A DNA stretch of 64,000 bases, from positions 434,001 through 498,000 of the forward strand of contig JAYJMM010000097.1 in the NCBI GenBank assembly GCA_037349105.1. Direction: 5' to 3'. The notes below the pieces were generated by a model. That model made no database searches. It saw only the letters and a list, made by a program, of their open reading frames with translations, and was not told the origin of the DNA. The DNA is from Limnomonas spitsbergensis (Eukaryota > Chlorophyta > Chlorophyceae > Chlamydomonadales). How positions within the stretch are numbered: the first letter of the stretch is position 1; every line of letters starts with the position of its first letter. Positions 1 through 64,000 of the stretch are shown here, piece after piece. Made by a program: the position numbers and the translations under genes.

Positions 1-566
1 CACTTGCAACAGGGCGGCAGCTGGGAGGCCTGCCTGCGACCAAAAGTTACGTTGGGAGCATTCCTTTTCAGTGTGAAACACCACCGCCACATGGTCATTG
101 GACGCAGCTTGAAATGGTCTGCAACTGTGAAATATGCCTGGGGCCAAACTAACAGGCTTTGGCCATATGCCCCATTGCCCCCTCTGCAGCAGCAACAGGT
201 GCAGTGCACCCACATGGTGACCTCACCCAACCCTCCTGCCAACACACAAAGTTTGCATTGCCTGGCACATTCCCCAAAGGCTATGGATCTTGAAGTTGAT
301 TCTGTAACAACAACGCGTAAAGTGTAATGTAGATTTGGGGCTAGGATGTGTATAGCTAACGCTTACAACCAAACCATAGGCTAAAATAACAACACACCTG
401 CCCCCCACGCCCTGATTAAAGCATAATAGGAGCTCGACTCCTGGCAAAGACTCCCCTCTGCATCAGCAGCAGCAGCAAGTGCACTGCGCCCACACCGCAA
501 CATAATCCATTCCTCCTGCCAACACACCTGTCCCTAAAGCCCAGATCCCATCGAAACAGAGCTCAC
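1..566 (-). other. Partial intron of the ankyrin gene with exon-tail copies
   Basis: The intron follows the exon ending at 567 and runs off the window. Two degraded copies of that exon's tail (Leu-rich, ending in a MLLRRGHFAKE-like stretch) are visible on the minus strand near 430-480 and 180-225. No other gene is seen. Confidence 0.5.
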
Positions 567-704
567 CTCTTTAGCAAAGTGTCCTCTCCGCAGCAGCATG
601 GACAGGCAGCCACATCGCCCATACTGGGCTGCCAGCATAAGCAGGCCTCCCTCGCGGTGTGGTCCGGTCCCTTGGGCAGCCAGCCAATCCAGGAGGGCTT
701 CCAC
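567..704 (-). CDS. Ankyrin-repeat protein, third visible exon (partial gene)
   Basis: This exon encodes 46 residues in phase 0. It starts after a CATCAG acceptor and ends at GCTAAAGAG followed by a GTGAGC donor. The peptide has an ankyrin-helix pattern (GGLLMLAAQYGRCGCLSMLL) preceded by VEALLDWLAAQGTG. It continues in frame from the exon at 2119-2775. Ankyrin repeats are protein-binding scaffolds; the partner is unknown. The gene runs off the left edge, so the C terminus is missing. Confidence 0.75.
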
Positions 705-2118
705 CTGATGTAGGGAAGGGGGGGTCGGCTTGGTTGGCGACCAACAGGCAAAATCTAGACATGCCCTGTTTGGCGAACTTTCAGTTCCCCTAAGCTGACC
801 CCCCCTTATGTAGGGGTCAAAAGTGCATCATACAATAGGACTAGGCGATGGGTGGGGTCTGGTCGCTGCGGGCATCCAGCCAGTACAGGAGGGCTCCCAC
901 ATGCTGGGATAGGGATCAGGCTTGCACTTTCAGATAGAGCTAGACGATGGGTGTAGTCTGGTCGCTGGGGTTATCCAGCCAATCCATGAGGGCTTCCACA
1001 TGCTGGGATAGGGATCAGGCTTGCACTTTTGGATAGGACTAGGCAATGGGTGAGGTCCGGTTGCTGGGGGCATCCAGCCAATCCATGAGGGCTACCACAT
1101 GCTAGGATAGGGATCGGGCATGCACCTTAAGATAGAGCCAGGCGATGGATGGGGTCCGGTCGCTGGGGGCATCCAGCCAATCCATGAGGGCTTCCACATG
1201 CTGGGATAGGGATCAGGCATGCACCTTAAGATAGAGCCAGGCGATGGGTGTGATCTGGTCGCTGGGGGCATCCAGCCAATCCATGAGGGCTACCACATGC
1301 TGGGATAGGGATCAGGCATGCAGTTTTGGATAGAGCCAGATGATGGGTGTGATCTGGTCCCCACAAATAGTCGACCCAACAGAGCTTCCACCTGTAGGGG
1401 GGAGGCTCAGACTTTCACTTTTGAAAAGAGCCAGGAGATAGGTCCAGTGGTCCAGTGGTCCAGTCCCCTTGGCAGCCAACCAGTTTACGAGGGCTTCCAT
1501 CTGAAGGGTTTAGGGTTCAGGGCCTAGGGTTTAGGCCGTAGGGTCAGACTTGACCTGACACTTTTAGATAGAGTCAGACAACATGTGTGGGTCGGTCCAC
1601 TGGGCATCCTGCCAAGCAGGGACGGCTTCCACCTAAAAGTGTGGGAGTCAGACATGCTCCTTCTGAACCCTGTCTGAATCCAGAATTGATCTCAAATGCC
1701 AGATGAATCAGGTAAGAAGCATAGTCAGGCGTGCGCTTTAGATCAAGCCAGACAATGGGCGTGGTCTGGTCTCGGGAGCAGCTAGCCAATGCAGGAGGGG
1801 ATTTTCACCGCTTCCCGCTTTAAAGAACCATCGGGATTGCTTGGACGCCCTCCAAGCACCGATTCCATCTGCCAGGAGGGGAGTCAGACGTGTGCTTTCG
1901 ATCAAGCCAGATAATGGGTGCGTGGTCTGGTCCCCGGGGCGGCCAGCCAGTCCAGCAGGACTCTTCCCTGTTAGGGTAGTGGCCAGACATGCAACATAAG
2001 GGAGCCCAGAGCTTATCGAAGAATCCTGACCGCCCCTAATTATCCCCCCTCTCACCCTATCCACAGCCCCCAGCCTAAGCACAAGCCAGCCTTAAGTATA
2101 TTAAACGGGGGTCCTCAC
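705..2118 (-). repeat. Intron made of about 11 copies of the next exon's start and 3' splice site
   Basis: On the minus strand, units of roughly 95-110 bp each carry a recognisable copy of the beginning of exon 567-704 (GTGGAAGCCCTC..TGGATTGGCTGG). Each copy sits behind an AG or AG-like acceptor. Copies are seen near 845-910, 955-1000, 1060-1100, 1150-1200, 1255-1295, 1360-1400, 1455-1510, 1590-1640, 1750-1800 and 1925-1970. They drift further from the exon sequence with distance from it. Confidence 0.8.
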
Positions 2119-2775
2119 CGTTGTTGTGTGCCCGCTGCTCACTGCATAGTGCAGAGCTGCCTGTCCCGCCGACCCTGCCTCGAGCGTCGCATGAAGGCCC
2201 CAATCCCTGAGGGCTTGCACAATATGAGGGTGACCGTACCGCCCTGCCGCCACCAGCGCCGCACCGCGCCGACAGTCCACGCGGGGCGCGTCCACCGGCC
2301 ATCGCAGCAGCTGCATCATTGTCGCGGCCTGGCCGCCACGGGCTGCAGAGAGGAGAGCCTCGCTGTCCCCACAGTCCGCGCGAGGGGCGTGCTCGTGCCA
2401 CTCCAGCAGCAGCTCTGTCGTGCCGCAATGGCCCGCGCCGGCAGCCGCCACCAGCGCCGCACCGCCCTGACAATTTGCACGGGGAGCGTGTTGGTGCCAT
2501 TGAAGGAGCAGCCCAGCCACTTCGCAGTGCCCTGCTTTGGCCGCCGCCACCAGCGCCGCACCATCCCTGCAGTCAGCCCTGGGTCCAGACGGCCAAAGTA
2601 GCAGCATCTCCACCACTTCTTTTATTCCTCGTAGGGCCGCCTCCTGAAGCGCCTCCTCAACAACGCCTGGCTCCTCTGTGAAAGAGTAACCTGGCAGTGG
2701 GTTGAGCCTGCTGCTATTGCACCGTCTGTGGAAGGTGGCGTCCCGCGCCAGCAGCAGCTCACGGACCAGCTCAGC
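2119..2775 (-). CDS. Ankyrin-repeat protein, second exon
   Basis: This exon has 219 codons, opened by a CCCTAG acceptor and closed by ACAACG followed by a GTGAGG donor, phase 0 at both ends. It holds about five ankyrin-like units, each with an Ala/Leu-rich helix pair (GAALVAAAKAGHCEVAGLLL, then ALLSAARGG, ALVAAGRYGHPHIVQAL and ALHYAVSSGHTTT). These follow an N-terminal AELVRELLLARDATF. It is expected to be a soluble protein-interaction domain. Confidence 0.85.
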
Positions 2776-2896
2776 CTAGGGTAGAGGTGGAGGGGTGGCC
2801 AGGTACAGGGGATAGATCACATCAGAATGCGGTTATCGATTTCAGATTTCGGTAAAAAAAATACTCTTCATTCATCTTTAGCATCGGGCGCTAAAG

Positions 2897-3379
2897 GAAA
2901 CTCATGTACTGGCGTACTGACACTCATGTACTGGCGTACTGGCACTCATGTACTGGCGTACTGGCACTCATGTACTGGCGTACTGGCACTCATGTACTGG
3001 CGCACTGGCACTCATGTACTGGCGTACTGGCACTCATGTACTGGCGTACTGGCACTCATGTACTGGCGTACTGGCACTCATGTACTGGCGTACTGGCACT
3101 CATGTACTGGCGTACTGGCACTCATGTACTGGCGTACTGGCACTCATGTACTGGCGTACTGGCACTCATGTACTGGCATACTGGCACTCATGTACTGGCG
3201 TACTGGCACTCATGTACTGGCGTACTGGCACTCATGTACTGGCGTACTGGCACTCATGTACTGGCGTACTGGCACTCATGTACTGGCGTACTGGCACTCA
3301 TGTACTGGCGTACTGGCACTCATGTACTGGCGTACTGGCACTCATGTACTGGCGTACTGGCACTCATGTACTGGCACTC
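2897..3379 (+). repeat. 22-bp minisatellite, about 22 copies
   Basis: Near-perfect tandem units (ACTCATGTACTGGCGTACTG plus GC), with only a few substitutions. The unit is 22 bp and lacks stops on the plus strand, so all three plus frames stay open and give artificial ORFs. It lies inside the large first intron of the ankyrin gene. Confidence 0.95.
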
Positions 3380-3403
3380 ACGTTTTGTATATCGGTATAT
3401 AGA

Positions 3404-3840
3404 CAGTGTTGGGTGATGACGGCGTAAGAGGGAATTGGGTGTAAGAACTACGGTGCAATTCCGCCGTAAACCACCGCAGAAAATAAAGCTCTGACGGCTT
3501 TCCAAACTGAATAGTGTGGATCCCCTCCCGTGTGAACATAAGGCTGTCATTTACAATTTAATGCATGTAATTTTACAGTCATACACCTGTAATTTACGGG
3601 TTGACGGTTTATGCCTCTGAGATAACAATAATATACCGCTTCCAAAATCACCGTAATTGCACCGTCCGTGAAATCTGGCCTGTAATCCAGCCTCCGAGCC
3701 TTTCTACCAACGTAAATCCGGAACCACCTCTCGACCACGCCCACCCCCGGCAGGCCGTAGGCGACGTATCTTATTTACACCGTAATTACACCGTAAAAGA
3801 GCACCGTAACTACACCGTAACCGTACATCGCCCAACACTG
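3404..3840. mobile_element. Non-autonomous hAT-like MITE (437 bp)
   Basis: The ends are inverted copies. The left end reads CAGTGTTGGGTGATG and the right end, reversed, CAGTGTTGGGCGATG, followed by further imperfect ACGG/TTACGGTGTA similarity. The CAGTG end and size suit a hAT-type MITE. Flanking 8-mers (TATATAGA and TACTGATA) match poorly, so a target duplication is not secured. No transposase frame is inside. Confidence 0.6.
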
Positions 3841-4596
3841 TACTGATACCGTGATCACCAGCCCTCCACACCATTACTCCATCTCCGCCAACCCTTGTTG
3901 CGTGTTGTCGGTTATGTTGTCGGTTATGTTTCGGTTCATGTCGCTGGTTTCCTATGTGACAAAAACAGGCTACCTTCGTCGCGGGGTCATACCCTCCATG
4001 AAGAAGCCTTATATAGTGAATATGAAAAATATCATGTACAATAGCATATGAACAGTATCTGACCCCATCCTAAGCAGGTGTCAAATAATGTCAGTCTGCG
4101 TCGTTCAATAGCACATACACAAACGCAGCAAGACGGTACCTTTTACTCCCACCACCGCCAGGTAATATGAGTTTAAGCTAGAGACATGTGGAATACGCAA
4201 GGAAATACTTCTTGTTCAACAACAAATTAGAAGGAAAGATCTCGCATGATGACCTTTCTTGTACGCGCTCACTGCAGGGTTTCATGACACATCACAGATA
4301 CTACGGACGATCGTTCTCTTCACAATCAGGGTTTCCTCCTTATACTCAGGGTTCGGCGACGAATGGGTCAGGCTCGCTTTCGGCAATAGAGCGTCACAGA
4401 AGGAGACTATGCCAATGCCCAAAAGTCTTTGCAATTCAAGCATATACGTACAGAAACGGGCCCACACTTTGCAGAGGTGGACACAGCTACGTGAAAGCAT
4501 ATAAGCCCGTAGGGTATGAACAAACCCCTCCACATCAACTACTTCGATGACTCGCCCTCCCCCCCCAGCCCCCCCGTACGCATCTTCCCCTCTCAC
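3841..4596 (-). other. Unique part of ankyrin intron 1
   Basis: Moderate-GC sequence with no convincing coding signal or repeat array. It ends at the donor GTGAGA of the exon at 4597-5214. Confidence 0.4.
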
Positions 4597-5214
4597 CACC
4601 TTCACCACTCTGCTGGTGCATGCCACAGCTCTCAGCAGCGCCGCGTCCATGCCATGCGCATCCACCAACATGGCAGCCAGCAAGGCAGGGCAGCCATGCA
4701 TGCAATCCCGCCACCCCTTCTGCACATTCCAAGCAGCAACGCTCATGGTGAAACGGCCGCTGCCTGTCATGGCACTGGCAACCTGCCAAGGCTGGTGCAT
4801 CATGGTATCAGTATCAGCTGTTGCTGCCAGTGTGTCAGTGAGAGAGCAGGCTTGAAGCTGATAGGTATCCCTCCGAGGCTGTTTTAGGGGTTCCTTCCAT
4901 GAGGCTGCATCATCACCAGCAGCAGCGGCCGTGGAGTGTGAGCAGGCTGCTGTAAGCTGACGATTGCCGCCAGCAGGCTGTTTTGTGGTGTCCCTCCTTG
5001 ATGCTGGCCGCCATGACCCGGCACAGCTGAGAATGCATGCTAGTAGATGCTGGTCCAGGCTATGGAAGCCAGCTGGGGTTGGTGCTTCTGCACCTGCTGC
5101 TGTTGTCGTTGCTGTACGTGGTCCTGTTGCTGTCCGTGTTGCTGCTGGTGTTGCTGGGATGGCAGGTGCTGCCTGCTGCTTAGTCCCCCAGCTTGAAGCT
5201 GTTGCTGATGCCAT
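4597..5214 (-). CDS. Ankyrin-repeat protein, probable first exon with possible F-box-like start
   Basis: The frame runs 206 codons from an ATG at 5214 (MASATASSWGTKQQ) to a GTGAGA donor after GTGAAGGTG, in phase 0 with the next exon. The N terminus is Ala/Thr/Gln-rich. The segment SLDQHLLACILSCAG resembles an F-box first helix. Near the end, WRDCMHGCPALLAAML and DAALLRAVACTSRVVKV lead into AELVRELLL of the second exon. The frame is open upstream of the ATG without another ATG, so the start is the best guess, not proven. The F-box call is inference. Confidence 0.6.
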
Positions 5215-6540
5215 TGATGTCGCTGGCTCACGCACTACGCTCCTTATTGGATCACAATCAGATTTTCCACAAAGAAAACGCAACAATGCAGCGTCTCTTT
5301 AAGTTGCGAGTGTTCTTTGACATGCTTGCTTCGGGACGACAGATTATGGATGGGCTGCTGCTTGCTGCTCGAAGGCAAAGCCTTTAGACAAGGCCGTAAA
5401 GGACCTTGGATTTACTGCGCTTCCAAATTTTACGTTAGATCATCGACATTATTCTTAAAATGGATCACTCGTCGCTGCAGTACAGTGCACATGGCCAGAT
5501 TCTCGGGTGGTGGGTTCGAATTTGAAGCCCTAGCCCGCCCCAAGCAGCCCCACCCGCTGTACCTGCGAAAAAGTGAAAAACGGTCGTCGATGACGTGGCT
5601 GCCTTTATTTCGGCTGAGTATAATCTGTTCATCATGCCTTCATAGGCTGTGATTCCATTGGAGTTTGAGGTGAGCAGTCGGGCAGGTCGGTTTGTTCGGT
5701 CCGCGCCAGGTTTTGGTCTAGAGTGGAGACGACATCAGAAAACACGTCATGTCTTTTCAATTTTCCTTTGCATATCCGGGCGGCCGATTCGCATTCAAGA
5801 ACATTCGCTGGCAAGGAACATCGAAATATCGGCACATTCCTTGGTAGTTGTAGGGTCGCGTTTATTGCGGTGCTGTAAAACGGATCCCGCTGTCGGCTTG
5901 TCCATGTGTACGTAGTAACATTCGCGCAGCTGGCAACGGTTTTTGAAAAATCTGCAGGATGAACTGGTGGATCAAAGCAATCAGGGTTTCTTACGTACAC
6001 GATGGCTTCAATTCGATTCGGTCGCTCATGCTGCAACGAAACGCCGATGTAGAAAATCGAGCATGGGCCAACTAACAAAGGTGATGCATCACCTTTGTTA
6101 GTAGGCCCATGTGAATGGTGAGCACTCTAGTACTGCCACCCCCCGGCTCCTCAGCAAGTTCTCCAGCTGTGTCATTGCCAGGCCACGCAGCCGGGCGTCA
6201 TTAGTAGCGACGGTCAAGTGTTCAGTAGACATGCCGTTGCAGCTGAAAGCATCCAGCATAGCAGAGGCCATCAGGCCATGGGCGATTGGGCGTGAAGCCA
6301 GCATTTGACGTTTGGCACAGTGTTGGGGCTAGGATAGCTAGGAGCCGGATGCCAGTGGGCATAGTGCCCAGGATGGTGTCATCTGTGTCTTGGAAATTCC
6401 GCTGACCCTCTGGCTGTTCATGGCTCGTGTGGGGGACAGCAAGGGCATCAGCAATTCAGCATGGGTTCCATGCACATTCTTATAACGACATCCAGCATTT
6501 CCCAGCATGTTCCATATAATATAACATTTTAGAAGTTGCC
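5215..6540. other. Intergenic region, no secure gene
   Basis: Mostly non-repetitive. The minus strand has a 68-codon ATG frame at 6098-6304 (begins MLASRPIAHGLMASA) and an open stretch at 5632-6078 that lacks an ATG start. Neither resembles a family I know. The upstream part should hold the promoter of the ankyrin gene, but I cannot point to an element. Confidence 0.35.
6062..6111. repeat. Near-perfect 50-bp palindrome
   Basis: Two 25-nt arms with no spacer, centred on GATGCATC at 6086/6087. There is one mismatched pair (GGCCAACT on the left, AGTAGGCC on the right). It could form a cruciform or be the fused ends of an inverted repeat element. Confidence 0.9.
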
Positions 6541-7350
6541 AAAAATACCCCGGCAGTTTCCTTTCTGTGGACTGCCCTGCCTCCTGCCCTGCCTCCTGCC
6601 CTGTCTCCTGTCCTGCCTGGCTGCCTCCTGCCCTGACTCCTGTCCTGCCTCCTGCCCTGCCTCCAGCCCTGTCTCCTATCCTGCCTCCTGCCCTGCCTCC
6701 AGCCCTGTCTCCTATCCTGCCTCCTGCCCTGTCTCCTGTCCTGCCTCCTGCCCTGCCTCCAGCCCTGACTCCTGTCCTGCCTCCTGCCCTGCCTCCAGCC
6801 CTGTCTCCTATCCTGCCTCCTGCCCTGTCTCCTGTCCTGCCTCCTGTCCTGCCTCTAGCCCTGTCTCCTGTCCTGCCTCCTGCCCTGCCTCCAGCCCTGT
6901 CTCCTGTCCTGCCTCCTGCCCTGTCTCCTGTCCTGACTCCTGTCCTGCCTCTAGCCCTGTCTCCTGTCCTGCCTCCTGCCATGTCTCCCTGTCCTGCCTC
7001 CTGTCGTACTTCCTGCCCTGCCTCCTGCCCTGCCTCCTGTCCTACCCCCTGCCCTGCATCCTGCCCTGCCACCCGGCCTGCCTCCTGTCCTGCTTCCTGC
7101 CCTGCCTCCTACCCTGCCTCATTCCCTGCCTCCTACCCTGCCTCCTGTCCTGCCTCCTTCCCTGCCTCCTGTCCTGCCTCCTTCCCTGCCTCCTTCCCTG
7201 CCTCCTTCCCTGCCTCCTTTCCTGCCTCCTTCCCTGCCTCCTTTCCTGCCTCCTTCCCTGCCTTCTTTCCTGTCTCCTGCCCTTCCTTCTGCCCTGCTCC
7301 TGTCCTACCTCCTGCCGCACCTCCTGCCCTGCCTTCTGCCCTGCCCCCTT
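6541..7350. repeat. CCTGCCTCCTG-type minisatellite, about 0.8 kb
   Basis: Tandem 12-15-bp units built from CCTGCCTCCTGC with CCTGTCTCC, CCTGACTCC and CCTCCTTCC variants. Variants are grouped: TCTCC types on the left, CTTCC types at 7140-7270. The strand asymmetry is complete, with C/T on the plus strand. Open frames through it on both strands are by-products of the repeat. Confidence 0.92.
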
Positions 7351-7479
7351 TCCAGGAAAACAGGATGAGGCATGGCAGAAAGGCACAGAAGCGGCTGACG
7401 CGCAACAATAGTGCTTGTTGGATGCTGCATGCTTGGGGCGGCAGCTGTTAGTCGAGGTATTGCAACAGGTCCAATCACG

Positions 7480-8250
7480 ACAGGCAATGGAAGTGCAGCA
7501 GCAACAGCAACAGGTGCAACAACAGCAACAGCAGCAGCTGGCTGCCTTACAGCATCAGCAACAGGCGGGTCAGCGGGTGCCTGGCCACAACTGCAGCTGG
7601 CTGCCCGGCAGTAGAAGCAGCAAGAGCAGCAGCAGCAGCTGGCAGATGCATCACCGCAGCCGCAGCTGGCTGCCCGGCAGCAGCAGCAACAGCAGCAGGC
7701 TGTAGCCTCGCATCAGCCACAGTTGGCTGCCTGGCAGCAGCAGCAACTGGAGCAGCAGCAGGCAGGTGCCTCGCAACAACAGCAGTTGGCTGACTGGCAG
7801 CAGCAGATAGCTGCATGAAAGCAGCAACAGCAACAGCAGACAGGAGCCTCGCAACCACCGCTACTGGCTGCCCAGCAGCAACAGACAGGAATCTCGCTAC
7901 AGCAGCAGCTGGCTCCCTGGCAGCAGCAGCAGCAACAACATGCTGCCCGGCAGCAGCAGCAGCAACAACATGCTGCCCGGCAGCAGCAGCAGCAACAACA
8001 TGCTGCCCGGCAGCAGCAGCAGCAGCAACAACATGCTGCCCGGCAGCAGCAGCAGCAACAACAGGCTGCCCGGCAGCAGCAGCAGCAACAACAGGCTGCC
8101 CGGCAGCAGCAGCCGCAGCAACAACAGGCTGCCCGGCGGCAGCAGCAGCAACAGCAGCCAAGAGCCTCGCCGCAGCAGCAGCTGGCTCCCTGGCAGGAGC
8201 AGCAGCAGCAGCAGCAACAAGCATGTGCCTCGCATCAGCCACAACTGGCT
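7480..8250 (+). repeat. CAG/CAA-rich tandem repeat region
   Basis: Repeats of CAGCAGCAGCAACAA blocks joined by GCTGCCCGG or GCTGGCTCC segments. Read on the plus strand they give Gln tracts separated by AARQ, LAPWQ or GASQ spacers. The best-preserved part is 7915-8150 with a 33-36-bp period. The minus strand gives poly-Ala or poly-Leu shadows. Confidence 0.9.
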
Positions 8251-8709
8251 GCCCGGCAGCAACAGACAGGAGACCCGCGTTTTGCATCAGCCACACATTC
8301 GTTGTGTTCACTAGATGAGCAGCTGCCTGGCGACCTGGCGGGTGGAGTTTCCAGACACAGCAACAAGGGTGGCGACCCCCTCTTGTGTCCCGTTGCTGGT
8401 TGCACTGCAAGGTCATACGGCTCTCAGGAGTGCCGCTCGTGCTGTGCGGAGCACTGCCGGAATCGCGGTCAATGTGGGACAGCCAAGCACCAGCTCCCAA
8501 AGATGCCCCAAAGTGTCCTCTGGCTCTGGGGTCCCCCTCCTCATCATGACCACTTTGAGCTCTTCTGCGACGGCGAGTCAGCAATGTCTGGAGGCAGCAG
8601 GAATCAGCAACCCAAGGCCGGCATGGACGTCCGGGATGCCATCAAAAGATCAACTCCTCGCTGCCCACACGGCTTCTGCAAACGCGTCTTGGGTCCAATT
8701 CATGTCTAG
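7819..8709 (+). CDS. Gln-rich protein with C-terminal Cys/His cluster (partial, possibly a pseudogene)
   Basis: The frame is open for 296 codons to a TAG at 8707-8709. It begins with Gln-rich repeats, then has a non-repetitive 135-residue tail. The tail carries CPVAGC, then ECRSCCAEHC, then GQC and KH, in a spacing typical of a small zinc-binding module. No function is recognised; similar modules occur in proteins of mobile elements, which is only a hint. In the same frame upstream, CAG codons have become stops: TAG at about 7609 and TGA at 7816. No ATG opens the intact part. Either introns remove these stops or the gene is broken. Confidence 0.4.
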   Translation, partial: KQQQQQQTGASQPPLLAAQQQQTGISLQQQLAPWQQQQQQHAARQQQQQQHAARQQQQQQHAARQQQQQQQHAARQQQQQQQAARQQQQQQQAARQQQPQQQQAARRQQQQQQPRASPQQQLAPWQEQQQQQQQACASHQPQLAARQQQTGDPRFASATHSLCSLDEQLPGDLAGGVSRHSNKGGDPLLCPVAGCTARSYGSQECRSCCAEHCRNRGQCGTAKHQLPKMPQSVLWLWGPPPHHDHFELFCDGESAMSGGSRNQQPKAGMDVRDAIKRSTPRCPHGFCKRVLGPIHV

Positions 8710-10235
8710 GGTGCCCTATGACGTAGTGACAAACGGGATGGTGAGCTGGCGTTCCAAAAGCCTGGTGTGCATGCAGGCACTATTGTGGCAAACGCTGACT
8801 CCTTGCTTTTGTATGTTTTGGGCCATCTTTTCTGCAATGAAGGATTCATTCCTGCGCTACCTACTCACTATATATGATGCTCCGCTGGACTACAATTTCC
8901 ACAAATGCCTGCTGGGGACACCTGGCATTCAGCTGGCCATGGCCTCCTGTTACCTCATAGACACAACCTGCTGTTAACTCCGATTTTTGTGGGCACTTCA
9001 CATGCATTTAATGTGACCTTCCGCTGCAGTGAATTTTGTAAAGAATTTCAGAACTTGTCTAAAGTCACATTTGGCCGATTTGGGTACATGCTACTGGTTG
9101 CGTACAACCTACCGGTAATTGTCCCATGCATAAAGTTTTCGAATGTTATGTTCAACTGGAATATCCACAATCTTGGTCAGGCCCCAGACCTTGAACCACC
9201 AGAGCCACACGCTCGCTGGCCCCGACAAGGTGTCCAGCTGAGCGGAACTTGTCTAACGTAGATTGTGGAACAAGATGGCAGAATCAAGCTGAAAATTTTT
9301 GACACACATCGCTGACCAGACACTTCTGGCAAAGGATCGGTTGCAATAGTGCCAGGCTTCAGGGGAGCTGCATGAGGTGCATGGTCATGTGACAACATTG
9401 GAGGTTGGAATCCAAGGGTACGGTATGTTATCTACGAGATTGACTTCGCAAGTTATGCCCAGCAACGGAAGGGGTCAGGCGTAACAATGAATTCAATTAT
9501 GAAGCTGCAGACGCGCTTGAAATAAAAGCTGAATCGCGATTCTGTCAACCGAGTTTGGAGCTGAGTTGTCACAATATCGAGCTGAGTTGGCTAGCGCGAC
9601 GCTATACAAGCGCGACTCGTGTGACACGCGGTTGCGTTAGGGTTGATCAGAGGGCGAGATTGTGCCAGCCTGGCGCAAGGGGCTAGGATTGGCTAGGATA
9701 CTGCCAGCGTGGCTTCTAGTCACATAATTTCCTGCTGCAACCTCATATCTCCGAAACCCTGAAACCCAGAGGTACAACATCCTGCCTCCAGAAGCGGCCA
9801 CCGTGGCACTAAAATTACTACAGCGTGTATGCTACCACTGACGATGGCATGGCTCATGCGTTGCTTCCGGCCTGATAGTGAGCTACAGCCTGCTGCTGCT
9901 TGGAGACCAGTCCCCGTGTCTACATGCGCCAACACCAATGATGTCAGCGCACAGGTGAGATGCGCATTTGACAGCTTAGGGAAGGTTGCTCAGGAACTAA
10001 GCGTTGGACAGCTGAGGACGCGCAGGGAGGTGCACATTGAACATCCAAAAGAAGAGTGCGCGATCGTAAAGGACGTTTCGAGGCATGAACCCTGAGGCCG
10101 ATATACAGGGTCTCATATCGTGTCTCGACGTCAGTGTTGAATGCGATAGGGTCAAAGCGCATTGACTTGTTGAGATAGATCGACATGTCAATACGCATGG
10201 GATAGGCATATTGACTTGTCGATCTGCAAGCTATT
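8710..10235. other. Unresolved region between two plus-strand frames
   Basis: Only short frames, for example plus 9829-10095 and plus 8905-9261. They may be exons, but I cannot join them with confidence. No tandem repeat arrays are present. Confidence 0.3.
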
Positions 10236-11093
10236 ATGGCTCCATGGTATTATTTATGTACCTACACTTTCCTGCATGCACACCTTCAGGTTATTGCCAC
10301 AGTCTTCGTGGGAAAGGCCCACGAGGCATCTACGTCACTGAACAACGCTCCCGTCAACCCTGCGTTCTCGCTGCCGTTCGATCTGGACGGAAACCATGTA
10401 CGACTGCCCGCGAGCGATATGCATGTGCATTTTGAACCGTCCGTCGAGACAGAAACTGCGAGTGTGCACCTGCACGGCAAGGCAGTTCAGCACGATGCGT
10501 CTCCCGCCGAAGCCCCGCGCAGTGTCCCCGACGCTCCCCCCATGTCAAGTGCAGCAGGCACGCCTGCGTCGTCGCTCGAGACAAGGCACGGCGAGGTTTC
10601 TGCTACTGACGAACTGGCTTACCCCATGCCGCTGCCTACAAGTCTGCCCTACATAACCGGCACTGGTTTGACGGCCCTGATGAGCCGAGCTGCGCTGTTT
10701 GCCCTCGTGGCTGACAGGGCGAGATCACTGGCCCTTTCGGGGATCTGCAAGAGTGCACCTCTGCTACGCTTGCCATATCGTCGCACTGCCAGCGCAGTTC
10801 ACGAGCACGACAGGCTCGCTTTCAAAGAGCTCGGCACCTACCGCAAGAGACGCGTCTCGTTGGTTGACGTACAAGTATGGATCACGCTGGCCGGGCAGGT
10901 GGGGCGCCCCTTGGACGAGGCTGTGGCACACATGAAGGCCGCTCGGGTTGGGGGCACTGGGACCCAATCTACCTACACCCCCCGCGTCACAACCCTGCGC
11001 TGCCGCACCCTGGTGCGGACGAGTATGTATGACAAATCTTGTGACATGCCAGGCAGTCCAAGGTCACTTGGTTATGCTTGCAACTCGGCTTGA
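10236..11093 (+). CDS. Hypothetical protein, unrecognised
   Basis: ATG at 10236 opens 285 codons to a TGA at 11091-11093. An alternative is a terminal exon starting at about 10288 after a CACCTTCAG acceptor. Composition is mixed and non-repetitive, unlike the artefact ORFs in this window. The middle is Ser/Ala/Pro-rich and the C-terminal half is basic (YRKRRVSLVDVQVW, RPLDEAVAHMKAARVG). No signal peptide or known motif is seen. A TGTAA lies about 120 bp downstream, which supports a real transcript end. Confidence 0.45.
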   Translation: MAPWYYLCTYTFLHAHLQVIATVFVGKAHEASTSLNNAPVNPAFSLPFDLDGNHVRLPASDMHVHFEPSVETETASVHLHGKAVQHDASPAEAPRSVPDAPPMSSAAGTPASSLETRHGEVSATDELAYPMPLPTSLPYITGTGLTALMSRAALFALVADRARSLALSGICKSAPLLRLPYRRTASAVHEHDRLAFKELGTYRKRRVSLVDVQVWITLAGQVGRPLDEAVAHMKAARVGGTGTQSTYTPRVTTLRCRTLVRTSMYDKSCDMPGSPRSLGYACNSA

Positions 11094-11209
11094 GAACAGC
11101 TAGAAGTAGTTATTGCAGGCGTAGGGGCTGCCGGTGGGTTTAGTGGAGCCAGATGATTGTCCTGAATGACTGTGCTCCCTTTCCTGATTCATGAGGAGGT
11201 TTCTGTACT

Positions 11210-11214
11210 TGTAA
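11210..11214 (+). terminator. TGTAA polyadenylation-type signal
   Basis: TGTAA is the usual green-algal poly(A) signal. This one lies 117 bp after the stop of the 10236-11093 frame on the same strand. A pentamer alone is weak evidence. Confidence 0.4.
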
Positions 11215-13939
11215 CTAGAGCGCCCTTCGGCCGACACATGTTCGGCGAGGCCTGCAGATTCTGACTAGTAATGCTATGATACACCCTTTTAGCGACTGAG
11301 CATCATGTTAAACTTGTGTTTTCCTTTTCTTATAGAATACCGGTACAGGTTAGGCGGTCCGACTCCACATTGTCACTCCATTGCAGTTTGTTGTTTTGAA
11401 GGCCATTCAGCGAATTATTTAACTGTTGCAACCTCGCTTTAAAAGTTCAAAAAAATGCTGGGCTGACATCTGGTCGCTTGCGTGTTCGTGCATGCATACA
11501 TGCAGCTTTTGTGTTTGAATTCATTTTGTTGTGTTATGAGAGCCATGCTTGAGCTCGCCCACAGGGGCTCGCTCATGCCGGATAATCCTGTTTACTTTTT
11601 AGTCTAGTCTTTTACTACCAATGCTGGTAATTTATTTTCAATCGTTTATCTCTCTTTTGTTCTCGTTTTGCTGCCATCGTTGGTGGTGGGAGTAGCCGCT
11701 GTGCTGAACGTCCAAGCCGTTTTTGCAGACGTTAGTGCTCTGTTTTTCGCGTCATACATTTAATCCCCTGATGTTATATACCTGCAGTATTGCGACCAAG
11801 CCTTTTTAAGCAGGGCGCAGAGGTGTAACGTCATTGACCTGCAATACGACGCCGGAACTAGAAACCTCATGTTGCAAATAATGCTGCAAGTGAACGCAAC
11901 GACCATGTCTTCACAAAATAAAGATTCTTCCCAACTCTTTAGTTAGGCGCCCACGCGGCCGAGCCTTAAATGAGCAGGACCCAGAGGTGTAACGTCATTG
12001 AGAAAACAAGGATTGTAGCCATTCGCTATCCAGCGCATCCAAGACAGCGTCTCTAGTTTGCCTCTTATGAGGTGCATGGACGGCTCATCTTGTGAAAATA
12101 GTGGTGACGAGCAAGTCAGATTGCCTTTGTCCCACACTCTTGAAAGCTCTGTATGAGAGGGGGAATGTCTGATGATGTGGAAGAGTGATTTATATCCAAG
12201 ATTGAAGGTTGGCTGCCCACTGCTGAGTGGCCGTGTTCCTGAGAATATCTAAATTCCAAGGGCTCAGCAGCCCCAATGGGGGCCTATGGATGCGCACGAA
12301 GTCCTAAGGGAGGGGGGGGTGGGAATCACGTATCAGGAATGGCAAGTTCATGACGTTACACCTCTAGGCCCTGCTCAAAAAGGCTCGGCCGAAGGGATTG
12401 CGAGTGGGGGCATGCATGATGGACATCTTAATGTTTGGCGGATGAACGGACGTAGCGGGTACCGGTATCGAGGAGGCATGCAAGGATGAACGTTGTGTTC
12501 TGTGCGTACATGTGCGACTGGAAGAGGCAAACCTACTTTGTCCGTTGACTGAAGGTAATCAATCCCACAATATATAGTATGGTGCATGCCACATGCATGG
12601 CCTGGGGGCAGAGAGCAAGGATGGACAACATGGACAATGGATAACGCAGCCATCTGAGTTCAGCGCAGCACTTCATCTCACTGTTCCTGCCCCCTCACAT
12701 AGGAGGATGGCATGGCTGCACCATGGTCCAGGCTGTGCATGGTAGCTGGAATTGAGCCTATTCATTCCCTACTAGCCTCACGTGGCCGAGCGTTCAGCAG
12801 GGCCCAGCGGGTATGCACTGTCCTAAACTTCATCTCACTCGTACGAGCATTGAGCAGGCCCACAGGTGTCATGTCATTGACTCGTATGAGCATCGGAAGG
12901 CGGGCCCATAGCCCCATACCCACCCTGCCCCGCGTTGCAGGATTGCGACCGGATGGCAAATGCTAAGTTTTCAGCCTCCTATCACCAGAGGCATATCACG
13001 GCTTAAAACACGAGGCCCATACACGCTGATGACTACTAAACGACGTTTGTCACAAAACATGTACCTACTTTTAGTTTAATATTTTTTCTCCCATCAAACA
13101 GTTGGCCGAGCCTTCTTAAGCAGGGCCCAGAGGTGTAACGTCCTTGACAAAAACAGGCTCCTGAACTAGCCCGTGGGCATGGGTCCCATATCCCTTCCTG
13201 ACGGAAGGTCACAAAAACCTGGTATAAGGAATAGGACCCCAAACTGCCGCCCCCCCTCCCTTTCTCTGCTAGGTACAGGTAAATACTTCCTCCTCCTCCC
13301 GACCTGCTATTTACTAAATGTCCCCCACGTCTCATTGTTGCCCACTGAGAAAGTGCTCCTCCATCCCCCATGTCATTGCTGCCTACTGAAAAATGCTCCT
13401 CCATCCCCCTCTGCTACCTATTGACAAGTCCTTCAAAGTGTGGGGTGGAGCGTGACACCTGCACTGAATGCCTGTACTGATTATGAGCCATACACCATCT
13501 GTCACGGGACTGCAGATCCTATCAGCTTCACACTCTCCCCCCGCTGCCTCACGCCCCCCCCCCCCTCCCATATAAAGATTCAGACATCCCCCCCCCCAAA
13601 TATGCTCACAAGGGAAATTCCCTTCACTCTTGTCACTCTTATCACTCTCAGCGACCATGGTCCACACCACCACCAGCGCCCAGATACATTTTGACCCCCC
13701 TAACATTATTGTCACTCTTATCACTCTCAGCGATCGTGGCCTTTCCTGCCACAGGCGCTCCTGTCGCGGTCCCCGTGGCCACCCCCTGCCCCGCGTGCTG
13801 TACCATCTGAGGAACCCCCCCGATGCCCGCTGCGAGAAGGCTCCCTCCGACCAGCCGGCGACCAATCCAGACTGTCCCAGTCTCGATCTCGTTCGGTTCC
13901 AGGACTACGTCGCCGGCGGTTAGTATCGTGGTCAACGCT
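11215..13939. other. Intergenic region with dispersed copies of a 40-bp element end
   Basis: No secure gene. The motif AGAGGTGTAACGTCATTGA, preceded by GCCTTNNTAAGCAGGGC, recurs in direct orientation near 11805-11842, 11957-12000 and 13105-13148, and inverted at 12348-12390. A more diverged copy is near 12840-12885. The helicase gene on the minus strand ends at 13940; I see no clear TGTAA for it in the first few hundred bases. Confidence 0.6.
11957..12390. mobile_element. MITE-like element with about 41-bp terminal inverted repeats
   Basis: The left end GGCCGAGCCTT.. reads on into AGAGGTGTAACGTCAT. The right end is its reverse complement with about five differences. The 434-bp interior has no transposase. 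Other copies of the same end nearby mark a small family. No target duplication could be recognised. Confidence 0.55.
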
Positions 13940-16900
13940 CTAGTCATCATGGTCACGATCTCGCTCGGTTGCAGGCCTGCGTCGCCGGCAGTCTGTGTCG
14001 TGGTCTAAGCTCGAGTCATCATGGTCACGATCTCGCTCGGTTGCAGGCCTGCGTCGCCGGCAGTCTGTGTCGTGGTCTAAGCTCGAGTCATCATGGTCAC
14101 GATCTCGCTCGGTTGCAGGCCTTCGGCGCCGGCGGTCCTCGTCGTAGCCCAGGCCTGAGTCATCACGGCCTCGACCTCCAGCTCTAGCTTGGTGCCCTCC
14201 GTCGTGCTCAGCCACATCCCAGGCCTCCGAGTCGGAATTCAATTTGGCCTTGCGATGGTGCCGGCCGCCTTCTTCCTCGCGTTGGCCGTACCGCCTGCAG
14301 CACTCATCACCGCCGTCCCGCTGCGGCCTGCTGTCGGAAGAGTCACGCCGGCTGCGGGAGCTCCGCCCTGCGCCGACTTCCGAGTAGTCTTCTCGACGCC
14401 CTGTTGGCCTGCCCCGTCCGCCCACCCTGTCCCGAAACCGGCTCCTCCCCTCTGCTGGGGTGTCTCCCTCACCATCATCCTTGTCAAGACCTCGACCACG
14501 CCGCTCGGGGCGAAGCGGGCTTGCTTCGTACCGCTCCTCGAACCGCTGTTGCCCCTGCCGATCACGCCCGTCAACGCCTCCCTCCCGTTTCCTCGCGCCT
14601 TCTTCATCGTAAGGGTCGTCGCGCTGACCTCTCCGCCTGTCTGCATCGCCCCCCCACCTGCCAGCTCCAGTGGAGTCCATCCCCGCCACTGGAGTCCATC
14701 CCACCCCAGTGGTGGGGAGGGACGGGGCGGAGAGATTCCCTCCCTCCCCCGTCCGTTGGGGAGGGACGACGGGTTCATCGTCAACGATAAGCTCCCCCTC
14801 CTCTGCATCATGGTGAACGCGCGTCGCCCTTCGGCCACGTTCGCTCTCACGGCCGCCTGAGACGACCGCTGGCGCAGCAGGCTGGTGGGGTCGCTGTGCC
14901 GACGCCTGCTGCCCCACATGGCAGGGCGACATACCGCTCTGTTTGCGCCGTTCGATGATTGCTCGACAAGCTTCCGACACGACACACATAGCCCCCTCAC
15001 CTCGGCGATCCCCCTCCCTAGACTTCTGTCGGTCATGCTGTCGAGCGGCACCCATCCGGACAGCATCCGCTGCTCTGTCAGATGACGAGGCCTTGGCTGC
15101 TGGAGCTGCAGGCTGCATGTGGGGAGCGGATGGCGGAACATCAGGCGCCGTTTTTGCCTTGACCACCGCTTCCTGCGGTGGTGCCCGTTGCGACGGCAGC
15201 GGCGGCGGCTGCGATAGCGGTGCCCGTTGCGACTGCAGCGGCGGCGGCTGCGATAGCAGTGGCTGTTGCGGCGGCAGCGGCGGCGGCTGCGATAGCGGTG
15301 GCTGCTGCGACGGCAGCGGCGGCGGCTGCGATAGCGGTGGCTGCTGCGACGGCAGCGGCGGCGGCTGCGATAGCGGTGGCTGCTGCGACGGTAGTGGCGG
15401 AGGCTGCGATTGCGGCGGTGGCTGCGAAGGCAGCGGCGGCGGCGGCGGCGGGGGCATCCTTCCTGCTGATTGGCCAGCCGCCGCCGCAGAAGCCAAGGTC
15501 GCCGTCATGGCAGATGCAGAAGGCGGCAAGCCGGGAAAGACCTTGGGTGGCAGTTTGACCAGCTTGCCCTTCACCTCCGCATCCCGCAGGGAAACCGTCA
15601 TGGCTCTGCCGGGACCGGGCTGGGAGGGGCGGACCGGCGCGGGCGCTAGTTCCGAGACAGCCGGCGGGCACGACTTACCCGGGAAGGAGCCTCCCGGCGG
15701 CAGCTCGGAGCGGAGGTCCGCAGCATCAACCGGGAGCGTGTCCGGGGCTGGCGAAGAGGAGGATGCAGTCTTGGAAATAAGCAGGGCACCTGCCGCCGCC
15801 GCCGCAGCTGCCGCAACAGCAGCAGTAAGGCTTTGCTGTTGCTGCTGCTGCCTCTGCTGTTCCCGCAGCTCCTCTCTCTGCTGCGGATCAGCAGACGCTG
15901 CCGTTTTCAAACGCTTGGTCACAGGCTGCAGCAAGGCGGCGTCGGCGGTTGCGGCAGTTGCTACAGCTGCGGCGGGTGAAGCGGTTGAGGCGGGGGCCTC
16001 CGGCTCTGAACCCTGTGCGGCCAGCTGTCGCTTGTGCACCGACGGCACTGCTTTCAGACGTTTGGCGGAATGGTGGGAGGCGTCCTGAGCAGAGGCAGTG
16101 GCAGTCGCGTCCAGCGTTTGGACCCGACGCTTCTCGGGCTGAAGGCCGCGGCCCTGCTTCATGAAGCCCTGAGGATCAGCAGAATGCCTCGAGGCGGGGT
16201 CCCCTGGAGATCCTCCTCCCGCACCCGCAGTCCCCAAGGAGGCGCAATCCACACCTCCAGCTCGCGCATGCTCCGACGGTTTTCCACCTGCCCGTGCATG
16301 CTCCGAGGACTTTGCACCGGAGCCTCCCCCCGCCCCCGCCTCCCCTCTCGCCGCTCCTCCCATTCCCTCCTCCCTTCTGGATCCTCCCACGCCTCCCGCA
16401 TGCCCTGGCTGTCTTGCAGCCGACCCCCCCGCTCCGGCATCCCCTCGTGAAACTCCCCATGCCTCCTCTGAACACTTTCTCGCGCCCGCTGCGCTATCCC
16501 TGGCCAAGCACGCTCCTGCTCCGCCTTCCATAGCGTCCCTTCCCTTCCCAGCCTCCGCTCCAGGGCTCACTCCTCTCGCTCCTGCGCCTGCTTCAGAAGC
16601 TGATGTTGCCGATCCGCGGTGCGATGGGGAAGCAGACGGCGGCGGCAGCGGTCCAGCCGCTGCTGCTGCTGCTGCAGTAGCAGCTGTTGTTCTTTCACTG
16701 ATCAAGTCAGAAAGAGGCAGCGGTGGTGCTGGGGCTGCTGCTGCTGCTGCTGTTGTCTCCGCTCCTGGGCGGTGCGAGTGGGCTGGTGGTGGTGGTGGTG
16801 GTGTTGCGGCCGTTGCGGACGCAGCTGCTGGTAGACGGTGGGAGTGTGAGGAGGGTGCAGCCACTGCCCCTCCAACCGGCAGTCGTTGCCGGTGGCTAGA

Positions 16901-17371
16901 AGGCGCCGCAGCCGCTGCTGCGAGCGGGCGGTGGCTGTGGGCGGACGGGGCGGATTGAGCAAGCTTCTGCTGCTGCGCCGCACTGTGCCCCTCTGCTGAC
17001 GCCGCCTGTTGCTGTTGTTGCTCCTGTTGCTGCTGTTGCTGCTGCATCTGTTGTTGCTGCTTCTGTTGTTGCTGCTGTTGCTGTTGTTGTTGCTGCTGCT
17101 GCTTCGGCGCAACCTCCATGGGCGTGACCCGCGTCGCTCCCTGCTCGCCTCTTCGCAGCAGCGAGAGCAAGGTGTCCGTACTGCCACCGCCGTGCCGTGC
17201 CGCCCGGCTGTACGCCTCTGCCGGGGGGCGGTACAGAGTGCCGTTGTCCGCGGTGTGGCGCAACAGGTGCACCCAGGGGCGGGAGCCGCTGGCCAGAAGC
17301 GTGCGCACGTTGCAGATGACCCACAGGGATTGACGGGCGCGAGTGAGGGCCACGTTCAGACGTCGCACGTC
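13940..17371 (-). CDS. SEN1: SEN1-like exon 35: motif VI and long low-complexity C-terminal tail
   Basis: The exon starts after a CACCGTAG acceptor with DVRRLNVALTRARQSLWVIC (motif VI with the Arg finger region), then about 40 conserved residues. The remaining roughly 1,080 residues are low complexity: poly-Gln coded at about 17030-17105, Ala/Ser/Pro-rich blocks, Pro repeats (SQPPPLPSQQPPL type) coded at 15190-15470, and an Arg/Asp/Glu-rich end. The tail is open and long enough to be coding, but its repeats mean that length may vary between strains. The stop is a TAG inside the last 66-bp repeat. Confidence 0.88.
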   Translation of the reverse strand, partial: DVRRLNVALTRARQSLWVICNVRTLLASGSRPWVHLLRHTADNGTLYRPPAEAYSRAARHGGGSTDTLLSLLRRGEQGATRVTPMEVAPKQQQQQQQQQQQQQKQQQQMQQQQQQQEQQQQQAASAEGHSAAQQQKLAQSAPSAHSHRPLAAAAAAPSSHRQRLPVGGAVAAPSSHSHRLPAAASATAATPPPPPPAHSHRPGAETTAAAAAAPAPPLPLSDLISERTTAATAAAAAAAGPLPPPSASPSHRGSATSASEAGAGARGVSPGAEAGKGRDAMEGGAGACLARDSAAGARKCSEEAWGVSRGDAGAGGSAARQPGHAGGVGGSRREEGMGGAARGEAGAGGGSGAKSSEHARAGGKPSEHARAGGVDCASLGTAGAGGGSPGDPASRHSADPQGFMKQGRGLQPEKRRVQTLDATATASAQDASHHSAKRLKAVPSVHKRQLAAQGSEPEAPASTASPAAAVATAATADAALLQPVTKRLKTAASADPQQREELREQQRQQQQQQSLTAAVAAAAAAAAGALLISKTASSSSPAPDTLPVDAADLRSELPPGGSFPGKSCPPAVSELAPAPVRPSQPGPGRAMTVSLRDAEVKGKLVKLPPKVFPGLPPSASAMTATLASAAAAGQSAGRMPPPPPPPLPSQPPPQSQPPPLPSQQPPLSQPPPLPSQQPPLSQPPPLPSQQPPLSQPPPLPPQQPLLSQPPPLQSQRAPLSQPPPLPSQRAPPQEAVVKAKTAPDVPPSAPHMQPAAPAAKASSSDRAADAVRMGAARQHDRQKSREGDRRGEGAMCVVSEACRAIIERRKQSGMSPCHVGQQASAQRPHQPAAPAVVSGGRESERGRRATRVHHDAEEGELIVDDEPVVPPQRTGEGGNLSAPSLPTTGVGWTPVAGMDSTGAGRWGGDADRRRGQRDDPYDEEGARKREGGVDGRDRQGQQRFEERYEASPLRPERRGRGLDKDDGEGDTPAEGRSRFRDRVGGRGRPTGRREDYSEVGAGRSSRSRRDSSDSRPQRDGGDECCRRYGQREEEGGRHHRKAKLNSDSEAWDVAEHDGGHQARAGGRGRDDSGLGYDEDRRRRRPATERDRDHDDSSLDHDTDCRRRRPATERDRDHDDSSLDHDTDCRRRRPATERDRDHDD

Positions 17372-20300
17372 CTACGGTGTAGGTTCGGTTCAAAGTTGAA
17401 GGTTCAGGGTAGAAGGTGCAGGGTGGAAGGTGCAGGGTGGAAGGTTTTGTTGCCGATGAATTCGGTTTACGGAAGTTGCCAGTAGATAACTTTGTTCGTA
17501 TGGGTAAACTGGTACCGGAAAAGGGTTTCTAAAACGGCATTTTTTTTTGTGTGTGTACCGGTACCGTTATGGTTAAGACTTCAAAATTCAGATTAACGTT
17601 TTTAGGTTTATTAGGCATCTTAGGTTAATTACCGTACGTTTATCAATCAGGTTTATTAGGTAAATTCGGCTTTATATAAAGATCAGAGTTGTTCATGTTA
17701 GGATAAGAAAAGGCAAGTGTGGGTATCAGGGTCAATATTGAAAGGTTTGTTAGGGTAAGCCTAACGCTTCGAGTTAAATTGTACTGCAAGTGTGGGAGTT
17801 CACACCCTCCACGTCAGACATCCTTTGGGATGGGGCCTAGGGTTCAGAGTTCACACCACACCCTTCACACCCTTCACACATCCTGCGCGAGGTGGCCGCA
17901 GAAAGGCAGAGGGAGAGCCCACCTGCCGTAACCTCCACCCCCACCCCCACCCCCACCCCCACCCCCACCCCCACCCCCACCCCAGTCCCATCCCATCCCA
18001 TCCCATCCCATCCCATCCCATCCCATCCCATCCCATCCCATCCCCATCCCCATCCCCATCCCCATCCCCATCCCCATCCCCAACCCCAACCCCAACCCCA
18101 GCCCCAGCCCCAGCCCCAGCCCCAGCCCCCAACCCCAACCCCAACCCCAACCCCAACCCAGACCCAGACCCAGACCCAGACCCAGACCCAGACCCAGACC
18201 CAGACCCAGACCCAGACCCCAGCCCAGCCCAGCCCAGCCCAGCCCAGCCCAGACCCAACCTCAGTCCCAGCCCAGCCCAGGAAAGTCGACACAGGAAAGT
18301 CGACACATGCATCCATAGGCAACCATTCCTCCCGCGTTGACGTTTCCGAATTCGAATTCAAAACACATATTTCGTTGTGCTCCCCATTTCTCCACGCTTA
18401 CCAGCCGGACGCCAACGGAGTATGCTATCTGCCCCCTTCACACCTGTGTGCAAGCTAAAACTCCACACATCCACACTTCCCCACACCTTTAATTACGTTC
18501 ACTCTTCCCACAAAATGGCCAGCAAGAAGCCGATGGAATATCTACTCCAGCTGCCTCCGCCCCCGTGAGCAAGTCGTTTTCCACACATCCACACTCCCAA
18601 ACAAGTCACACTTCCCCCACACTTGCCTGCAGGAAGCCGATGGAAGGTCTAATCCGGCTGCCTCCACCCCCAAGAGCAAATCGATTTCTACACATCCACA
18701 CTCCCAAACAATTCACACTTACCCCAACAATTGCCTGCAGGAAGCCGATGGAAGGTCTGCCCCAGCTGCCTCCGCCCCCATGAGCGAATTCAATTCCACA
18801 CATCCACACTCCCAAAAAATCACACTTCCCCCCACACTTGCCTGCAGGAAGCCGATAGAGGGTCTTCTCCGGCCGCCTCCGCACCCATGAGCGAATTCAA
18901 TTCCACACATCCACACTCTCAAACAATTCACACTTCCCCCCCCCACACTTGCCTGCAGGAAGCAGATGGAGGGTCTACTCCGGCCGCCTCCGCCCCCATG
19001 AGCAAATTCAAATCCACACATCCACACTCCCAAAAATCACACTTCCCCCCACACTTGCCTGCAGGAAGCCGATGGAGGGTCTTCTCCGGCTGCCTCCGCC
19101 CTCATGAGCAAATTCAATTCCACACATCCACAATTCCAGACAATTCACACTTCCCCCCCCCCACACTTGCCTGCAGGAAGCCTATGGAGGGTCTACTCCG
19201 GCCGCCTCTGCCCCCAAGAGCGAATCGAATTCTACACATCCACACTCCCAAACAATTCACACTTCCCCTCCACACTTGCCTGCAGGAAGCCGATGGAGGG
19301 TCTACTACGGCTGCCTCCGCCCTCATGAGCAAATTCAATTCCACACATCCACAATTCCAGAAAATTCACACTTCCCCCCCCTACACACTTGCCTGCAGGA
19401 AGCCAATGGAGGGTCTACTCCGGCCGCCTCTGCCCCCAAGAGCGAATCGAATTCTACACATCCACACTCCCAAACAATTCACACTTCCCCTCCACACTTG
19501 CTTGCAGGAAGCAGATGGAGGTTCTACTCCGGCCGCCTCCGCCCCCGTGAGCAAATCGAATTCCATACAGCCACACTTCTAAATAGTTCACACTTCCCCT
19601 CCACACTTGCCTGCAGGAAGCCGATGGAGGGTCTACTACGGCTGCCTCCGCCCCCGTGAGCGAATTCAGCATGAGCTCTCACAGCCGAGAATATAACCAC
19701 ATCAGCTTCGCGACCCTGCAAGCATATTGGGGATATGATCATATCTGGCAGTATTAGGGCCCTATCATTACCCTATCCACACTAAGGAAACAATGTCCGT
19801 GCATGTGTGTGTGTGGTGGTGGGGGGCAAATGAGTGTGTATGTGTGTGAATGTGACTGTGACTGTTTGAGTGTGACTTTGAGTGTGGGTATGGGTAGGTG
19901 GTTGCGTATTCAGCAGTCTGAGGACCCAATCCACAGTAAAAAGTAATATGTGTGTGTGTGTGGGTGTGGGCGTGTGTGTGTGGGTGTGGGCGTGTGTGTG
20001 TGGGTGTGTGTGGGTGTGGGTGCGGTTATGCTTGTGTGAGGAGAGGGTGTTGCATATTGCATTGAGCGTGGAAGTGCACCCCCTGTCTCCTTCCCTGACC
20101 CTCCCACTGACTTCCCACGCCCCTGTCGCCTCCTCACCCCTCTCACCCCCCCTCCCACTCAACCGCTGCTGCCGACCCCCCAACCTCTCAACCGTCGCTG
20201 TTCATCCTCCCCCCTGTCACCATATACCCACCCACAGTCTGGAATTGCACCTACTACAGCCCCACTCCCCCACCACCCCTACACACACCTGTCACTACCC

Positions 20301-23300
20301 CCCCCTGCCACTACTGCCTCCCCTCTCCTGTCACCTGATACCCATCCACTGTCTGGAAGTGTACCCGCTGCTGCTCCTCGCTACTCATGGTGCCAAAGCT
20401 TGTCCGTAGAGCATTCAGCTGCGCTCGGTATGGCGAAAGTACTGCTACTGTACCGCAGAAGGCGGGGTACATCGCCTTGAGGCCTGAGGGGCAAGAGATT
20501 GGTGTACTGGGTGGAGTGGATGGCATTGAGCTGTATGCGGTACTCGTTCGGCTCATTTCATCGGCTCATCTAATCGGCGATTCAAAACAAGCTTCACCTC
20601 GATACATCTCGGCCGCCAGCGTCGCCTCCTCCCAGTTCTGCATCGAACCTCTGGGCGGCGGCGCCCCAACGAGACCCGTGCCCGCCCCCCCTCCGGCTCC
20701 GGAGCCGCGGCTCTCCCTCCCCGCCGCGCAGTCTATCACGGCCAGCGGACCCAGCAGCGGACTCATGGCGTGGAAGGGCGCGGAGCGCTCCGTCGCGCTG
20801 ACGCTGTCGGTGAGCTGGCCGCCGTAAAAGAAGGCCGAGGGGAACCTTGAGGGGGGAGGGGGAGGGAGTGGAAAATGTTTACGTTGGCAAGCGCTGGGGG
20901 CAAGCGTAGATGCTGCGGGAGATGTGGAAGGGTGTGTGACCTGCAACCCGTACCCCGTCGCCAGTAAACATATCCTGGGCGTTGGCCTTAGCCTTTACCA
21001 CCATCCAGCCAGCCACTACCACCATCCATCCAACCACCAACCCTACCACCATCCATCCATCCACCACCACCACCACCACCACCAACCCTACCACCATCCA
21101 TCCATCCACCACCACCACCACCACCACCAACCCTACCACCATCCATCCATCCACCACCACCACCACCACCACCAACCCTACCACCATCCATCCATCCACC
21201 ACCACCACCACCACCACCAACCCTACCACCACCACCAACAACAACAACCTTACCACCAGCCACCCAGCCACCAGACCGGACCAGCGTTCAGCGGAGCGCC
21301 GTTTGCGGGCAGCTTGGCGGTCTCGTCCAGTCGGAGGGAGACCCTACTCTGCCTGGCCCTTTCGCTTAAGGCTGTGGGTGGTTACGTAAACTTTCGAACA
21401 GGTCGTTGGCCGACCGACGACTGGTGAACCAAGCAACGGGCCTTAAGTCAAAAGCAATAAATCGTAGAATGTTGGCCTTAGGGTTTAGGGTTGAGGGTTG
21501 AGGCTTGAGGCTTGGGCTAGTTGCTACACCAAGCCCCCCCCCCCCCCCCCTCCTTCCCAAGATGAAGGTCAAGACGCTACCTTGATGCCATCATGGGCAT
21601 AGGGTTTGGGCTGAAGGGTTAAGGGTTTAGAGTGAAGGTCGTATTAAACCCTTAAACTTAAACCCTAAACATGAAACCCTCAACCATACATTATAAACAT
21701 CGTACTCTTCACTTTGTACCATAGGATGCTGGAGAAGCAGCAATGCATGCACCATCGTAAAAGTTCCAAAGTTAAAGGTTTGGGATTAAGGCTTCAGGGT
21801 TAAAGGTTCCGGATGTAGGGTCTACAGTTCAGGGTTCACATTTCAGGGTTCAAGAGAGGCCCCAAACCCTGAAGACCAGTGCAGCTGCTTTTGGTGTTGC
21901 TACAAAGTATCGTAAGCGCAACCACCCACGGCTACCTTTTTGAAAGGGCCAGGCAGTGCGAACCGGGGGAGACCACCAAGCAAAACCAAAGCAGACGCAC
22001 TTGCGCCTGGGATGCACATGCGGTACTGCCCCTCGTGCATCCTGGTTCAGGGGTCATGGCTTTGAGATGAGGCTAAAACCTGGAAACCCTGAAGAACCTT
22101 CAAAACCCTGAAGATGAGGCTTAAACCCTGAAGACCCTGAAAGCTGCTGGCCGGCGCACCTGCTTATATCAGGATGCATGCGGTACTGTTCCTTGAGCAT
22201 CGTGACGCGACAGCCCGCTCGCTGCATCCGCTCAAACAGGGACTGCGAGAGTGCAGCCGCCCCGGCCACGGCGTTGGATAGGACGGTGGGTGGCAGCTGC
22301 TGCGGGTCGCCCACGAGAATGACCTGGAGGAGCGCATGGAGGGGGCAGGTGGGCGCATGGAGGGGGCAGGTGGGCGCATGGAGGGGGCAGGTGGGCGCAT
22401 GGAGGGGGCAGGTGGGCGCATGGAGGGGGCAGGTGGGCGCATGGAGGGGCTGGTGGGCGCATGGAGGGGGTACATGATGGGATTAGGTGGTTGCATGGAG
22501 GAGGGGGGTGGAGGGAGGTGGAGGAAAGTGCACCTGGGGAAGAGGTATCTAGGGAATCTTGTGAGCCGCACCCATCTGCGTGTCAATCTGGAGGCTTAAG
22601 GGTGCGAGGTGAATGATTGATCAGGGTTGAACCAGGGTTTTGCCAGAGTTTGGCCAGGTGTTGACCATGGTTTGACCGGGGTTTGACCAGAGTTTCACCA
22701 TGGTTTGGCCAGGGTTTAACCAGGGTTTGGCCAGAATTCGACCAGGGTTTGGCCAGAGTTTGGCCAGGGTTTAACCAGGGTTTGGCCAGAGTTTGGCCAG
22801 GGTTTAACCAAGGTTTGGCCAGAGTTTGGCCAGGGTTTAACCAGGGTTTAACCAGGGTTTGGCCAGATTTTGGCCAGGGTTAAACCAGGGTTTAACCAGG
22901 GTTTGGCCAGAGTTTGGCCAGGGTTTAACCAGGGTTTGGTCAGAGTTTGGCCAGGGTTTACCCAGAGTTTGGCCATGGTTTGGTCATGGTTTGGTCAGAG
23001 TTTAACCTGGGTTTGGCCAGAGTGCCGAAATGGTTTGACCAGGGTTTGGCCAGGGTTTGCCAAGGGTTTGGCCAGGGTCTGACCAGGGTTCGGCCAGAGT
23101 TTGGCCAGGGTTTAAGCAGGGCTTGGCCAGGCTTTAACCTGCGTTTGGCCAGGGTTTAACCAGGGTTTGGCCAGAGTCCTGCCAAGGTTTGACCTGGGTT
23201 TGGCCAGACTTTGGCCATTGTTCACAAGGGTGTGAGGTGTAGACTTGACCAGCATTACCTAAAACCAGCCCCCTGAGAGAGAGCTGCAGTTGTGTTTGTT

Positions 23301-26300
23301 GAGGAATGAGAGGGCAGACAGAACCTGTCTCTCAGCCCTTATGGCTGCTTTCATGCATGGTCAACATAAATGAAACCAGCCATGACTGTACAGTACCGGT
23401 GGTATCAGTCGGTAGTATCAGTCGAAATTCTTTTTTTTCGGAGTTCGTTTTTATTTTGGAACCTACCGGTACTCTAACCTCAATCACGCTAATTATTAAA
23501 CGAGTTCGTTTTTCTGCACGGAAGCTGAAAATATTACGACCATCTGTTCGTATTTTCTCCAGAACCACTCAAAACGGCTATCGCCTGTTCGTTTTTGCTC
23601 TTAGACGAGAAAGCACTACGTCCATATCAGCAAGTTTTCCTGTAGGTGCTGTGCCACGAGCTCCAGCTGCAGTTGATGATCTTTAGAAGATCAACTACCT
23701 CAGGACCGGGCGCCCTGCTAGACCCTGCTGCTTCCACACCTCTCCAGTGGTTCCACACTTTCCTGCAGTTTCACACCTCTCCACACATTTCCACACCTTG
23801 GCTCCAGGACTCAGTAGCTGCATGGACATCAGTGTTGCAGGTTTGACCTGCTAGACCCTACTGCTTCCACACCTCTCCAGCAATGCCACACTTTCCTGCA
23901 GTTTCGCACCTCCCCACATATTTTCACACCTTGGCTCCAGGACTCAGCAGCTGCATGGACATCAGTGTTGCAGGTTTGACCTGCTAGACCCTACTGCTTC
24001 CACACATCTCCAGCAATGCCACACTTTCCTGCAGTTTCGCACCTCCCCACATATTTTCACACCTTGGCTCCAGGACTCAGCAGCTGCATGGGTATGAGTG
24101 TAGCTGGCTCCAAGGCCTGTGCCGCCTCGTCGATGACCAGGGCGTCAAATCGCGGGGCGGAGCCGAGGGGCCACTTGCCCCCCACCAGCTCCCCACCAGC
24201 AGCAGACAGCGTGCATACCTACATGGGAGGGGTGCGTGGTGGGTTGTGCTGAGTGGAAGGAGGTGTCAAGTGGTAGGCTATTACTGCTGCAAGTAGGGGT
24301 GAGTGGTGGGATGTGCTGAGTGGAAGGAGGTGTCAGGTGGAAGGCCGTTACTGCTGCAAGGAGGGGGGTGCGTGGTGGGATGTCCTGGGTGCAAGAACGC
24401 TGTCACTGTTGCTGATGCAAGAGCACCAGCTCCCCACCAGAAGCAGACAGCATGCACACCTACAACCGGGGGTGAGGGGGGGGGGGGTGAGTGGTGAGAT
24501 GTGCTGAGTGGAAGGATGCCGTTCCTGCCACAGCTATGGCTGCACTGTACCAAGTTCACTGCTGGCTGCAGACAGAAGTCAGAGTTGACCCTACAGCCCT
24601 AGTTTAGGGTTTAGGGCTTAGGGTTTACGGTGAAGGGTTTAGGGTTGAACCCTGAGGTTCCTGCTGCTGCAGCTGCAACTGCACCGGCTCACTGCTGGCA
24701 GCTGACAGGGTTCAGGGTTGACCCTACAGCCCTAGTTTAGGGTTCAGGGTTTCAAGTGAAGGGTTGAGTTTTTATCCGCTGGGATACTGCTGCTGCGGCC
24801 GCAGTAGGGGTTCGGGTTTATGGTTTACGATTAAGGGTCTACCCCCCCCCCCCCCACACACACACATACACAGGACATACTCTATCTCACTCTCTCCCAC
24901 TCTCTCACTCTATCCCTCACCGTAATCTCAGCTGCCATGACCACCGCCTGCCTTAGCTCCTTCTTCTGCCGCTCCACCTCGCCCTGGGTCTGACGCATCT
25001 GCTGCCCGGCCAGATTCATCTTCTTCCACACCTCATCCTTCTCCCGACGGATCTGAGAGCAGAAGAGGAGGGAGGGGGGGGGGTGGGGTGAACTTCAGGC
25101 CCCCTGAGAGCAGAAGAAACCTGAGAGCAGAAAAGGATGGCGGGGGGTGAACTCAAGCCCCCCTCTTAGGCCTGCCCCCCTGGATATCTCGCCATCAATA
25201 CAATCAACTTGGCAATTAAGTCAAGGAGGGCGTTGAACAGCGTTTCGGCAATTGGGCAGCGGTGTGGTGATGTTATACCCCCATCCAACCCAACTGACAA
25301 GACTGTGCCACGATGACTGCCTGGCCCCTTCGGAAAGGCCAGGAGGTAGAGGCATGCTCACTGTGATGGCAATAAAGAGGCCCACGCTCCCACAAATACC
25401 CAATACCTAGTATAGGGTCCAGTTTATCCCCAAACCCTATACACCTTGCCCCAACCCAGTGTGGAGTCCAACTTGATGCAACATCATACCAGGGCTGTAC
25501 TGTGTTGCAACACCCTGATGCAACATCATACCAGGGCTGTACTGTGTTGCAACACCCTGATGCAACATTGGACCAGGGCTGTACTGTGTTGCAACACTCT
25601 GATGCAACATTGGACCAGGGCTGTACTGTGTTGCAACACCCTGATTCAACACTGGACCAGAGGTGTACTGTGTTGCAACACCCTGCTGTAACACCGGACC
25701 AGGGCTGTACTGTGTTGCAACACCCTGATGCAACACCGGACCAGGTTTGTACTGTACTGTGCTGCAACACCCTGATTCAACACCGGACCAGGGGCATACT
25801 GTGTTGCAACACCCTGATTCAACACCGGACCAGAGGTGTACTGTGTTGCAACACCCTGCTGTAACACCGGACCAGGGCTGTACTGTGTTGCAACACCCTG
25901 ATGCAACACCGGACCAGGTTTGTACTGTACTGTGCTGCAACACCCTGATGCAACACCGGACCAGGGGCGTACTGTGTTGCAACACCCTGATGCAACACCG
26001 GACCAGGGGCGTACTGTGTTGCAACACCCTGATATAACACCGGACCAGGGGTGTACTGTGCTGCAACACCCTGATGCAACACCGGACCAGGGCTGTACTG
26101 TGCTGCAACACCCTGATGTAACACCGGACCAGGGGTGTACTGTGCTGCAACACCCTGATGCAACAACGGACCAGGGCTGTACTGTGCTGCAACACCCTGA
26201 TATAACACTGGACCAGGGCTGTACTGTGCTGCAACACCCTGATGCAACACCGGACCAGGGCTGTAATGTGTTGCAACACCCTGATGCAACACCGGACCAG

Positions 26301-29300
26301 GGGTGTACTCTGTTGCAACACCTTGATGCAACACCGGACCAGGGCTGTACCGTATTGCCACACCCTGATGCAACAACGAACCAGGGATGTACTGTGTTGC
26401 AACACCCTGATGCAACACCGGACCAGGGCTGTACTGTGCTGCAACACCCTGATGCAACACTGGACCAGGGCTGTACTGTGTTGCAACACTCTGATGCAAC
26501 ACCAGACCAGGGCTGTAGTGCTCAACTGCATTGCAACACCCTGCTGAAACACGGGATCAGGGCTGTAGTGCTGCACTGCATTGCAACACCCTGGGCCCCA
26601 ATACCCGCATCACCTGCATTTCTGCCGGTGTGCGGATCTGTCCGTCGGTCCGCCCGGCTCCGCCCGCTCCGCCCGCAGTCTCCGCTCCGTCGCCGCCACC
26701 GCTGCCCGCTTCTGTCGCGTCCCGCCGCCGCCGCTGCTCCTGCTCCTCCTGCTCCTCCTGGCGCAAACGTTTCTGCTCCTGCGTTCCAAGGAGCAGCTTC
26801 AGAGTCAGCACCGGAGCAGTGACTTCCCCTCCTTCCTTTTGTATAAGAAAATTGACGCCAAAGAGCGTCACTAGGACAAGGACATTTGATATGCCGGGCA
26901 CCCACCAGCCATGTCAATTAATTTTCAGAAGTCCGCAGTGTGAACAAATGTGTGAAAGAGGGTCAGATCTCCGCCTGCATCTCCTGACGCGGCGGACGCT
27001 TCTGCTCCTGCGTTCCCATGCGTGGCTTTGAACTTAGCATTGGGCCGTGCATTCCCCTCCTTTATTCGTGAAAGAAAGAGAACGCCAGGGCATGCCCGGA
27101 GCGATACGACATTTAAAATGCCGGACACCCACCCATGTGAATTCATTTCTAGGAGTCATGGTACCGCAGTATAAATCAATGTGTGGAAATGGTTGGATCT
27201 CCGCCGGCTCCTCCTTGTAAATGGCGGAGCGGCTTTGGATTCAGCACAGGGGCGGTGCCTTGACTGCCTTCCCCCCCTATCTTTTGTGCATTCATTTGCA
27301 GGAGTCACGGTGAAGTTCCCTGAGGGCAATCAGTGAATTCGCTCTGCCCCCTAATAAATCCCCCCAGCTCCCCCCAGCCCAACCAGCTTAAGCTTCTATT
27401 GAGGCTGCATGGTGGCTGAAATCAGGATCTGCGCTTGGCAATACAATTTAAACTACCCCGACCCGTCCTACCAGTTTAAGCCTCTGCAGGGTTTTAGGTT
27501 TCGGGTTCTGCTTTAAGGCTTTACAATTCGGGGTTCAGGGTTTTGGGATAAGGGTTGAGGGTTTAGGATGATGTGCACGCACCAACATGGGCAGTCGAAT
27601 TCACACCGCCCCGCCCCAGCCCTTACCAGCTTAAGCTCCTCCAGGTTTGCTTTTGCCGCGTCGGCAACCAGGCCAGCCTGTTGCGCCGAGGACGAGCGGC
27701 TCAGCCGCATCCGCGCTATGGCGTCCACGTGTACAGTCAGCACCGCCTCCAGCGCTGCGTCAGCGCGCCCCAGCCGCACAATGGCCGGCGTGCGCTGATT
27801 GCCATCGGCGCCCCACACGCCATCCCGCAGCAGCCGCTGGACAATCTGATGGCACGCGGGTTCAGGGTTTAGGGTTATGGGTCAAAGTTGAGGGTTGAGG
27901 GTTCAGGTCTTTGGATTCCCCGGGCAGACAATGGCAGGAATGCATTGATTCCAATCGGCGCCCCACACGCCGTCCCGCAGCAGTCGCTGGACAATCTGAC
28001 GACACACGGGTTAAGGGTTTAGGGCTGACGGTTCAGGGTTCAGGACGAGGGTCGAGGCTTCGGGTCTTGGGATTGCCCAGAGGAACGATGGCGGGCGTAC
28101 GTTGATTTCCATCTGCGCCCCACACGCCGTCAGTAGCCGCTGGACAATCTGATGACACGCGGGTTCAGGGTGTAGGGTCATGCGCCAGGGTTAAGAGTTG
28201 AGCGTCATTCAAAGCTGCATTGGACCGTGCGCATATGAGGACCCGGCGCTACAGCCGGAGCATGTTGACCGCGAGCCACCTGGTCTGCGGACACATGCCA
28301 GCGCGCAAACCTGTTCCTCTGATCCATTTCAGACCCCCCCCCCCCCCACACACACACAAGTGCACCTCATCCACAGCTGCATTGGACTGAGCACACATGA
28401 GGACCCAGCGCTGCGGCCAGGACAATGGACTGAAAACAACAGGGTCCACGGCAACATGCCAGTGCGTGCACCCGTTCCTCATCCATTTCAGCCCCCCCCC
28501 CCCCTCCTTCACCCCCCCCCACCACACACAAGCGCACCTCGTCCACAGCCGCATTGGACTGTGTGCAAGAGGACCCGGCGCTACAGCCGGGCCATATGAC
28601 CTGCAAGCCACAGGGGTCCACGGCAACATGCCAACGCGCGCACACTTGTTTCTCTGAACCATTTCAGCCCCCCCCCCCTCCTTCACCCCACACACACAAG
28701 CACACCACGTCCACAGCCGCATTGGACTGTGCGCATGTGAGGACCCGGCGCTGCGGCCAGGACAATGGACTGAAAACAACAGGGTCCACGGCAACATGCC
28801 AGTACGTGCACCTGTTTCTCTGATCCATTTCAGCCCCCCCCCCCACACACAAGCGCACCTCATCCACAGCCGCATTGGACTGAGCACATATGAGGACCCG
28901 GCGCTGCGGCCGGGGCATGTTGACCGCGAGCCAGGGGTCTGCTGCGACCGCCTCGGCCTCGGCAGCATCCTTCAACATCGCCTCCTCCCGCCCCTGCCCC
29001 TGCCTCTGCCCCATCTTCAGACTCTGCTTCAACCTAGCGGTCGCGGCGGAAGGCCTCTTAAACTGCCGCGGGTTCTGCACCGCTTCAGCGGCGGTGGCGG
29101 CCCTGGCCCCATCCGCTAAGGCTCCTGCATGCCCGGCTGGCAGATCCGAGGGCCCGCGCCGCGCCAGCAGGACCGAGGCGATGCCGATAATAGCCGTAGT
29201 CTTGCCGGTGCCAGGGGGCCCCTGGGGGAGATCCGGGTGGTTCAGGGTTCAGGGTTCAGGGTTCAGGGTTCAGGGTTCGGGGTTCAGGGTTCAGGGTTCA

Positions 29301-32300
29301 GGGTTCAGGGCTCAGGGTTCAGGGTTCAGGGTTCAGGGTTCAGGGTTCAGGTTCAGAGTTCAGGATTCGGGGTTCAGGGTTCGGGGTTCAGGGTTCAGGG
29401 CTAAGGGCTGAGTCCATCTCGGCATGAACTGCTACCCACCGCAATAATGAGGGAAATATCTGCCCAGCCACCCCACCCAACCATACACACCCATACTAGT
29501 GCTAGCGGTGTACCCGTGTCCTTTGAAAACCCACCCACCACACCACCACTACACACACACACACACACTCCCCCCCACCCCCACCACACCCACACACCAC
29601 CACTACACACACACACACACACACACCCACCCACCCCCCATCCCCATCCACACCCACACACCCCCACCACACACACACCTGCACTAGTGCTAGCGGTGCG
29701 CTAGTGTCCACCGCGGCGTTGATAGCTGCCAGCTGCGATGGGTTGAACTTGGCTGCTAGGGATTGCATCAGGAGCTCCGGAACCACTCTGTGTCCCCCGG
29801 CCACCGCCGCCGCCGCCACTGAGGCGCCCGCGCCGGAGGCACGCGGTGCGGGCTGCAGCGAGGCGCCGGGGTTGAGGAGCAGCTTGCGTAGCGCCACGTC
29901 GGGCAGGGTGGCCAATGCACAGAGTGCCTGTGGGGACAGAGGGGGGCAGGGGGGGGAGAGGGGGTGAGAAGCCTGTCAAAACGAGGGGAGACAGGGTATG
30001 AAGGGTTTAGGGCTTAGGGTTCAGGGCATAGGGCTCAGGGTTTAGGGTTTAGGGCTTAGGGTTAATGACTCATGGGTTAAGTCTTCAGGTTAAGGGTTAA
30101 GGCTTCAGGTTAAGGGTTAAGGGACTAGGGTTAAGGGCTTCAGGTGTAGGGTTAAGGGTTGAGGTTAAGGGTCAAGGGACTAGGGTTAAGGGCTTCAGGT
30201 GTAGGGTTAAGGGTTCAGGGACTAGGGTTAAGGGCTTCAGGTGTAGGGTTCAGGGTTCAGGGACTAGGGTTAAGGGCTTCAGGTGTAGGGTTAAGGGTTA
30301 AGGGACTAGGGTTAAGGGCTTCAGGTGTAGGGTTAAGGGTTAAGGGACTACATGATGACTGACTGCAGAAGAGTTATCACCCAAGGAGTGGAGCATCACC
30401 CGCTTGTGAAAGCCCTAAAACCTTACCCCCCCCCACTCCTGACCTTAGAATCTAGGAAGTGCGTGACAGGGCACTGAAGCTGAGTCATCACTCAATAGCC
30501 CACTCAAAAACCTCAATCATAACCTGAAATCCTGAAGTGTGGGACAGCGAGTGCAGCTACGGCATCACCTGCCCACCCACTCAAAGCCCTGAACCCTTAC
30601 CCCCCCACCCGACCTGAAACTCGCGGAAGTGTGTAACGAGGGAGTGCAGCTGAGTCATGACCCAATCGCTGCGCACGATTAAGACCTCCTCGAACTTGGG
30701 TCCACTGATCTGGGGGTACAGCCGGACCTAGGGCATCAGGGTCCAGTGGCTAGTGGTCAGGGTACAGGGTTTAGGATTCAGGGTTTTTTTGTCCATGGAT
30801 CAGTGCTCAGAGCTGGTTGCTTTACAGGCACACCAAAAATTGTGCAAGGTTTAGGGCTTAGGTTTAAGGTTACTGGTCAGGGTTCAGGGACCAGGGTTCA
30901 GGGTTTAGGTTGGTGGTCAGGGTTCAGGGACCAGGGTTCAGAACTAAAAATACTGGTCAGGGACCAGGGACCAGGGACCAGGGTTCAGGTTATTAGTCAG
31001 GGACCAGGGACCAGGGTTCAGGTTAGTAGTCAGGGACCAGGGACCAGGGTTCAGGTTAGTAGTCAGGGACCAGGGACCAGGGTTCAGGTTAGTGTTCAGG
31101 GACCAGGGTTCAGGTTAGTAGTCAGGGACCAGGGACCAGGGTTCAGGGTTCAGGCTTTAGGGTTAAGAGTTCAGGGACCAGGGTTTGAGGTTAAGGGTTC
31201 TGGGATCAGGGCTTAGGGTTTAAGGTTCAGCTTGTTTTACTGCAACAAAAAACGTTTAAGGCCTCAGGATTCAAGGTTCAGGTTTTCGGATTTAGTGTCC
31301 ATGAATCAGCGCCTCGTGCTCAGCGCTCGAGGTTTAACAGGCACACAAAAATAAGACATGCAAGAGCTCAGGGTCAGGCAAAACGGCGCAAAGGCAACCC
31401 AGGATGCCTCCATACGGCCAGGCCGGACATCCTCCCCTACTTAAATATAAGATACCCCAAGCAGAGGTTGTCCTTCGATACCAGAGCATGCACAAAGCCT
31501 TCGCACGATCAGAGCACGTGCACGCTACAGCCAACGTAGCAGAGGTCCCATCAGTGTCAGATATATGCCAGGGTTTTGAAGAAATATTAATAAGCAACCC
31601 CTGCAAGCCCTCCCTGCGTCGAGGGCGGAAATACCCCTAGAGACAGCCCCCCTGCATCGAGTCCTCAGCCCATGCCGCATTGTTTCCTTAACCCTCACGC
31701 CCCTGCGAGGCGTAGTTTTCATTCTTTCTAGAGACAGCCCCCCTGCATCGAGCCCTCAGATACACTCCGATGCATAGAGGACCTCAGCACCACACACCCC
31801 AACCCGACTCCCTCCCCACACACCCCTTCCCCTCTCCCCTCTCTCCTCACCCCCCTCCCCCTATCTCCCCCCCTATCTCTCCCCCTATCTCAGTCCCTAT
31901 CTCTCGCCCCCCTTCCCTTTCCCCCCTTCCCTCTCTCCCCTCCCCTCTCCCTTCCCCCCCTGCCCCCTCCCACTCACCTTAAATGTACGTATGCCCCAAT
32001 TAGTATCTGCCTCTGTCACCAGCGCCAGGCAACGGATACTCGGAGGGCGGGACAAGAGCTCAGATGTCTTAGAAACCGCCCGCCGTGTCAATAGGACCAA
32101 GTCATCTTTCCGGACCTGCATGGACGCATGTGGAGGGGACAGGGGTGCCTGGTGAGTGGTGAGTAGTGCATGGGGAGTGGGGAGGAGTGCATGGTGCGTG
32201 GGGAGTAGTGCACGTGAAGTGGGGAGGAGTGCATGGGGAGTGGGGAGTAGTGCACATGGAGTGGGGATGAGTGCATGGTGAGTGGGCAGGAGGATGCATG

Positions 32301-35300
32301 GTGAGTGGGGAGGAGTGCATGGGGAGTGGGGAGGGATGCATGGGGAGTGGGGAGGGATGCATGGGGGAGGAGAGAAGTGCATGGGGAGTGGGGCATAGTG
32401 CATGGGGAGCGGGGAGGGATGCATGATGAGTGGGAAGGAGTGCATATGGAGGGGAAAGGTGTGCATGGGGAGAGGAGACGGATGCATGGGGAGTGGGGAT
32501 GGATGCATGGGGAGAGGAGATGGATGCATGGGGAGAGGTAAGGGATGCATGGAGAGTGGAGAGGAGTGCATGGGGAGTGGGAGGGATGCATGGGGAGGGA
32601 AGAGGAGTGCATTGGGAGTGGGGAGGAGTGCAAGGGGAGTGGTGATGAGTGCATGTGGAGTGGGGAGAGATGCATGGGGAGGAAAGAGGGGTGTATATAG
32701 AGTGGTGAGGAGTGCATTGTGAGTGGGGAAATGTGCATGGGGAGAGGGGAGGGATGCATGGGAGAGGAGAGGAGTGCATGGGGAGTGGGGACTAGTGCAT
32801 GGTGAGTGGGGAGGAGGATGCATGGTGAGTGGGGAGGAGTGCATGGGGAGTGGGGGGGAGTGCATGGGGAGTGGGGAGGGATGCATGGGGAGGGGAGAGG
32901 AGTGCATGGTGAGGGGAGAAGAGTGCATGGGGAGTGGTGAGGAGTGCAAGGGGAGTGGGGAATAGTGCACGGGGAGTGGAGAGGGATGCATGGGGAGGAA
33001 AGAGGGGTGTATGGAGAGTGGGGAGTAGTGCATGGGGAGGGGGGAGAAGTGCATGGAGAGTGGGGAGTTGTGCATGGGGAATGGGGACGGATGCATGGGG
33101 AGTGAGGAGGAGTGCATGGGGAGGGAAGAGGGATGCATGGGGAGTGGGGAGTAGTGCATGAGGAGTGGGAAGGGATGCATGGGGAATGGGGACGGATGCA
33201 TGGGGATGGGAGAAGAGTGCATGGGGAATGGGGAGGGATGCAAGGGGAATGGGGACGGATGCATGGGGAACGGAGAAGAGTACATGTGGAGTGGGGAGGG
33301 ATGCATGGGGAATGGGGACGGATGCATGGGGAGGGGAGAAGAGTGCATGGGGAATGGGGAGGGATGCACGGGGGGTCGGGAGAAGTGCATGGGGAGTGGG
33401 GACAGATGCATGGGGAGTGGGGAGGAGTGCATGTGGAGTGGGAAGGGATGCATGGGGAGTGGGGAGGAGTGCATGGGGAGTGGGGAGCAGTGCATGGGGA
33501 ATGGAGACGGATGCATGGGGAGTGGGGAGGAGTGCATGGGGAGGGAAGAGGGGTGTATGGGGAGTGGGGAGTAGTGCATGAGGAGTGGGAAGGGATGCAT
33601 GGTGAGTGGGGACGGATGCATGGGGAGGGGAGAAGAGTGCATGTGGAGTGGGGAGGGATGCAAGGGGAATGGGGACGGATGCATGGGGAACGGAGAAGAG
33701 TGCATGGGGAATGGGGAGGGCTGCACGTGAGGTCGGGAGAAGTGCATGGGGAGTGGGGACAGATGCATGGGGAGTGGGGAGGAGTGCATGTGGAGTGGGA
33801 AGGGATGCATGGGGAGTGGGGAGGAGTGCATGGGGAGTGGAAAGGGATGCACATTGAGGGGAGAGGCATGCATGGGCAGTGGGGGGGAGGTTTACATGGA
33901 AAGTAAGGGGGAGTGCATGGAGAGTGGGGGGGGGGGGGGTATGGGGAGGGAGAGGTGTGTAGGGGACTGGGGGGGAGTGCATAGGGAGGGGGAGACAAGA
34001 GCCTGCCTTACATGTTTGCTAATGTGTGCATCCACCAACACATCACTTCACCTCGGTTATAATCACAGCGGTTGCGCTGCTACTGCTTCTGCTGGTATAC
34101 TTGTCTACCAATTTGTGCGGCCACAACCACATTGCCTCACCTCGGCTCCAGTCACATCAAGGCGCTTGCGCTGCTGCGTCTGTGTTTGCTGCTGAAGGGG
34201 GACAGGTGGCGGGGGCGTACTCATGTCCAGCTCCTGCAGGGGATTGAGGGTTTAGGGTTTAGGGCATAGGGTTTGGGCAAGGTTGGAGGCATACACGCAG
34301 TTCACCTCAGTACTTATCTCCAGGGAAAGCAGTACACACCCCTTGTCTTGATAGGCCGCAGTACACGGCACTAGTTTTGAGAGAACGCAGTGCACATCAC
34401 TCGTTCTGAGGGGAGGGCAGTACACATCACTCCCTGTAAAGCAGTACATCTCACATCGTCGTGAGGGGAGGCAGCCCACCTCTCTCGTCATACGATGACA
34501 TAGAAAACCTCACTCATTTAAATGAAAGCAGTACACCTCACTCATTTATAAGAAAGCAGAACACCTCACTCATTTGAAAGAGAGTAGTACACATCACTCA
34601 TTTGAAAGAAAGCAGTACTCCTCACTCCTTTTGAGGGGGAAGCAGTACACCTCACTCCTCTTGAAGGGAAGCAGTACACCTAACTTGCCTTGAGGGGTAG
34701 CAGTACAACCCATCCGTCTTCAGGGGCAGGTACTTCACAACGTATCCAGGCCGCCCTCCATCCCTCTTTCCACGTGACTTGGACAACAATCGGCCTAAAC
34801 CCCGAACCTGTTCACCCTTCACGGATCCTGGACGCCCATCCCCCCCTTTCCTACATGAACTTGGACGCCAATACCCCCCTTTCCTATGTGATCTTGGACA
34901 CTAACCAGCCTAAACCCTTATTCCCATAACCTATCCAGAAGGCCACTCCCCCCTACTTTTACGCAACCTTGGATGCCGACCAGCCTGGAATCTACGCCCA
35001 GCTCCACATGGCCCACACGCAAACAAACGAGAAGCCCAGCCCCACATGGCCCACCTGCACATCGTCTACGCGGTTCATGTTGACCACCTTGACTTCGAAG
35101 CTGACCAGGCGGTCATTCCCGGTTCCCTCCGCCTGCGACCGCTCCTCCAGGCTGGATCTGACGGACGCGCGCAGCTCCGTCAACAGGAGGCGCCTTTAAG
35201 GAGGGCAAGGCGGTGCGCAAGAGAGTGAGGGGGGTGCCTTAACTCCGAGGCTAGATCTGACCGAGGCTCGATTTGACCAAGGCTAGATCTGACCGAGGCT

Positions 35301-38300
35301 AGATCTGACCGAGGCTGGATTTGACCAAGGCTAGATCTGACCGAGGCTAGATCTGACTAAGACTAGATCTGACCGGTGCTAGATCTGACCGACACCCTCA
35401 GCAGAGTCTGCCCAGTTAACCCAAAACCTTCAACAGTCTTGAACCTTCTTTACACCAATCGGGTAGAGGTCTGCAACCCTTCAAAATCTCAAACCCTCTT
35501 CAAAACAATCAGGGTCATCGATAGGGTTTCAAACCTCAAGTAACCCCGAACCCTCTTTAAAACTTGAAATTAAACAGAGGGTTAAGGGTTTTGAGGGTAT
35601 CAAAGCACAACCCTCCAAAATCCTCTTACAGCACACAGCTGTGTTCCCTTTCCCGGCTACAAGCTCAACTTCCGCAGGTTGGCCAGCGGCCAGTAAGGCC
35701 CAATCAGGACCAGACCTGGACCGGCCAGCAATCGCTGACCAATGCAGCAAAACTTGTCACAAAAGGGGTCTCTGGCCAGCGGCCAGAATGCAGCTGACAT
35801 GTAGCTGACATGTAGCTGAATCACGGAACAAACCCACTGGTACCCACTTGAACACCCGCGTATATTCTTCAATATTGGCAAACGAAGTCGGAATAGAGCC
35901 TCCTCCTCCTCCTCCTCCTCCTCCTCCCCCACTGCCGCCTCCCCCTTTTGCGGTCGCTGTTCCAGCCAGGCCTGCAACCACAGGATGTGTTAGTGACAGC
36001 AATAACAATGTCATGATGGAGTTGCCCCCTCCTCCACTGCCCCCGCCCCCTCTACTACAGCTGCTGTCCCAGCCAGGCCTGCAACCATACAGGATGTGTT
36101 GGTGACAGCAACACCAGTGGCATGATGGAGTCTCCCCTCCTCCACTGCCCCCGCCCCCTCTATTACAGCCACTCTTCCAGCCCTGTTGGAAGACACATAT
36201 GACGTGTCAGGTTCAGGTTGGAGTCCCCCAACCCTTACCCACCTCAGCCTCTTATGAAGGCGGCGTTTAGGGTTAAGGGTTAAGGGTTTAGGGTTTAGGG
36301 TCTAGGGTTCAGGATGGAGTTGCCCAGCCCTCACCCACCTCAGCCCTGAATGGAGACAACGCTTCAAACGTGTTGGGCAGCTCCAATCACTCCGACTGTA
36401 TGAACGCCCACTCCACCCCACCCCACCCCACACTCACCCGCCTCTGCCCCAGAGAGGGGAAGCGCCCCGGAGGTGTTCAGCAGCTCCATATACTCCCATT
36501 GCAGGACCTCCCGCTGCACGTCCTCCATACGAAGGCAAGGGCGGGCCACAACAACTGGCTCTGCACACGGGGTGGGGTAAGGTGGCACTTAGGGAATAAG
36601 GGTTGAGGGTTCAGGGCGGGCCGCAACAACCGGCTCTGCACACGGGATAGGGCGAGGTGGCACTTCAGGAATTAGGGTTAAGGGTGTAGGGTTTAGGGTT
36701 AAGGACAGGCCGCAACAACAGGCTCTGCAAACGGGGTAGGGCGAGGTGGCACTTCAAGGTTGAGGATTTTGGGTCAAGGGCGGGCCGCAACAATCGGCTA
36801 CGGCCTAGGGTCAAGGGTTTAGGGTTTAGGGCGGGCCATAACAGCCAGCTCCACAGACGGGATAGCGCAAGATGGCACTAAAGGTTAAGGGTTAAGGGTG
36901 GGCCACTATAACCACCTCTGCCCGTGGGATGGGACGAGATGACACCTTTAGGAGCACCTGAGGTGGCCAGGTTTGGGACCGGAGCAGGGTGGCGGTTTAG
37001 GGTTTTGAGTTAAGGGCCTGGGCGGGGTGAGCTGTTGAAGCGGCCATTTTTCATTGTTGCCCACAGTAAATCCCTTTCGGTATTCTGGGGGGGGGGGGAA
37101 TGGGGGAACCTCCCAAATTTGTTTTTCCAAATTCCAATGGGATGCAGAAGTCCGATGCGCAAAACTGCCTTGCATGCTCTTGATTGGATGAGGACAAGGG
37201 AACCGGCGACCCCAGGGGGGAGGAATGCGACGTCCCCCACCCTCTCTCTAACTACTTTTCCTCCCATTCTCCCTAATTCTTTCACTTCTCACTCTATTTT
37301 CTCCTACTTTCCCACTCTATTTGCTCTCCCTCTCCCTCTTTTGCTTTAAAAGGGCTAAACAGGGAACCAGCAACCCAATGGGTGAGGGACAGCTATGTCC
37401 CACATCCTCCCACTCATTCTCTCCACTTTCTGCCCCCCCCCCCTCTTTCCTCACGTTCTCCCTCTTCTTCTTCCACTCCCCCACTTTATCTCACACTCTC
37501 CCTCTTTTTCTCCCATTCCCCCTCTCTTTCTCTCCCCCTCCATCTTTTCCCCTCTCTGCCCTTCCTTCCCCACCTCTGCCGAGGCCCCGGTGCATCCCCA
37601 GCCCCTTGAGCAGCACTGTCGTCCTCCTTGGTGCCGCAGCCCCCATACCCAGCCGCGGCCGCTGCTGCTGCTGCTGCTGCCTTTGAGCTGCTGCAGTCTC
37701 CATGGCTTCAAACAAGCCCGCATCCTCGTTGAGGACAAACTTGACCGGAGCAGGCACCGCTGGTGGCAGCGGCGACGTTACCACACCAGGAGGGGCGCCC
37801 AGTCCAGGTGGACCCGCTGCCATCTGCGGTGCGCGATGCGGGTCAAATGCCGGGGCGGGCAGCAAGCCAGCCCTCTGCTGCCGCTCCTGCGCCGCTCTCG
37901 GGTTGGGCAGCGCGGCAGCGGCCTCCGGCCGCGGCCCTGGCGGCGCATGCTGCGCCAGCCGCGGCTCGGGACCTGGATCTAGATCCGGAGCGCCCTGTGG
38001 CAGCATCGCTTTAAAGCAGTGCCGAGCGCTCGCGGCGGCCGCGGGCTGAGGGCGGGCGAACACCACCGCGCCAGGCAGCAAGGCTTTGGAGCCGGAGGGC
38101 CCGGCTGCGGCCGGCTGCGGCGGCCCGCCGCTGCCGCTGCGGTCGCCGCCAGCCACCGCCCGGTTGTAAAGGCTGACCATCCGATCCTTCAAAGACATCT
38201 CGTCCTGGCTTGCTGAAACCGAATGTTGTTCGAATCTGGGAGGCGGCGTGACAGGCGGCTTGGCAGCAGCAGCAGGGGTAAGGCTGCCGCCCGCGGGGAT

Positions 38301-41300
38301 GGCAGATCGTTTGACAGCGATCGCTCGGGCCAAGAAACTCGAATGCTTGTACGCCCCGTTGTAGGGGCGGGAGGCAGTGGCCGTGGCGGATGAGGGTGTC
38401 AGGGAGGGGTAGCCGGAGGAGGAGGAGGGGAGCCCCGGCGCCGGCTGCTTCTGGACGCTGCCGTCAGGCGCGATGCTGAAGCCCCCGCGACCGCTCCCAC
38501 TCCCGCTCCCGCCGCGGGCCACAGCGCGGCCTGCGGCAGGGGCGGGCGCGGGGGCCACCGCGCCCGCCGGGCTGGGTGCCCTACGGGGGCCGCTGGCCGC
38601 TGCGGCGATGGCCGCTGCCGCTGCGTCTCTCATCGCCCAGATATCATCCTCCTCGTGGCTGTCCAAGCTGAAGGGATCCTGGCCTGCATCTGTTCCGCGG
38701 GGCTTGGCGACCGCTGCCAGCTTCTCTCTCTGCAGCTTTCGCGAGGGTGGCCGTTTGGAGGCGGTCCTGCGGGAGGTGGCAGGGCCGTGTGTCAGCCACT
38801 CGGGTGATGCTATGCAGTTACTAATACCTTGTGTAACGTGTGCAGTTACTAATACCTTGTGTGACGTGTGCAGTTACTAACCTTTGTGTGACGTGTGCAC
38901 TAACTAATACCTTTGTGTGACGTGTGCAGTTACTAACCTTTGTGTGACGTGTGCACTAACTAATACCTTTGTGTGACGTGTGCAGTTACTAACATTTGTG
39001 TGACGTGTGCACTAACTAATACCTTTGTGTGACGTGTGCAGTTACTAACCTTTGTGTGACGTGTGCAGTTACTAATACCTTTGTATGGAATGTGCAGTTA
39101 CTAATACCTTTGTATGGCGTGTTCAGTTACTAATACCTTTGTATGGAATGTGCAGTTACTAATACCTTTGTATGGAATGTGCAGTTACTAATACCTTTGT
39201 ATGGCGTGTGCAGTTACTAATACCTTTGTATGGAATGTGCAGTTACTAATACCTTTGTATGGCGTGTTCAGTTACTAATACCTTTGTATGGCGTGTGCAG
39301 TTACTAATACATTTGTCTGGCATGTGCCATCTCATTAACGTTAATACATGTGCTTTGCCCTCTCCCACAATTAACGCTGTTCGAGGGGGGAGGGAGACAT
39401 AACATAAGCAGACCGGTATTTATCGATCGTCAACGCCAGCTTTCACTTTGCAATCGGAGATTTTATGAATCAATAGTTTAAGAAATCGATACAGCATACG
39501 GTATTCGAATTACTTTCCCTAAAAATTAAGTTGTTTAGGGGTGAGCAATTCATTAAAAAAACAATTCTGGATTGTCATCGCCAGTTTCAGTCAGCCATGG
39601 AGGGTTGTGTCCCAACTCGACCATGAGGCAAATAAGCATCAAAATAAATTCAAATTCAAATTCAAGGTTTAAATAGATTCAAACCCGAGGTTAGGCAATT
39701 TAAACATACGATTATGGTAGCCTTAGCTTTTGGGTCAGAGGGCAGCATTGAAAGAAATACCTAATTCACACATAATTCACACCTAATTCATACCTAATTC
39801 ATATCTGAGGGAAGGCTGCCGGTATTCAAACGTGCAGCACGGTAAACTTCTCATAAAACTTCAAACATACCGTAATCCAGATTTTGAACTTGAAATGAAA
39901 GTTGAAATGAAACGAACAGGACCCTTACCTTAAATGTTCTACGGTACAGGTAAACCAACACAAGGCACTGGTACCTGTGAGGAGTACTGCAGTGTACTAA
40001 ACGTGGCCAGCCTTGCTGCTTTGGTCATCAAGTGCTTACTGTAGTGTCAGTCCAAATTCGATTCATGGGTCGTTTTTCAAGAAGGCGCATGGGTGATTTC
40101 GATGATTACGGTATACATCGTCGAAACGAACAAACGAACACAAAAACGAATGTGTCTTGGCCAAAACCAAAAAAGCATCGTCAATACAGACCGCAACGCC
40201 GTCCACCGCACTGACAGCGCTTACACACTGTCTTCCTTTCAAAATGATGCCCGTATGAAAAGGCAGATTTATTTTGCCAAGTCGTTCGCTAGAACGAAGG
40301 CAAGAAGCGTACTGGCACCAGATGCGCCTCCTCGAGCAAAAACGAACGGTTGATCGGAAACAAAATCAGCTTCCAATCAGAAAATCGAACGAATAAAACG
40401 AACTCTGCCACTAGGGCAAACATAAGGTTTCAAACAACAAAAACCGATCTCAGAATGAAACGCATTTGGCCCCACACTACCGGTACGGGACACACTTTTA
40501 TTCAACGTAGATTTCATTTTAGTATGGTGGTACTTCATCAGTACCATACCAGTGTCACCTGATAGTACTTTTATATAAAAGAAATAATTGTACCTGTGGC
40601 TCTGAGGTGCCTTGACCTGCTGCATCGCCGCTGTTGCCGCGCCCTGCTGCTGGGGCCTAGGCAAGCCTGCTGGCGCCTCGGAGGCGCTGGCCGTAGGCAG
40701 CACTCGGCCTGCTGCATCAGGGACAGCAGGGCTGGCACCAGCACCGGCACCCACCACCAAGACCCTGTGCTTGAGCTTGCTCAAGGTGGCAGGGGCGATG
40801 GCTCGATGTTGGAGCACCTGCTGGGTCACCGATTGATGCGGCGGCGGCGGCGACGGCGTCGGCGACGGCGACGGCGACGGCAACGGCGATACCTCCCTCT
40901 GTTGCTGTTGTTGCTGTTGTGGCCGGCGTGGCTCCATCTGTGTGTATACCTGCGTCTCGTCGTCCATCCCATCCGACTGCACCTCGTCTCGGCCGCCGCC
41001 TGCCGAGTCCGCCAGCAGCTCGTCGAGCGGCCGCTGCCACCACTCCAACGCCGGATTGGCTGCTGCGTGTGACGGCTGCTGCCGCTCCTCTCCACGGGGC
41101 TGAGCCACCACCACCGCCACCTCCGGAGGCTGACCACCCTCGGTGGGAACCTGCTGCAATGCCTGCGGCTGCTGCGAAGCTCCTGTCAGCTGCGGTCCGG
41201 GCCGCGGCTGTACCGGAGAGAGGGCGAAAGAAGACGCCAGGTCGAGCTGGCGGAGCCTGGTGGCGCTTGAGGGGCTTGCCTGGTCACCCTGACACCACCA

Positions 41301-44300
41301 GGGTAAAACAAATTAGGAAGGACGCATGATATGCAGGGAATGGCTTATAATCATGTATCAGGGAATGGCTTATAATCATGTATCTATCATCATGTATCTA
41401 TCATCATGTATCTATCATCATGTATCTATAATCATGTATCTAATGTCTCATCGTAAACCCGTATCTGATAAATTATGCTGTTACCGGTACCGGTATCTAA
41501 GATAATATATTATTCTTAACTTGGCTTGGCGATATGACAACAACCCTGCAATGATACGGGTACAGGTAGAGTGCCTGAGCGATTTAGTGGGGTCAAAACA
41601 ACTAATTTCTTCATTGCTCCTCTGTCTATAACGTCCAGTGCCTGCTATGAGGTGTGTTTTTCTGCATCACTCAACGACGCATATGGTCAAATGATATGAG
41701 TGCTGCCCGGCATATGATCCTGATTTAAAGAACCCATACCACTCACCAGCACCCCACCACCACCACACACTTGCACACACCCAGCGTTCACCGGTTACCT
41801 ACCAGAAATATGCTACCACCTCTCACCAACACAATAATATGCTGGTATATCACCACCACTCACCAGCACCCTGCCACCACTCACTCACCACAATGCCCCG
41901 CCACCACTCACCAGCACCCTGCCACCACGCAATCACCACAATGCCCCACCACCACTCACCAGCACCCTGTCACCACTCAATCACCACAATGCCCCGCCAC
42001 CACTCACCAGCACCCTGTCACCACTCAATCACCACAATGCCCCACCACCACTCACCAGCACCCTGCCACCACTCACTCACCACAATGCCCCACCACCACT
42101 CACCAGCACCCTGTCACCACTCAATCACCACAATGCCCCACCACCACTCACCAGCACCCTGCCACCACTCACTCACCACAATGCCCCACCACCACTCACC
42201 AGCACCCTGCCACCACTCACTCACCACAATGCCCCACCACCACTCACCAGCACCCTGTCACCACTCAATCACCACAATGCCCCACCACCACTCACCAGCA
42301 CCCTGTCACCACTCAATCACCACAATGCCCCACCACCACTCACCAGCACACTGTCACCACTCAATCACCACAATGCCCCGCCACCACTCACCAGCACCCT
42401 GCCACCACTCAATCACCACAATGCCCCACCACCACTCACCAGCACACCGTCACCACTCAATCACCACAATGCCCCGCCACCACTCACCAGCACCCTGCCA
42501 CCACTCAATCACCACAATGCCCCACCACCACTCACCAGCACCCTGCCACCACTCAATCACCACAATGGCCCACCACCACTCACCAGCACCCTGTCACCAC
42601 CCACTCACCACAATGCCCCGCCACCACTCACCAGCACCCTGTCACCACGCAATCACCACAATGCCCCACCACCACTCACCAGCACCCTGTCACCACTCAA
42701 TCACCACAATGCCCCACCACCACTCACCAGCACCCTGCCACCACTCAATCACCACAATGCCCCACCACCACTCACCAGCACCCTGTCACCACTCACTCAC
42801 CACAATGCCCCACCACCACTCACCAACACACTGCCACCACTCAATCACCACAATGCCCCACCACCACTCACCAGCACCCTGCCACCACTCACTCACCACA
42901 ATGCCCCACCACCACTCATCAGCACCCTGTCACCACGCAATCACCACAATGCCCCACCACCACTCACCAGCACCCTGTCACCACTCACTCACCACAATGG
43001 CCCACCACCACTCACCAGCACCCTGTCACCACGCAATCACCACAATGCCCCACCACCACTCACCAACACACTGCCACCACTCACTCACCACAATGCCCCA
43101 CCACCACTCACCAGCACCCTGTCACCACGCAATCACCACAATGGCCCACCACCACTCACCAGCACCCTGTCACCACCCACTCACCACAATGCCCCACCAC
43201 CACTCACCAGCACCCTGTCACCACGCAATCACCACAATGCCCCACCACCACTCACCAGCACCCTGTCACCACGCAATCACCACAATGCCCCACCACCACT
43301 CACCAGCACACCGCCACCACGCAATCACCACAATGCCCCACCACCACTCACCAACACACCGTCACCACGCAATCACCACAATGGCCCACCACCACTCACC
43401 AGCACCCTGTCACCACGCAATCACCACAATGCCCCACCACCACTCACCAGCACCCTGTCACCACGCAATCACCACAATGCCCCACCACCACTCACCAGCA
43501 CACCGTCACCACGCAATCACCACAATGCCCCACCACCACTCACCAGCACACTGTCACCACTCAATCACCACAATGCCCCACCACCACTCACCAGCACCCT
43601 GTCACCACGCAATCACCACAATGGCCCACCACCACTCACCAGCACCCTGTCACCACCCACTCACCACAATGCCCCACCACCACTCACCAGCGCCACCCTA
43701 GCCGGGTCATTCTTGCTCTTCCGAGCTACCGCCCGCACGCGGCTCCCGCTCCCCGTCAAAGCCGGAGAGGTCTTCACACCACCAACTGCCCCCCCGCTTC
43801 CCAGCATTCCAAGCCCAATGCCCCCTGCACCCGTGCCTGTACGGCCAAGTGCATGGGCCCCATGCGGGATCGGACCGTCCCCGTCGCTGTTGCTGTCCTC
43901 GGCCTGGCTGAGGTCAATGACTCCTTGTGGGGTTGGACATGAGATGGCAGAACGTAGCGGTACCACTTGGCTCTGTTGTTGCTGTTGTTGCTGCTGCTGC
44001 TGTTGTTGCTCCTGCTCCTTTTGCTGTTGCTGCTGCTGCAGATCCTTTTCCTGTTGCTGTTGTTGCTGCTGCTTTTGCTGCTGCTGTTCCTGTTGCTGCT
44101 GCTGTTGCTGCTGTTGTTCCTGTTGCTGCCTCTCCTTCTGCTGCTGTTGTTGCTGCTGCTCCAGCTCTATACCATGGCTTGCAATGGGCCCATCCCCCCT
44201 CAGCTGTTCGAGACCAAACCATTTGGCAACCCCTCGATCGGCAACCTCCTCCTGCTCTGCCAGATCTTTTCCCCCCAGATTCAGCCCCGCAAGGCTGTCA

Positions 44301-47300
44301 CCAAGCTGCGTTGGGCGCTGCGGCGGCATTAGCCACACCGGCAGCTCGTCACTGTCACCCCCGTCCAGATCTATCACGAACGGTTTTGGAGTGTGCGATC
44401 CGCGGTCTCCCGCCAGGCTGTTGGGCAGATCTCTGTAGATCTGCGGATCGGATTGGACTGGGTCTGTCCTTTTTGACTGCAGTTTGCTCTGGCTGCCTGC
44501 CGGATCCACCAGTCCGCTTGCCGAGCCCTGGGTCAAGCCGGGTGCGGAGCTGGAGCGGGATCGCGCGAGTGCCGCTGCCGCCGCGCGGGACGCGGCGGCA
44601 GTGGCGGCGCCGCCGCTGGGCGGCTTCAGCCGCATCGCGGCCTCTTGGCTGCCGCTGCCGCCCCGGCTGCTGCTTCCGGGCTTCAGCCTCCCTGTCGCCG
44701 CAGCGGCAGCGCCCTGTCGGCCGAGAGGCGACGAGTGGCCCTGCTGGTGTAGCGTGGCAGGGACCTTTCCCGCAGGCGGGTGGGCTGCCGGAGGCGGGAG
44801 CATCAGGTGCGCCTTCTGACGCACGGGCAGGTTGGAAAGTGGAGCCGCCAGCAGGGGCATGGTGCCGGGGGCTTGTTGGGGGAGGAGTGTGGCGAGCTGC
44901 TGTCGGAGCGGCTGAGAGAGCTGGGAGCCGGGGTCCATAATGGTGCGTGCGGTAGAGAGGGCGAGCTGCGACGAATAATACAATAACATATATTAAAACA
45001 TCCGTTCTGGTGTCTTCGTTACACCCCCATCTTGTAAGATACAGACCTGTGACATCTCCCAAATCTTCTATATAGTGCATTTCCCCTCTCCCATTTCTAC
45101 AGTGATACCTGCTGTCACCCCCCCTCCTAATATGGAGCATTTCCCCTCTCCCATTTCATCTGTGATACCTGCTGTCACCCCCTTCCCGCATTCCCATATG
45201 ATGCACTTTCACACATGCCCCTTCCCATTCCATGTGCAACACCTGCTCTACCCCCCACCCCTCCCAATATGATGCACTTTCACGCATTCACCCGCCCTCT
45301 TCGTGTGCCATACCTGCTCCAGTCCACCCAGCTCCCTGCCCAGCTCCAGAAGCAGCTCTACAGACTCCATCCACTGCTCCGAGACCTGCACGCAGTCGAA
45401 CACACAGGGTGGGGGGAGTGACCACAGGGAGTAACAAGTGTGACCGCAGGGAATTACAAGAGACATCACAGTGAATGGATAGTGTGATCACATGGGCGGA
45501 CACTGGTGGATCACTCTTATCATTCACACGGGGAGGGGGGGCAGACAAGTGTGACCGCGTGGGAAAACAAATGTGACCACCCGGGAGGACACAAGACAGG
45601 GTGCACGTGATCACGAGGGAGGACAAGTGTGTTCACAAAGGGGGATGAGTGTGACCAGCAGGGAGAAAAAGTGTGGTCGTGTGGAGAACATGTGCTATCA
45701 CAAAGGGGGATACGTGTGATCGACAGGGAGAAAAAGTGTGGCTGTGAGGAGAACAAGTGTCGTCACAAAGGGGGGTAAGTGTGATCAGCAGGGAGGGGAA
45801 TTGTGTTCTTGAGAAGAACAAGTGTGGTCACACAACGGGGGTAAGTGTGATCACAAGGGAGGACAAGTGTGGTCAACATGGAAGACACGTGTGATCACAA
45901 GGGGGATAAGTGTGGTCACAATGGGAGGGGGGGGGGGGGTAAGTGTGACCACAAGGGTGGAAAGTGTGATCACAAGGTACCTTATGAGAACGCAAGTTCC
46001 GAGATTAAAAGTTGAGGGTTCAGTGTCTATGACGGTTCCAAAGCAATCCTTCAACCCTATGACCCCAGCGGACCGACAGGCACGCCCCGCTCCCAGGGGG
46101 GCACTCCGACCCCATGAAGTTCAGCGGAGGGAGCCTGAGGGGACCATCTCCGTTCCACTGCCCTAACTCGTAAACCCCCAACCATACCCCCTGGCGTGCG
46201 CCCTGAATGCAGTTATCACCTGCTCCCTGGGGGGCACACCACCCCCATGAAGTTCAGCGCAGGGAGCCTGAGGGGACCATCTCCGTTCCACTGCCCTTAA
46301 CCGTAACCCCACCAACCTTAACCCGCTGCACGCGTCCTGAATGCCGTTACCCCCCGCTCCCAGGGGAACCCTGTGTCCCACATGAAAGCAGCGCCCGGCC
46401 GACCGGTAGGCATCTCCCGCTCCCCGCTTACATCCCACCGAGGCCCCGTACCTCGCTGCATATTCCCTGCATGCTAAGGACTCCTTAGCAATCAAGTAAT
46501 ATATCATGAAAGGACCTACCAACAGTGCAGCCCACATGCCACCAGGGGAGGAGAAGCCTGGGAATCGGTATCCATCCCGCTGCCCTAATCCATCATGCCC
46601 CCACACATACCCCGTTGTATGCTCCCTGCATGTTGTGAACCCCCACCGCTCCAGGGGGACTCAGCAGCTCAAATGACAGCAGCACAGGCAACGCTTGGCG
46701 AATCATCTACACACCGCTCCCCTCATCCATTATGCCCCCACCACCCAGACACTGCTGCATGCACCCCTGCCTCCTGCTAACCCACCGCTCCAGGGGGATA
46801 CAGCAGACCCCAGGAAAGCAGCGCAGACAGCATTTGGCCGAACAATGCCGCGCCGCTGCCCTTATCCATTATGCCCCCATACATACCCTGAAACCCTCAT
46901 CCCCTAATTCAAGATGCCCCCATCCATACTCTGAAACCCTGACCCATTATCCCACCACCCAGACACTGCTGCATGCTCCCCTGCCTCCTGTTAACCCACC
47001 GCTCCAGGGGGACACAGCGGACCCCACGACAGCAGCGCAGGCAACGCTTGGCGGACCATCACCGCGCCACTGCCCTCCCCGCCCGCCGCTCCATCCCGCT
47101 GCTGATCCTCGAAAACCTCAAAGCAGATCGCGGCAGGAAGCACGCGAAGCAGCGCCAACAGGCCCGGCAGGGCGGCAGCAGCGGCGGCGGCGCTCGTTTT
47201 GGTGAATGCCCGGATGTCGATGACGGTGCAGATGTTTTTGCCGGCGGCGGCGGCGGCGGCGGCGGTAGGGCGTGGGTGTGGACGGGCATTGGCGGAATTG

Positions 47301-50300
47301 GCAGTCTTCAGGGCTGGCGATTCCAGGAGCTCGATCATGAGCTGGACCAAGGGAGCAAGCAGGCGTAGACGCACCATGGCGATCCCGCTGCTCTCTTCCT
47401 CTTTGATGTCAGGCGCTGCGTCGTTTGTGGTCCAGATTATGAGTTCGTGACTTTTGTTGGCTCTGATGACTTTTGATTAAAACGCACATTCACACACTCA
47501 CACACTCACACGCATCCCTGCTCTTCTCTCTTCCACTTTCATGGCTTGAGCTGCATCACTTGATTGTAATGCACATTCCCACACACACTCACACAATTGG
47601 TTGGAATGCACATTCCCACACACAAAATCCCATGACTCTTTTCATCCTTGAGGTCCGGAGCTACTTCATTGAAGCACACACAGACACACTCACACACACT
47701 TCCGCGTAACACTAGCAGTTATGATTGAAACACAGGCTCACACAACAGAGCACACATATTTTAGTCATACCGTAAATTTGAATTGCCTTTCCTCGGGTAC
47801 GAATTCGTTATTTATTTTGTGATTCACTCGGGCCATAAAAAAAAGCCAAAATCTGTTGATTGCCGGCAGGAGATGGCTTAGAACGTCACGAACTCGTGTT
47901 GTAATAAATTCCTCACCCCAAATACAACAGCAATTGTGATGGGAGGCAATTATAATCACTGTATCGCTCATGCAAGGTGTCCTCTTTTTATATTTAAAAA
48001 CTGTGTTGCAGAGATGCGCATACCGGATAACTCAAGATCAAAACCTTGATAATCCTGTAGATCCAGATACTGTACATCCAGATACTGTACATCCAAGTAC
48101 TGTACATCCAAATACTGTACATCTAGATACTGTACATCCATATACTGTACATCCTAATACTGTACATCCAGATACTGTACATCCAAATACTGTACATCCA
48201 AATACTGAACATCCAAATACTGTACATCCAAATACTGTACATCCAAATACTGTGCATCCAGATACTGTATATCCAGATACTGTGGTATGGTACACAGTGC
48301 TACGGCCGAATGGGTGCCTTCCTTAATCCACGCCTCAGGGTGTACACCTTTCTTTCTTTCTTTGGATCCAGAAACTGTAGATCCAAATACTGCGCCGGTC
48401 CAGGTCTTGTTAAAAACACTCGTGGGGGATGCTTTGACCCTCCAGTCACACACAGGCATCCCCGCCCCCCAAACCCATCGCACTAGTGCTCCTACGCTGC
48501 TTTAACAAACCCTAAATCCCACTCTCAAGGATGCGGGGTACAAGGTCATGCTACTGCCATGACTGCGTGCAGTGATCATGAGGGTTAAATATCCAGGGTG
48601 AACGATTCAAGTTTTCTGACCACACATGTTGCCTGAACCCTAAACCACAAGATCTCTCTAGGGTGCAGGGCAAGGACCAGGGTTCAGGGTTTATCAGGGT
48701 ACATGGTTCAGGGTTCAGGGTTTTCTCACCGGCGCTTACAGCCTGCTGGAGCTGCAGGAGCTGGTGGAAGGTGCGAAGCAGCTGCGCAAGTTGAGGATGG
48801 TCCAGCGCCTGCGCAACAGGGATGTTCACAATTCAACTACAAATCAGCTAAAATTCAGCTGCAAATCAGCTACAATTCAACTATACATCAGCTACAATGC
48901 AGCTACAAATCAGGTACAAATCAGGTACAATTTAACTACAAATCAGCTACAAATCAGGTTAAATTCAACTTCAGTTCAGCGCCTGCGCAACAGGGATGCT
49001 AGTATCACAATTTATCTACTGGTATGCTTGGGCTTTACTCTGTCGCGCTACAATTCAGCTACAAATCAGGTGCAATTCGACTGCAAATCAGCCACAATTC
49101 AGCTACAAAACAGGTGAAAATCAGCGACAGTTCAGCCACGTCCTGGGGGTACATCACCGCTGCAGTCAGCACCTGCTCATCCGTGATGCTTGCAACTTCA
49201 GCTACAGTTGAGATATAGTCCAGCTGAAGTTAAGCAACATTTCAGCTACCGGTCAATTTCAGCTACATTTCAGCAACATTTCTGCTACAGCTCAGCTACA
49301 GCTCAGCTATGTACCCATTGTTGTGTTCCTGGTACAGCCAGCGCCGGTGCAAGGGCTGTCGGTTGAAGACAGATGAAATTTGAATCCCAATTCAACCCGA
49401 GGTGGCCGCCTGGTGGCGTTCCTGATACCAAATCAGGTGCACGACGCCCCTGAGCCGCATGGTGCATCATGAATGGCAGGCGCTGGTACAGCACCTTGGG
49501 TTCAGGGTTAAGGGTTTAGGGCTTAGAATTTAGGGTTGGACCGCCGGCGGCATGCCGGTACAGGTTGGGTCTTAAGCGACCTGCCGATGGTAGCCTTTTG
49601 GCGGAAATAAAACACAGTATTCCAAACCTCTAAAAGGCCGCTGAGGCGCCAAGTGCCGCTATTCCCTCCTTTAGCTTTAGGTGGCCCGTCTAATGCCTCT
49701 CATCTAATCTCACCTGATCCAGGCCTCTCTTCCGAACTTCAAGCACGCCCAGCTCAAAGGCGCGAACCAGCTGCTCCAGCAGCTGCGGAACTGGCAGAAG
49801 CGCCTGAAGAGCAAGAAGGGAAAGAGGTGGGAGTGGGGGATATAAAAGACCTTAATAAGAAATGGCAGGAGCGCCTAGGCGAAAATGAAAAGGGGGGAGG
49901 GGTGGGGATATTAAAGACCGTTATAAAAACTGGCAGAAGCGCCTGAAGAGCAAGAAGGGAAAGTGGTGTGGGGGGGGGGGAGAGGGGAGGAGGAGGCAGC
50001 ACCTTGATAGAGAGGGGGGGGATTCAAAGACCAATCTAAAATACAGACGGAGGGACGAGGTGGCAGCGCCTGAGAAGGGAGGGGGAGAGAACGTAATAGC
50101 ATCCTCATGAAGGAATTAGAAAGGTGGGAGAACGTGGAAGCGCCTGAAGCAAAAAGGGAAGGAGGGGGGAGAGGAAACAGCACATTTATACATCAGACTC
50201 GACGATATCACATCCCGCTGCTGCCGCTGCGCCCCCTCATGCCCCGCACCTGTCGCCCACGCTCCGCGTGCACTGAACTTAACTACCTCAACTAAGTTGC

Positions 50301-53300
50301 AAGGTTTGCTGCTCCAGACTCACCAATATCACATCCCCCTGCTGCCGAAGCGCCAACTTCTCACCCGCGCCTGTCGCCCACACTCCGCGTGCACTGGATG
50401 AAATCAAATCTGAAAGTTTTTAACCCATCTAACCCACTCACCAATATCACATCCCCCTACTGCCGCAGCGCCACCTTCTCGCCCGCGCCTATCGCCCACG
50501 CTGAAATGCACTAAACAAAGTTAAATGTGGTAGTTTCCTGCATCTAACCCACTCACCGAGATAACGTCCCCCTGCTGCCGCAGGGCCGCCTCCTCGCCTG
50601 ATCCCGCCGGCCGCTCCGCGTGCCTCAGCTGCGCGGCAACCGCCGCAACAGCGGCCTCCCTCAGCCCGGGATCCACACCCAGCATCAGCCGAAGCACCGA
50701 GTGCAGCGCCCCACACTCGATACGCGCCGCCTGCTGTTGCTGTTGCTGATGCAGCTGTTGCTGTTGTTGTTGTTGCTGGTGCTGGTCTCCTGCCAGGCAT
50801 TGGCCGCTGTCCGCCCCCCCGGGGTCCAGCTGAGCCACTGAGGTGCCTAGCACATGCCCGGCGGTACGCGCCCTCACCAGACAGGCCTCTACGCGGTACA
50901 AAGAAAGGGTGAAAGGGAGTGCGCAGCGGTTAAGGGCTTAGGGTTTAGGGTTAAGGGTTCACATACCTAGGAACTCTTTGAGGTTTGCAGTACCTCTGAT
51001 TAACCCAAAGTACCTCTACCCCCTCTTTCTGACAGACCCTAAACCCTAAACCACAAACCCTCAACCCTTAACAGCCAGACCCTCTGAACCCCCTCCCCCC
51101 CCCTCCCTTCCCTACGCACACATCAAGAAGCGCCTCGCCCCCCCGCCGCAGCTGGAGAAAATGTTCAGCGGGGCGCATCTTGGGGCCCCTTACACCATGC
51201 CCTGCGCCCCTGTTGATACTGTGTCAATGAATCTTTCATCCTAAACCTGAACCCCAAATCTTTACCCTAAGCCTTCCTAAACCCTAACTTAAAACCTGAG
51301 CCCCAAACCTTAAACTCTTACCCTATCTACACACTCGACAATTATTTAACCGATGCAGTTGACGATGACCTCCTGGAGATGAAAGGCCAAGTGACATTGT
51401 TTATGTTTTCGCGACTCCACTACATGTCAGCTACACACTGACCTTACAGTGCATGCGTCTGAACAACTTTAAGGCTTAGGGTTTAGGGCCTTTAGGGTGA
51501 AGGGCCTTAAGATTATTTAAGGTTTAAGGATTAATGTTGTAGGGTTAAGCAATTTCCAGCAGCACTGACCTGCGGCCCCTCTGAGGAGACCAAGCAGCAC
51601 GCGGGGGTAGTTGGCCGCCAGCACCGTTTGCTCCTCCCAACCCGCAACCAGGAACTGCCAGCTCAGCGTCTGCTTGACCTCCGCCGGAAGGCTCCCTTGA
51701 GGACACCGCAAAAACAAAGGGTCCGAGGCAACGAGCTGGGGCGGCGCTCCGCCTCCGCCGCCGCCGCGGGAGGCCGTTGGCGCGGCGCCGCCGGCGCCGT
51801 CGCCGGCAATGCCGAGCGTGCGGAAGAAGCCTCCGCCGCTACCCCTGCTGCCGGCGGCGCCGCCAAGCGGCGTTGCCGGCGGCTCCTTGCCGGCGGACGC
51901 ATGGATCGGGTCAAGGCCGAGCGGGTACGCTGCGGAGAGGTGCGCGGCTGCAGCCAGCAGAGTCGCGGCCACCATTGGGTTGCTGGTCGAGTTGGCCCCG
52001 AGCCATTGGTAGTAGGCGGGGCACAGCCTGAGGTTGGAGAGGCCGGGGGGGGGGGTCATTTATTATATATATATTTTAAGGGTTGCCTTCTCCCTTATAA
52101 ATTATAATCAATATTGTGTAGGGCTTGAGGAACACTGGTACAGATACATTAAAAGATCAATCATTTTAATTGAAGTATTTGTTCGCCCTGAGGGTAGCAT
52201 TTAAGTATATACCGTAGTTAATTTATACCCAAGGGGAGGCTACACAAACTTACAATTTATGCTGCAACAAAAGCAACAGCAGCCCCCTCTCCTCATTCTC
52301 CCTCCCCCACCTGACCGCGTCCACATTATCAAACGAGATCTCACAGCCCCCTCCTGTCCCTCTCCTCCTCCCCCTCCCTCCCCCCCCCCCCCCCCCCCTT
52401 CCTCCTCCTTCTCCTTCCCCCACCTGAACGTGTCCACATGATGAAACGACATATCACAGCCCCCTTCCCTGCCCCTCCTTCCCCCCCCCCTCCCCCCCCC
52501 TCCTCCTTCCCTTCCTGCCCCCCTCCCCCAGCTGAACGCGTCCGCATGATCAAACGATATATCACAGCCCCCTTCCCTCCTCCTTCTTCCCAACCTGACC
52601 CCCCCCCCCCCCTCCTCATCCTCTCTCCCCCACCTGAACGCGTCCGCATTATCAAACGATATCTCACAGCCCCGGTCCATCTCCTCCTCCCTCTTCCCCC
52701 TTCCCCCACCTAAACGCGTCTGCATTGTCAAACGATATCTCACAGCCCCGGTCCATCTCCTCATCCACACGCCCCAGCACTGCATCCGGACACATCAGCA
52801 GGGCCTGGTTGGGTGGACCCGACCCGGGGGGGCGCTGCGGACGCTGAAGGCGGTCCTGCTTCTGACGCCAGGGCTCGAGCAGACAGGCCAGCACGGTGGC
52901 ATCCACCTGGCAGTACCGAGGTAGAGGGTTGAAGGTTCAGGGACGTTCAGGCACTGTGGCATCCACCTGGCAGTACCGAGATAAAGGTTTCGGGTTTAAA
53001 CGGGAATCTAATAAGGCTCCAGCAGGCAGGCCAGCACAGTGGCATCCACCTGGCAGTACCGAGGTTAGGGTTTAGGGTTTACCGTTTAAACGGAACCCCA
53101 GCAGACAGGTCAGCACAGTGGCAGCAGCCTGGCAGTACCGGGTGGAGGGTTTAGGGTTCAGAGACCTTCAAGGATGAAACCATGTAAGACACCCTGACAG
53201 GGTTTTCAACAGGCAGGCCAGCACGGTGGCATCCACCTGGCAGTACTGAGCTTAGGGTTTAAACGGAACTCCAACAGACAGGCCAGCATGGTGGCATCCA

Positions 53301-56300
53301 CCTGGCAGTACCGAGATAAGGGGTTAGGGTTTACATAAACCTCTAATAGGGCTCCATCAGACAGGCCAGCACTGTGGCATCCACCTGGCAGCACCAGGTG
53401 AAGAGTGAGGGGTTAACTATATAAGGGTAAATGGTTGAGGGTTCACAGAACTCTAGCAGGGTTAAACAGCAGGCAGGCCAATAGGAAGGCCAGCACTGAA
53501 GCATCTACCTGCCAGTACCAGGCAAAGGGGTCAGGTTTCATGGACCTGAAAGGGCAAACCCTTCTGAGGGTCGTCAAGCAAGGGCTCCCAGCAGGTAGGC
53601 CAGCACCACTGCTTCCTGCTTGGAAATCGGGTTTGGGGTATTGGATTCAGCACACACCCCAAACCCCAGAGGCTTCCAAAAGGATAAAGAAGAACACCAG
53701 TGCATCCAACTAGCAAATAGGGTACAGGGTACAGGATTCAAAACAATCCTGTTGCCCAAATAGTGAAATATGGTACAGGGTACCTATAGCATTAAAAACA
53801 ATCCTGGAACCCAAGTAGGGTACAGGGTATAGCATTAAAAACAAGCCTGGAACCCAAATAGGGGTGCAGGGTATAGGATTAAAACCAATCCCATACCCCA
53901 AATAGGGTACAGGGTACAGGATTAAAAATAACCTTACACCCCAAATAGGATCCCAGCAGGCAGACCAGGACCGTGACACCCACCTTCAAAAGCATGGTTC
54001 AGGGTTCGGGATTTATAATGAGCCCAAACCCCAGAACATAATAAGATACATCTGTCAGCAGAACTGCCGATACCACGTGTCGACGTAATTGTCAACATCA
54101 GTGTTAACACGACTGGAAGGGTTTCGGGTTTCAGTGTTAACATGCCTGGGGGGGGTAAGGGTTTAGGGGTTAGGGCTTCGGTGTAAACATGACTGGAGGG
54201 GTTCCGGGTTAAGGTTTTGGGTTTAGGGTTCAGTGTAAGCATGACTGGAAGGGCTTAGGGTGAAGATTTCGGGTTTCAGTGTTTGTAAGTAAGATTGAAA
54301 GTATCTCATACTGCGGTACATCTGACAGCCGCTGACCCTGAAACTACAAATAAAACAAGAAAAGGTGCAAGCTTCGTCCTCACCCTCTCGCCCTCAACAC
54401 ATCACATATGACGGCAGCAAACCCTGTGACCACCAACATAAGTTGAAGAAATAGATGCACATGTTTCATCCTCTCACCCTCAACACTGCACAAATGACAG
54501 CAGCAGCCCCCGTCTGCATCTCAGCAGCGTTGGTGGCCACAGCTGCGTAGGGGCTGATGGCCTGACAGGGGGACAGGGGAGGGGAGGCAGGGGGGAGGCG
54601 TGGGAGGGTAGCATTAGGGTGGGGGGGGGGGAGGCGGGGGAGAGCAGGCCGGTGTTTAGATCAAAAGACAGCAGGGAAGAGATGACCAAAAGGGAGGGTG
54701 GGCAGAGGTGTGGAGTGGTGTGAACGCAGGGCTGCATGGGAGCATACAGTGGACAGAGGTGTGAAGTGGTGTGAACACAAGGCTGCATGGGAGCATACAG
54801 TGGACAGGGGTGTGGATTGGTGTGAACGCAAAGCTACATGGGAGCATACAGTGGACAAGGGTGTGGATTGGTGTGAAAGCAAGGCTGCATGGGAGCATGC
54901 AGTGGACAGGGGTGTGGTGTGGTGTGAATGCAAGGCTGCATGGGAGCATACATTGGACAGGGGTGTGGTGTGGTGTGAATGCAAGGGTGCATGGGAGCAT
55001 GCAGTGGACAGGGGTGTGGAGTGGTGTGAATGCAGGGCTGCATGGGAGCATACAGTGGACAGGGGTGTGGTGTGGTGTGAATGCAAGGGTGCATGGGAGC
55101 ATGCAGTGGACAGGGGTGTGGTGTGGTGTGAATGCAAGGCTGCATGGGAGCATACAGTGGACAGGGGTGTGGTGTGGTGTGAATGCAAGGCTGCATGGGA
55201 GCATACAGTGGACAGGGGTGTGGAGTGGTGTGAATGCAAGGCTGCATGGGAGCATGCAGTGGACAGGGGTGTGGTGTGGTGTGAATGCAAGGGTGCATGG
55301 GAGCATACAGTGGACAGGGGTGTGGAGTGGTGTGAATGCAAGGGTGCATGGGAGCATGCAGTGGACAGGGGTGTGGAGTGGTGTGAATGCAGGGCTGCAT
55401 GGGAGCATACAGTGGACAGGGGTGTGGAGTGGTGTGAACGCAAGGCTGCATGGGAGCATACAGTGGACAGGGGTGTGGAGTGGTATGAACGCAAAGCTAC
55501 ATGTGAGCATATAGTGGACAGGGTGTGGAGTGGTGTGAACGCAAAGCTACATGTCAGCATACAGTAGACAGGGGTGTGGTGTGGTGAATGCAAGGCTGCA
55601 TGGGAGCATACAGTGGACAGGGGTGTGGAGTGGTGTGAACGCAAGGCTGCATGGGAGCATACAGTGGACAGGGGTGTGGAGTGGTATGAACGCAAAGCTA
55701 CATGTGAGCATACAGTGGACAGGGTGTGGAGTGGTGTGAACGCAAAGCTACATGTGAGCATACAGGAGTGGGGGTGTGGTGGCGGGAGGCAGCAGGGGAT
55801 AGGAGGTGACAATGGAGGTTAGGCAGGAGGGTGAGTGGGTAAAGAGGGGTAGTGGGGGTGGGGGTGAGCGGATGGTTACAAAGGACAGTACTGGGAGGGT
55901 AAGCAGGGGGGGTGAATAGGCAGAGGGGCGTGTGGGGAGGGGGGGGGGGGCTGGGGATTTGTGTGAGTGGGGGGGGGGGGGGTGAGTGAAAGGATGCATT
56001 CCCACGCCACTGGTTTGTGGTTGTTTGTTGGTGCTTGCTCAGGAAGTCACTGATTATTGCTCGCTGTCCTCGCTCATTTCGTGCTTGTACCGGTTTACAG
56101 GCACATGTCCCATTCATTAAATATGATGCTCTGCTAGGCTGTAAAATCTTCGCATGGGAGGGTGCTCTGTGTGTGAGAGGAATGGGGCACAACGGTGGGG
56201 GCGTAGTAGCGGGGGGCAGCATGGGATGGGTAGCAGGGAGGAGTAGCAGTGGGGGGGGGGGGGAGACAAGCCTCATGTGGTTCACCTGGCAAGCTGGCAG

Positions 56301-59300
56301 GTCCCACATGTGGCAGGCCCCATGTGGCGCACCTGGCAAGCTGGCAGGCCCCACATGTGGCAGGCCCCATGTGGCGCACCTGACAAGCTGGCAGGCCCCA
56401 CATGTGGCAGGCGAAGCCAGAGGGATACCCCCTCTGGAGCGCCAGCCGCACAGCACGATACGACGTTGCCGCAGCATAGGTCCGCGTCACGTCCGATTGC
56501 GAGACCCTGCCCGCAGCACCCTTAATGTGTACCTGCAAGGACACGGGTTCAGGGTGTAGGGTGTAGGGTTATAGGGTTTCAAAGTAGCATATGCGGGTTT
56601 AGGGTGAAGGGTTTCAGGGTAGCATATATGGGTTTAGGGTGAAGGGTTTCAGGGTAGCATATATGGGTTTAGGGTTGAGGGTTTCAGGGTAGCATGTGCG
56701 GGTTTAGGGCTGAAGGTTTCAAGGTAGCATGTGCGGGTTTAGGGTTTACGGTTTAGGGTTTCAAAGTAGCATATGCGGGTTTAGGGTTCAGGGTTTCAGG
56801 GTAGCATATGCGGGTTTAGGGTTCAGGGTTTCAGGGTAGCATATGTGGGTTTAGGGTTTAGGGTTTCAGGGTAGCATATTCGGGTTTAGGGTTCAGGGTT
56901 TCAGGGTAGCATATTCGGGTTTAGGGTTCAGGGCTTCAGGGTGGCATATGCGGGTTTAGGGCTTAGGGTAGCGTCACATCCGACTGGAAGACCCTGTCCG
57001 CTAAACCCTTGATGTGCACCTGCATATCAGGGGTTCAGGGTTCAGGGTGAGGCGTGTCCTCCGTTTTGAGAGCTGCCTAGTGGACAGTATGTGTGTGGAT
57101 GTGAGGGCGTGACACCGCAGAACAGCAAAGTCAAGTGATCGATCGGGATGGACACGCCTCATATTTCTTTTTCAACTGTGCGCACAGGACGTTCAGTAGC
57201 TGACGCGCCACCTCCTCTGATTGAACGCCCGAGCACTTTCTCGGGGAAGGCTTTTGCTTGGGTCCCCGCCGCCTTTGGTAATCTTATGTGTGTCTTCTTC
57301 ATATGTGTGCCCCTTGCAGATTGCACCTCCCTTCATTTCTCATGTGTGTGTACAGGACGTTCAGCAGCTGGCGTGCCTCCTCCTCCAATCGCACTGTTCC
57401 CCCCTCGCTGCTCCCTTGACATCTATGTGAGGGAGGCTTCACTCACTTCCTGTCGCTGTACACAGCAGGTTCAGCAGCAGGCACACCTCCTTTTCCGATC
57501 ACACCGCTTCCTCCATATTCATGTGAGGGTGGCTTCCTTAATCAATGCTTGATGGCATTTATTAACTGATTCATTCAAGCCCCTGCGGTGTGTGCCTTCA
57601 TACTGCCTTCATAGTTCATACACTACCTGTGTGCCTTCATACTGCCTTCATACCCTACCTGTGTGCCCTCATACTGCCTTCATACCCTACCTGTGTGCCT
57701 TCATACTGCCTTCATACCCTACCTGTGTGCCTTCATACTGCCTTCATACCCTACCTGTGTGCCTTCATACTACCATCATACCCTACCTGTGTGCCTTCAT
57801 ACTGCCTTCATACCCTACATGTGTGCCTTCATACTGCCTTCATACCCTACCTGTGTGCCTTCATACTTCCTTCATACCCTACCTGTGTGCCTTTATACTG
57901 CTTTATACCCTACCTGTGTGCCTTCATACTGCCTTCATACCCTACCTGTGTGCCTTCATACTTCCTTCATACCCTACCTGTGTGCCTTCATACTTCCTTC
58001 ATACCCTACCTGTGTGCCTTCATACTGCCTTCATACCCTACCTGTGTGCCTTCATACTTCCTTCATACCCTACATGTGTGCCTTCATACTTCCTTCAAAC
58101 CCTACCTGTGTGCCTTCATACTGCCTTCATACTCTACCTGTGTGCCTTCATACTTCCTTCATACCCTACCTGTGTGCCTTCATACTTTCTTCATACCCTA
58201 CATGTGTGCCTTCATACTGCCTTCATACCCTACCTGTGTGCCTTCATACTGCCTTCATACCCTACCTGTGTGCCTTCATACTTTCTTCATACCCTACCTG
58301 TGTGCCTTCATACTGCCTTCATACCCTACCTGTGTGCCTTCATACTGCCTTCATACCCTACCTGTGTGCCTTCATACTTCCTTCATACCCTACCTGTGTG
58401 CCTTCATACTGCCTTCATACCCTACCTGTGTGCCTTCATACTTCCTTCATACCCTACATGTGTGCCTTCATACTGCCTGCATACCCTACCTGTGTGCCTT
58501 CATACTGCCTTCATACCCTACCTGTGTGCCTTCATACTTCCTTCATACCCTACATATGTGCCTTCATACTTCCTTCATACCCTACCTGTGTGCCTTCATA
58601 CTTCCTTCATACCCTACCTGTGTGCCTTCATACTGCCTTCATACCCTACCTGTGTGCCTTCATACTGCCTTCATACCCTACCTGTGTGCCTTCATACTTC
58701 CTTCATACCCTACCTGTGTGCCTTCATACTGCCTGCATACCCTACCTGTGTGTAGGATGTTAAGAAGCTGACACGCCTCCTCCTCCAATCATATGTTCCC
58801 TTTATACTGATGTCAAGGTGGCTTCCTCAATTCATGCATGAGGGCCCTGCTTCAGGGCATCTTACTTATTTCTTCAATCATGCCCCCTGAGGGGTCGAGT
58901 GCCCTCCTTCATGCCCCACCTGCACAAACAGGATGTTTAGCAGCTGACACGCCTCTAGGGTTGAGGGTTTAGGGGGTAGAGGGTTCTCCCGCCACACTGT
59001 TTTCTTCATATTCATGTAGAAATGGCTTCCTTAATCCACGCCTCAGGATGCATGATTAATTTACCCATGCCCTGTGGAGCGTGCCCCCCTTTATGTCCGG
59101 CCGTAGCACTGGGTAACGTACCATCCTGTGATAGATGGTACGTTACCCAGTGCTACGGCCGGATGGGCACCTTCCTTAATCCACGTCTCAGGGCACATAT
59201 CTTTATTTTTTTCCCACCTGTGCATACAGGATATTCAGCAGCTGACACGCCTCCTTCTCCCGCCGCACGGACGAGCTCAGCAGCGACGTCAGCATGGCCT

Positions 59301-62300
59301 GCGAGCGACGGGGTCAGGATTTGGGGTGGCGGATTTAGCTACATCATCTACAAACTAAAAGCAGTGGCGTTAACATGGCCTGCAAGCGACAGGTTTGGGG
59401 TTTAGGATTCAGCTACATCATATACCAACTAAAAGCAGTGTTGTCGACATGGTCAGGAACGACAGGTCCAGGTCTAAGGGTTAAGGTCAGCTGTATCACT
59501 GCAAGCTGGGCAGCGATGACAGCATGGCCTGCAAGCCACGGGTCCAAGGTTTGAAGGTTAGGGTTCAGCTATATTACGGACAAGCTCAGCAGCGATATCA
59601 GCATGGCTTGCGATCCATGTGTTAGGTTTCAGGGTTTAGGCGTTAGGGTTCACGTGTTACGTTGTAGGGTTTAAGGTGTAGGGTCCACGTGTTAGGGTGT
59701 AGGGTCCACGTGTTAGGGTTTATGGTCCACGTAGGAGGGTTTAAGGTCCACGTTTTAGGGGTTAGGGTTAGGGTTTTAGGGTTAAAAGTCCACGTGTTGG
59801 GGTTAAGGGTCCATGTTTTAGGGTTCAGGGTCCACGTGTTAGGGTTTAGGGTCCACGTGTTAGGGTTCAGGGTTAAGGGCTCAGCTACACCTGTGAGGTT
59901 TCTTTGCAAGCCATGCTGACGTCCCCGCGAGGCTCAGGACGTCAGCATCCTGTTCCCCACCGATTTTATAACACCAATTTCATAACGACGTAATCATAGT
60001 TGAGGCTTAAGGGTTGAGGGCTTAGGGTTAAGGTTTGAGAGTTATAGCTGCTATGACGGGATTTCGTACAAAACCTAAGCCCCAAACCCTTCACCCTATA
60101 ACCCTAAGCCCCTAAACCCTCCCTCACCACCATGGATTTCAGGAGCCCAATGGCCACATCTTGCCGCCGCTCCGCCATCTGGCAGGATTTCATACAAACC
60201 CTAAGCCATTTGCCCTAAACCCACCCTCACCTCCATCAGGTCCCCTAAGCCCTCTAGGGGCCACCTAAGCCCCAAAAGCCCTAAGCCCTAAGTTCTCCCT
60301 CACCATCATGGCCACATCTTGCCGCTCCGCCATCTGACAGGATGTCGTACAAACTCTTCAGCCCTAAACCCTACTCCCTCAAACCTTACAGCCTACACCC
60401 TAAACCCTCCCTCACCTCCATAACTTTCAGGAGCTCCATGGCCACATCTTGGCGGTCCGCCATCTGGCAGGCCGCATTCAAATAGTCTGACAGCTGCTCA
60501 GGAGGCACATCCTGCGGCAAAGGTCGAGGCCAAGGATTAGTATTTAGCGTAAAGAGTTTAAATGTGTAGGGGTGGGTGGGGGAGGGGGGCATGGTCTGGC
60601 AGGCCATTTGCAATTTGATGTGTTTCCTGCTTGTGTGTGTATGTATTTCATCCCCCCCCCCCCGGGTCGTTTGGTAGTTACCCAGCCAGCTAGACTGCCC
60701 AATGGTACTTCACTTGTCTCGTAGATTTCCTGCGAAGACGGACGCTCGGCCGGTAATATTGAATGAGTACAGTAGCTGATTGATATCATTTGAGGAGATG
60801 AACCTCGGCATTATAATATTATATCCCTTTCAGCCTGCCCCTCTTAGGGCTCACTAGTGTTGTTGTGGTGTTGCTCTCTGTTCTCTCTCCTGGTTCACTC
60901 TGCCCGACCCTTTCGGCTGGGGAAGTTGAGTTTCCTCCATAACAACAACAACAACATGCTGAATTCAAATAGTCAAAGAGCAGCTCGGAAGACACATCAT
61001 GCAGCGAGGGTCCATTCCTAGTTGCATGTTTAGGGTTTAGGGTTGCGTGTGAAGGGTTGAAGTGTGGAGGGTAGGGGTGCTCCCCGCTGGGAAAGTTTGG
61101 AGGAGTCAAAGGGTCAAGCAGGTGAAAGGGTGAAAAGAGGGTACAAGGAGCACAAGAGGGCAAAAGAGCAGAAGGGGGCATAAGGGGCGAAATGGCTGGA
61201 AAAACTATGAGGGCAAGGGAGTAAAGCGGGGGCAAAACAGTGAACAGAACAGGGGGGGTACACGGGACAAACGGGGGACATAGGGACAAAACAGGGGTAA
61301 AACCAGGGGTACAAGAGGGCAAACCAGGGGTATAACCTGGGGGGTAAAACGGTGAACAGAACTCTGGAGACCAACAATCCAAGACATCTACGATCAAGGC
61401 ATTTATGGGGGTGCACTGACGCTGCCACAACAGCACCACCGTCAAAAACTGTAATTAAACTTCCGGTATCTTAAAACACGAAAACGAAAACGAAACTGCT
61501 TTTCAATGTCTTGTTTTTGTTCAAGAAAGCCCCCCGACTCCGGTTCACGACCTACCAAGATCTGCCACAGCTCATGCCCCAGGGCCGTGACGACATTATC
61601 AATACCAGGGTAAATGCCATGATACACACATATATTGTATACTCATTCAGCTACACTTCAGCCACATCATGGCTATTGGCAGCTACATACCCACACCCGG
61701 TTCTTGACCTACCAAGATCTGCCAGAGCTCATGCCCCAGGGCCGTTATGAGTAACCTGAGACACGCCAGCGCGTTCTTCTGCGTTGTGGCCGTTGCCGTC
61801 ACGCAGCGGCCAGAGGCGGGCACGCGCACCAGGCGCGCAGCCTCGAGCACACGCGGGAGCAGCTGGGGTAATGCCTGTGCAGCTTCTCTAAGCGTACCCA
61901 CCTAGGTTTCAGGTGAATAGTTTAAGGGTTAGGGTCCAGGGTTAAGGTCGAGGATCTAGAGTGAAGGGTGAGGGTTTTAAGGAAAGGGTTAGATGTGTAG
62001 GGTTTAAGGTTTAGGGTTGGGGGTCTTAGGGTCAAGGGTTTGGGGTTCAGGATTAAGTGTTTAGGGTCCAGGGTTAAGGGTCCAAGTGTTGAAGGTTTAG
62101 GGTGTAGGGAAGAGGGTCGGAGGTTTATAATTAAGAGTTAAGGGTCGAAGGTTCAGGGTTGAGCACATGGCACATTTTTCAGCGTAGCCATTCCGGGTCT
62201 GTGGTTCAGGGTTCTGGATTTTTGATCAAGTGTTAGGAGGTCATGATACATGGTTCAGGGTAAAGCAGTGCAGCCTCTTTGACATTAAAACTACCGTATC

Positions 62301-63013
62301 TGCATACAATGTTATTGTTGCTCTGGATTCAGACCAGTATTGGCATGTTGCTTTGAACCACACTGCGATGATGAATTAGGCTACAGGTGAAGCCTGTGCA
62401 GTCTCTGCAGCACAGCTCCTGCAGTATAGTTCCAGCTCTCCGGGGGTTTGAGCTACAGGTCAAGCCTGTGCAGTTCCTGCAGTGCACTTTATGCAATACG
62501 CAGGTGCTAGTACCCCCCGGTTGCCTCCCTCCCCAGCCCTTTCGCCCCCCCCCCCCCCCCATTCCTTATCTAACCCAGCCTTATCTCACATTGAACAGCT
62601 TCAGCACTGAGACCGAAGCACCCCAGACGGCGTCGCGCGGCTGCTGGTGCCCCCATGTTAACGCCCCCTCCCCCCTTCCCCATCAGCCATATCCGATAAC
62701 TCACACTCAGCAGCTTCAACACTGTGACCAAAGCCACCCAGACAGCATCACCTGGCTGCTGGTGCTCCCCCCCCTCCCCTCCCCCCCCTTCACTCATCCC
62801 CCCTCAGCCACATCTCACATTAAACAGCTTCAACACTGTGACCAAAGCGCCCCAGACAGCATCGCGGGGCTGCTGGTGTCCCCCTGGCACCGCGCCATCC
62901 ACTCCCCCTTGGCTCATCTCCTCCAGCCACATGGTCAGCACCAGGTCCAGCCTGCATCCAATGACCTCCTCCCAGCTGCTGAAGGCCCCCAGCTCCTGAA
63001 CCACAGCAAACAT
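13940..63013 (-). CDS. SEN1: SEN1/senataxin-type SF1B helicase gene, 35 visible coding exons (5' end off window)
   Basis: Joining 35 exons gives 3,974 codons with every intron phase compatible. Helicase motifs in order: FNPSQLAAINAAV (Q, residues about 2242-2254), GPPGTGKT (Walker A, 2265-2272), LICAQSNAAVDE (Ia, 2374-2385), VIDEAAQ (II, DEAA 2587-2590), GDPQQLPPTV (III, 2614-2623), QYRMHP (IV, 2655-2660), VDGYQGRE (V, across exons 33/34) and RRLNVALTRAR (VI, 2834-2844). This set is that of Sen1/senataxin and plant MAA3 relatives. These nuclear 5'-3' helicases resolve R-loops and act in transcription termination. Residues 1 to about 1000 are Leu-rich helical segments that probably match the Sen1 N-terminal region. 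Long low-complexity inserts lie at 883-1938 and 2850-3974. Exons total 11.9 kb in 49 kb. Some small exons may be missed, for example between 49428 and 48809. Confidence 0.93.
13941..14145 (-). repeat. 66-bp in-frame repeat at the C terminus, three copies
   Basis: Each 66-bp unit encodes 22 residues (SSLDHDTDCRRRRPATERDR plus DHDD shared at the junction). The last unit is cut by the stop: a TCG Ser codon in the other copies is TAG here. The sequence beyond the stop still resembles the repeat. Confidence 0.85.
15190..15470 (-). repeat. Pro-rich coding minisatellite (about 42 bp)
   Basis: Several near-identical units encode alternating SQPPPLPSQQPPL blocks within exon 35. The opposite strand reads as Gly/Cys/Asp or Ala/Val runs, which are shadows. 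Confidence 0.85.
17372..17930 (-). other. Intron 34, unique distal part
   Basis: AT-richer sequence next to the exon 35 acceptor, with short GGTTCAGGGT/GGTGCAGGGT repeats at 17385-17445. No coding signal. Confidence 0.4.
17931..18290. repeat. Compound chain of 5-6-bp repeats
   Basis: Successive blocks follow one another without gaps: CCCCAC, then CCATC, CCCCAT, CCCCAA, CCCCAG, CCCCAA, CCCAGA and CCCAG. Each differs from its neighbour by one base or one base length. The sense (minus) strand is G-rich. Frames through it are artefacts. Confidence 0.93.
18510..19610 (-). repeat. Echo array of the exon 34 tail with GC-type 5' splice site (about 117 bp x about 10)
   Basis: Each unit on the minus strand repeats the last part of exon 34 (GAATTCGCTCA, a Gly-rich stretch, then ATCGGCTTCCTGCAG) followed by the donor GCAAGTGTGG. 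Copy edges fall near 18526, 18632, 18742, 18846, 18958, 19064, 19178, 19284, 19395 and 19505. Exon 34 itself ends at 19611. Nearly all copies keep the GCAAGT donor. Confidence 0.9.
19611..19715 (-). CDS. SEN1: SEN1-like exon 34: second half of motif V
   Basis: Thirty-five codons, phase 0. GREADVVIFSAVRA completes the motif V begun as VDGYQ in exon 33; SIGFLQ then joins DVRRLNV of exon 35, the usual spacing in Sen1 proteins. The donor is GC (CTGCAG/GCAAGT), one of the rare GC-AG introns here. A Gly/Ser/Arg-rich insert separates VRA from SIGFLQ. Confidence 0.92.
19716..20334 (-). other. Intron 33 with GT-rich microsatellite
   Basis: It contains GTGTGTGGGTGTGGGC-type repeats at 19800-20035 and a C-rich tract at 20080-20330. 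No coding signal. Confidence 0.6.
20335..20483 (-). CDS. SEN1: SEN1-like exon 33: motif IVa region and start of motif V
   Basis: The exon is 149 nt and joins in phase 1 to exon 32 (CGA G / GC CTC). It encodes GLKAMYPAFCGTVAVLSPYR, then RVHFQTVDGYQ. VAVLSPYRAQ and the TVDGYQ end are standard for the second RecA-like domain of Sen1/UPF1-type helicases. Donor GTGACA. Confidence 0.95.
20598..20845 (-). CDS. SEN1: SEN1-like exon 32: helicase domain 2 start
   Basis: The exon is 248 nt. Its first base completes the Arg codon split from exon 31, giving HPDISRFPSAFFYGGQLTDS, the expected continuation of motif IV. A Gly/Ala-rich loop follows, then NWEEATLAAEMYRG. Donor GTGAAG. Confidence 0.95.
20846..22159 (-). 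repeat. Intron 31: CCA/CCATC minisatellite and heptamer tracts
   Basis: A 42-45-bp unit of CCATCCATCCACCACCACC type repeats four to five times at 21000-21240. Degenerate GGGTTTA/CCCTAAA heptamers in both orientations fill 21470-21860 and 22060-22140. A worn copy of the exon 31 tail (CAGTACCGCATG) lies at about 22010-22060. Confidence 0.75.
22160..22323 (-). CDS. SEN1: SEN1-like exon 31: motifs III and IV
   Basis: Starts VILVGDPQQLPPTVLSNAVA (motif III) and ends LKEQYRMHPDIS (motif IV), with phase 2 at the donor GTGCGC. Every catalytic residue expected in these motifs is present. Confidence 0.97.
22330..22475. repeat. 21-bp minisatellite, about 7 copies, abutting the exon 31 acceptor
   Basis: Units of GCATGGAGGGGGCAGGTGGG plus C. 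On the minus strand they give a C-rich pyrimidine tract directly upstream of the CTCCAG acceptor. It may have grown out of the acceptor region. Confidence 0.9.
22620..23225. repeat. 22-bp degenerate array (GGTTTGGCCAGGGTTTAACC type)
   Basis: About 27 units alternate GGCCAGAGTTT, GGCCAGGGTTT and AACCAGGGTTT. On the sense strand the unit reads CCCTGGCCAAACC. No coding value. Confidence 0.9.
23226..23690. other. Intron 30 unique island with GTTCGTTTTT motifs
   Basis: A lower-GC island with repeated GTTCGTTTTT(G/C)TC words at 23440-23610. It partly matches, in inverted orientation, the island at 40040-40480. It may be an old dispersed element. Confidence 0.4.
23695..24062 (-). repeat. Echo array of the exon 30 tail and 5' splice site (137 bp)
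   Basis: Downstream of exon 30 the last 30-odd exon bases (ATGCAGCTGCTGAGTCCTGG, AGCCAAG) plus donor GTGTGAAA recur at about 23800-23835 and 23925-23960. Intervening sequence is conserved, giving 137-bp units. Confidence 0.9.
24063..24218 (-). CDS. SEN1: SEN1-like exon 30: motif II
   Basis: Fifty-two codons, phase 0. VCTLSAAGGEL is followed by PRFDALVIDEAAQALEPATL. DEAA is the Walker B/motif II that coordinates Mg and activates water for ATP hydrolysis. The exon ends LLSPGAK at donor GTGTGA. Confidence 0.96.
24219..24920 (-). repeat. Intron 29: exon 30 start copies and heptamer tracts
   Basis: Copies of the exon 30 start (GTGCACGCTGTCTGC..GGGGAGCTGGTG with a TGTAGG acceptor) are seen near 24425-24465, with diverged ones near 24310-24350. 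GGGTTTA heptamers lie at 24600-24660, 24735-24760 and 24805-24830. A C/A-rich tract is at 24840-24870. Confidence 0.65.
24921..25052 (-). CDS. SEN1: SEN1-like exon 29: helical insert before motif II
   Basis: Forty-four codons, phase 0: a charged, coiled-coil-like helix (EVERQKKELRQAVVMAAEIT). It leads directly into VCTLS of exon 30, as in the Sen1 stalk region where a helix precedes the conserved C(T/S)TLS strand. Acceptor CTCAG, donor GTGAGG. Confidence 0.9.
25440..26595. repeat. About 46-bp minisatellite in intron 28, about 25 copies
   Basis: The unit contains CACCCTGATGCAACACCGGA and TGTACTGTGTTGCAA. The sense strand reads TTGCATCAGGGTGTTGCAAC, similar to the bases just after the exon 28 donor (GGGTGTTGCAATGCAG), so the array probably arose from that junction. 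Frames of up to 379 codons through it are artefacts. Confidence 0.92.
26614..26778 (-). CDS. SEN1: SEN1-like exon 28: charged linker of the stalk region
   Basis: Fifty-five codons, phase 0: EQKRLRQEEQEEQEQRRRRD, then a Gly/Ala stretch, then GQIRTPAEMQ. Position between motifs Ia and II fits the variable part of the Sen1 stalk. Acceptor AACGCAG, donor GTGATG. Confidence 0.85.
26779..27626 (-). repeat. Intron 27: two degraded copies of the exon 28 start region
   Basis: A stretch of about 230 bp that includes the exon 28 acceptor and start (GGAACGCAGGAGCAGAAGCG) recurs near 26960-27030, with a more worn third copy near 27190-27260. Shared words are ATGCCGGRCACCCACC and GTGAATTCATTT. Heptamers fill 27480-27570. 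Confidence 0.7.
27627..27845 (-). CDS. SEN1: SEN1-like exon 27: post-Ia domain
   Basis: Seventy-three codons, phase 0, joined to exon 26 to read SNAAVDEIVQRLLRDGVWG. TPAIVRLGRADAAL matches the conserved (L/I)VRxG strand of the Sen1 family. Then come helices HVDAIARMRLS and LVADAAKANLEELKL. Acceptor CATCAG, donor GTAAGG. Confidence 0.95.
27890..28165 (-). repeat. Two copies of the exon 27 start with 3' splice site
   Basis: ATTGTCCAGCG(A/G)CT.CTG..GGCGTGTGGGGC behind a GTCAG or ATCAG acceptor recurs at about 27930-27996 and 28085-28155. Each unit is followed by GGGTT heptamers. The copies extend about 70 nt into the exon sequence. Confidence 0.9.
28195..28858 (-). repeat. Echo array of the exon 26 tail (motif Ia) and 5' splice site, about 5 copies
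   Basis: Units of about 115-175 bp repeat the end of exon 26 with donor (CAGTCCAATGCGGCTGTGGA then GAG/GTGCGCTTGTGTGT). Copies lie near 28215-28275, 28360-28425, 28535-28600 and 28705-28780. All encode a recognisable CAQSNAAVDE-like peptide in some frame. Confidence 0.9.
28859..29221 (-). CDS. SEN1: SEN1-like exon 26: Walker A and motif Ia
   Basis: 121 codons, phase 0. It starts exactly at GPPGTGKTTAIIGIASVLLA (Walker A: Lys and Thr bind ATP phosphate and Mg) and ends RVLICAQSNAAVDE (motif Ia, nucleic-acid contact). Between them is a roughly 60-residue Ala/Gln/Arg-rich insert, as in other Sen1 proteins. Acceptor CCCCCAG, donor GTGCGC. Confidence 0.97.
29222..29678 (-). repeat. Intron 25: pure GGGTTCA heptamers and a CA tract
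   Basis: 29238-29405 is almost perfect (GGGTTCA)n with a few GGGGTTC and GGGCTCA variants. 29540-29678 is CA/CCCA-rich. A short copy of the exon 25 tail (CCGCTAGCACTAGT) lies at about 29495-29515. Confidence 0.9.
29679..29927 (-). CDS. SEN1: SEN1-like exon 25: Q motif
   Basis: 83 codons, phase 0. After LATLPDVALRKLLLNP and an Ala-rich loop comes AAKFNPSQLAAINAAV, the Q motif that reads adenine, then PLALVQ abutting GPPGTGKT of exon 26. This is the classic Sen1/UPF1 arrangement. Confidence 0.96.
29928..30613 (-). repeat. Intron 24: heptamers, 42-bp higher-order repeat and exon 24 tail copies
   Basis: GGGTTAAGGG/GGGACTAGGG heptamer derivatives form about five 42-bp units at 30140-30350. Two copies of the exon 24 tail with donor (CTGCACTCGCTGT..CACACTTC..TTTCAGGTTATG and a worn relative) lie at 30520-30570 and 30440-30485. 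Confidence 0.8.
30614..30727 (-). CDS. SEN1: SEN1-like exon 24
   Basis: 38 codons, phase 0: VRLYPQISGPKFEEVLIVRS then TQLHSLVTHFREFQ. It corresponds to the strand-helix stretch just before the Q motif where Sen1 proteins read ...SLTTIxREYxAL. Acceptor CCCTAG, donor GTCGGG. Confidence 0.88.
30728..31977 (-). repeat. Intron 23: 33-bp CAGGGACCAGGG array, unique island, pyrimidine tract
   Basis: 30880-31150 holds about six units of GGTTAGTAGTCAGGGACCAG type. 31260-31760 is non-repetitive without coding signal, with a short duplicated phrase GAGACAGCCCCCCTGCATCG at 31641 and 31731. 31790-31975 is C/T-rich. Confidence 0.75.
31978..32115 (-). CDS. SEN1: SEN1-like exon 23: domain 1B strand region
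   Basis: 46 codons, phase 0: VRKDDLVLLTRRA .. IRCLALVTEAD .. GIRTFK. The (D)DLVLL..CLA(L)V pattern is the beta-barrel segment of Sen1/UPF1 helicases. Acceptor ATGCAG, donor GTGAGT. Confidence 0.92.
32120..33965. repeat. About 21-bp minisatellite, about 90 copies
   Basis: Units of GGGGAGTGGGGAGGAGTGCAT type with 20-22-bp length variation, filling almost all of intron 22. The sense strand is ATGCACTCCTCCCCACTCCC. It starts right at the exon 23 acceptor (CATGCAG). Minus-strand frames of over 600 codons (Met-His-Pro-Ser-Pro) are by-products. Confidence 0.95.
34020..34140 (-). repeat. Copy of the exon 22 tail and donor
   Basis: A copy of the exon tail (GCAGCGCAA..GAGCCGAG/GTGA in the exon) is present near 34035-34085 as AGCAGCGCAACCGCTGTGAT then ACCGAG/GTGAAG. 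It is one echo only. Confidence 0.7.
34141..34233 (-). CDS. SEN1: SEN1-like exon 22
   Basis: 31 codons, phase 0: ELDMSTPPPPVPL, a Gln/Thr run, RKRLDVTGAE. A low-complexity linker within the region before the helicase core; support comes from splice sites and phase rather than conservation. Acceptor CTGCAG, donor GTGAGG. Confidence 0.75.
34234..35054 (-). repeat. Intron 21: GCAGTACACCTCACTC array and a Pro/Asp-like duplication
   Basis: About ten 30-36-bp units with AGCAGTACACCTCACTC lie at 34300-34710. Two to four worn 65-bp units (CTTGGACGCC..CCCCCTTTCCTA) lie at 34770-34990. One copy of the exon 21 tail lies at 35005-35045 (CTGGGCGTAG variant with GTGGGCCATGTGG). Confidence 0.75.
35055..35193 (-). 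CDS. SEN1: SEN1-like exon 21
   Basis: 139 nt; the first base completes the Lys codon from exon 20, giving VFKRLLLTELRASV, the family's F.PLLL.E helix. It continues LVSFEVKVVNMNRVDDVQ. Acceptor TTAAAG, donor GTGGGC. Confidence 0.92.
35194..35847 (-). repeat. Intron 20: GGCTAGATCTGACCGA array
   Basis: Eight or nine 18-20-bp units at 35240-35395, then degenerate CCTCAAACC words to 35640 and unique sequence. A short direct repeat CTGACATGTAG is at 35795-35815. No exon is seen. Confidence 0.7.
35848..35971 (-). CDS. SEN1: SEN1-like exon 20
   Basis: 124 nt, in phase 1 from exon 19 and phase 2 to exon 21. A Gly-rich linker (about 20 residues) is followed by SIPTSFANIEEYTRVFK, matching the Sen1 P.SF.N..EY...F motif that opens the conserved region. 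Donor is AA/GTGGGT. Confidence 0.92.
35972..36437 (-). repeat. Intron 19: copies of both flanking exon edges
   Basis: The exon 20 start (CAGGCCTGGCTGG behind GTTGCAG) recurs at about 36060-36095 and, worn, at 36160-36190. The exon 19 tail with GTGGGTGAGG-like donor recurs at about 36230-36250 and 36325-36350. Heptamers lie at 36260-36310. Confidence 0.85.
36438..36560 (-). CDS. SEN1: SEN1-like exon 19
   Basis: 123 nt, phase 1 at both ends: EPVVVARPCLRMEDVQREVL then QWEYMELLNTSGALPL. The helix pattern is like the stretch upstream of the SF.N..EY motif. Acceptor GTGCAG, donor G/GTGAGT. Confidence 0.88.
36590..36925 (-). repeat. Five copies of the exon 19 start with 3' splice site
   Basis: GCAGAGCCGGTTGTTGCGGC (with variants) behind TGTGCAG, TTTGCAG or GGCAGAG acceptors recurs near 36618-36660, 36705-36745, 36780-36800, 36832-36865 and 36897-36930. 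They are separated by GGGTTTA heptamers. Confidence 0.9.
36930..37573 (-). other. Intron 18 distal part: imperfect duplication and pyrimidine tract
   Basis: Two imperfect copies of about 190 bp (AGGGAACC(G/A)GC(G/A)ACCC then a T/C-rich tract) at 37190-37330 and 37355-37560. The T/C-rich bases are on the plus strand. No coding signal. Confidence 0.55.
37574..38766 (-). CDS. SEN1: SEN1-like exon 18: large low-complexity region
   Basis: 1,193 nt (about 397 residues), phases 2 and 1. It starts RTASKRPPSRKLQREKLAAV, has an acidic SHEEDDIWAMRD, then Ala/Pro/Gly/Ser-rich sequence, the island DEMSLKDRMVSLYNRAV, VKFVLNEDAGLFEAME and a short Gln run. Probably disordered, with short binding motifs. Acceptor CCCGCAG, donor GTGGGG. 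Confidence 0.88.
38810..39335. repeat. 30-34-bp minisatellite next to the exon 18 acceptor, about 17 copies
   Basis: Units of TGTGCAGTTACTAATACCTT plus TGTATGG(AA/CG). Two subtypes are segregated: GTGTGACGTG types at 38830-39070 and GTATGGAATG types at 39070-39310. It is not a copy of exon 18. Confidence 0.92.
39336..40593 (-). other. Intron 17 unique AT-richer island
   Basis: About 1.25 kb of low-GC sequence with no coding signal. 40040-40480 carries many CGAACAAACGAAC/AAAAACGAAC words related in inverted orientation to 23380-23650. It may be an old mobile element insertion. Confidence 0.45.
40594..41288 (-). CDS. SEN1: SEN1-like exon 17: disordered region
   Basis: 695 nt, phase 0 in and phase 2 out. 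GDQASPSSATRLRQLDLASS, then Gln/Pro-rich sequence with ALEWWQRPLDELLADSAGGG, a Gln run, a Pro/Ser repeat and TLSKLKHRVLVV. Acceptor GTGTCAG, donor GTACAA. Confidence 0.85.
41340..41450. repeat. 14-bp array (ATCATGTATCTATC type)
   Basis: Seven short units inside intron 16, followed by unique AT-rich sequence to about 41750. Confidence 0.85.
41840..43687 (-). repeat. 48-bp x about 38 array, each unit carrying a consensus 5' splice site
   Basis: The array starts at the exon 16 donor. On the minus strand each unit contains GGTGCTG/GTGAGTGGTGG, identical or nearly so to the real junction (GGCGCTG/GTGAGTGGTGG), then GGGGCATTGTGGTGATT. The 48-bp length keeps plus-strand frames open for over 700 codons, an artefact. 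Confidence 0.96.
43688..44965 (-). CDS. SEN1: SEN1-like exon 16: large region with poly-Gln
   Basis: 1,278 nt (426 codons), phase 0. It starts LALSTARTIMDPGSQLSQPL, then low complexity, the island KPFVIDLDGGDSDELPVWLM (a SUMO-interaction-like VIDLDG plus acidic run), AKWFGLEQL, a roughly 60-residue Gln tract, and GVIDLSQAEDSNSDGDG (a second such motif). It ends KSKNDPARVAL. The SUMO idea is inference from motif shape only. Confidence 0.88.
44966..45313 (-). repeat. Intron 15: donor-containing copies of the exon 15 end
   Basis: Units of about 60 bp at 45070-45310 contain GCAGGTATCACA or GCAGGTGTTGCAC, matching the exon 15 end GAGCAG/GTATGGCAC, followed by an A/G-rich stretch and CATATT(A/G)GGAGGGG. 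About three echoes. Confidence 0.8.
45314..45385 (-). CDS. SEN1: SEN1-like exon 15
   Basis: 24 codons, phase 0: VSEQWMESVELLLELGRELG then GLEQ, an amphipathic helix of HEAT type. Acceptor GTGCAG, donor GTATGG. Confidence 0.8.
45400..45985. repeat. GTGTGATCACAAGGG array
   Basis: About 18 degenerate 30-35-bp units alternate GTGTGATCACA, GTGTGACC and AGGGAGGACAA words. Most carry the palindrome TGATCA. No exon similarity found. Confidence 0.85.
46050..46999 (-). repeat. Echo array of the exon 14 tail and 5' splice site, about 7 copies
   Basis: Copies of GCCTGCGCTGCTGTC..GGGG..GTCCCCCTGGAGCG/GTGGGTTA (exon 14 end plus donor) lie near 46780-46840, 46650-46700, 46345-46400, 46205-46265 and 46060-46130. 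Copies further from the exon are more changed. A unit of about 200 bp is shared among the nearest copies. Confidence 0.88.
47000..47469 (-). CDS. SEN1: SEN1-like exon 14
   Basis: 470 nt, phase 1 in and 0 out: VIRANKSHELIIWTTNDAAP, then AMVRLRLLAPLVQLMIELLE, NICTVIDIRAFTKT, and GLLALLRVLPAAICFEVFED. A run of Leu-rich helices fits the Sen1 N-terminal helical domain. Two Ala runs are coded by GCG/GCC repeats. Confidence 0.87.
47470..48729 (-). repeat. Intron 13: CA tract, unique island and 15-bp array
   Basis: CACACACTCACAC-rich at 47485-47760. A unique low-GC island lies at 47760-48050. The 15-bp ATCCAAATACTGTAC array has about 16 copies at 48058-48285. 48295-48345 matches the sequence at 59150-59205. 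Heptamers lie at 48660-48725. Confidence 0.8.
48730..48808 (-). CDS. SEN1: SEN1-like exon 13
   Basis: 79 nt: ALDHPQLAQLLRTFHQLLQL then QQAVSAG, a helix; phase 0 in, phase 1 out to exon 14 (donor GTGAGA). An internal GCT/GTAAGC is a competing donor that would break the phase to exon 14. Confidence 0.78.
48809..49428 (-). repeat. Intron 12: CAGCTACAAAT array, possible missed exon
   Basis: Degenerate 10-11-bp units (TACAAATCAGC / ATTCAACTACA) fill 48830-49010 and 49050-49300. A copy of the exon 13 start (TTGCGCAGGCGCTGAACTG) lies at 48975-48993. The minus-strand peptide ASITDEQVLTAAVMYPQDVA at 49120-49190 looks coding, but no phase-consistent splice pair was found. Confidence 0.6.
49429..49494 (-). 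CDS. SEN1: SEN1-like exon 12
   Basis: 22 codons, phase 0: VLYQRLPFMMHHAAQGRRAP then DL. Acceptor CCCAAG, donor GTATCA. Short, and supported mainly by frame continuity. Confidence 0.6.
49714..49803 (-). CDS. SEN1: SEN1-like exon 11
   Basis: 30 codons, phase 0: ALLPVPQLLEQLVRAFELGV then LEVRKRGLDQ, a strong amphipathic helix. Acceptor CTTCAG, donor GTGAGA. Confidence 0.82.
49804..50556 (-). repeat. Intron 10: copies of the exon 11 start and the exon 10 tail
   Basis: The exon 11 start (CAGGCGCTTCTGCCAGTT) recurs at about 49865-49885, 49930-49955, 50065-50080 and 50140-50155. The exon 10 tail with donor (CGGCAGCAGGGGGATGTGAT then ATTG/GTGAG) recurs at about 50205-50265, 50325-50395 and 50440-50505. 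Confidence 0.9.
50557..50886 (-). CDS. SEN1: SEN1-like exon 10
   Basis: 110 codons, phase 0: ACLVRARTAGHVLGTSVAQL, a Gln-rich loop, ARIECGALHSVLRLMLGVDP, EAAVAAVAAQLRHAERPAGS, ending RQQGDVIS. Helical-repeat character. Acceptor GTAGAG, donor GTGAGT. Confidence 0.85.
50887..51115 (-). other. Intron 9, heptamer-rich
   Basis: GGGTTTAGGGTTAAGGGT at 50938-50960 and CCCTAAACCCTAAACC in the opposite orientation at 51040-51070. Confidence 0.7.
51116..51201 (-). CDS. SEN1: SEN1-like exon 9
   Basis: 86 nt, phase 1 in and 0 out: KMRPAEHFLQLRRGGEALLD then VC. The 5' edge (GCGCAG acceptor) is the one that fits phase; an alternative CAACAG acceptor meets a stop. Confidence 0.65.
51202..51569 (-). other. 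Intron 8
   Basis: CCTAAACCTGAACCCC-type degenerate heptamers at 51240-51320 and GGTTTAGGGC at 51475-51490. The rest is unique without coding signal. Confidence 0.5.
51570..52027 (-). CDS. SEN1: SEN1-like exon 8
   Basis: 458 nt, completing an Arg codon from exon 7: RLCPAYYQWLGANSTSNPMV, AATLLAAAAHLSAAYPLGLD, a Gly-rich insert, then LPAEVKQTLSWQFLVAGWEE and YPRVLLGLLRGAAG. The LC..Y..WLG phrase resembles one in the Sen1 N-terminal domain. Acceptor ACCTCAG, donor GTCAGT. Confidence 0.9.
52028..52709 (-). repeat. Echo array of the exon 7 tail and 5' splice site, about 4 copies
   Basis: GAGATATCGTTTGATAATGC then GGACGCGTTCAG/GTGGGGG (exon 7 tail plus donor) recurs at about 52620-52685, 52525-52570, 52427-52465 and 52312-52345, separated by A/G-rich (sense strand) spacers. 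All keep CAG/GTGGG. Confidence 0.93.
52710..52906 (-). CDS. SEN1: SEN1-like exon 7
   Basis: 197 nt, phase 0 in, phase 2 out: VDATVLACLLEPWRQKQDRL, then ALLMCPDAVLGRVDEEMDRG, CEISFDNADAF. It joins exon 8 as DAFRLCPAYYQWLG. Acceptor CTGCCAG, donor GTGGGG. Confidence 0.88.
52930..53990 (-). repeat. About nine copies of the exon 7 start with 3' splice site
   Basis: TACTGCCAG/GTGGATGCCACC (acceptor plus exon start, then GTGCTGGCCTG(T/C)CTGC) recurs near 52945, 53030, 53110, 53225, 53290, 53370, 53475, 53590 and 53960 in 70-130-bp units with GGGTTTA heptamers between. A 60-bp GGTACAGGGTA subarray fills 53710-53940. Confidence 0.93.
54050..54477 (-). repeat. Copies of the exon 6 tail; heptamers
   Basis: A copy of the exon 6 tail (TGCTGCCGTCATATGTGATG TGTTGAG/GGCGAGAGGG) lies at 54375-54425. 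More worn copies are near 54310-54345 and 54050-54080. TGACTGGAAGGGTT units lie at 54105-54260. Confidence 0.75.
54478..54561 (-). CDS. SEN1: SEN1-like exon 6
   Basis: 28 codons, phase 0: AISPYAAVATNAAEMQTGAA then AVICAVLR. Acceptor CTGTCAG, donor GTGAGA. Confidence 0.72.
54690..55775. repeat. 51-bp minisatellite, about 20 copies
   Basis: Units contain GGGTGTGGAGTGGTGTGAA, GCAAGGCTGCATGGGAGCAT and ACAGTGGACAG. The length is a multiple of three, so frames of up to 383 codons arise on both strands; they are artefacts. Confidence 0.95.
55776..56274 (-). other. Intron 5: G-rich tract and unique stretch
   Basis: GGGGGTGTGG-type G-rich sequence at 55775-55990, then unique sequence at 56000-56230. 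No coding signal. Confidence 0.5.
56275..56379 (-). repeat. Two copies of the exon 5 tail and 5' splice site
   Basis: CACATGTGGGGCCTGCCAGC, TTGCCAG/GTGCGCC or /GTGAACC: 45-51-bp units immediately after exon 5, so three competing CAG/GT donors stand in a row. Confidence 0.9.
56380..56532 (-). CDS. SEN1: SEN1-like exon 5
   Basis: 51 codons if the first donor (CAG/GTGCGC) is used; phase 0. VHIKGAAGRVSQSDVTRTYA, AATSYRAVRLALQRGYPSGF, then ACHMWGLPACQ. The last 15 residues belong to the repeated unit, so the true end may differ. Confidence 0.7.
56540..57030 (-). repeat. GGGTTTAGGG..TTTCAGGGTAGCATATG array and one exon 5 start copy
   Basis: About ten 40-50-bp units of heptamers plus AGGGTAGCATATGCGGG at 56560-56960. 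Then a copy of the exon 5 start (CAGGTGCACATCAAGGGTTT, with GTCTTCCAGTCGGATGTGAC) lies at 56965-57025. Confidence 0.88.
57180..57530 (-). repeat. Three copies of the exon 4 tail
   Basis: GAGG(T/C)GGCGCGTCAGCTACT then GAACGTCCTGTGCGCACAG and two relatives lie at 57185-57225, 57350-57390 and 57455-57500. They match the exon 4 tail AAGGAGGCGTGTCAGCTGCT.. CTGTATGCACAG. Confidence 0.85.
57590..58750 (-). repeat. 32-bp x about 36 array carrying CACACAG/GTAGGG
   Basis: On the minus strand each unit is GGTAGGGTATGAAGGCAGTA plus TGAAGGCACACA. It contains a 5'-splice-site consensus CACACAG/GTAGGG. The array abuts an exon 4 tail copy that ends CCTACACACAG/GTAGGGTATG at 58735-58765, so it grew from that duplicated junction. 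Frames of nearly 400 codons are artefacts. Confidence 0.95.
58745..58965 (-). repeat. Two further copies of the exon 4 tail
   Basis: GAGGCGTGTCAGCTTCTTAA then CATCCTACACACAG at 58740-58780 and GAGGCGTGTCAGCTGCTAAA CATCCTGTTTGTGCAG at 58910-58955. Confidence 0.88.
59097..59162. repeat. Perfect hairpin, 29-bp arms and 8-nt loop
   Basis: CCGGCCGTAGCACTGGGTAA CGTACCATC, loop CTGTGATA, then the exact reverse complement. The right arm continues into a segment shared with 48295-48345, so the hairpin joins two inverted ends of a dispersed element. It lies in intron 4, about 55 bases beyond the exon 4 donor. Confidence 0.95.
59218..59298 (-). CDS. SEN1: SEN1-like exon 4
   Basis: 27 codons, phase 0: AMLTSLLSSSVRREKEACQL then LNILYAQ, an amphipathic helix. 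Acceptor TCGCAG, donor GTGGGA. Confidence 0.8.
59299..60415 (-). repeat. Intron 3: exon 4 start copies, CACGTGTTAGGG array, exon 3 tail copies
   Basis: The exon 4 start (CAGGCCATG(C/T)TG followed by TCGCTGCTGAGCTTGTCCGT) recurs at 59370-59390, 59445-59460, 59505-59535 and 59575-59610. 59640-59870 is a 20-bp GTCCACGTGTTAGGGTT array. The exon 3 tail (GATGTGGCCAT.. then GTG(A)TGGTGAGGG) recurs at 60120-60190 and 60300-60345, with a donor-only copy at about 60225-60240. Confidence 0.85.
60416..60511 (-). CDS. SEN1: SEN1-like exon 3
   Basis: 32 codons, phase 0: DVPPEQLSDYLNAACQMADR then QDVAMELLKVME. Acceptor CCGCAG, donor GTGAGG. Confidence 0.82.
60512..61712 (-). repeat. Intron 2: exon-edge copies, purine-rich array and possible retroelement tail
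   Basis: An exon 3 start copy (GATGTGTCTTCCGAGCTGCT then CTTTGACTATTTGAATTCAG) lies at 60957-61003. 61090-61380 is an A/G-rich 15-20-bp degenerate array (GGGGCAAAACAGTGAACAG type). An exon 2 tail copy (GGCCCTGGGGCATGAGCTGT then GGCAGATCTTG/GTAGGTCGTG) lies at 61545-61590. The retroelement tail is listed separately. Confidence 0.8.
60800..60956 (+). mobile_element. Possible retroelement 3' tail ending in (AAC)n
   Basis: A non-repetitive block (CCCGACCCTTTCGGCTGGGG, then AAGTTGAGTTTCCTCCAT) ends in about five AAC units at 60941-60955, directly abutting the truncated exon 3 start copy. Short simple-repeat tails are common on algal non-LTR elements. No reverse transcriptase is present here. Confidence 0.35.
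61713..61901 (-). CDS. SEN1: SEN1-like exon 2
   Basis: 63 codons, phase 0: VGTLREAAQALPQLLPRVLE, then CLRLLITALGHELWQIL. Helical-repeat character of the Sen1 N-terminal domain. Acceptor CCTAG, donor GTAGGT. Confidence 0.87.
61902..62818 (-). repeat. Intron 1 (of this window): heptamers, exon 2 start copies, exon 1 tail copies
   Basis: GGGTTTA/GGGTTAAGGG heptamers fill 61915-62160. Short exon 2 start copies (GA(A/C)TGCACAGGCTT) lie at 62388-62418 and 62460-62490. The exon 1 tail with donor (CTGGTGGTCACAGTG-like, ending AAGCTGCTGAGTGTGAG) recurs at 62700-62765 and 62585-62655. Confidence 0.85.
62819..63013 (-). CDS. SEN1: SEN1-like exon 1 of the visible part
   Basis: 65 codons, phase 0: MFAVVQELGAFSSWEEVIGC, RLDLVLTMWLEEMSQGG, then DAVWGALVTVLKLFN. 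It begins with ATG right after a CTGTAG acceptor, so this Met is probably internal and the gene continues upstream beyond the window. Donor GTGAGA. Confidence 0.87.
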
Positions 63014-63445
63014 CTACAGGGGAAGGAGGAGGGAGGGGCATGAATTGAGGTATGTGGGTGTCAGTGCTAGTGCCAGGACAAGATCATCTCCCCCGGCCAC
63101 ATGGCAAGCATTGAGTCCAGCCTACAGCCAATGACCTCCTCCCAGCCCCTGAACCACGGCAAACATCTGGAAGGGGAAGGAGGGGGGAGGGGCATGTGGG
63201 TATCAGTACCAGGACAAGATCATCTCCCCCAGCCATATGGTCATCACCAGGTCCATCCTACAGCCAATGACCTCCGCCCAGCTCCTGAACAACGGCAAAC
63301 ATCTTGCAGAGGGAAGGAGGCACGTGGGTGTTAGTATTAAAACAGGATGGTCTCCCCCAGCCATATGTCAAGCACCAGGTCCAGCATGCACCAAATGACC
63401 TACTCCCAGCTGCTGAACCCATCCAGGCCGTGAAGCATGGCATGC
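63014..63445 (-). repeat. Three copies of the exon 1 start with 3' splice site
   Basis: CAGATGTTTGCCGTGGTTCA then GG(A/G)GCTGGG.GGAGGTCATTGG recurs at about 63095-63175, 63225-63308 and, worn, 63360-63445. Units are about 130 bp. Each covers about 80 nt of exon sequence with a 12-nt or longer deletion and interrupted reading frame. Confidence 0.9.
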
Positions 63446-63454
63446 ATAGTAACA

Positions 63455-64000
63455 AATAGAAGGGGGAGAGGGGGGGGAGGAGGGGGAGGAGCAGGAGAGG
63501 AGGAGGGGCAGGAGGGGGAGGGGGGGGTAGGGGGAGGAGGGGGGGGTAGGGGGGGCAGGGGGGGGTAGGGGGAGCAGGGGACGGGGGTAAGGAGGAGAGG
63601 AAGAGGGGGGGGAGGGGACGGGGGGAAGGATAAGAGGAAGGGGGGGGGGGAGGAGGGTAGGGGAGGGCAGGAGGGGAGGAGGGGAGGGGAGGGGAGAGGG
63701 GGGGAGGAGGGGAAGGGAGGGGAGGGGAGGGGAGGAGGGGAGGAGGGGAGGAGGAGGGGAGAAGGGGGGGAGGAGGGGTGGAGGGGTGAAGGGGTGGAGG
63801 GGAGAGGAGGGGAGAGGAGGGGAGAGGAGGGGGGAGGAGGGAGGAGGGGGGCAAGGGGAGGAGGGGAGAGGGGAGGAGGGGAGGAGGGGAGAGGAGGGGA
63901 GAGGAGGGGAGAGGAGGGGAGAGGAGGGGAGAGGAGGGGAGAGGAGGGGAGAGGAGGGGAGAGGAGGGGAGAGGAGGGGAGAGGAGGGGAGAGGAGGGGA
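63455..64000. repeat. Pure purine (G/A) tract resolving into a 10-bp GAGGAGGGGA array
   Basis: Homopurine on the plus strand for more than 500 bp except for rare T and C bases. 63885-64000 is perfect 10-bp tandem repeat and runs off the window. The sense transcript strand is pyrimidine-only here. Confidence 0.95.

Follow-up and report, generated by a model that had tools for sequence, protein, structure and literature searches.

Introner elements are lineage-specific intron-related repeats, in which one mobile sequence has been copied to many sites. Tandem repeats across exon-intron boundaries were described in a few lancelet genes as "mirages" in the available part of the amphioxus report (PMC3087553). 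According to the same part, the units of amphioxus BflGb6 are 81-100% identical, many copies retain AG/GT, and splicing was reported to be undisturbed. Judging from the available portions of three other reports, a tandem duplication crosses an intron-exon boundary in the potato RdRp gene (PMC4974935), duplicated proto-splice sites occur at novel intron positions in Drosophila (PMC2891723), and tandem repeats are more frequent near intron-exon junctions in the green algae C. reinhardtii and V. carteri (PMC3887541). Here, copied exon edges with their splice sites were analyzed in a SEN1-like gene of Limnomonas spitsbergensis. The original prediction had regarded them as the best candidate for an undescribed system, which has to be given up, as repeats of the same kind were published as mirages, at least in the portion of PMC3087553 at hand.

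The window (the whole stretch of DNA analyzed, 64 kb) contains a helicase-coding part whose ten exons (H1-H10) were set by protein homology and splice rules, with repeats ignored. The Pfam domains AAA_11 and AAA_12 were found exon by exon, some exons singly falling under the curated cut-off. The best protein match came from Chlamydomonas sp. UWO 241 (57% identity, 58% query coverage), and PDB Sen1 chains were among the matches. These two domains, together with its SEN1 homologs, identify this part as a SEN1/senataxin/MAGATAMA 3 helicase. The exons and the copies of their edges, called echoes below, are as follows.

29679..29927, minus strand: H1, placed by homology; its 5' splice site is echoed at 29480-29521, some 188 bp off, with GG in the copy opposite GT.
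28859..29221, minus strand: H2, with Walker A and AAA_11 (Pfam); exon end in four copies (28205-28750), three of the four crossing the 5' splice site, at offsets of 153-170 bp.
27846..28858, minus strand: intron H2-H3, 1,013 bp, nearly filled by two abutting mirage families, namely copies of the H2 donor (28928-28205) and of the H3 acceptor (28205-27778).
27627..27845, minus strand: H3; two echoes of the 3' splice site (27954-28010, 28109-28163) and one of the 5' splice site (27372-27397).
24921..25052, minus strand: H4; the echo is limited to 14 nt from the 3' splice-site tract (25104-25117), without exon sequence.
24063..24218, minus strand: H5, with a DEAA motif; one echo of the 3' splice site (24424-24464) and two of the 5' splice site (23915-23974, 23782-23841; unit 133 bp).
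22160..22323, minus strand: H6; partial 5'-side echo at 22010-22044, identical in 28 of 33 positions and stopping short of the junction.
20598..20845, minus strand: H7; neither side echoed, next intron 114 bp.
20335..20483, minus strand: H8; 5' splice-site echo at 20213-20251.
19611..19715, minus strand: H9, placed by homology, 105 nt long, with a GC 5' splice site.
18518..19546, minus strand: H9 array, the end of H9 and its GC 5' splice site repeated ten times with a unit of 109 bp and GC in all.
13943..17371, minus strand: H10, the last exon, a 1,143-codon open frame with no 3' splice-site echo; arrays of a 39-bp unit within the exon (15189-15447) and of a 72-bp unit over its 3' end (13880-14137).

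The units of the two arrays at the last-exon coding sequence are both multiples of three, which is a weak observation with two arrays only.

For the N-terminal part (about 30-63 kb), Pfam scanning of 43600-63401 in three minus-strand frames, with stops written as X, gave no relevant domain; 30-43.6 kb was scanned through one open frame only. The concatenated N-terminal query found no homolog at E<=0.001 in the protein search. A single gene extending from 63.4 to 13.9 kb is putative and unproven. Four families in this part were recognized by eye and alignment, without a null test.

62900..63440, minus strand: acceptor and exon start near 63013, with copies near 63166, near 63302 and beyond; by eye, without homology support.
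52866..53529, minus strand: putative exon, without homology support, with its 3' splice site at 52907/52906 and seven upstream copies around acceptor and exon start.
50180..50660, minus strand: exon end and donor at 50557/50556, followed downstream by three copies, of which the last lacks GT; by eye, without homology support.
46080..47090, minus strand: putative exon end and donor near 47000, copied repeatedly on the downstream side; by eye, without homology support.

Each edge in the homology-fixed part was compared with about 260 random placements within the window. An outward copy exceeding every null was found at 10 of the 19 edges of the ten exons, and eight of these copies span the junction (six donors and two acceptors), while those at the H4 acceptor and on the H6 donor side do not. 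At the other nine edges the adjacent intron contained no copy above the null. The prediction that exon edges are copied into introns together with their splice sites was thus borne out. The repeat unit comprised exon, splice site and intron sequence at 8/19 edges, at least one junction-spanning copy was present in seven of the nine helicase introns, and only one exon interior in 19 had a copy (H9, at its short length). The units at H9, H5 and H2 run head to tail, and the copies diverge from the exon copy by 0-17%. A decay of the copies with distance, also predicted, was rejected as a rule: it was weak at H9 (rho -0.67, P 0.03, 10 copies) and absent at H2 (4 copies).

Echoes were also present in unrelated genes. 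At chaperonin (CCT) loci, a copy had to include no fewer than 12 nt of coding sequence matched by the HMM, at p<0.02. By this criterion, echoes occurred at 23 of the 120 edges, 17 on the acceptor side and 6 on the donor side, and in 8 of the 11 loci, compared with 2.4 expected matches of any kind; 9 of 72 matches lay outside the 11 loci used, and two pairs of loci (L036/L037 and L038/L039) are paralogs and so not independent. The 23 include three weak rows with scores <30 (L029 exon 3, L036 exon 1, and the downstream side of L036 exon 4), and one (L034 exon 4 downstream) that overlaps the next exon by HMM coordinates and probably derives from the acceptor side of that exon. A recheck of 22 of the 23 edges by self-BLAST recovered 17 of them (E 2e-5 or better); the failures (not recovered or E ~0.3) were L029 exon 3, L033 exon 4, L036 exons 1 and 5, and L037 exon 3. 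The offsets were mostly 102-164 bp. In about half of the pairs the copies abut or overlap, the arrangement expected from tandem duplication, while about half are gapped between the aligned copies. The exonic overlap was about 20-98 nt in most pairs, consistent with the 15-80 bases predicted, and the intronic part was aligned in many pairs, not all. A crossing copy, often a single old duplication, was present in 13 of 35 CCT introns, a set from which 17 of 52 adjacent exon pairs had been dropped (HMM gap >16 positions or intron <50 bp).

Among other helicase loci, L015 and L017 showed clear echoes and L028 weaker ones. The SF1-helicase set consisted of 20 stretches, of which L026 yielded no HSP. 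A first test gave 9/71, probably a low estimate since HSP ends served instead of exon ends, and a wider test counting repeats wholly outside the HSP gave 16/70. These results support the occurrence of tandem duplication across exon-intron junctions in many genes of the L. spitsbergensis genome, as the original prediction of a recurrent process had it.

The side and shuffle controls used 45-nt edges and scores of at least 30; the side test omits exons <130 nt, and so H9, and its outermost HMM edges are not known junctions. Copies lay on the same side for 22 of 122 edges (SEN1 8/18, CCT 14/104) and on the wrong side for none (SEN1 0/18, CCT 0/104, total 0/122), and interior-derived copies were found for two (SEN1 0/18, CCT 2/104, total 2/122). 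Fifty shuffles of the exons gave a mean of 0.36 and a maximum of 2, compared with 24/144 observed in SEN1 and CCT together, so the control proposed for the prediction was passed. The own-side rule holds as a pattern, but it requires no directed process, because it follows from selection against enlarged exons. In the nine helicase introns (10,771 bp), junction-crossing families covered about 30% and purely intronic ones about 34%, with the weaker H3 and H6 donor-side echoes missed by these spans as they fell below the family threshold. In 17,180 bp of CCT introns, crossing families made up 5,204 bp versus 1,112 bp for purely intronic ones. Crossing families thus dominate in the CCT introns, but junction duplication as the main source of intron growth is not supported for SEN1.

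We infer tandem duplication as the mechanism, and the echoes are probably mirage-type repeats produced by position-blind, genome-wide short tandem duplication and filtered by selection on exons. Short local duplications would arise anywhere in the genome, with offsets of mostly ~100-165 bp at exon edges, and some would be amplified to arrays. A duplication overlapping a junction by chance would copy the splice site together with some of the exon and some of the intron. Such a duplication could be tolerated while the exon-adjacent copy stays in use, because intron removal takes the extra copies too, and duplications within exons would mostly be removed by selection. Purely intronic duplications of equal age would fade first, whereas crossing ones would stay recognizable longer because one half is conserved. 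Over 18 CCT pairs, the identity of the exonic 40 nt was 0.78 versus 0.58 for the intronic 40 nt (Wilcoxon P=0.004), which is what this persistence argument requires; the test is biased because matches were picked by their exonic match, omits 5 of the 23 matches, and took the nearest AG or GT as the junction, wrongly in a few cases (L036 exon 4, L038, L039). In eight SEN1 pairs, the exonic and intronic halves were alike (0.79 and 0.78).

The splice sites within the copies bear on two other explanations. Splice dinucleotides were kept at 41 of 42 bases in the SEN1 copies, compared with 428/463 nearby (92%), and a selective purge of decoy splice sites in SEN1 was rejected on this count. If the copies were maintained as alternative or regulatory splice sites (decoy, poison-exon or recursive), such intact dinucleotides would be expected, and use of the first H2 decoy would insert 51 residues in frame. 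But the retention is not clearly above that nearby, copy number and unit vary from edge to edge, and 17 of 18 SEN1 donor decoys would add an in-frame stop codon (the count misplaced the H8 frame, although a stop is visible in the right frame of H8 as well), so that a function of this kind appears improbable. The same stop codons would be brought in by extending exons to inner donors, as would be required if intron definition ruled, the innermost copies were spliced, and the real exons were longer than assumed. A Volvox study argues for intron definition in short volvocine introns, in the portion available (PMC4378016). However, protein conservation stops at the exon-adjacent copy or close to it, and we give this explanation very little credence; the exon-adjacent copy is probably the one spliced, as judged indirectly from the homologous protein frame. 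An assembly artefact or collapsed haplotypes might be suspected, as the likely source assembly was built mainly from PacBio CLR reads (PMC11228838), but the divergence of the SEN1 copies, the echoes on many contigs, and the empty wrong-side tests make this highly implausible.

The other rival is that exon-intron borders are favored for tandem duplications of ~100-165 bp, for which exon-placed nucleosomes, R-loops at GC-rich donors or stalled replication might be conjectured. In the pooled, paralog-thinned set, 20/34 families cross a junction versus 13.6 expected from position-blind duplication (P=0.009). The CCT loci gave 15/21 versus 8.9 without persistence correction (P=0.003) and, for units of at least 60 bp, 12/13 versus 6.7 (P=0.001). 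Start positions at CCT junctions reached about 1.5 per kb (12 families, 70 junctions, ~115 bp each), about fourfold above the background of 0.34 per kb for families with units of 60-180 (200 kb). The enrichment of tandem repeats close to intron-exon junctions that the available part of PMC3887541 describes for C. reinhardtii and V. carteri points the same way. On the other hand, allowing crossing families a twofold persistence, and so visibility, removes most of the excess: 18.0 of 34 are then expected in the pooled set (P=0.28), with P=0.09 for pooled units of at least 60, and P=0.026 before and 0.053 after paralog thinning for such CCT units. SEN1 has no clear excess (7/15 versus 5.7 without junction preference, P=0.29), and the genes are few and include the dependent paralog pairs. 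Position-blind duplication agrees with the counts once persistence is allowed for, and a junction hotspot is possible but unproven; we consider it rather doubtful. It is likewise unlikely that junctions in this lineage are hotspots at which a ~100-165 bp process copies a large share of edges and the spliceosome must pick the exon-adjacent site beside up to ten near-identical neighbors. If this were true, introns would be extended at their ends, away from the exons, and nearest-neighbor intron definition could not explain splice-site choice.

Exon edges may be a fossil record of otherwise erased intron turnover, because selection holds one half of each junction-crossing duplication constant. 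The echoes are also a natural experiment on splice-site choice, in which the same donor (H9 and its ten GC copies) or acceptor occurs several times in a row and protein homology indicates which site should be used. The exon-adjacent copy is predicted if splice sites pair across the exon, and the innermost one if they pair across the intron. It is conjectured that repeats with intact decoy sites could cause errors in gene annotation.

In comparison with known systems, the algal echoes share the anatomy of mirages in unit content, head-to-tail order and the involvement of both exon boundaries. As far as the available text of PMC3087553 goes, mirage units likewise consist of part of an exon, a splice site and part of an intron, on donor and acceptor sides, but they were found in a few genes, with units of 10-72 or 150-160 bp. 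By contrast, crossing copies occupy 13/35 CCT and 7/9 SEN1 helicase introns in the alga, with one ten-donor array. In literature searches that covered algal intron repeats and C. priscuii, mirages were found neither for algae nor at such density. Each algal echo derives from its own exon edge, unlike introners, which spread one mobile sequence to many sites. The repeats in the accessible part of PMC3887541 are motifs within introns, whereas the echoes contain copies of exon sequence and splice sites. Intron gain by tandem duplication is similar in that the duplication lies over an intron-exon boundary, as in the available account of potato RdRp (PMC4974935). However, it creates a new intron, while the algal copies sit in existing introns and lengthen them.

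Between about 30 kb and 13.9 kb of the window, the minus strand encoded a SEN1/senataxin-type helicase, with AAA_11 and AAA_12 matches within its exons. The best of its homologs, from Chlamydomonas sp. UWO 241, was 57% identical, with 58% of the query covered. The positions of ten exons (H1-H10) were set by tblastn comparison with homologs and by splice rules, and repeats played no part in the placement. In the upstream half (30-63 kb), long open frames were present and no homology support was found in the regions and with the queries searched, so a single gene across the whole region is unproven. An ankyrin-repeat open frame lay beyond the SEN1-like region (2101-2775, minus strand).

Each exon end at a donor or acceptor (edge), taken as 45 nt of exon plus 15 nt of intron, was compared by alignment with its own intron and with about 260 randomly chosen positions across the window. 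The original prediction of exon-edge copies with splice sites in the SEN1 introns proved real: 10 of 19 edges scored above every random placement, and by the same test no copy (echo) was present at the other nine. Eight edges had copies crossing the junction (donors of H1, H2, H3, H5, H8, and H9; acceptors of H3 and H5), while two echoes, at the H4 acceptor and on the H6 donor side, did not cross. A crossing copy was present in seven of the nine helicase introns, and the H2-H3 intron was spanned by donor copies and then acceptor copies, which met at about 28205. The splice dinucleotide, covered in 21 of 23 copies, was kept at 41 of 42 bases, and nearby positions at 428 of 463. The H9 donor was GC, and all ten additional copies downstream kept it:

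19605-19611, minus strand: GC donor of intron H9-H10, CTGCAG/GCAAGT, with homology on both sides

The exon interiors, used as a control, gave one echo in 19, in the 105-nt exon H9. When SEN1 was pooled with the CCT chaperonin loci, 22 of 122 tests gave an echo on the edge's own side and 0 of 122 gave one on the wrong side; exon interiors gave 2 of 122. Shuffling the exons 50 times gave a mean of 0.36 and a maximum of 2, compared with 24/144 observed.

Echoes were also found in other genes. From 20 stretches with other AAA_12 (SF1) helicase matches, 19 yielded 36 coding HSPs, and 9 of 71 HSP edges had a copy at p<0.02, compared with 1.4 expected; the same method gave 5/14 in SEN1. When the query was extended beyond the HSP, an edge-near repeat appeared at 16 of 70 SF1 edges, several entirely outside the HSP. 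Clear boundary-spanning repeats were among them, in loci L015 and L017, where 57 and 56 nt of the coding HSP, respectively, had been copied; the case in L028 (42 nt) was weaker. In the similar loci L016 and L017, what appears to be one and the same exon end had a donor-side echo, offset by 77 bp in L016 and by 182 bp in L017. In the CCT/Cpn60 sample (11 loci, holding 63 of 72 matches), 34 of 120 edges matched at p<0.02, and in 23 of the 34, spread over 8 loci, the match included 12 nt or more of coding sequence matched by the HMM. When 22 of these were rechecked by self-BLAST, 17 were recovered with E values no higher than 2e-5; most of their offsets were 102-164 bp, and the exon part copied was about 20-98 nt. 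Five were weak or unrecovered. The match at exon 4 of L034 probably derives from the acceptor side of the exon that follows. The likely paralogous CCT pairs L036/L037 and L038/L039 had echoes at some common exons with similar offsets, which may allow the duplications to be dated relative to the gene duplication. These results indicated that exon-edge echoes are real and that they strongly mark many of this genome's genes.

Protein homology in SEN1 extended up to the exon-adjacent copy. In 17 of 18 cases, use of an inner donor would bring in a stop codon, the reading frame for H8 being taken from the homology-based exon placement; the lone exception was the first H2 copy, which would give an in-frame insertion of 51 codons. 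Use of the exon-adjacent site is the outcome expected if splice sites pair across the exon. For volvocine algae, intron definition was argued in a Volvox study, given their short introns (PMC4378016).

Tandem repeats covered 35% of the window by TRF, compared with a mean of 20% in the SF1 stretches and with 12% in the CCT loci. Degenerate telomere-like motif arrays (GGTTCAG, GTTTAGG, and AAGGGTT types) occurred at many sites across the gene region, and such motifs also adjoined matches in some of the other loci. These arrays may be seeds of repeat growth. Two arrays that lie within the last coding exon or overlap it had units of 72 and 39 bp, both multiples of three.

Repeat arrays in the window
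29239-29400, 30001-30350, 30861-31230, 36265-36313, 56559-56969, and 59619-59884: telomere-like motif arrays
13880-14137: 72-bp array, extending beyond the end of the open frame
15189-15447: 39-bp array, last coding exon
2900-3375: very long minisatellite, 22 bp x 22
32126-33994: very long minisatellite, 21 bp x 89
41851-43691: very long minisatellite, 48 bp x 38
54698-55765: very long minisatellite, 51 bp x 21
57615-58752: very long minisatellite, 32 bp x 36

If a segment of length u were duplicated in tandem at a random position in an intron of length I and its flanks, the chance of crossing a junction would be 2(u-1)/(I+u-1), given continued use of the exon-adjacent splice site. Divergence of the exonic part would be confined to one copy, so a crossing duplication could be recognised for up to about twice the time. 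With intron length minus repeats as a rough proxy for ancestral length, 7 of 15 repeat families crossed in the SEN1 introns (5.7 predicted) and 15 of 21 in 35 CCT introns (8.9 predicted). In the pooled, paralog-thinned set, the 20 crossing families exceeded the 13.6 predicted with no persistence factor (P=0.009), and compared with 18.0 under twofold persistence (P=0.28). Position-blind duplication filtered by selection is therefore the simplest sufficient account of the echoes.

A modest duplication hotspot at junctions is possible. Under twofold persistence, units of at least 60 bp gave 16 crossing against 12.8 in the pooled, thinned set (P=0.09), and some excess was left in CCT, with 12/13 against 8.6 (P=0.026), or 10/11 against 7.2 after thinning of paralogs (P=0.053). 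CCT junctions carried an estimated 1.5 or so families per kb of start positions, above the background of 0.34 per kb in 200 kb for units of 60-180. The persistence idea, on which the position-blind account draws, received partial support: in 18 CCT duplications, chosen on exonic similarity and with a few junctions misplaced, identity was 0.78 in the exonic 40 nt compared with 0.58 in the intronic 40 nt (P=0.004), and in eight SEN1 pairs there was no difference (0.79 and 0.78). Neither a regular decay of the copies with distance nor junction duplication as the main route of intron growth, both proposed originally, was established.

Related events are described in the parts of the literature consulted. 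A new intron in potato RdRp arose by tandem duplication over an intron-exon boundary (PMC4974935), an origin by duplication with proto-splice sites was proposed for some Drosophila introns (PMC2891723), and two green algae showed an enrichment of tandem repeats close to the ends of introns (PMC3887541). In the amphioxus Adh3 and globin genes, tandem repeats at exon-intron boundaries were named mirages; they contain cryptic AG/GT signals, and splicing is apparently normal (PMC3087553). The proposal of a new system was thus not upheld, as mirages had already been described there. Among the open-access matches listed, none described mirages in an alga, and none reported them for a large fraction of the exon edges of any genome. 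The echo density and the test of splice-site choice are reasons to follow up. The echoes are of the same kind as the amphioxus mirages, here unusually dense and in a phylogenetically distant alga.
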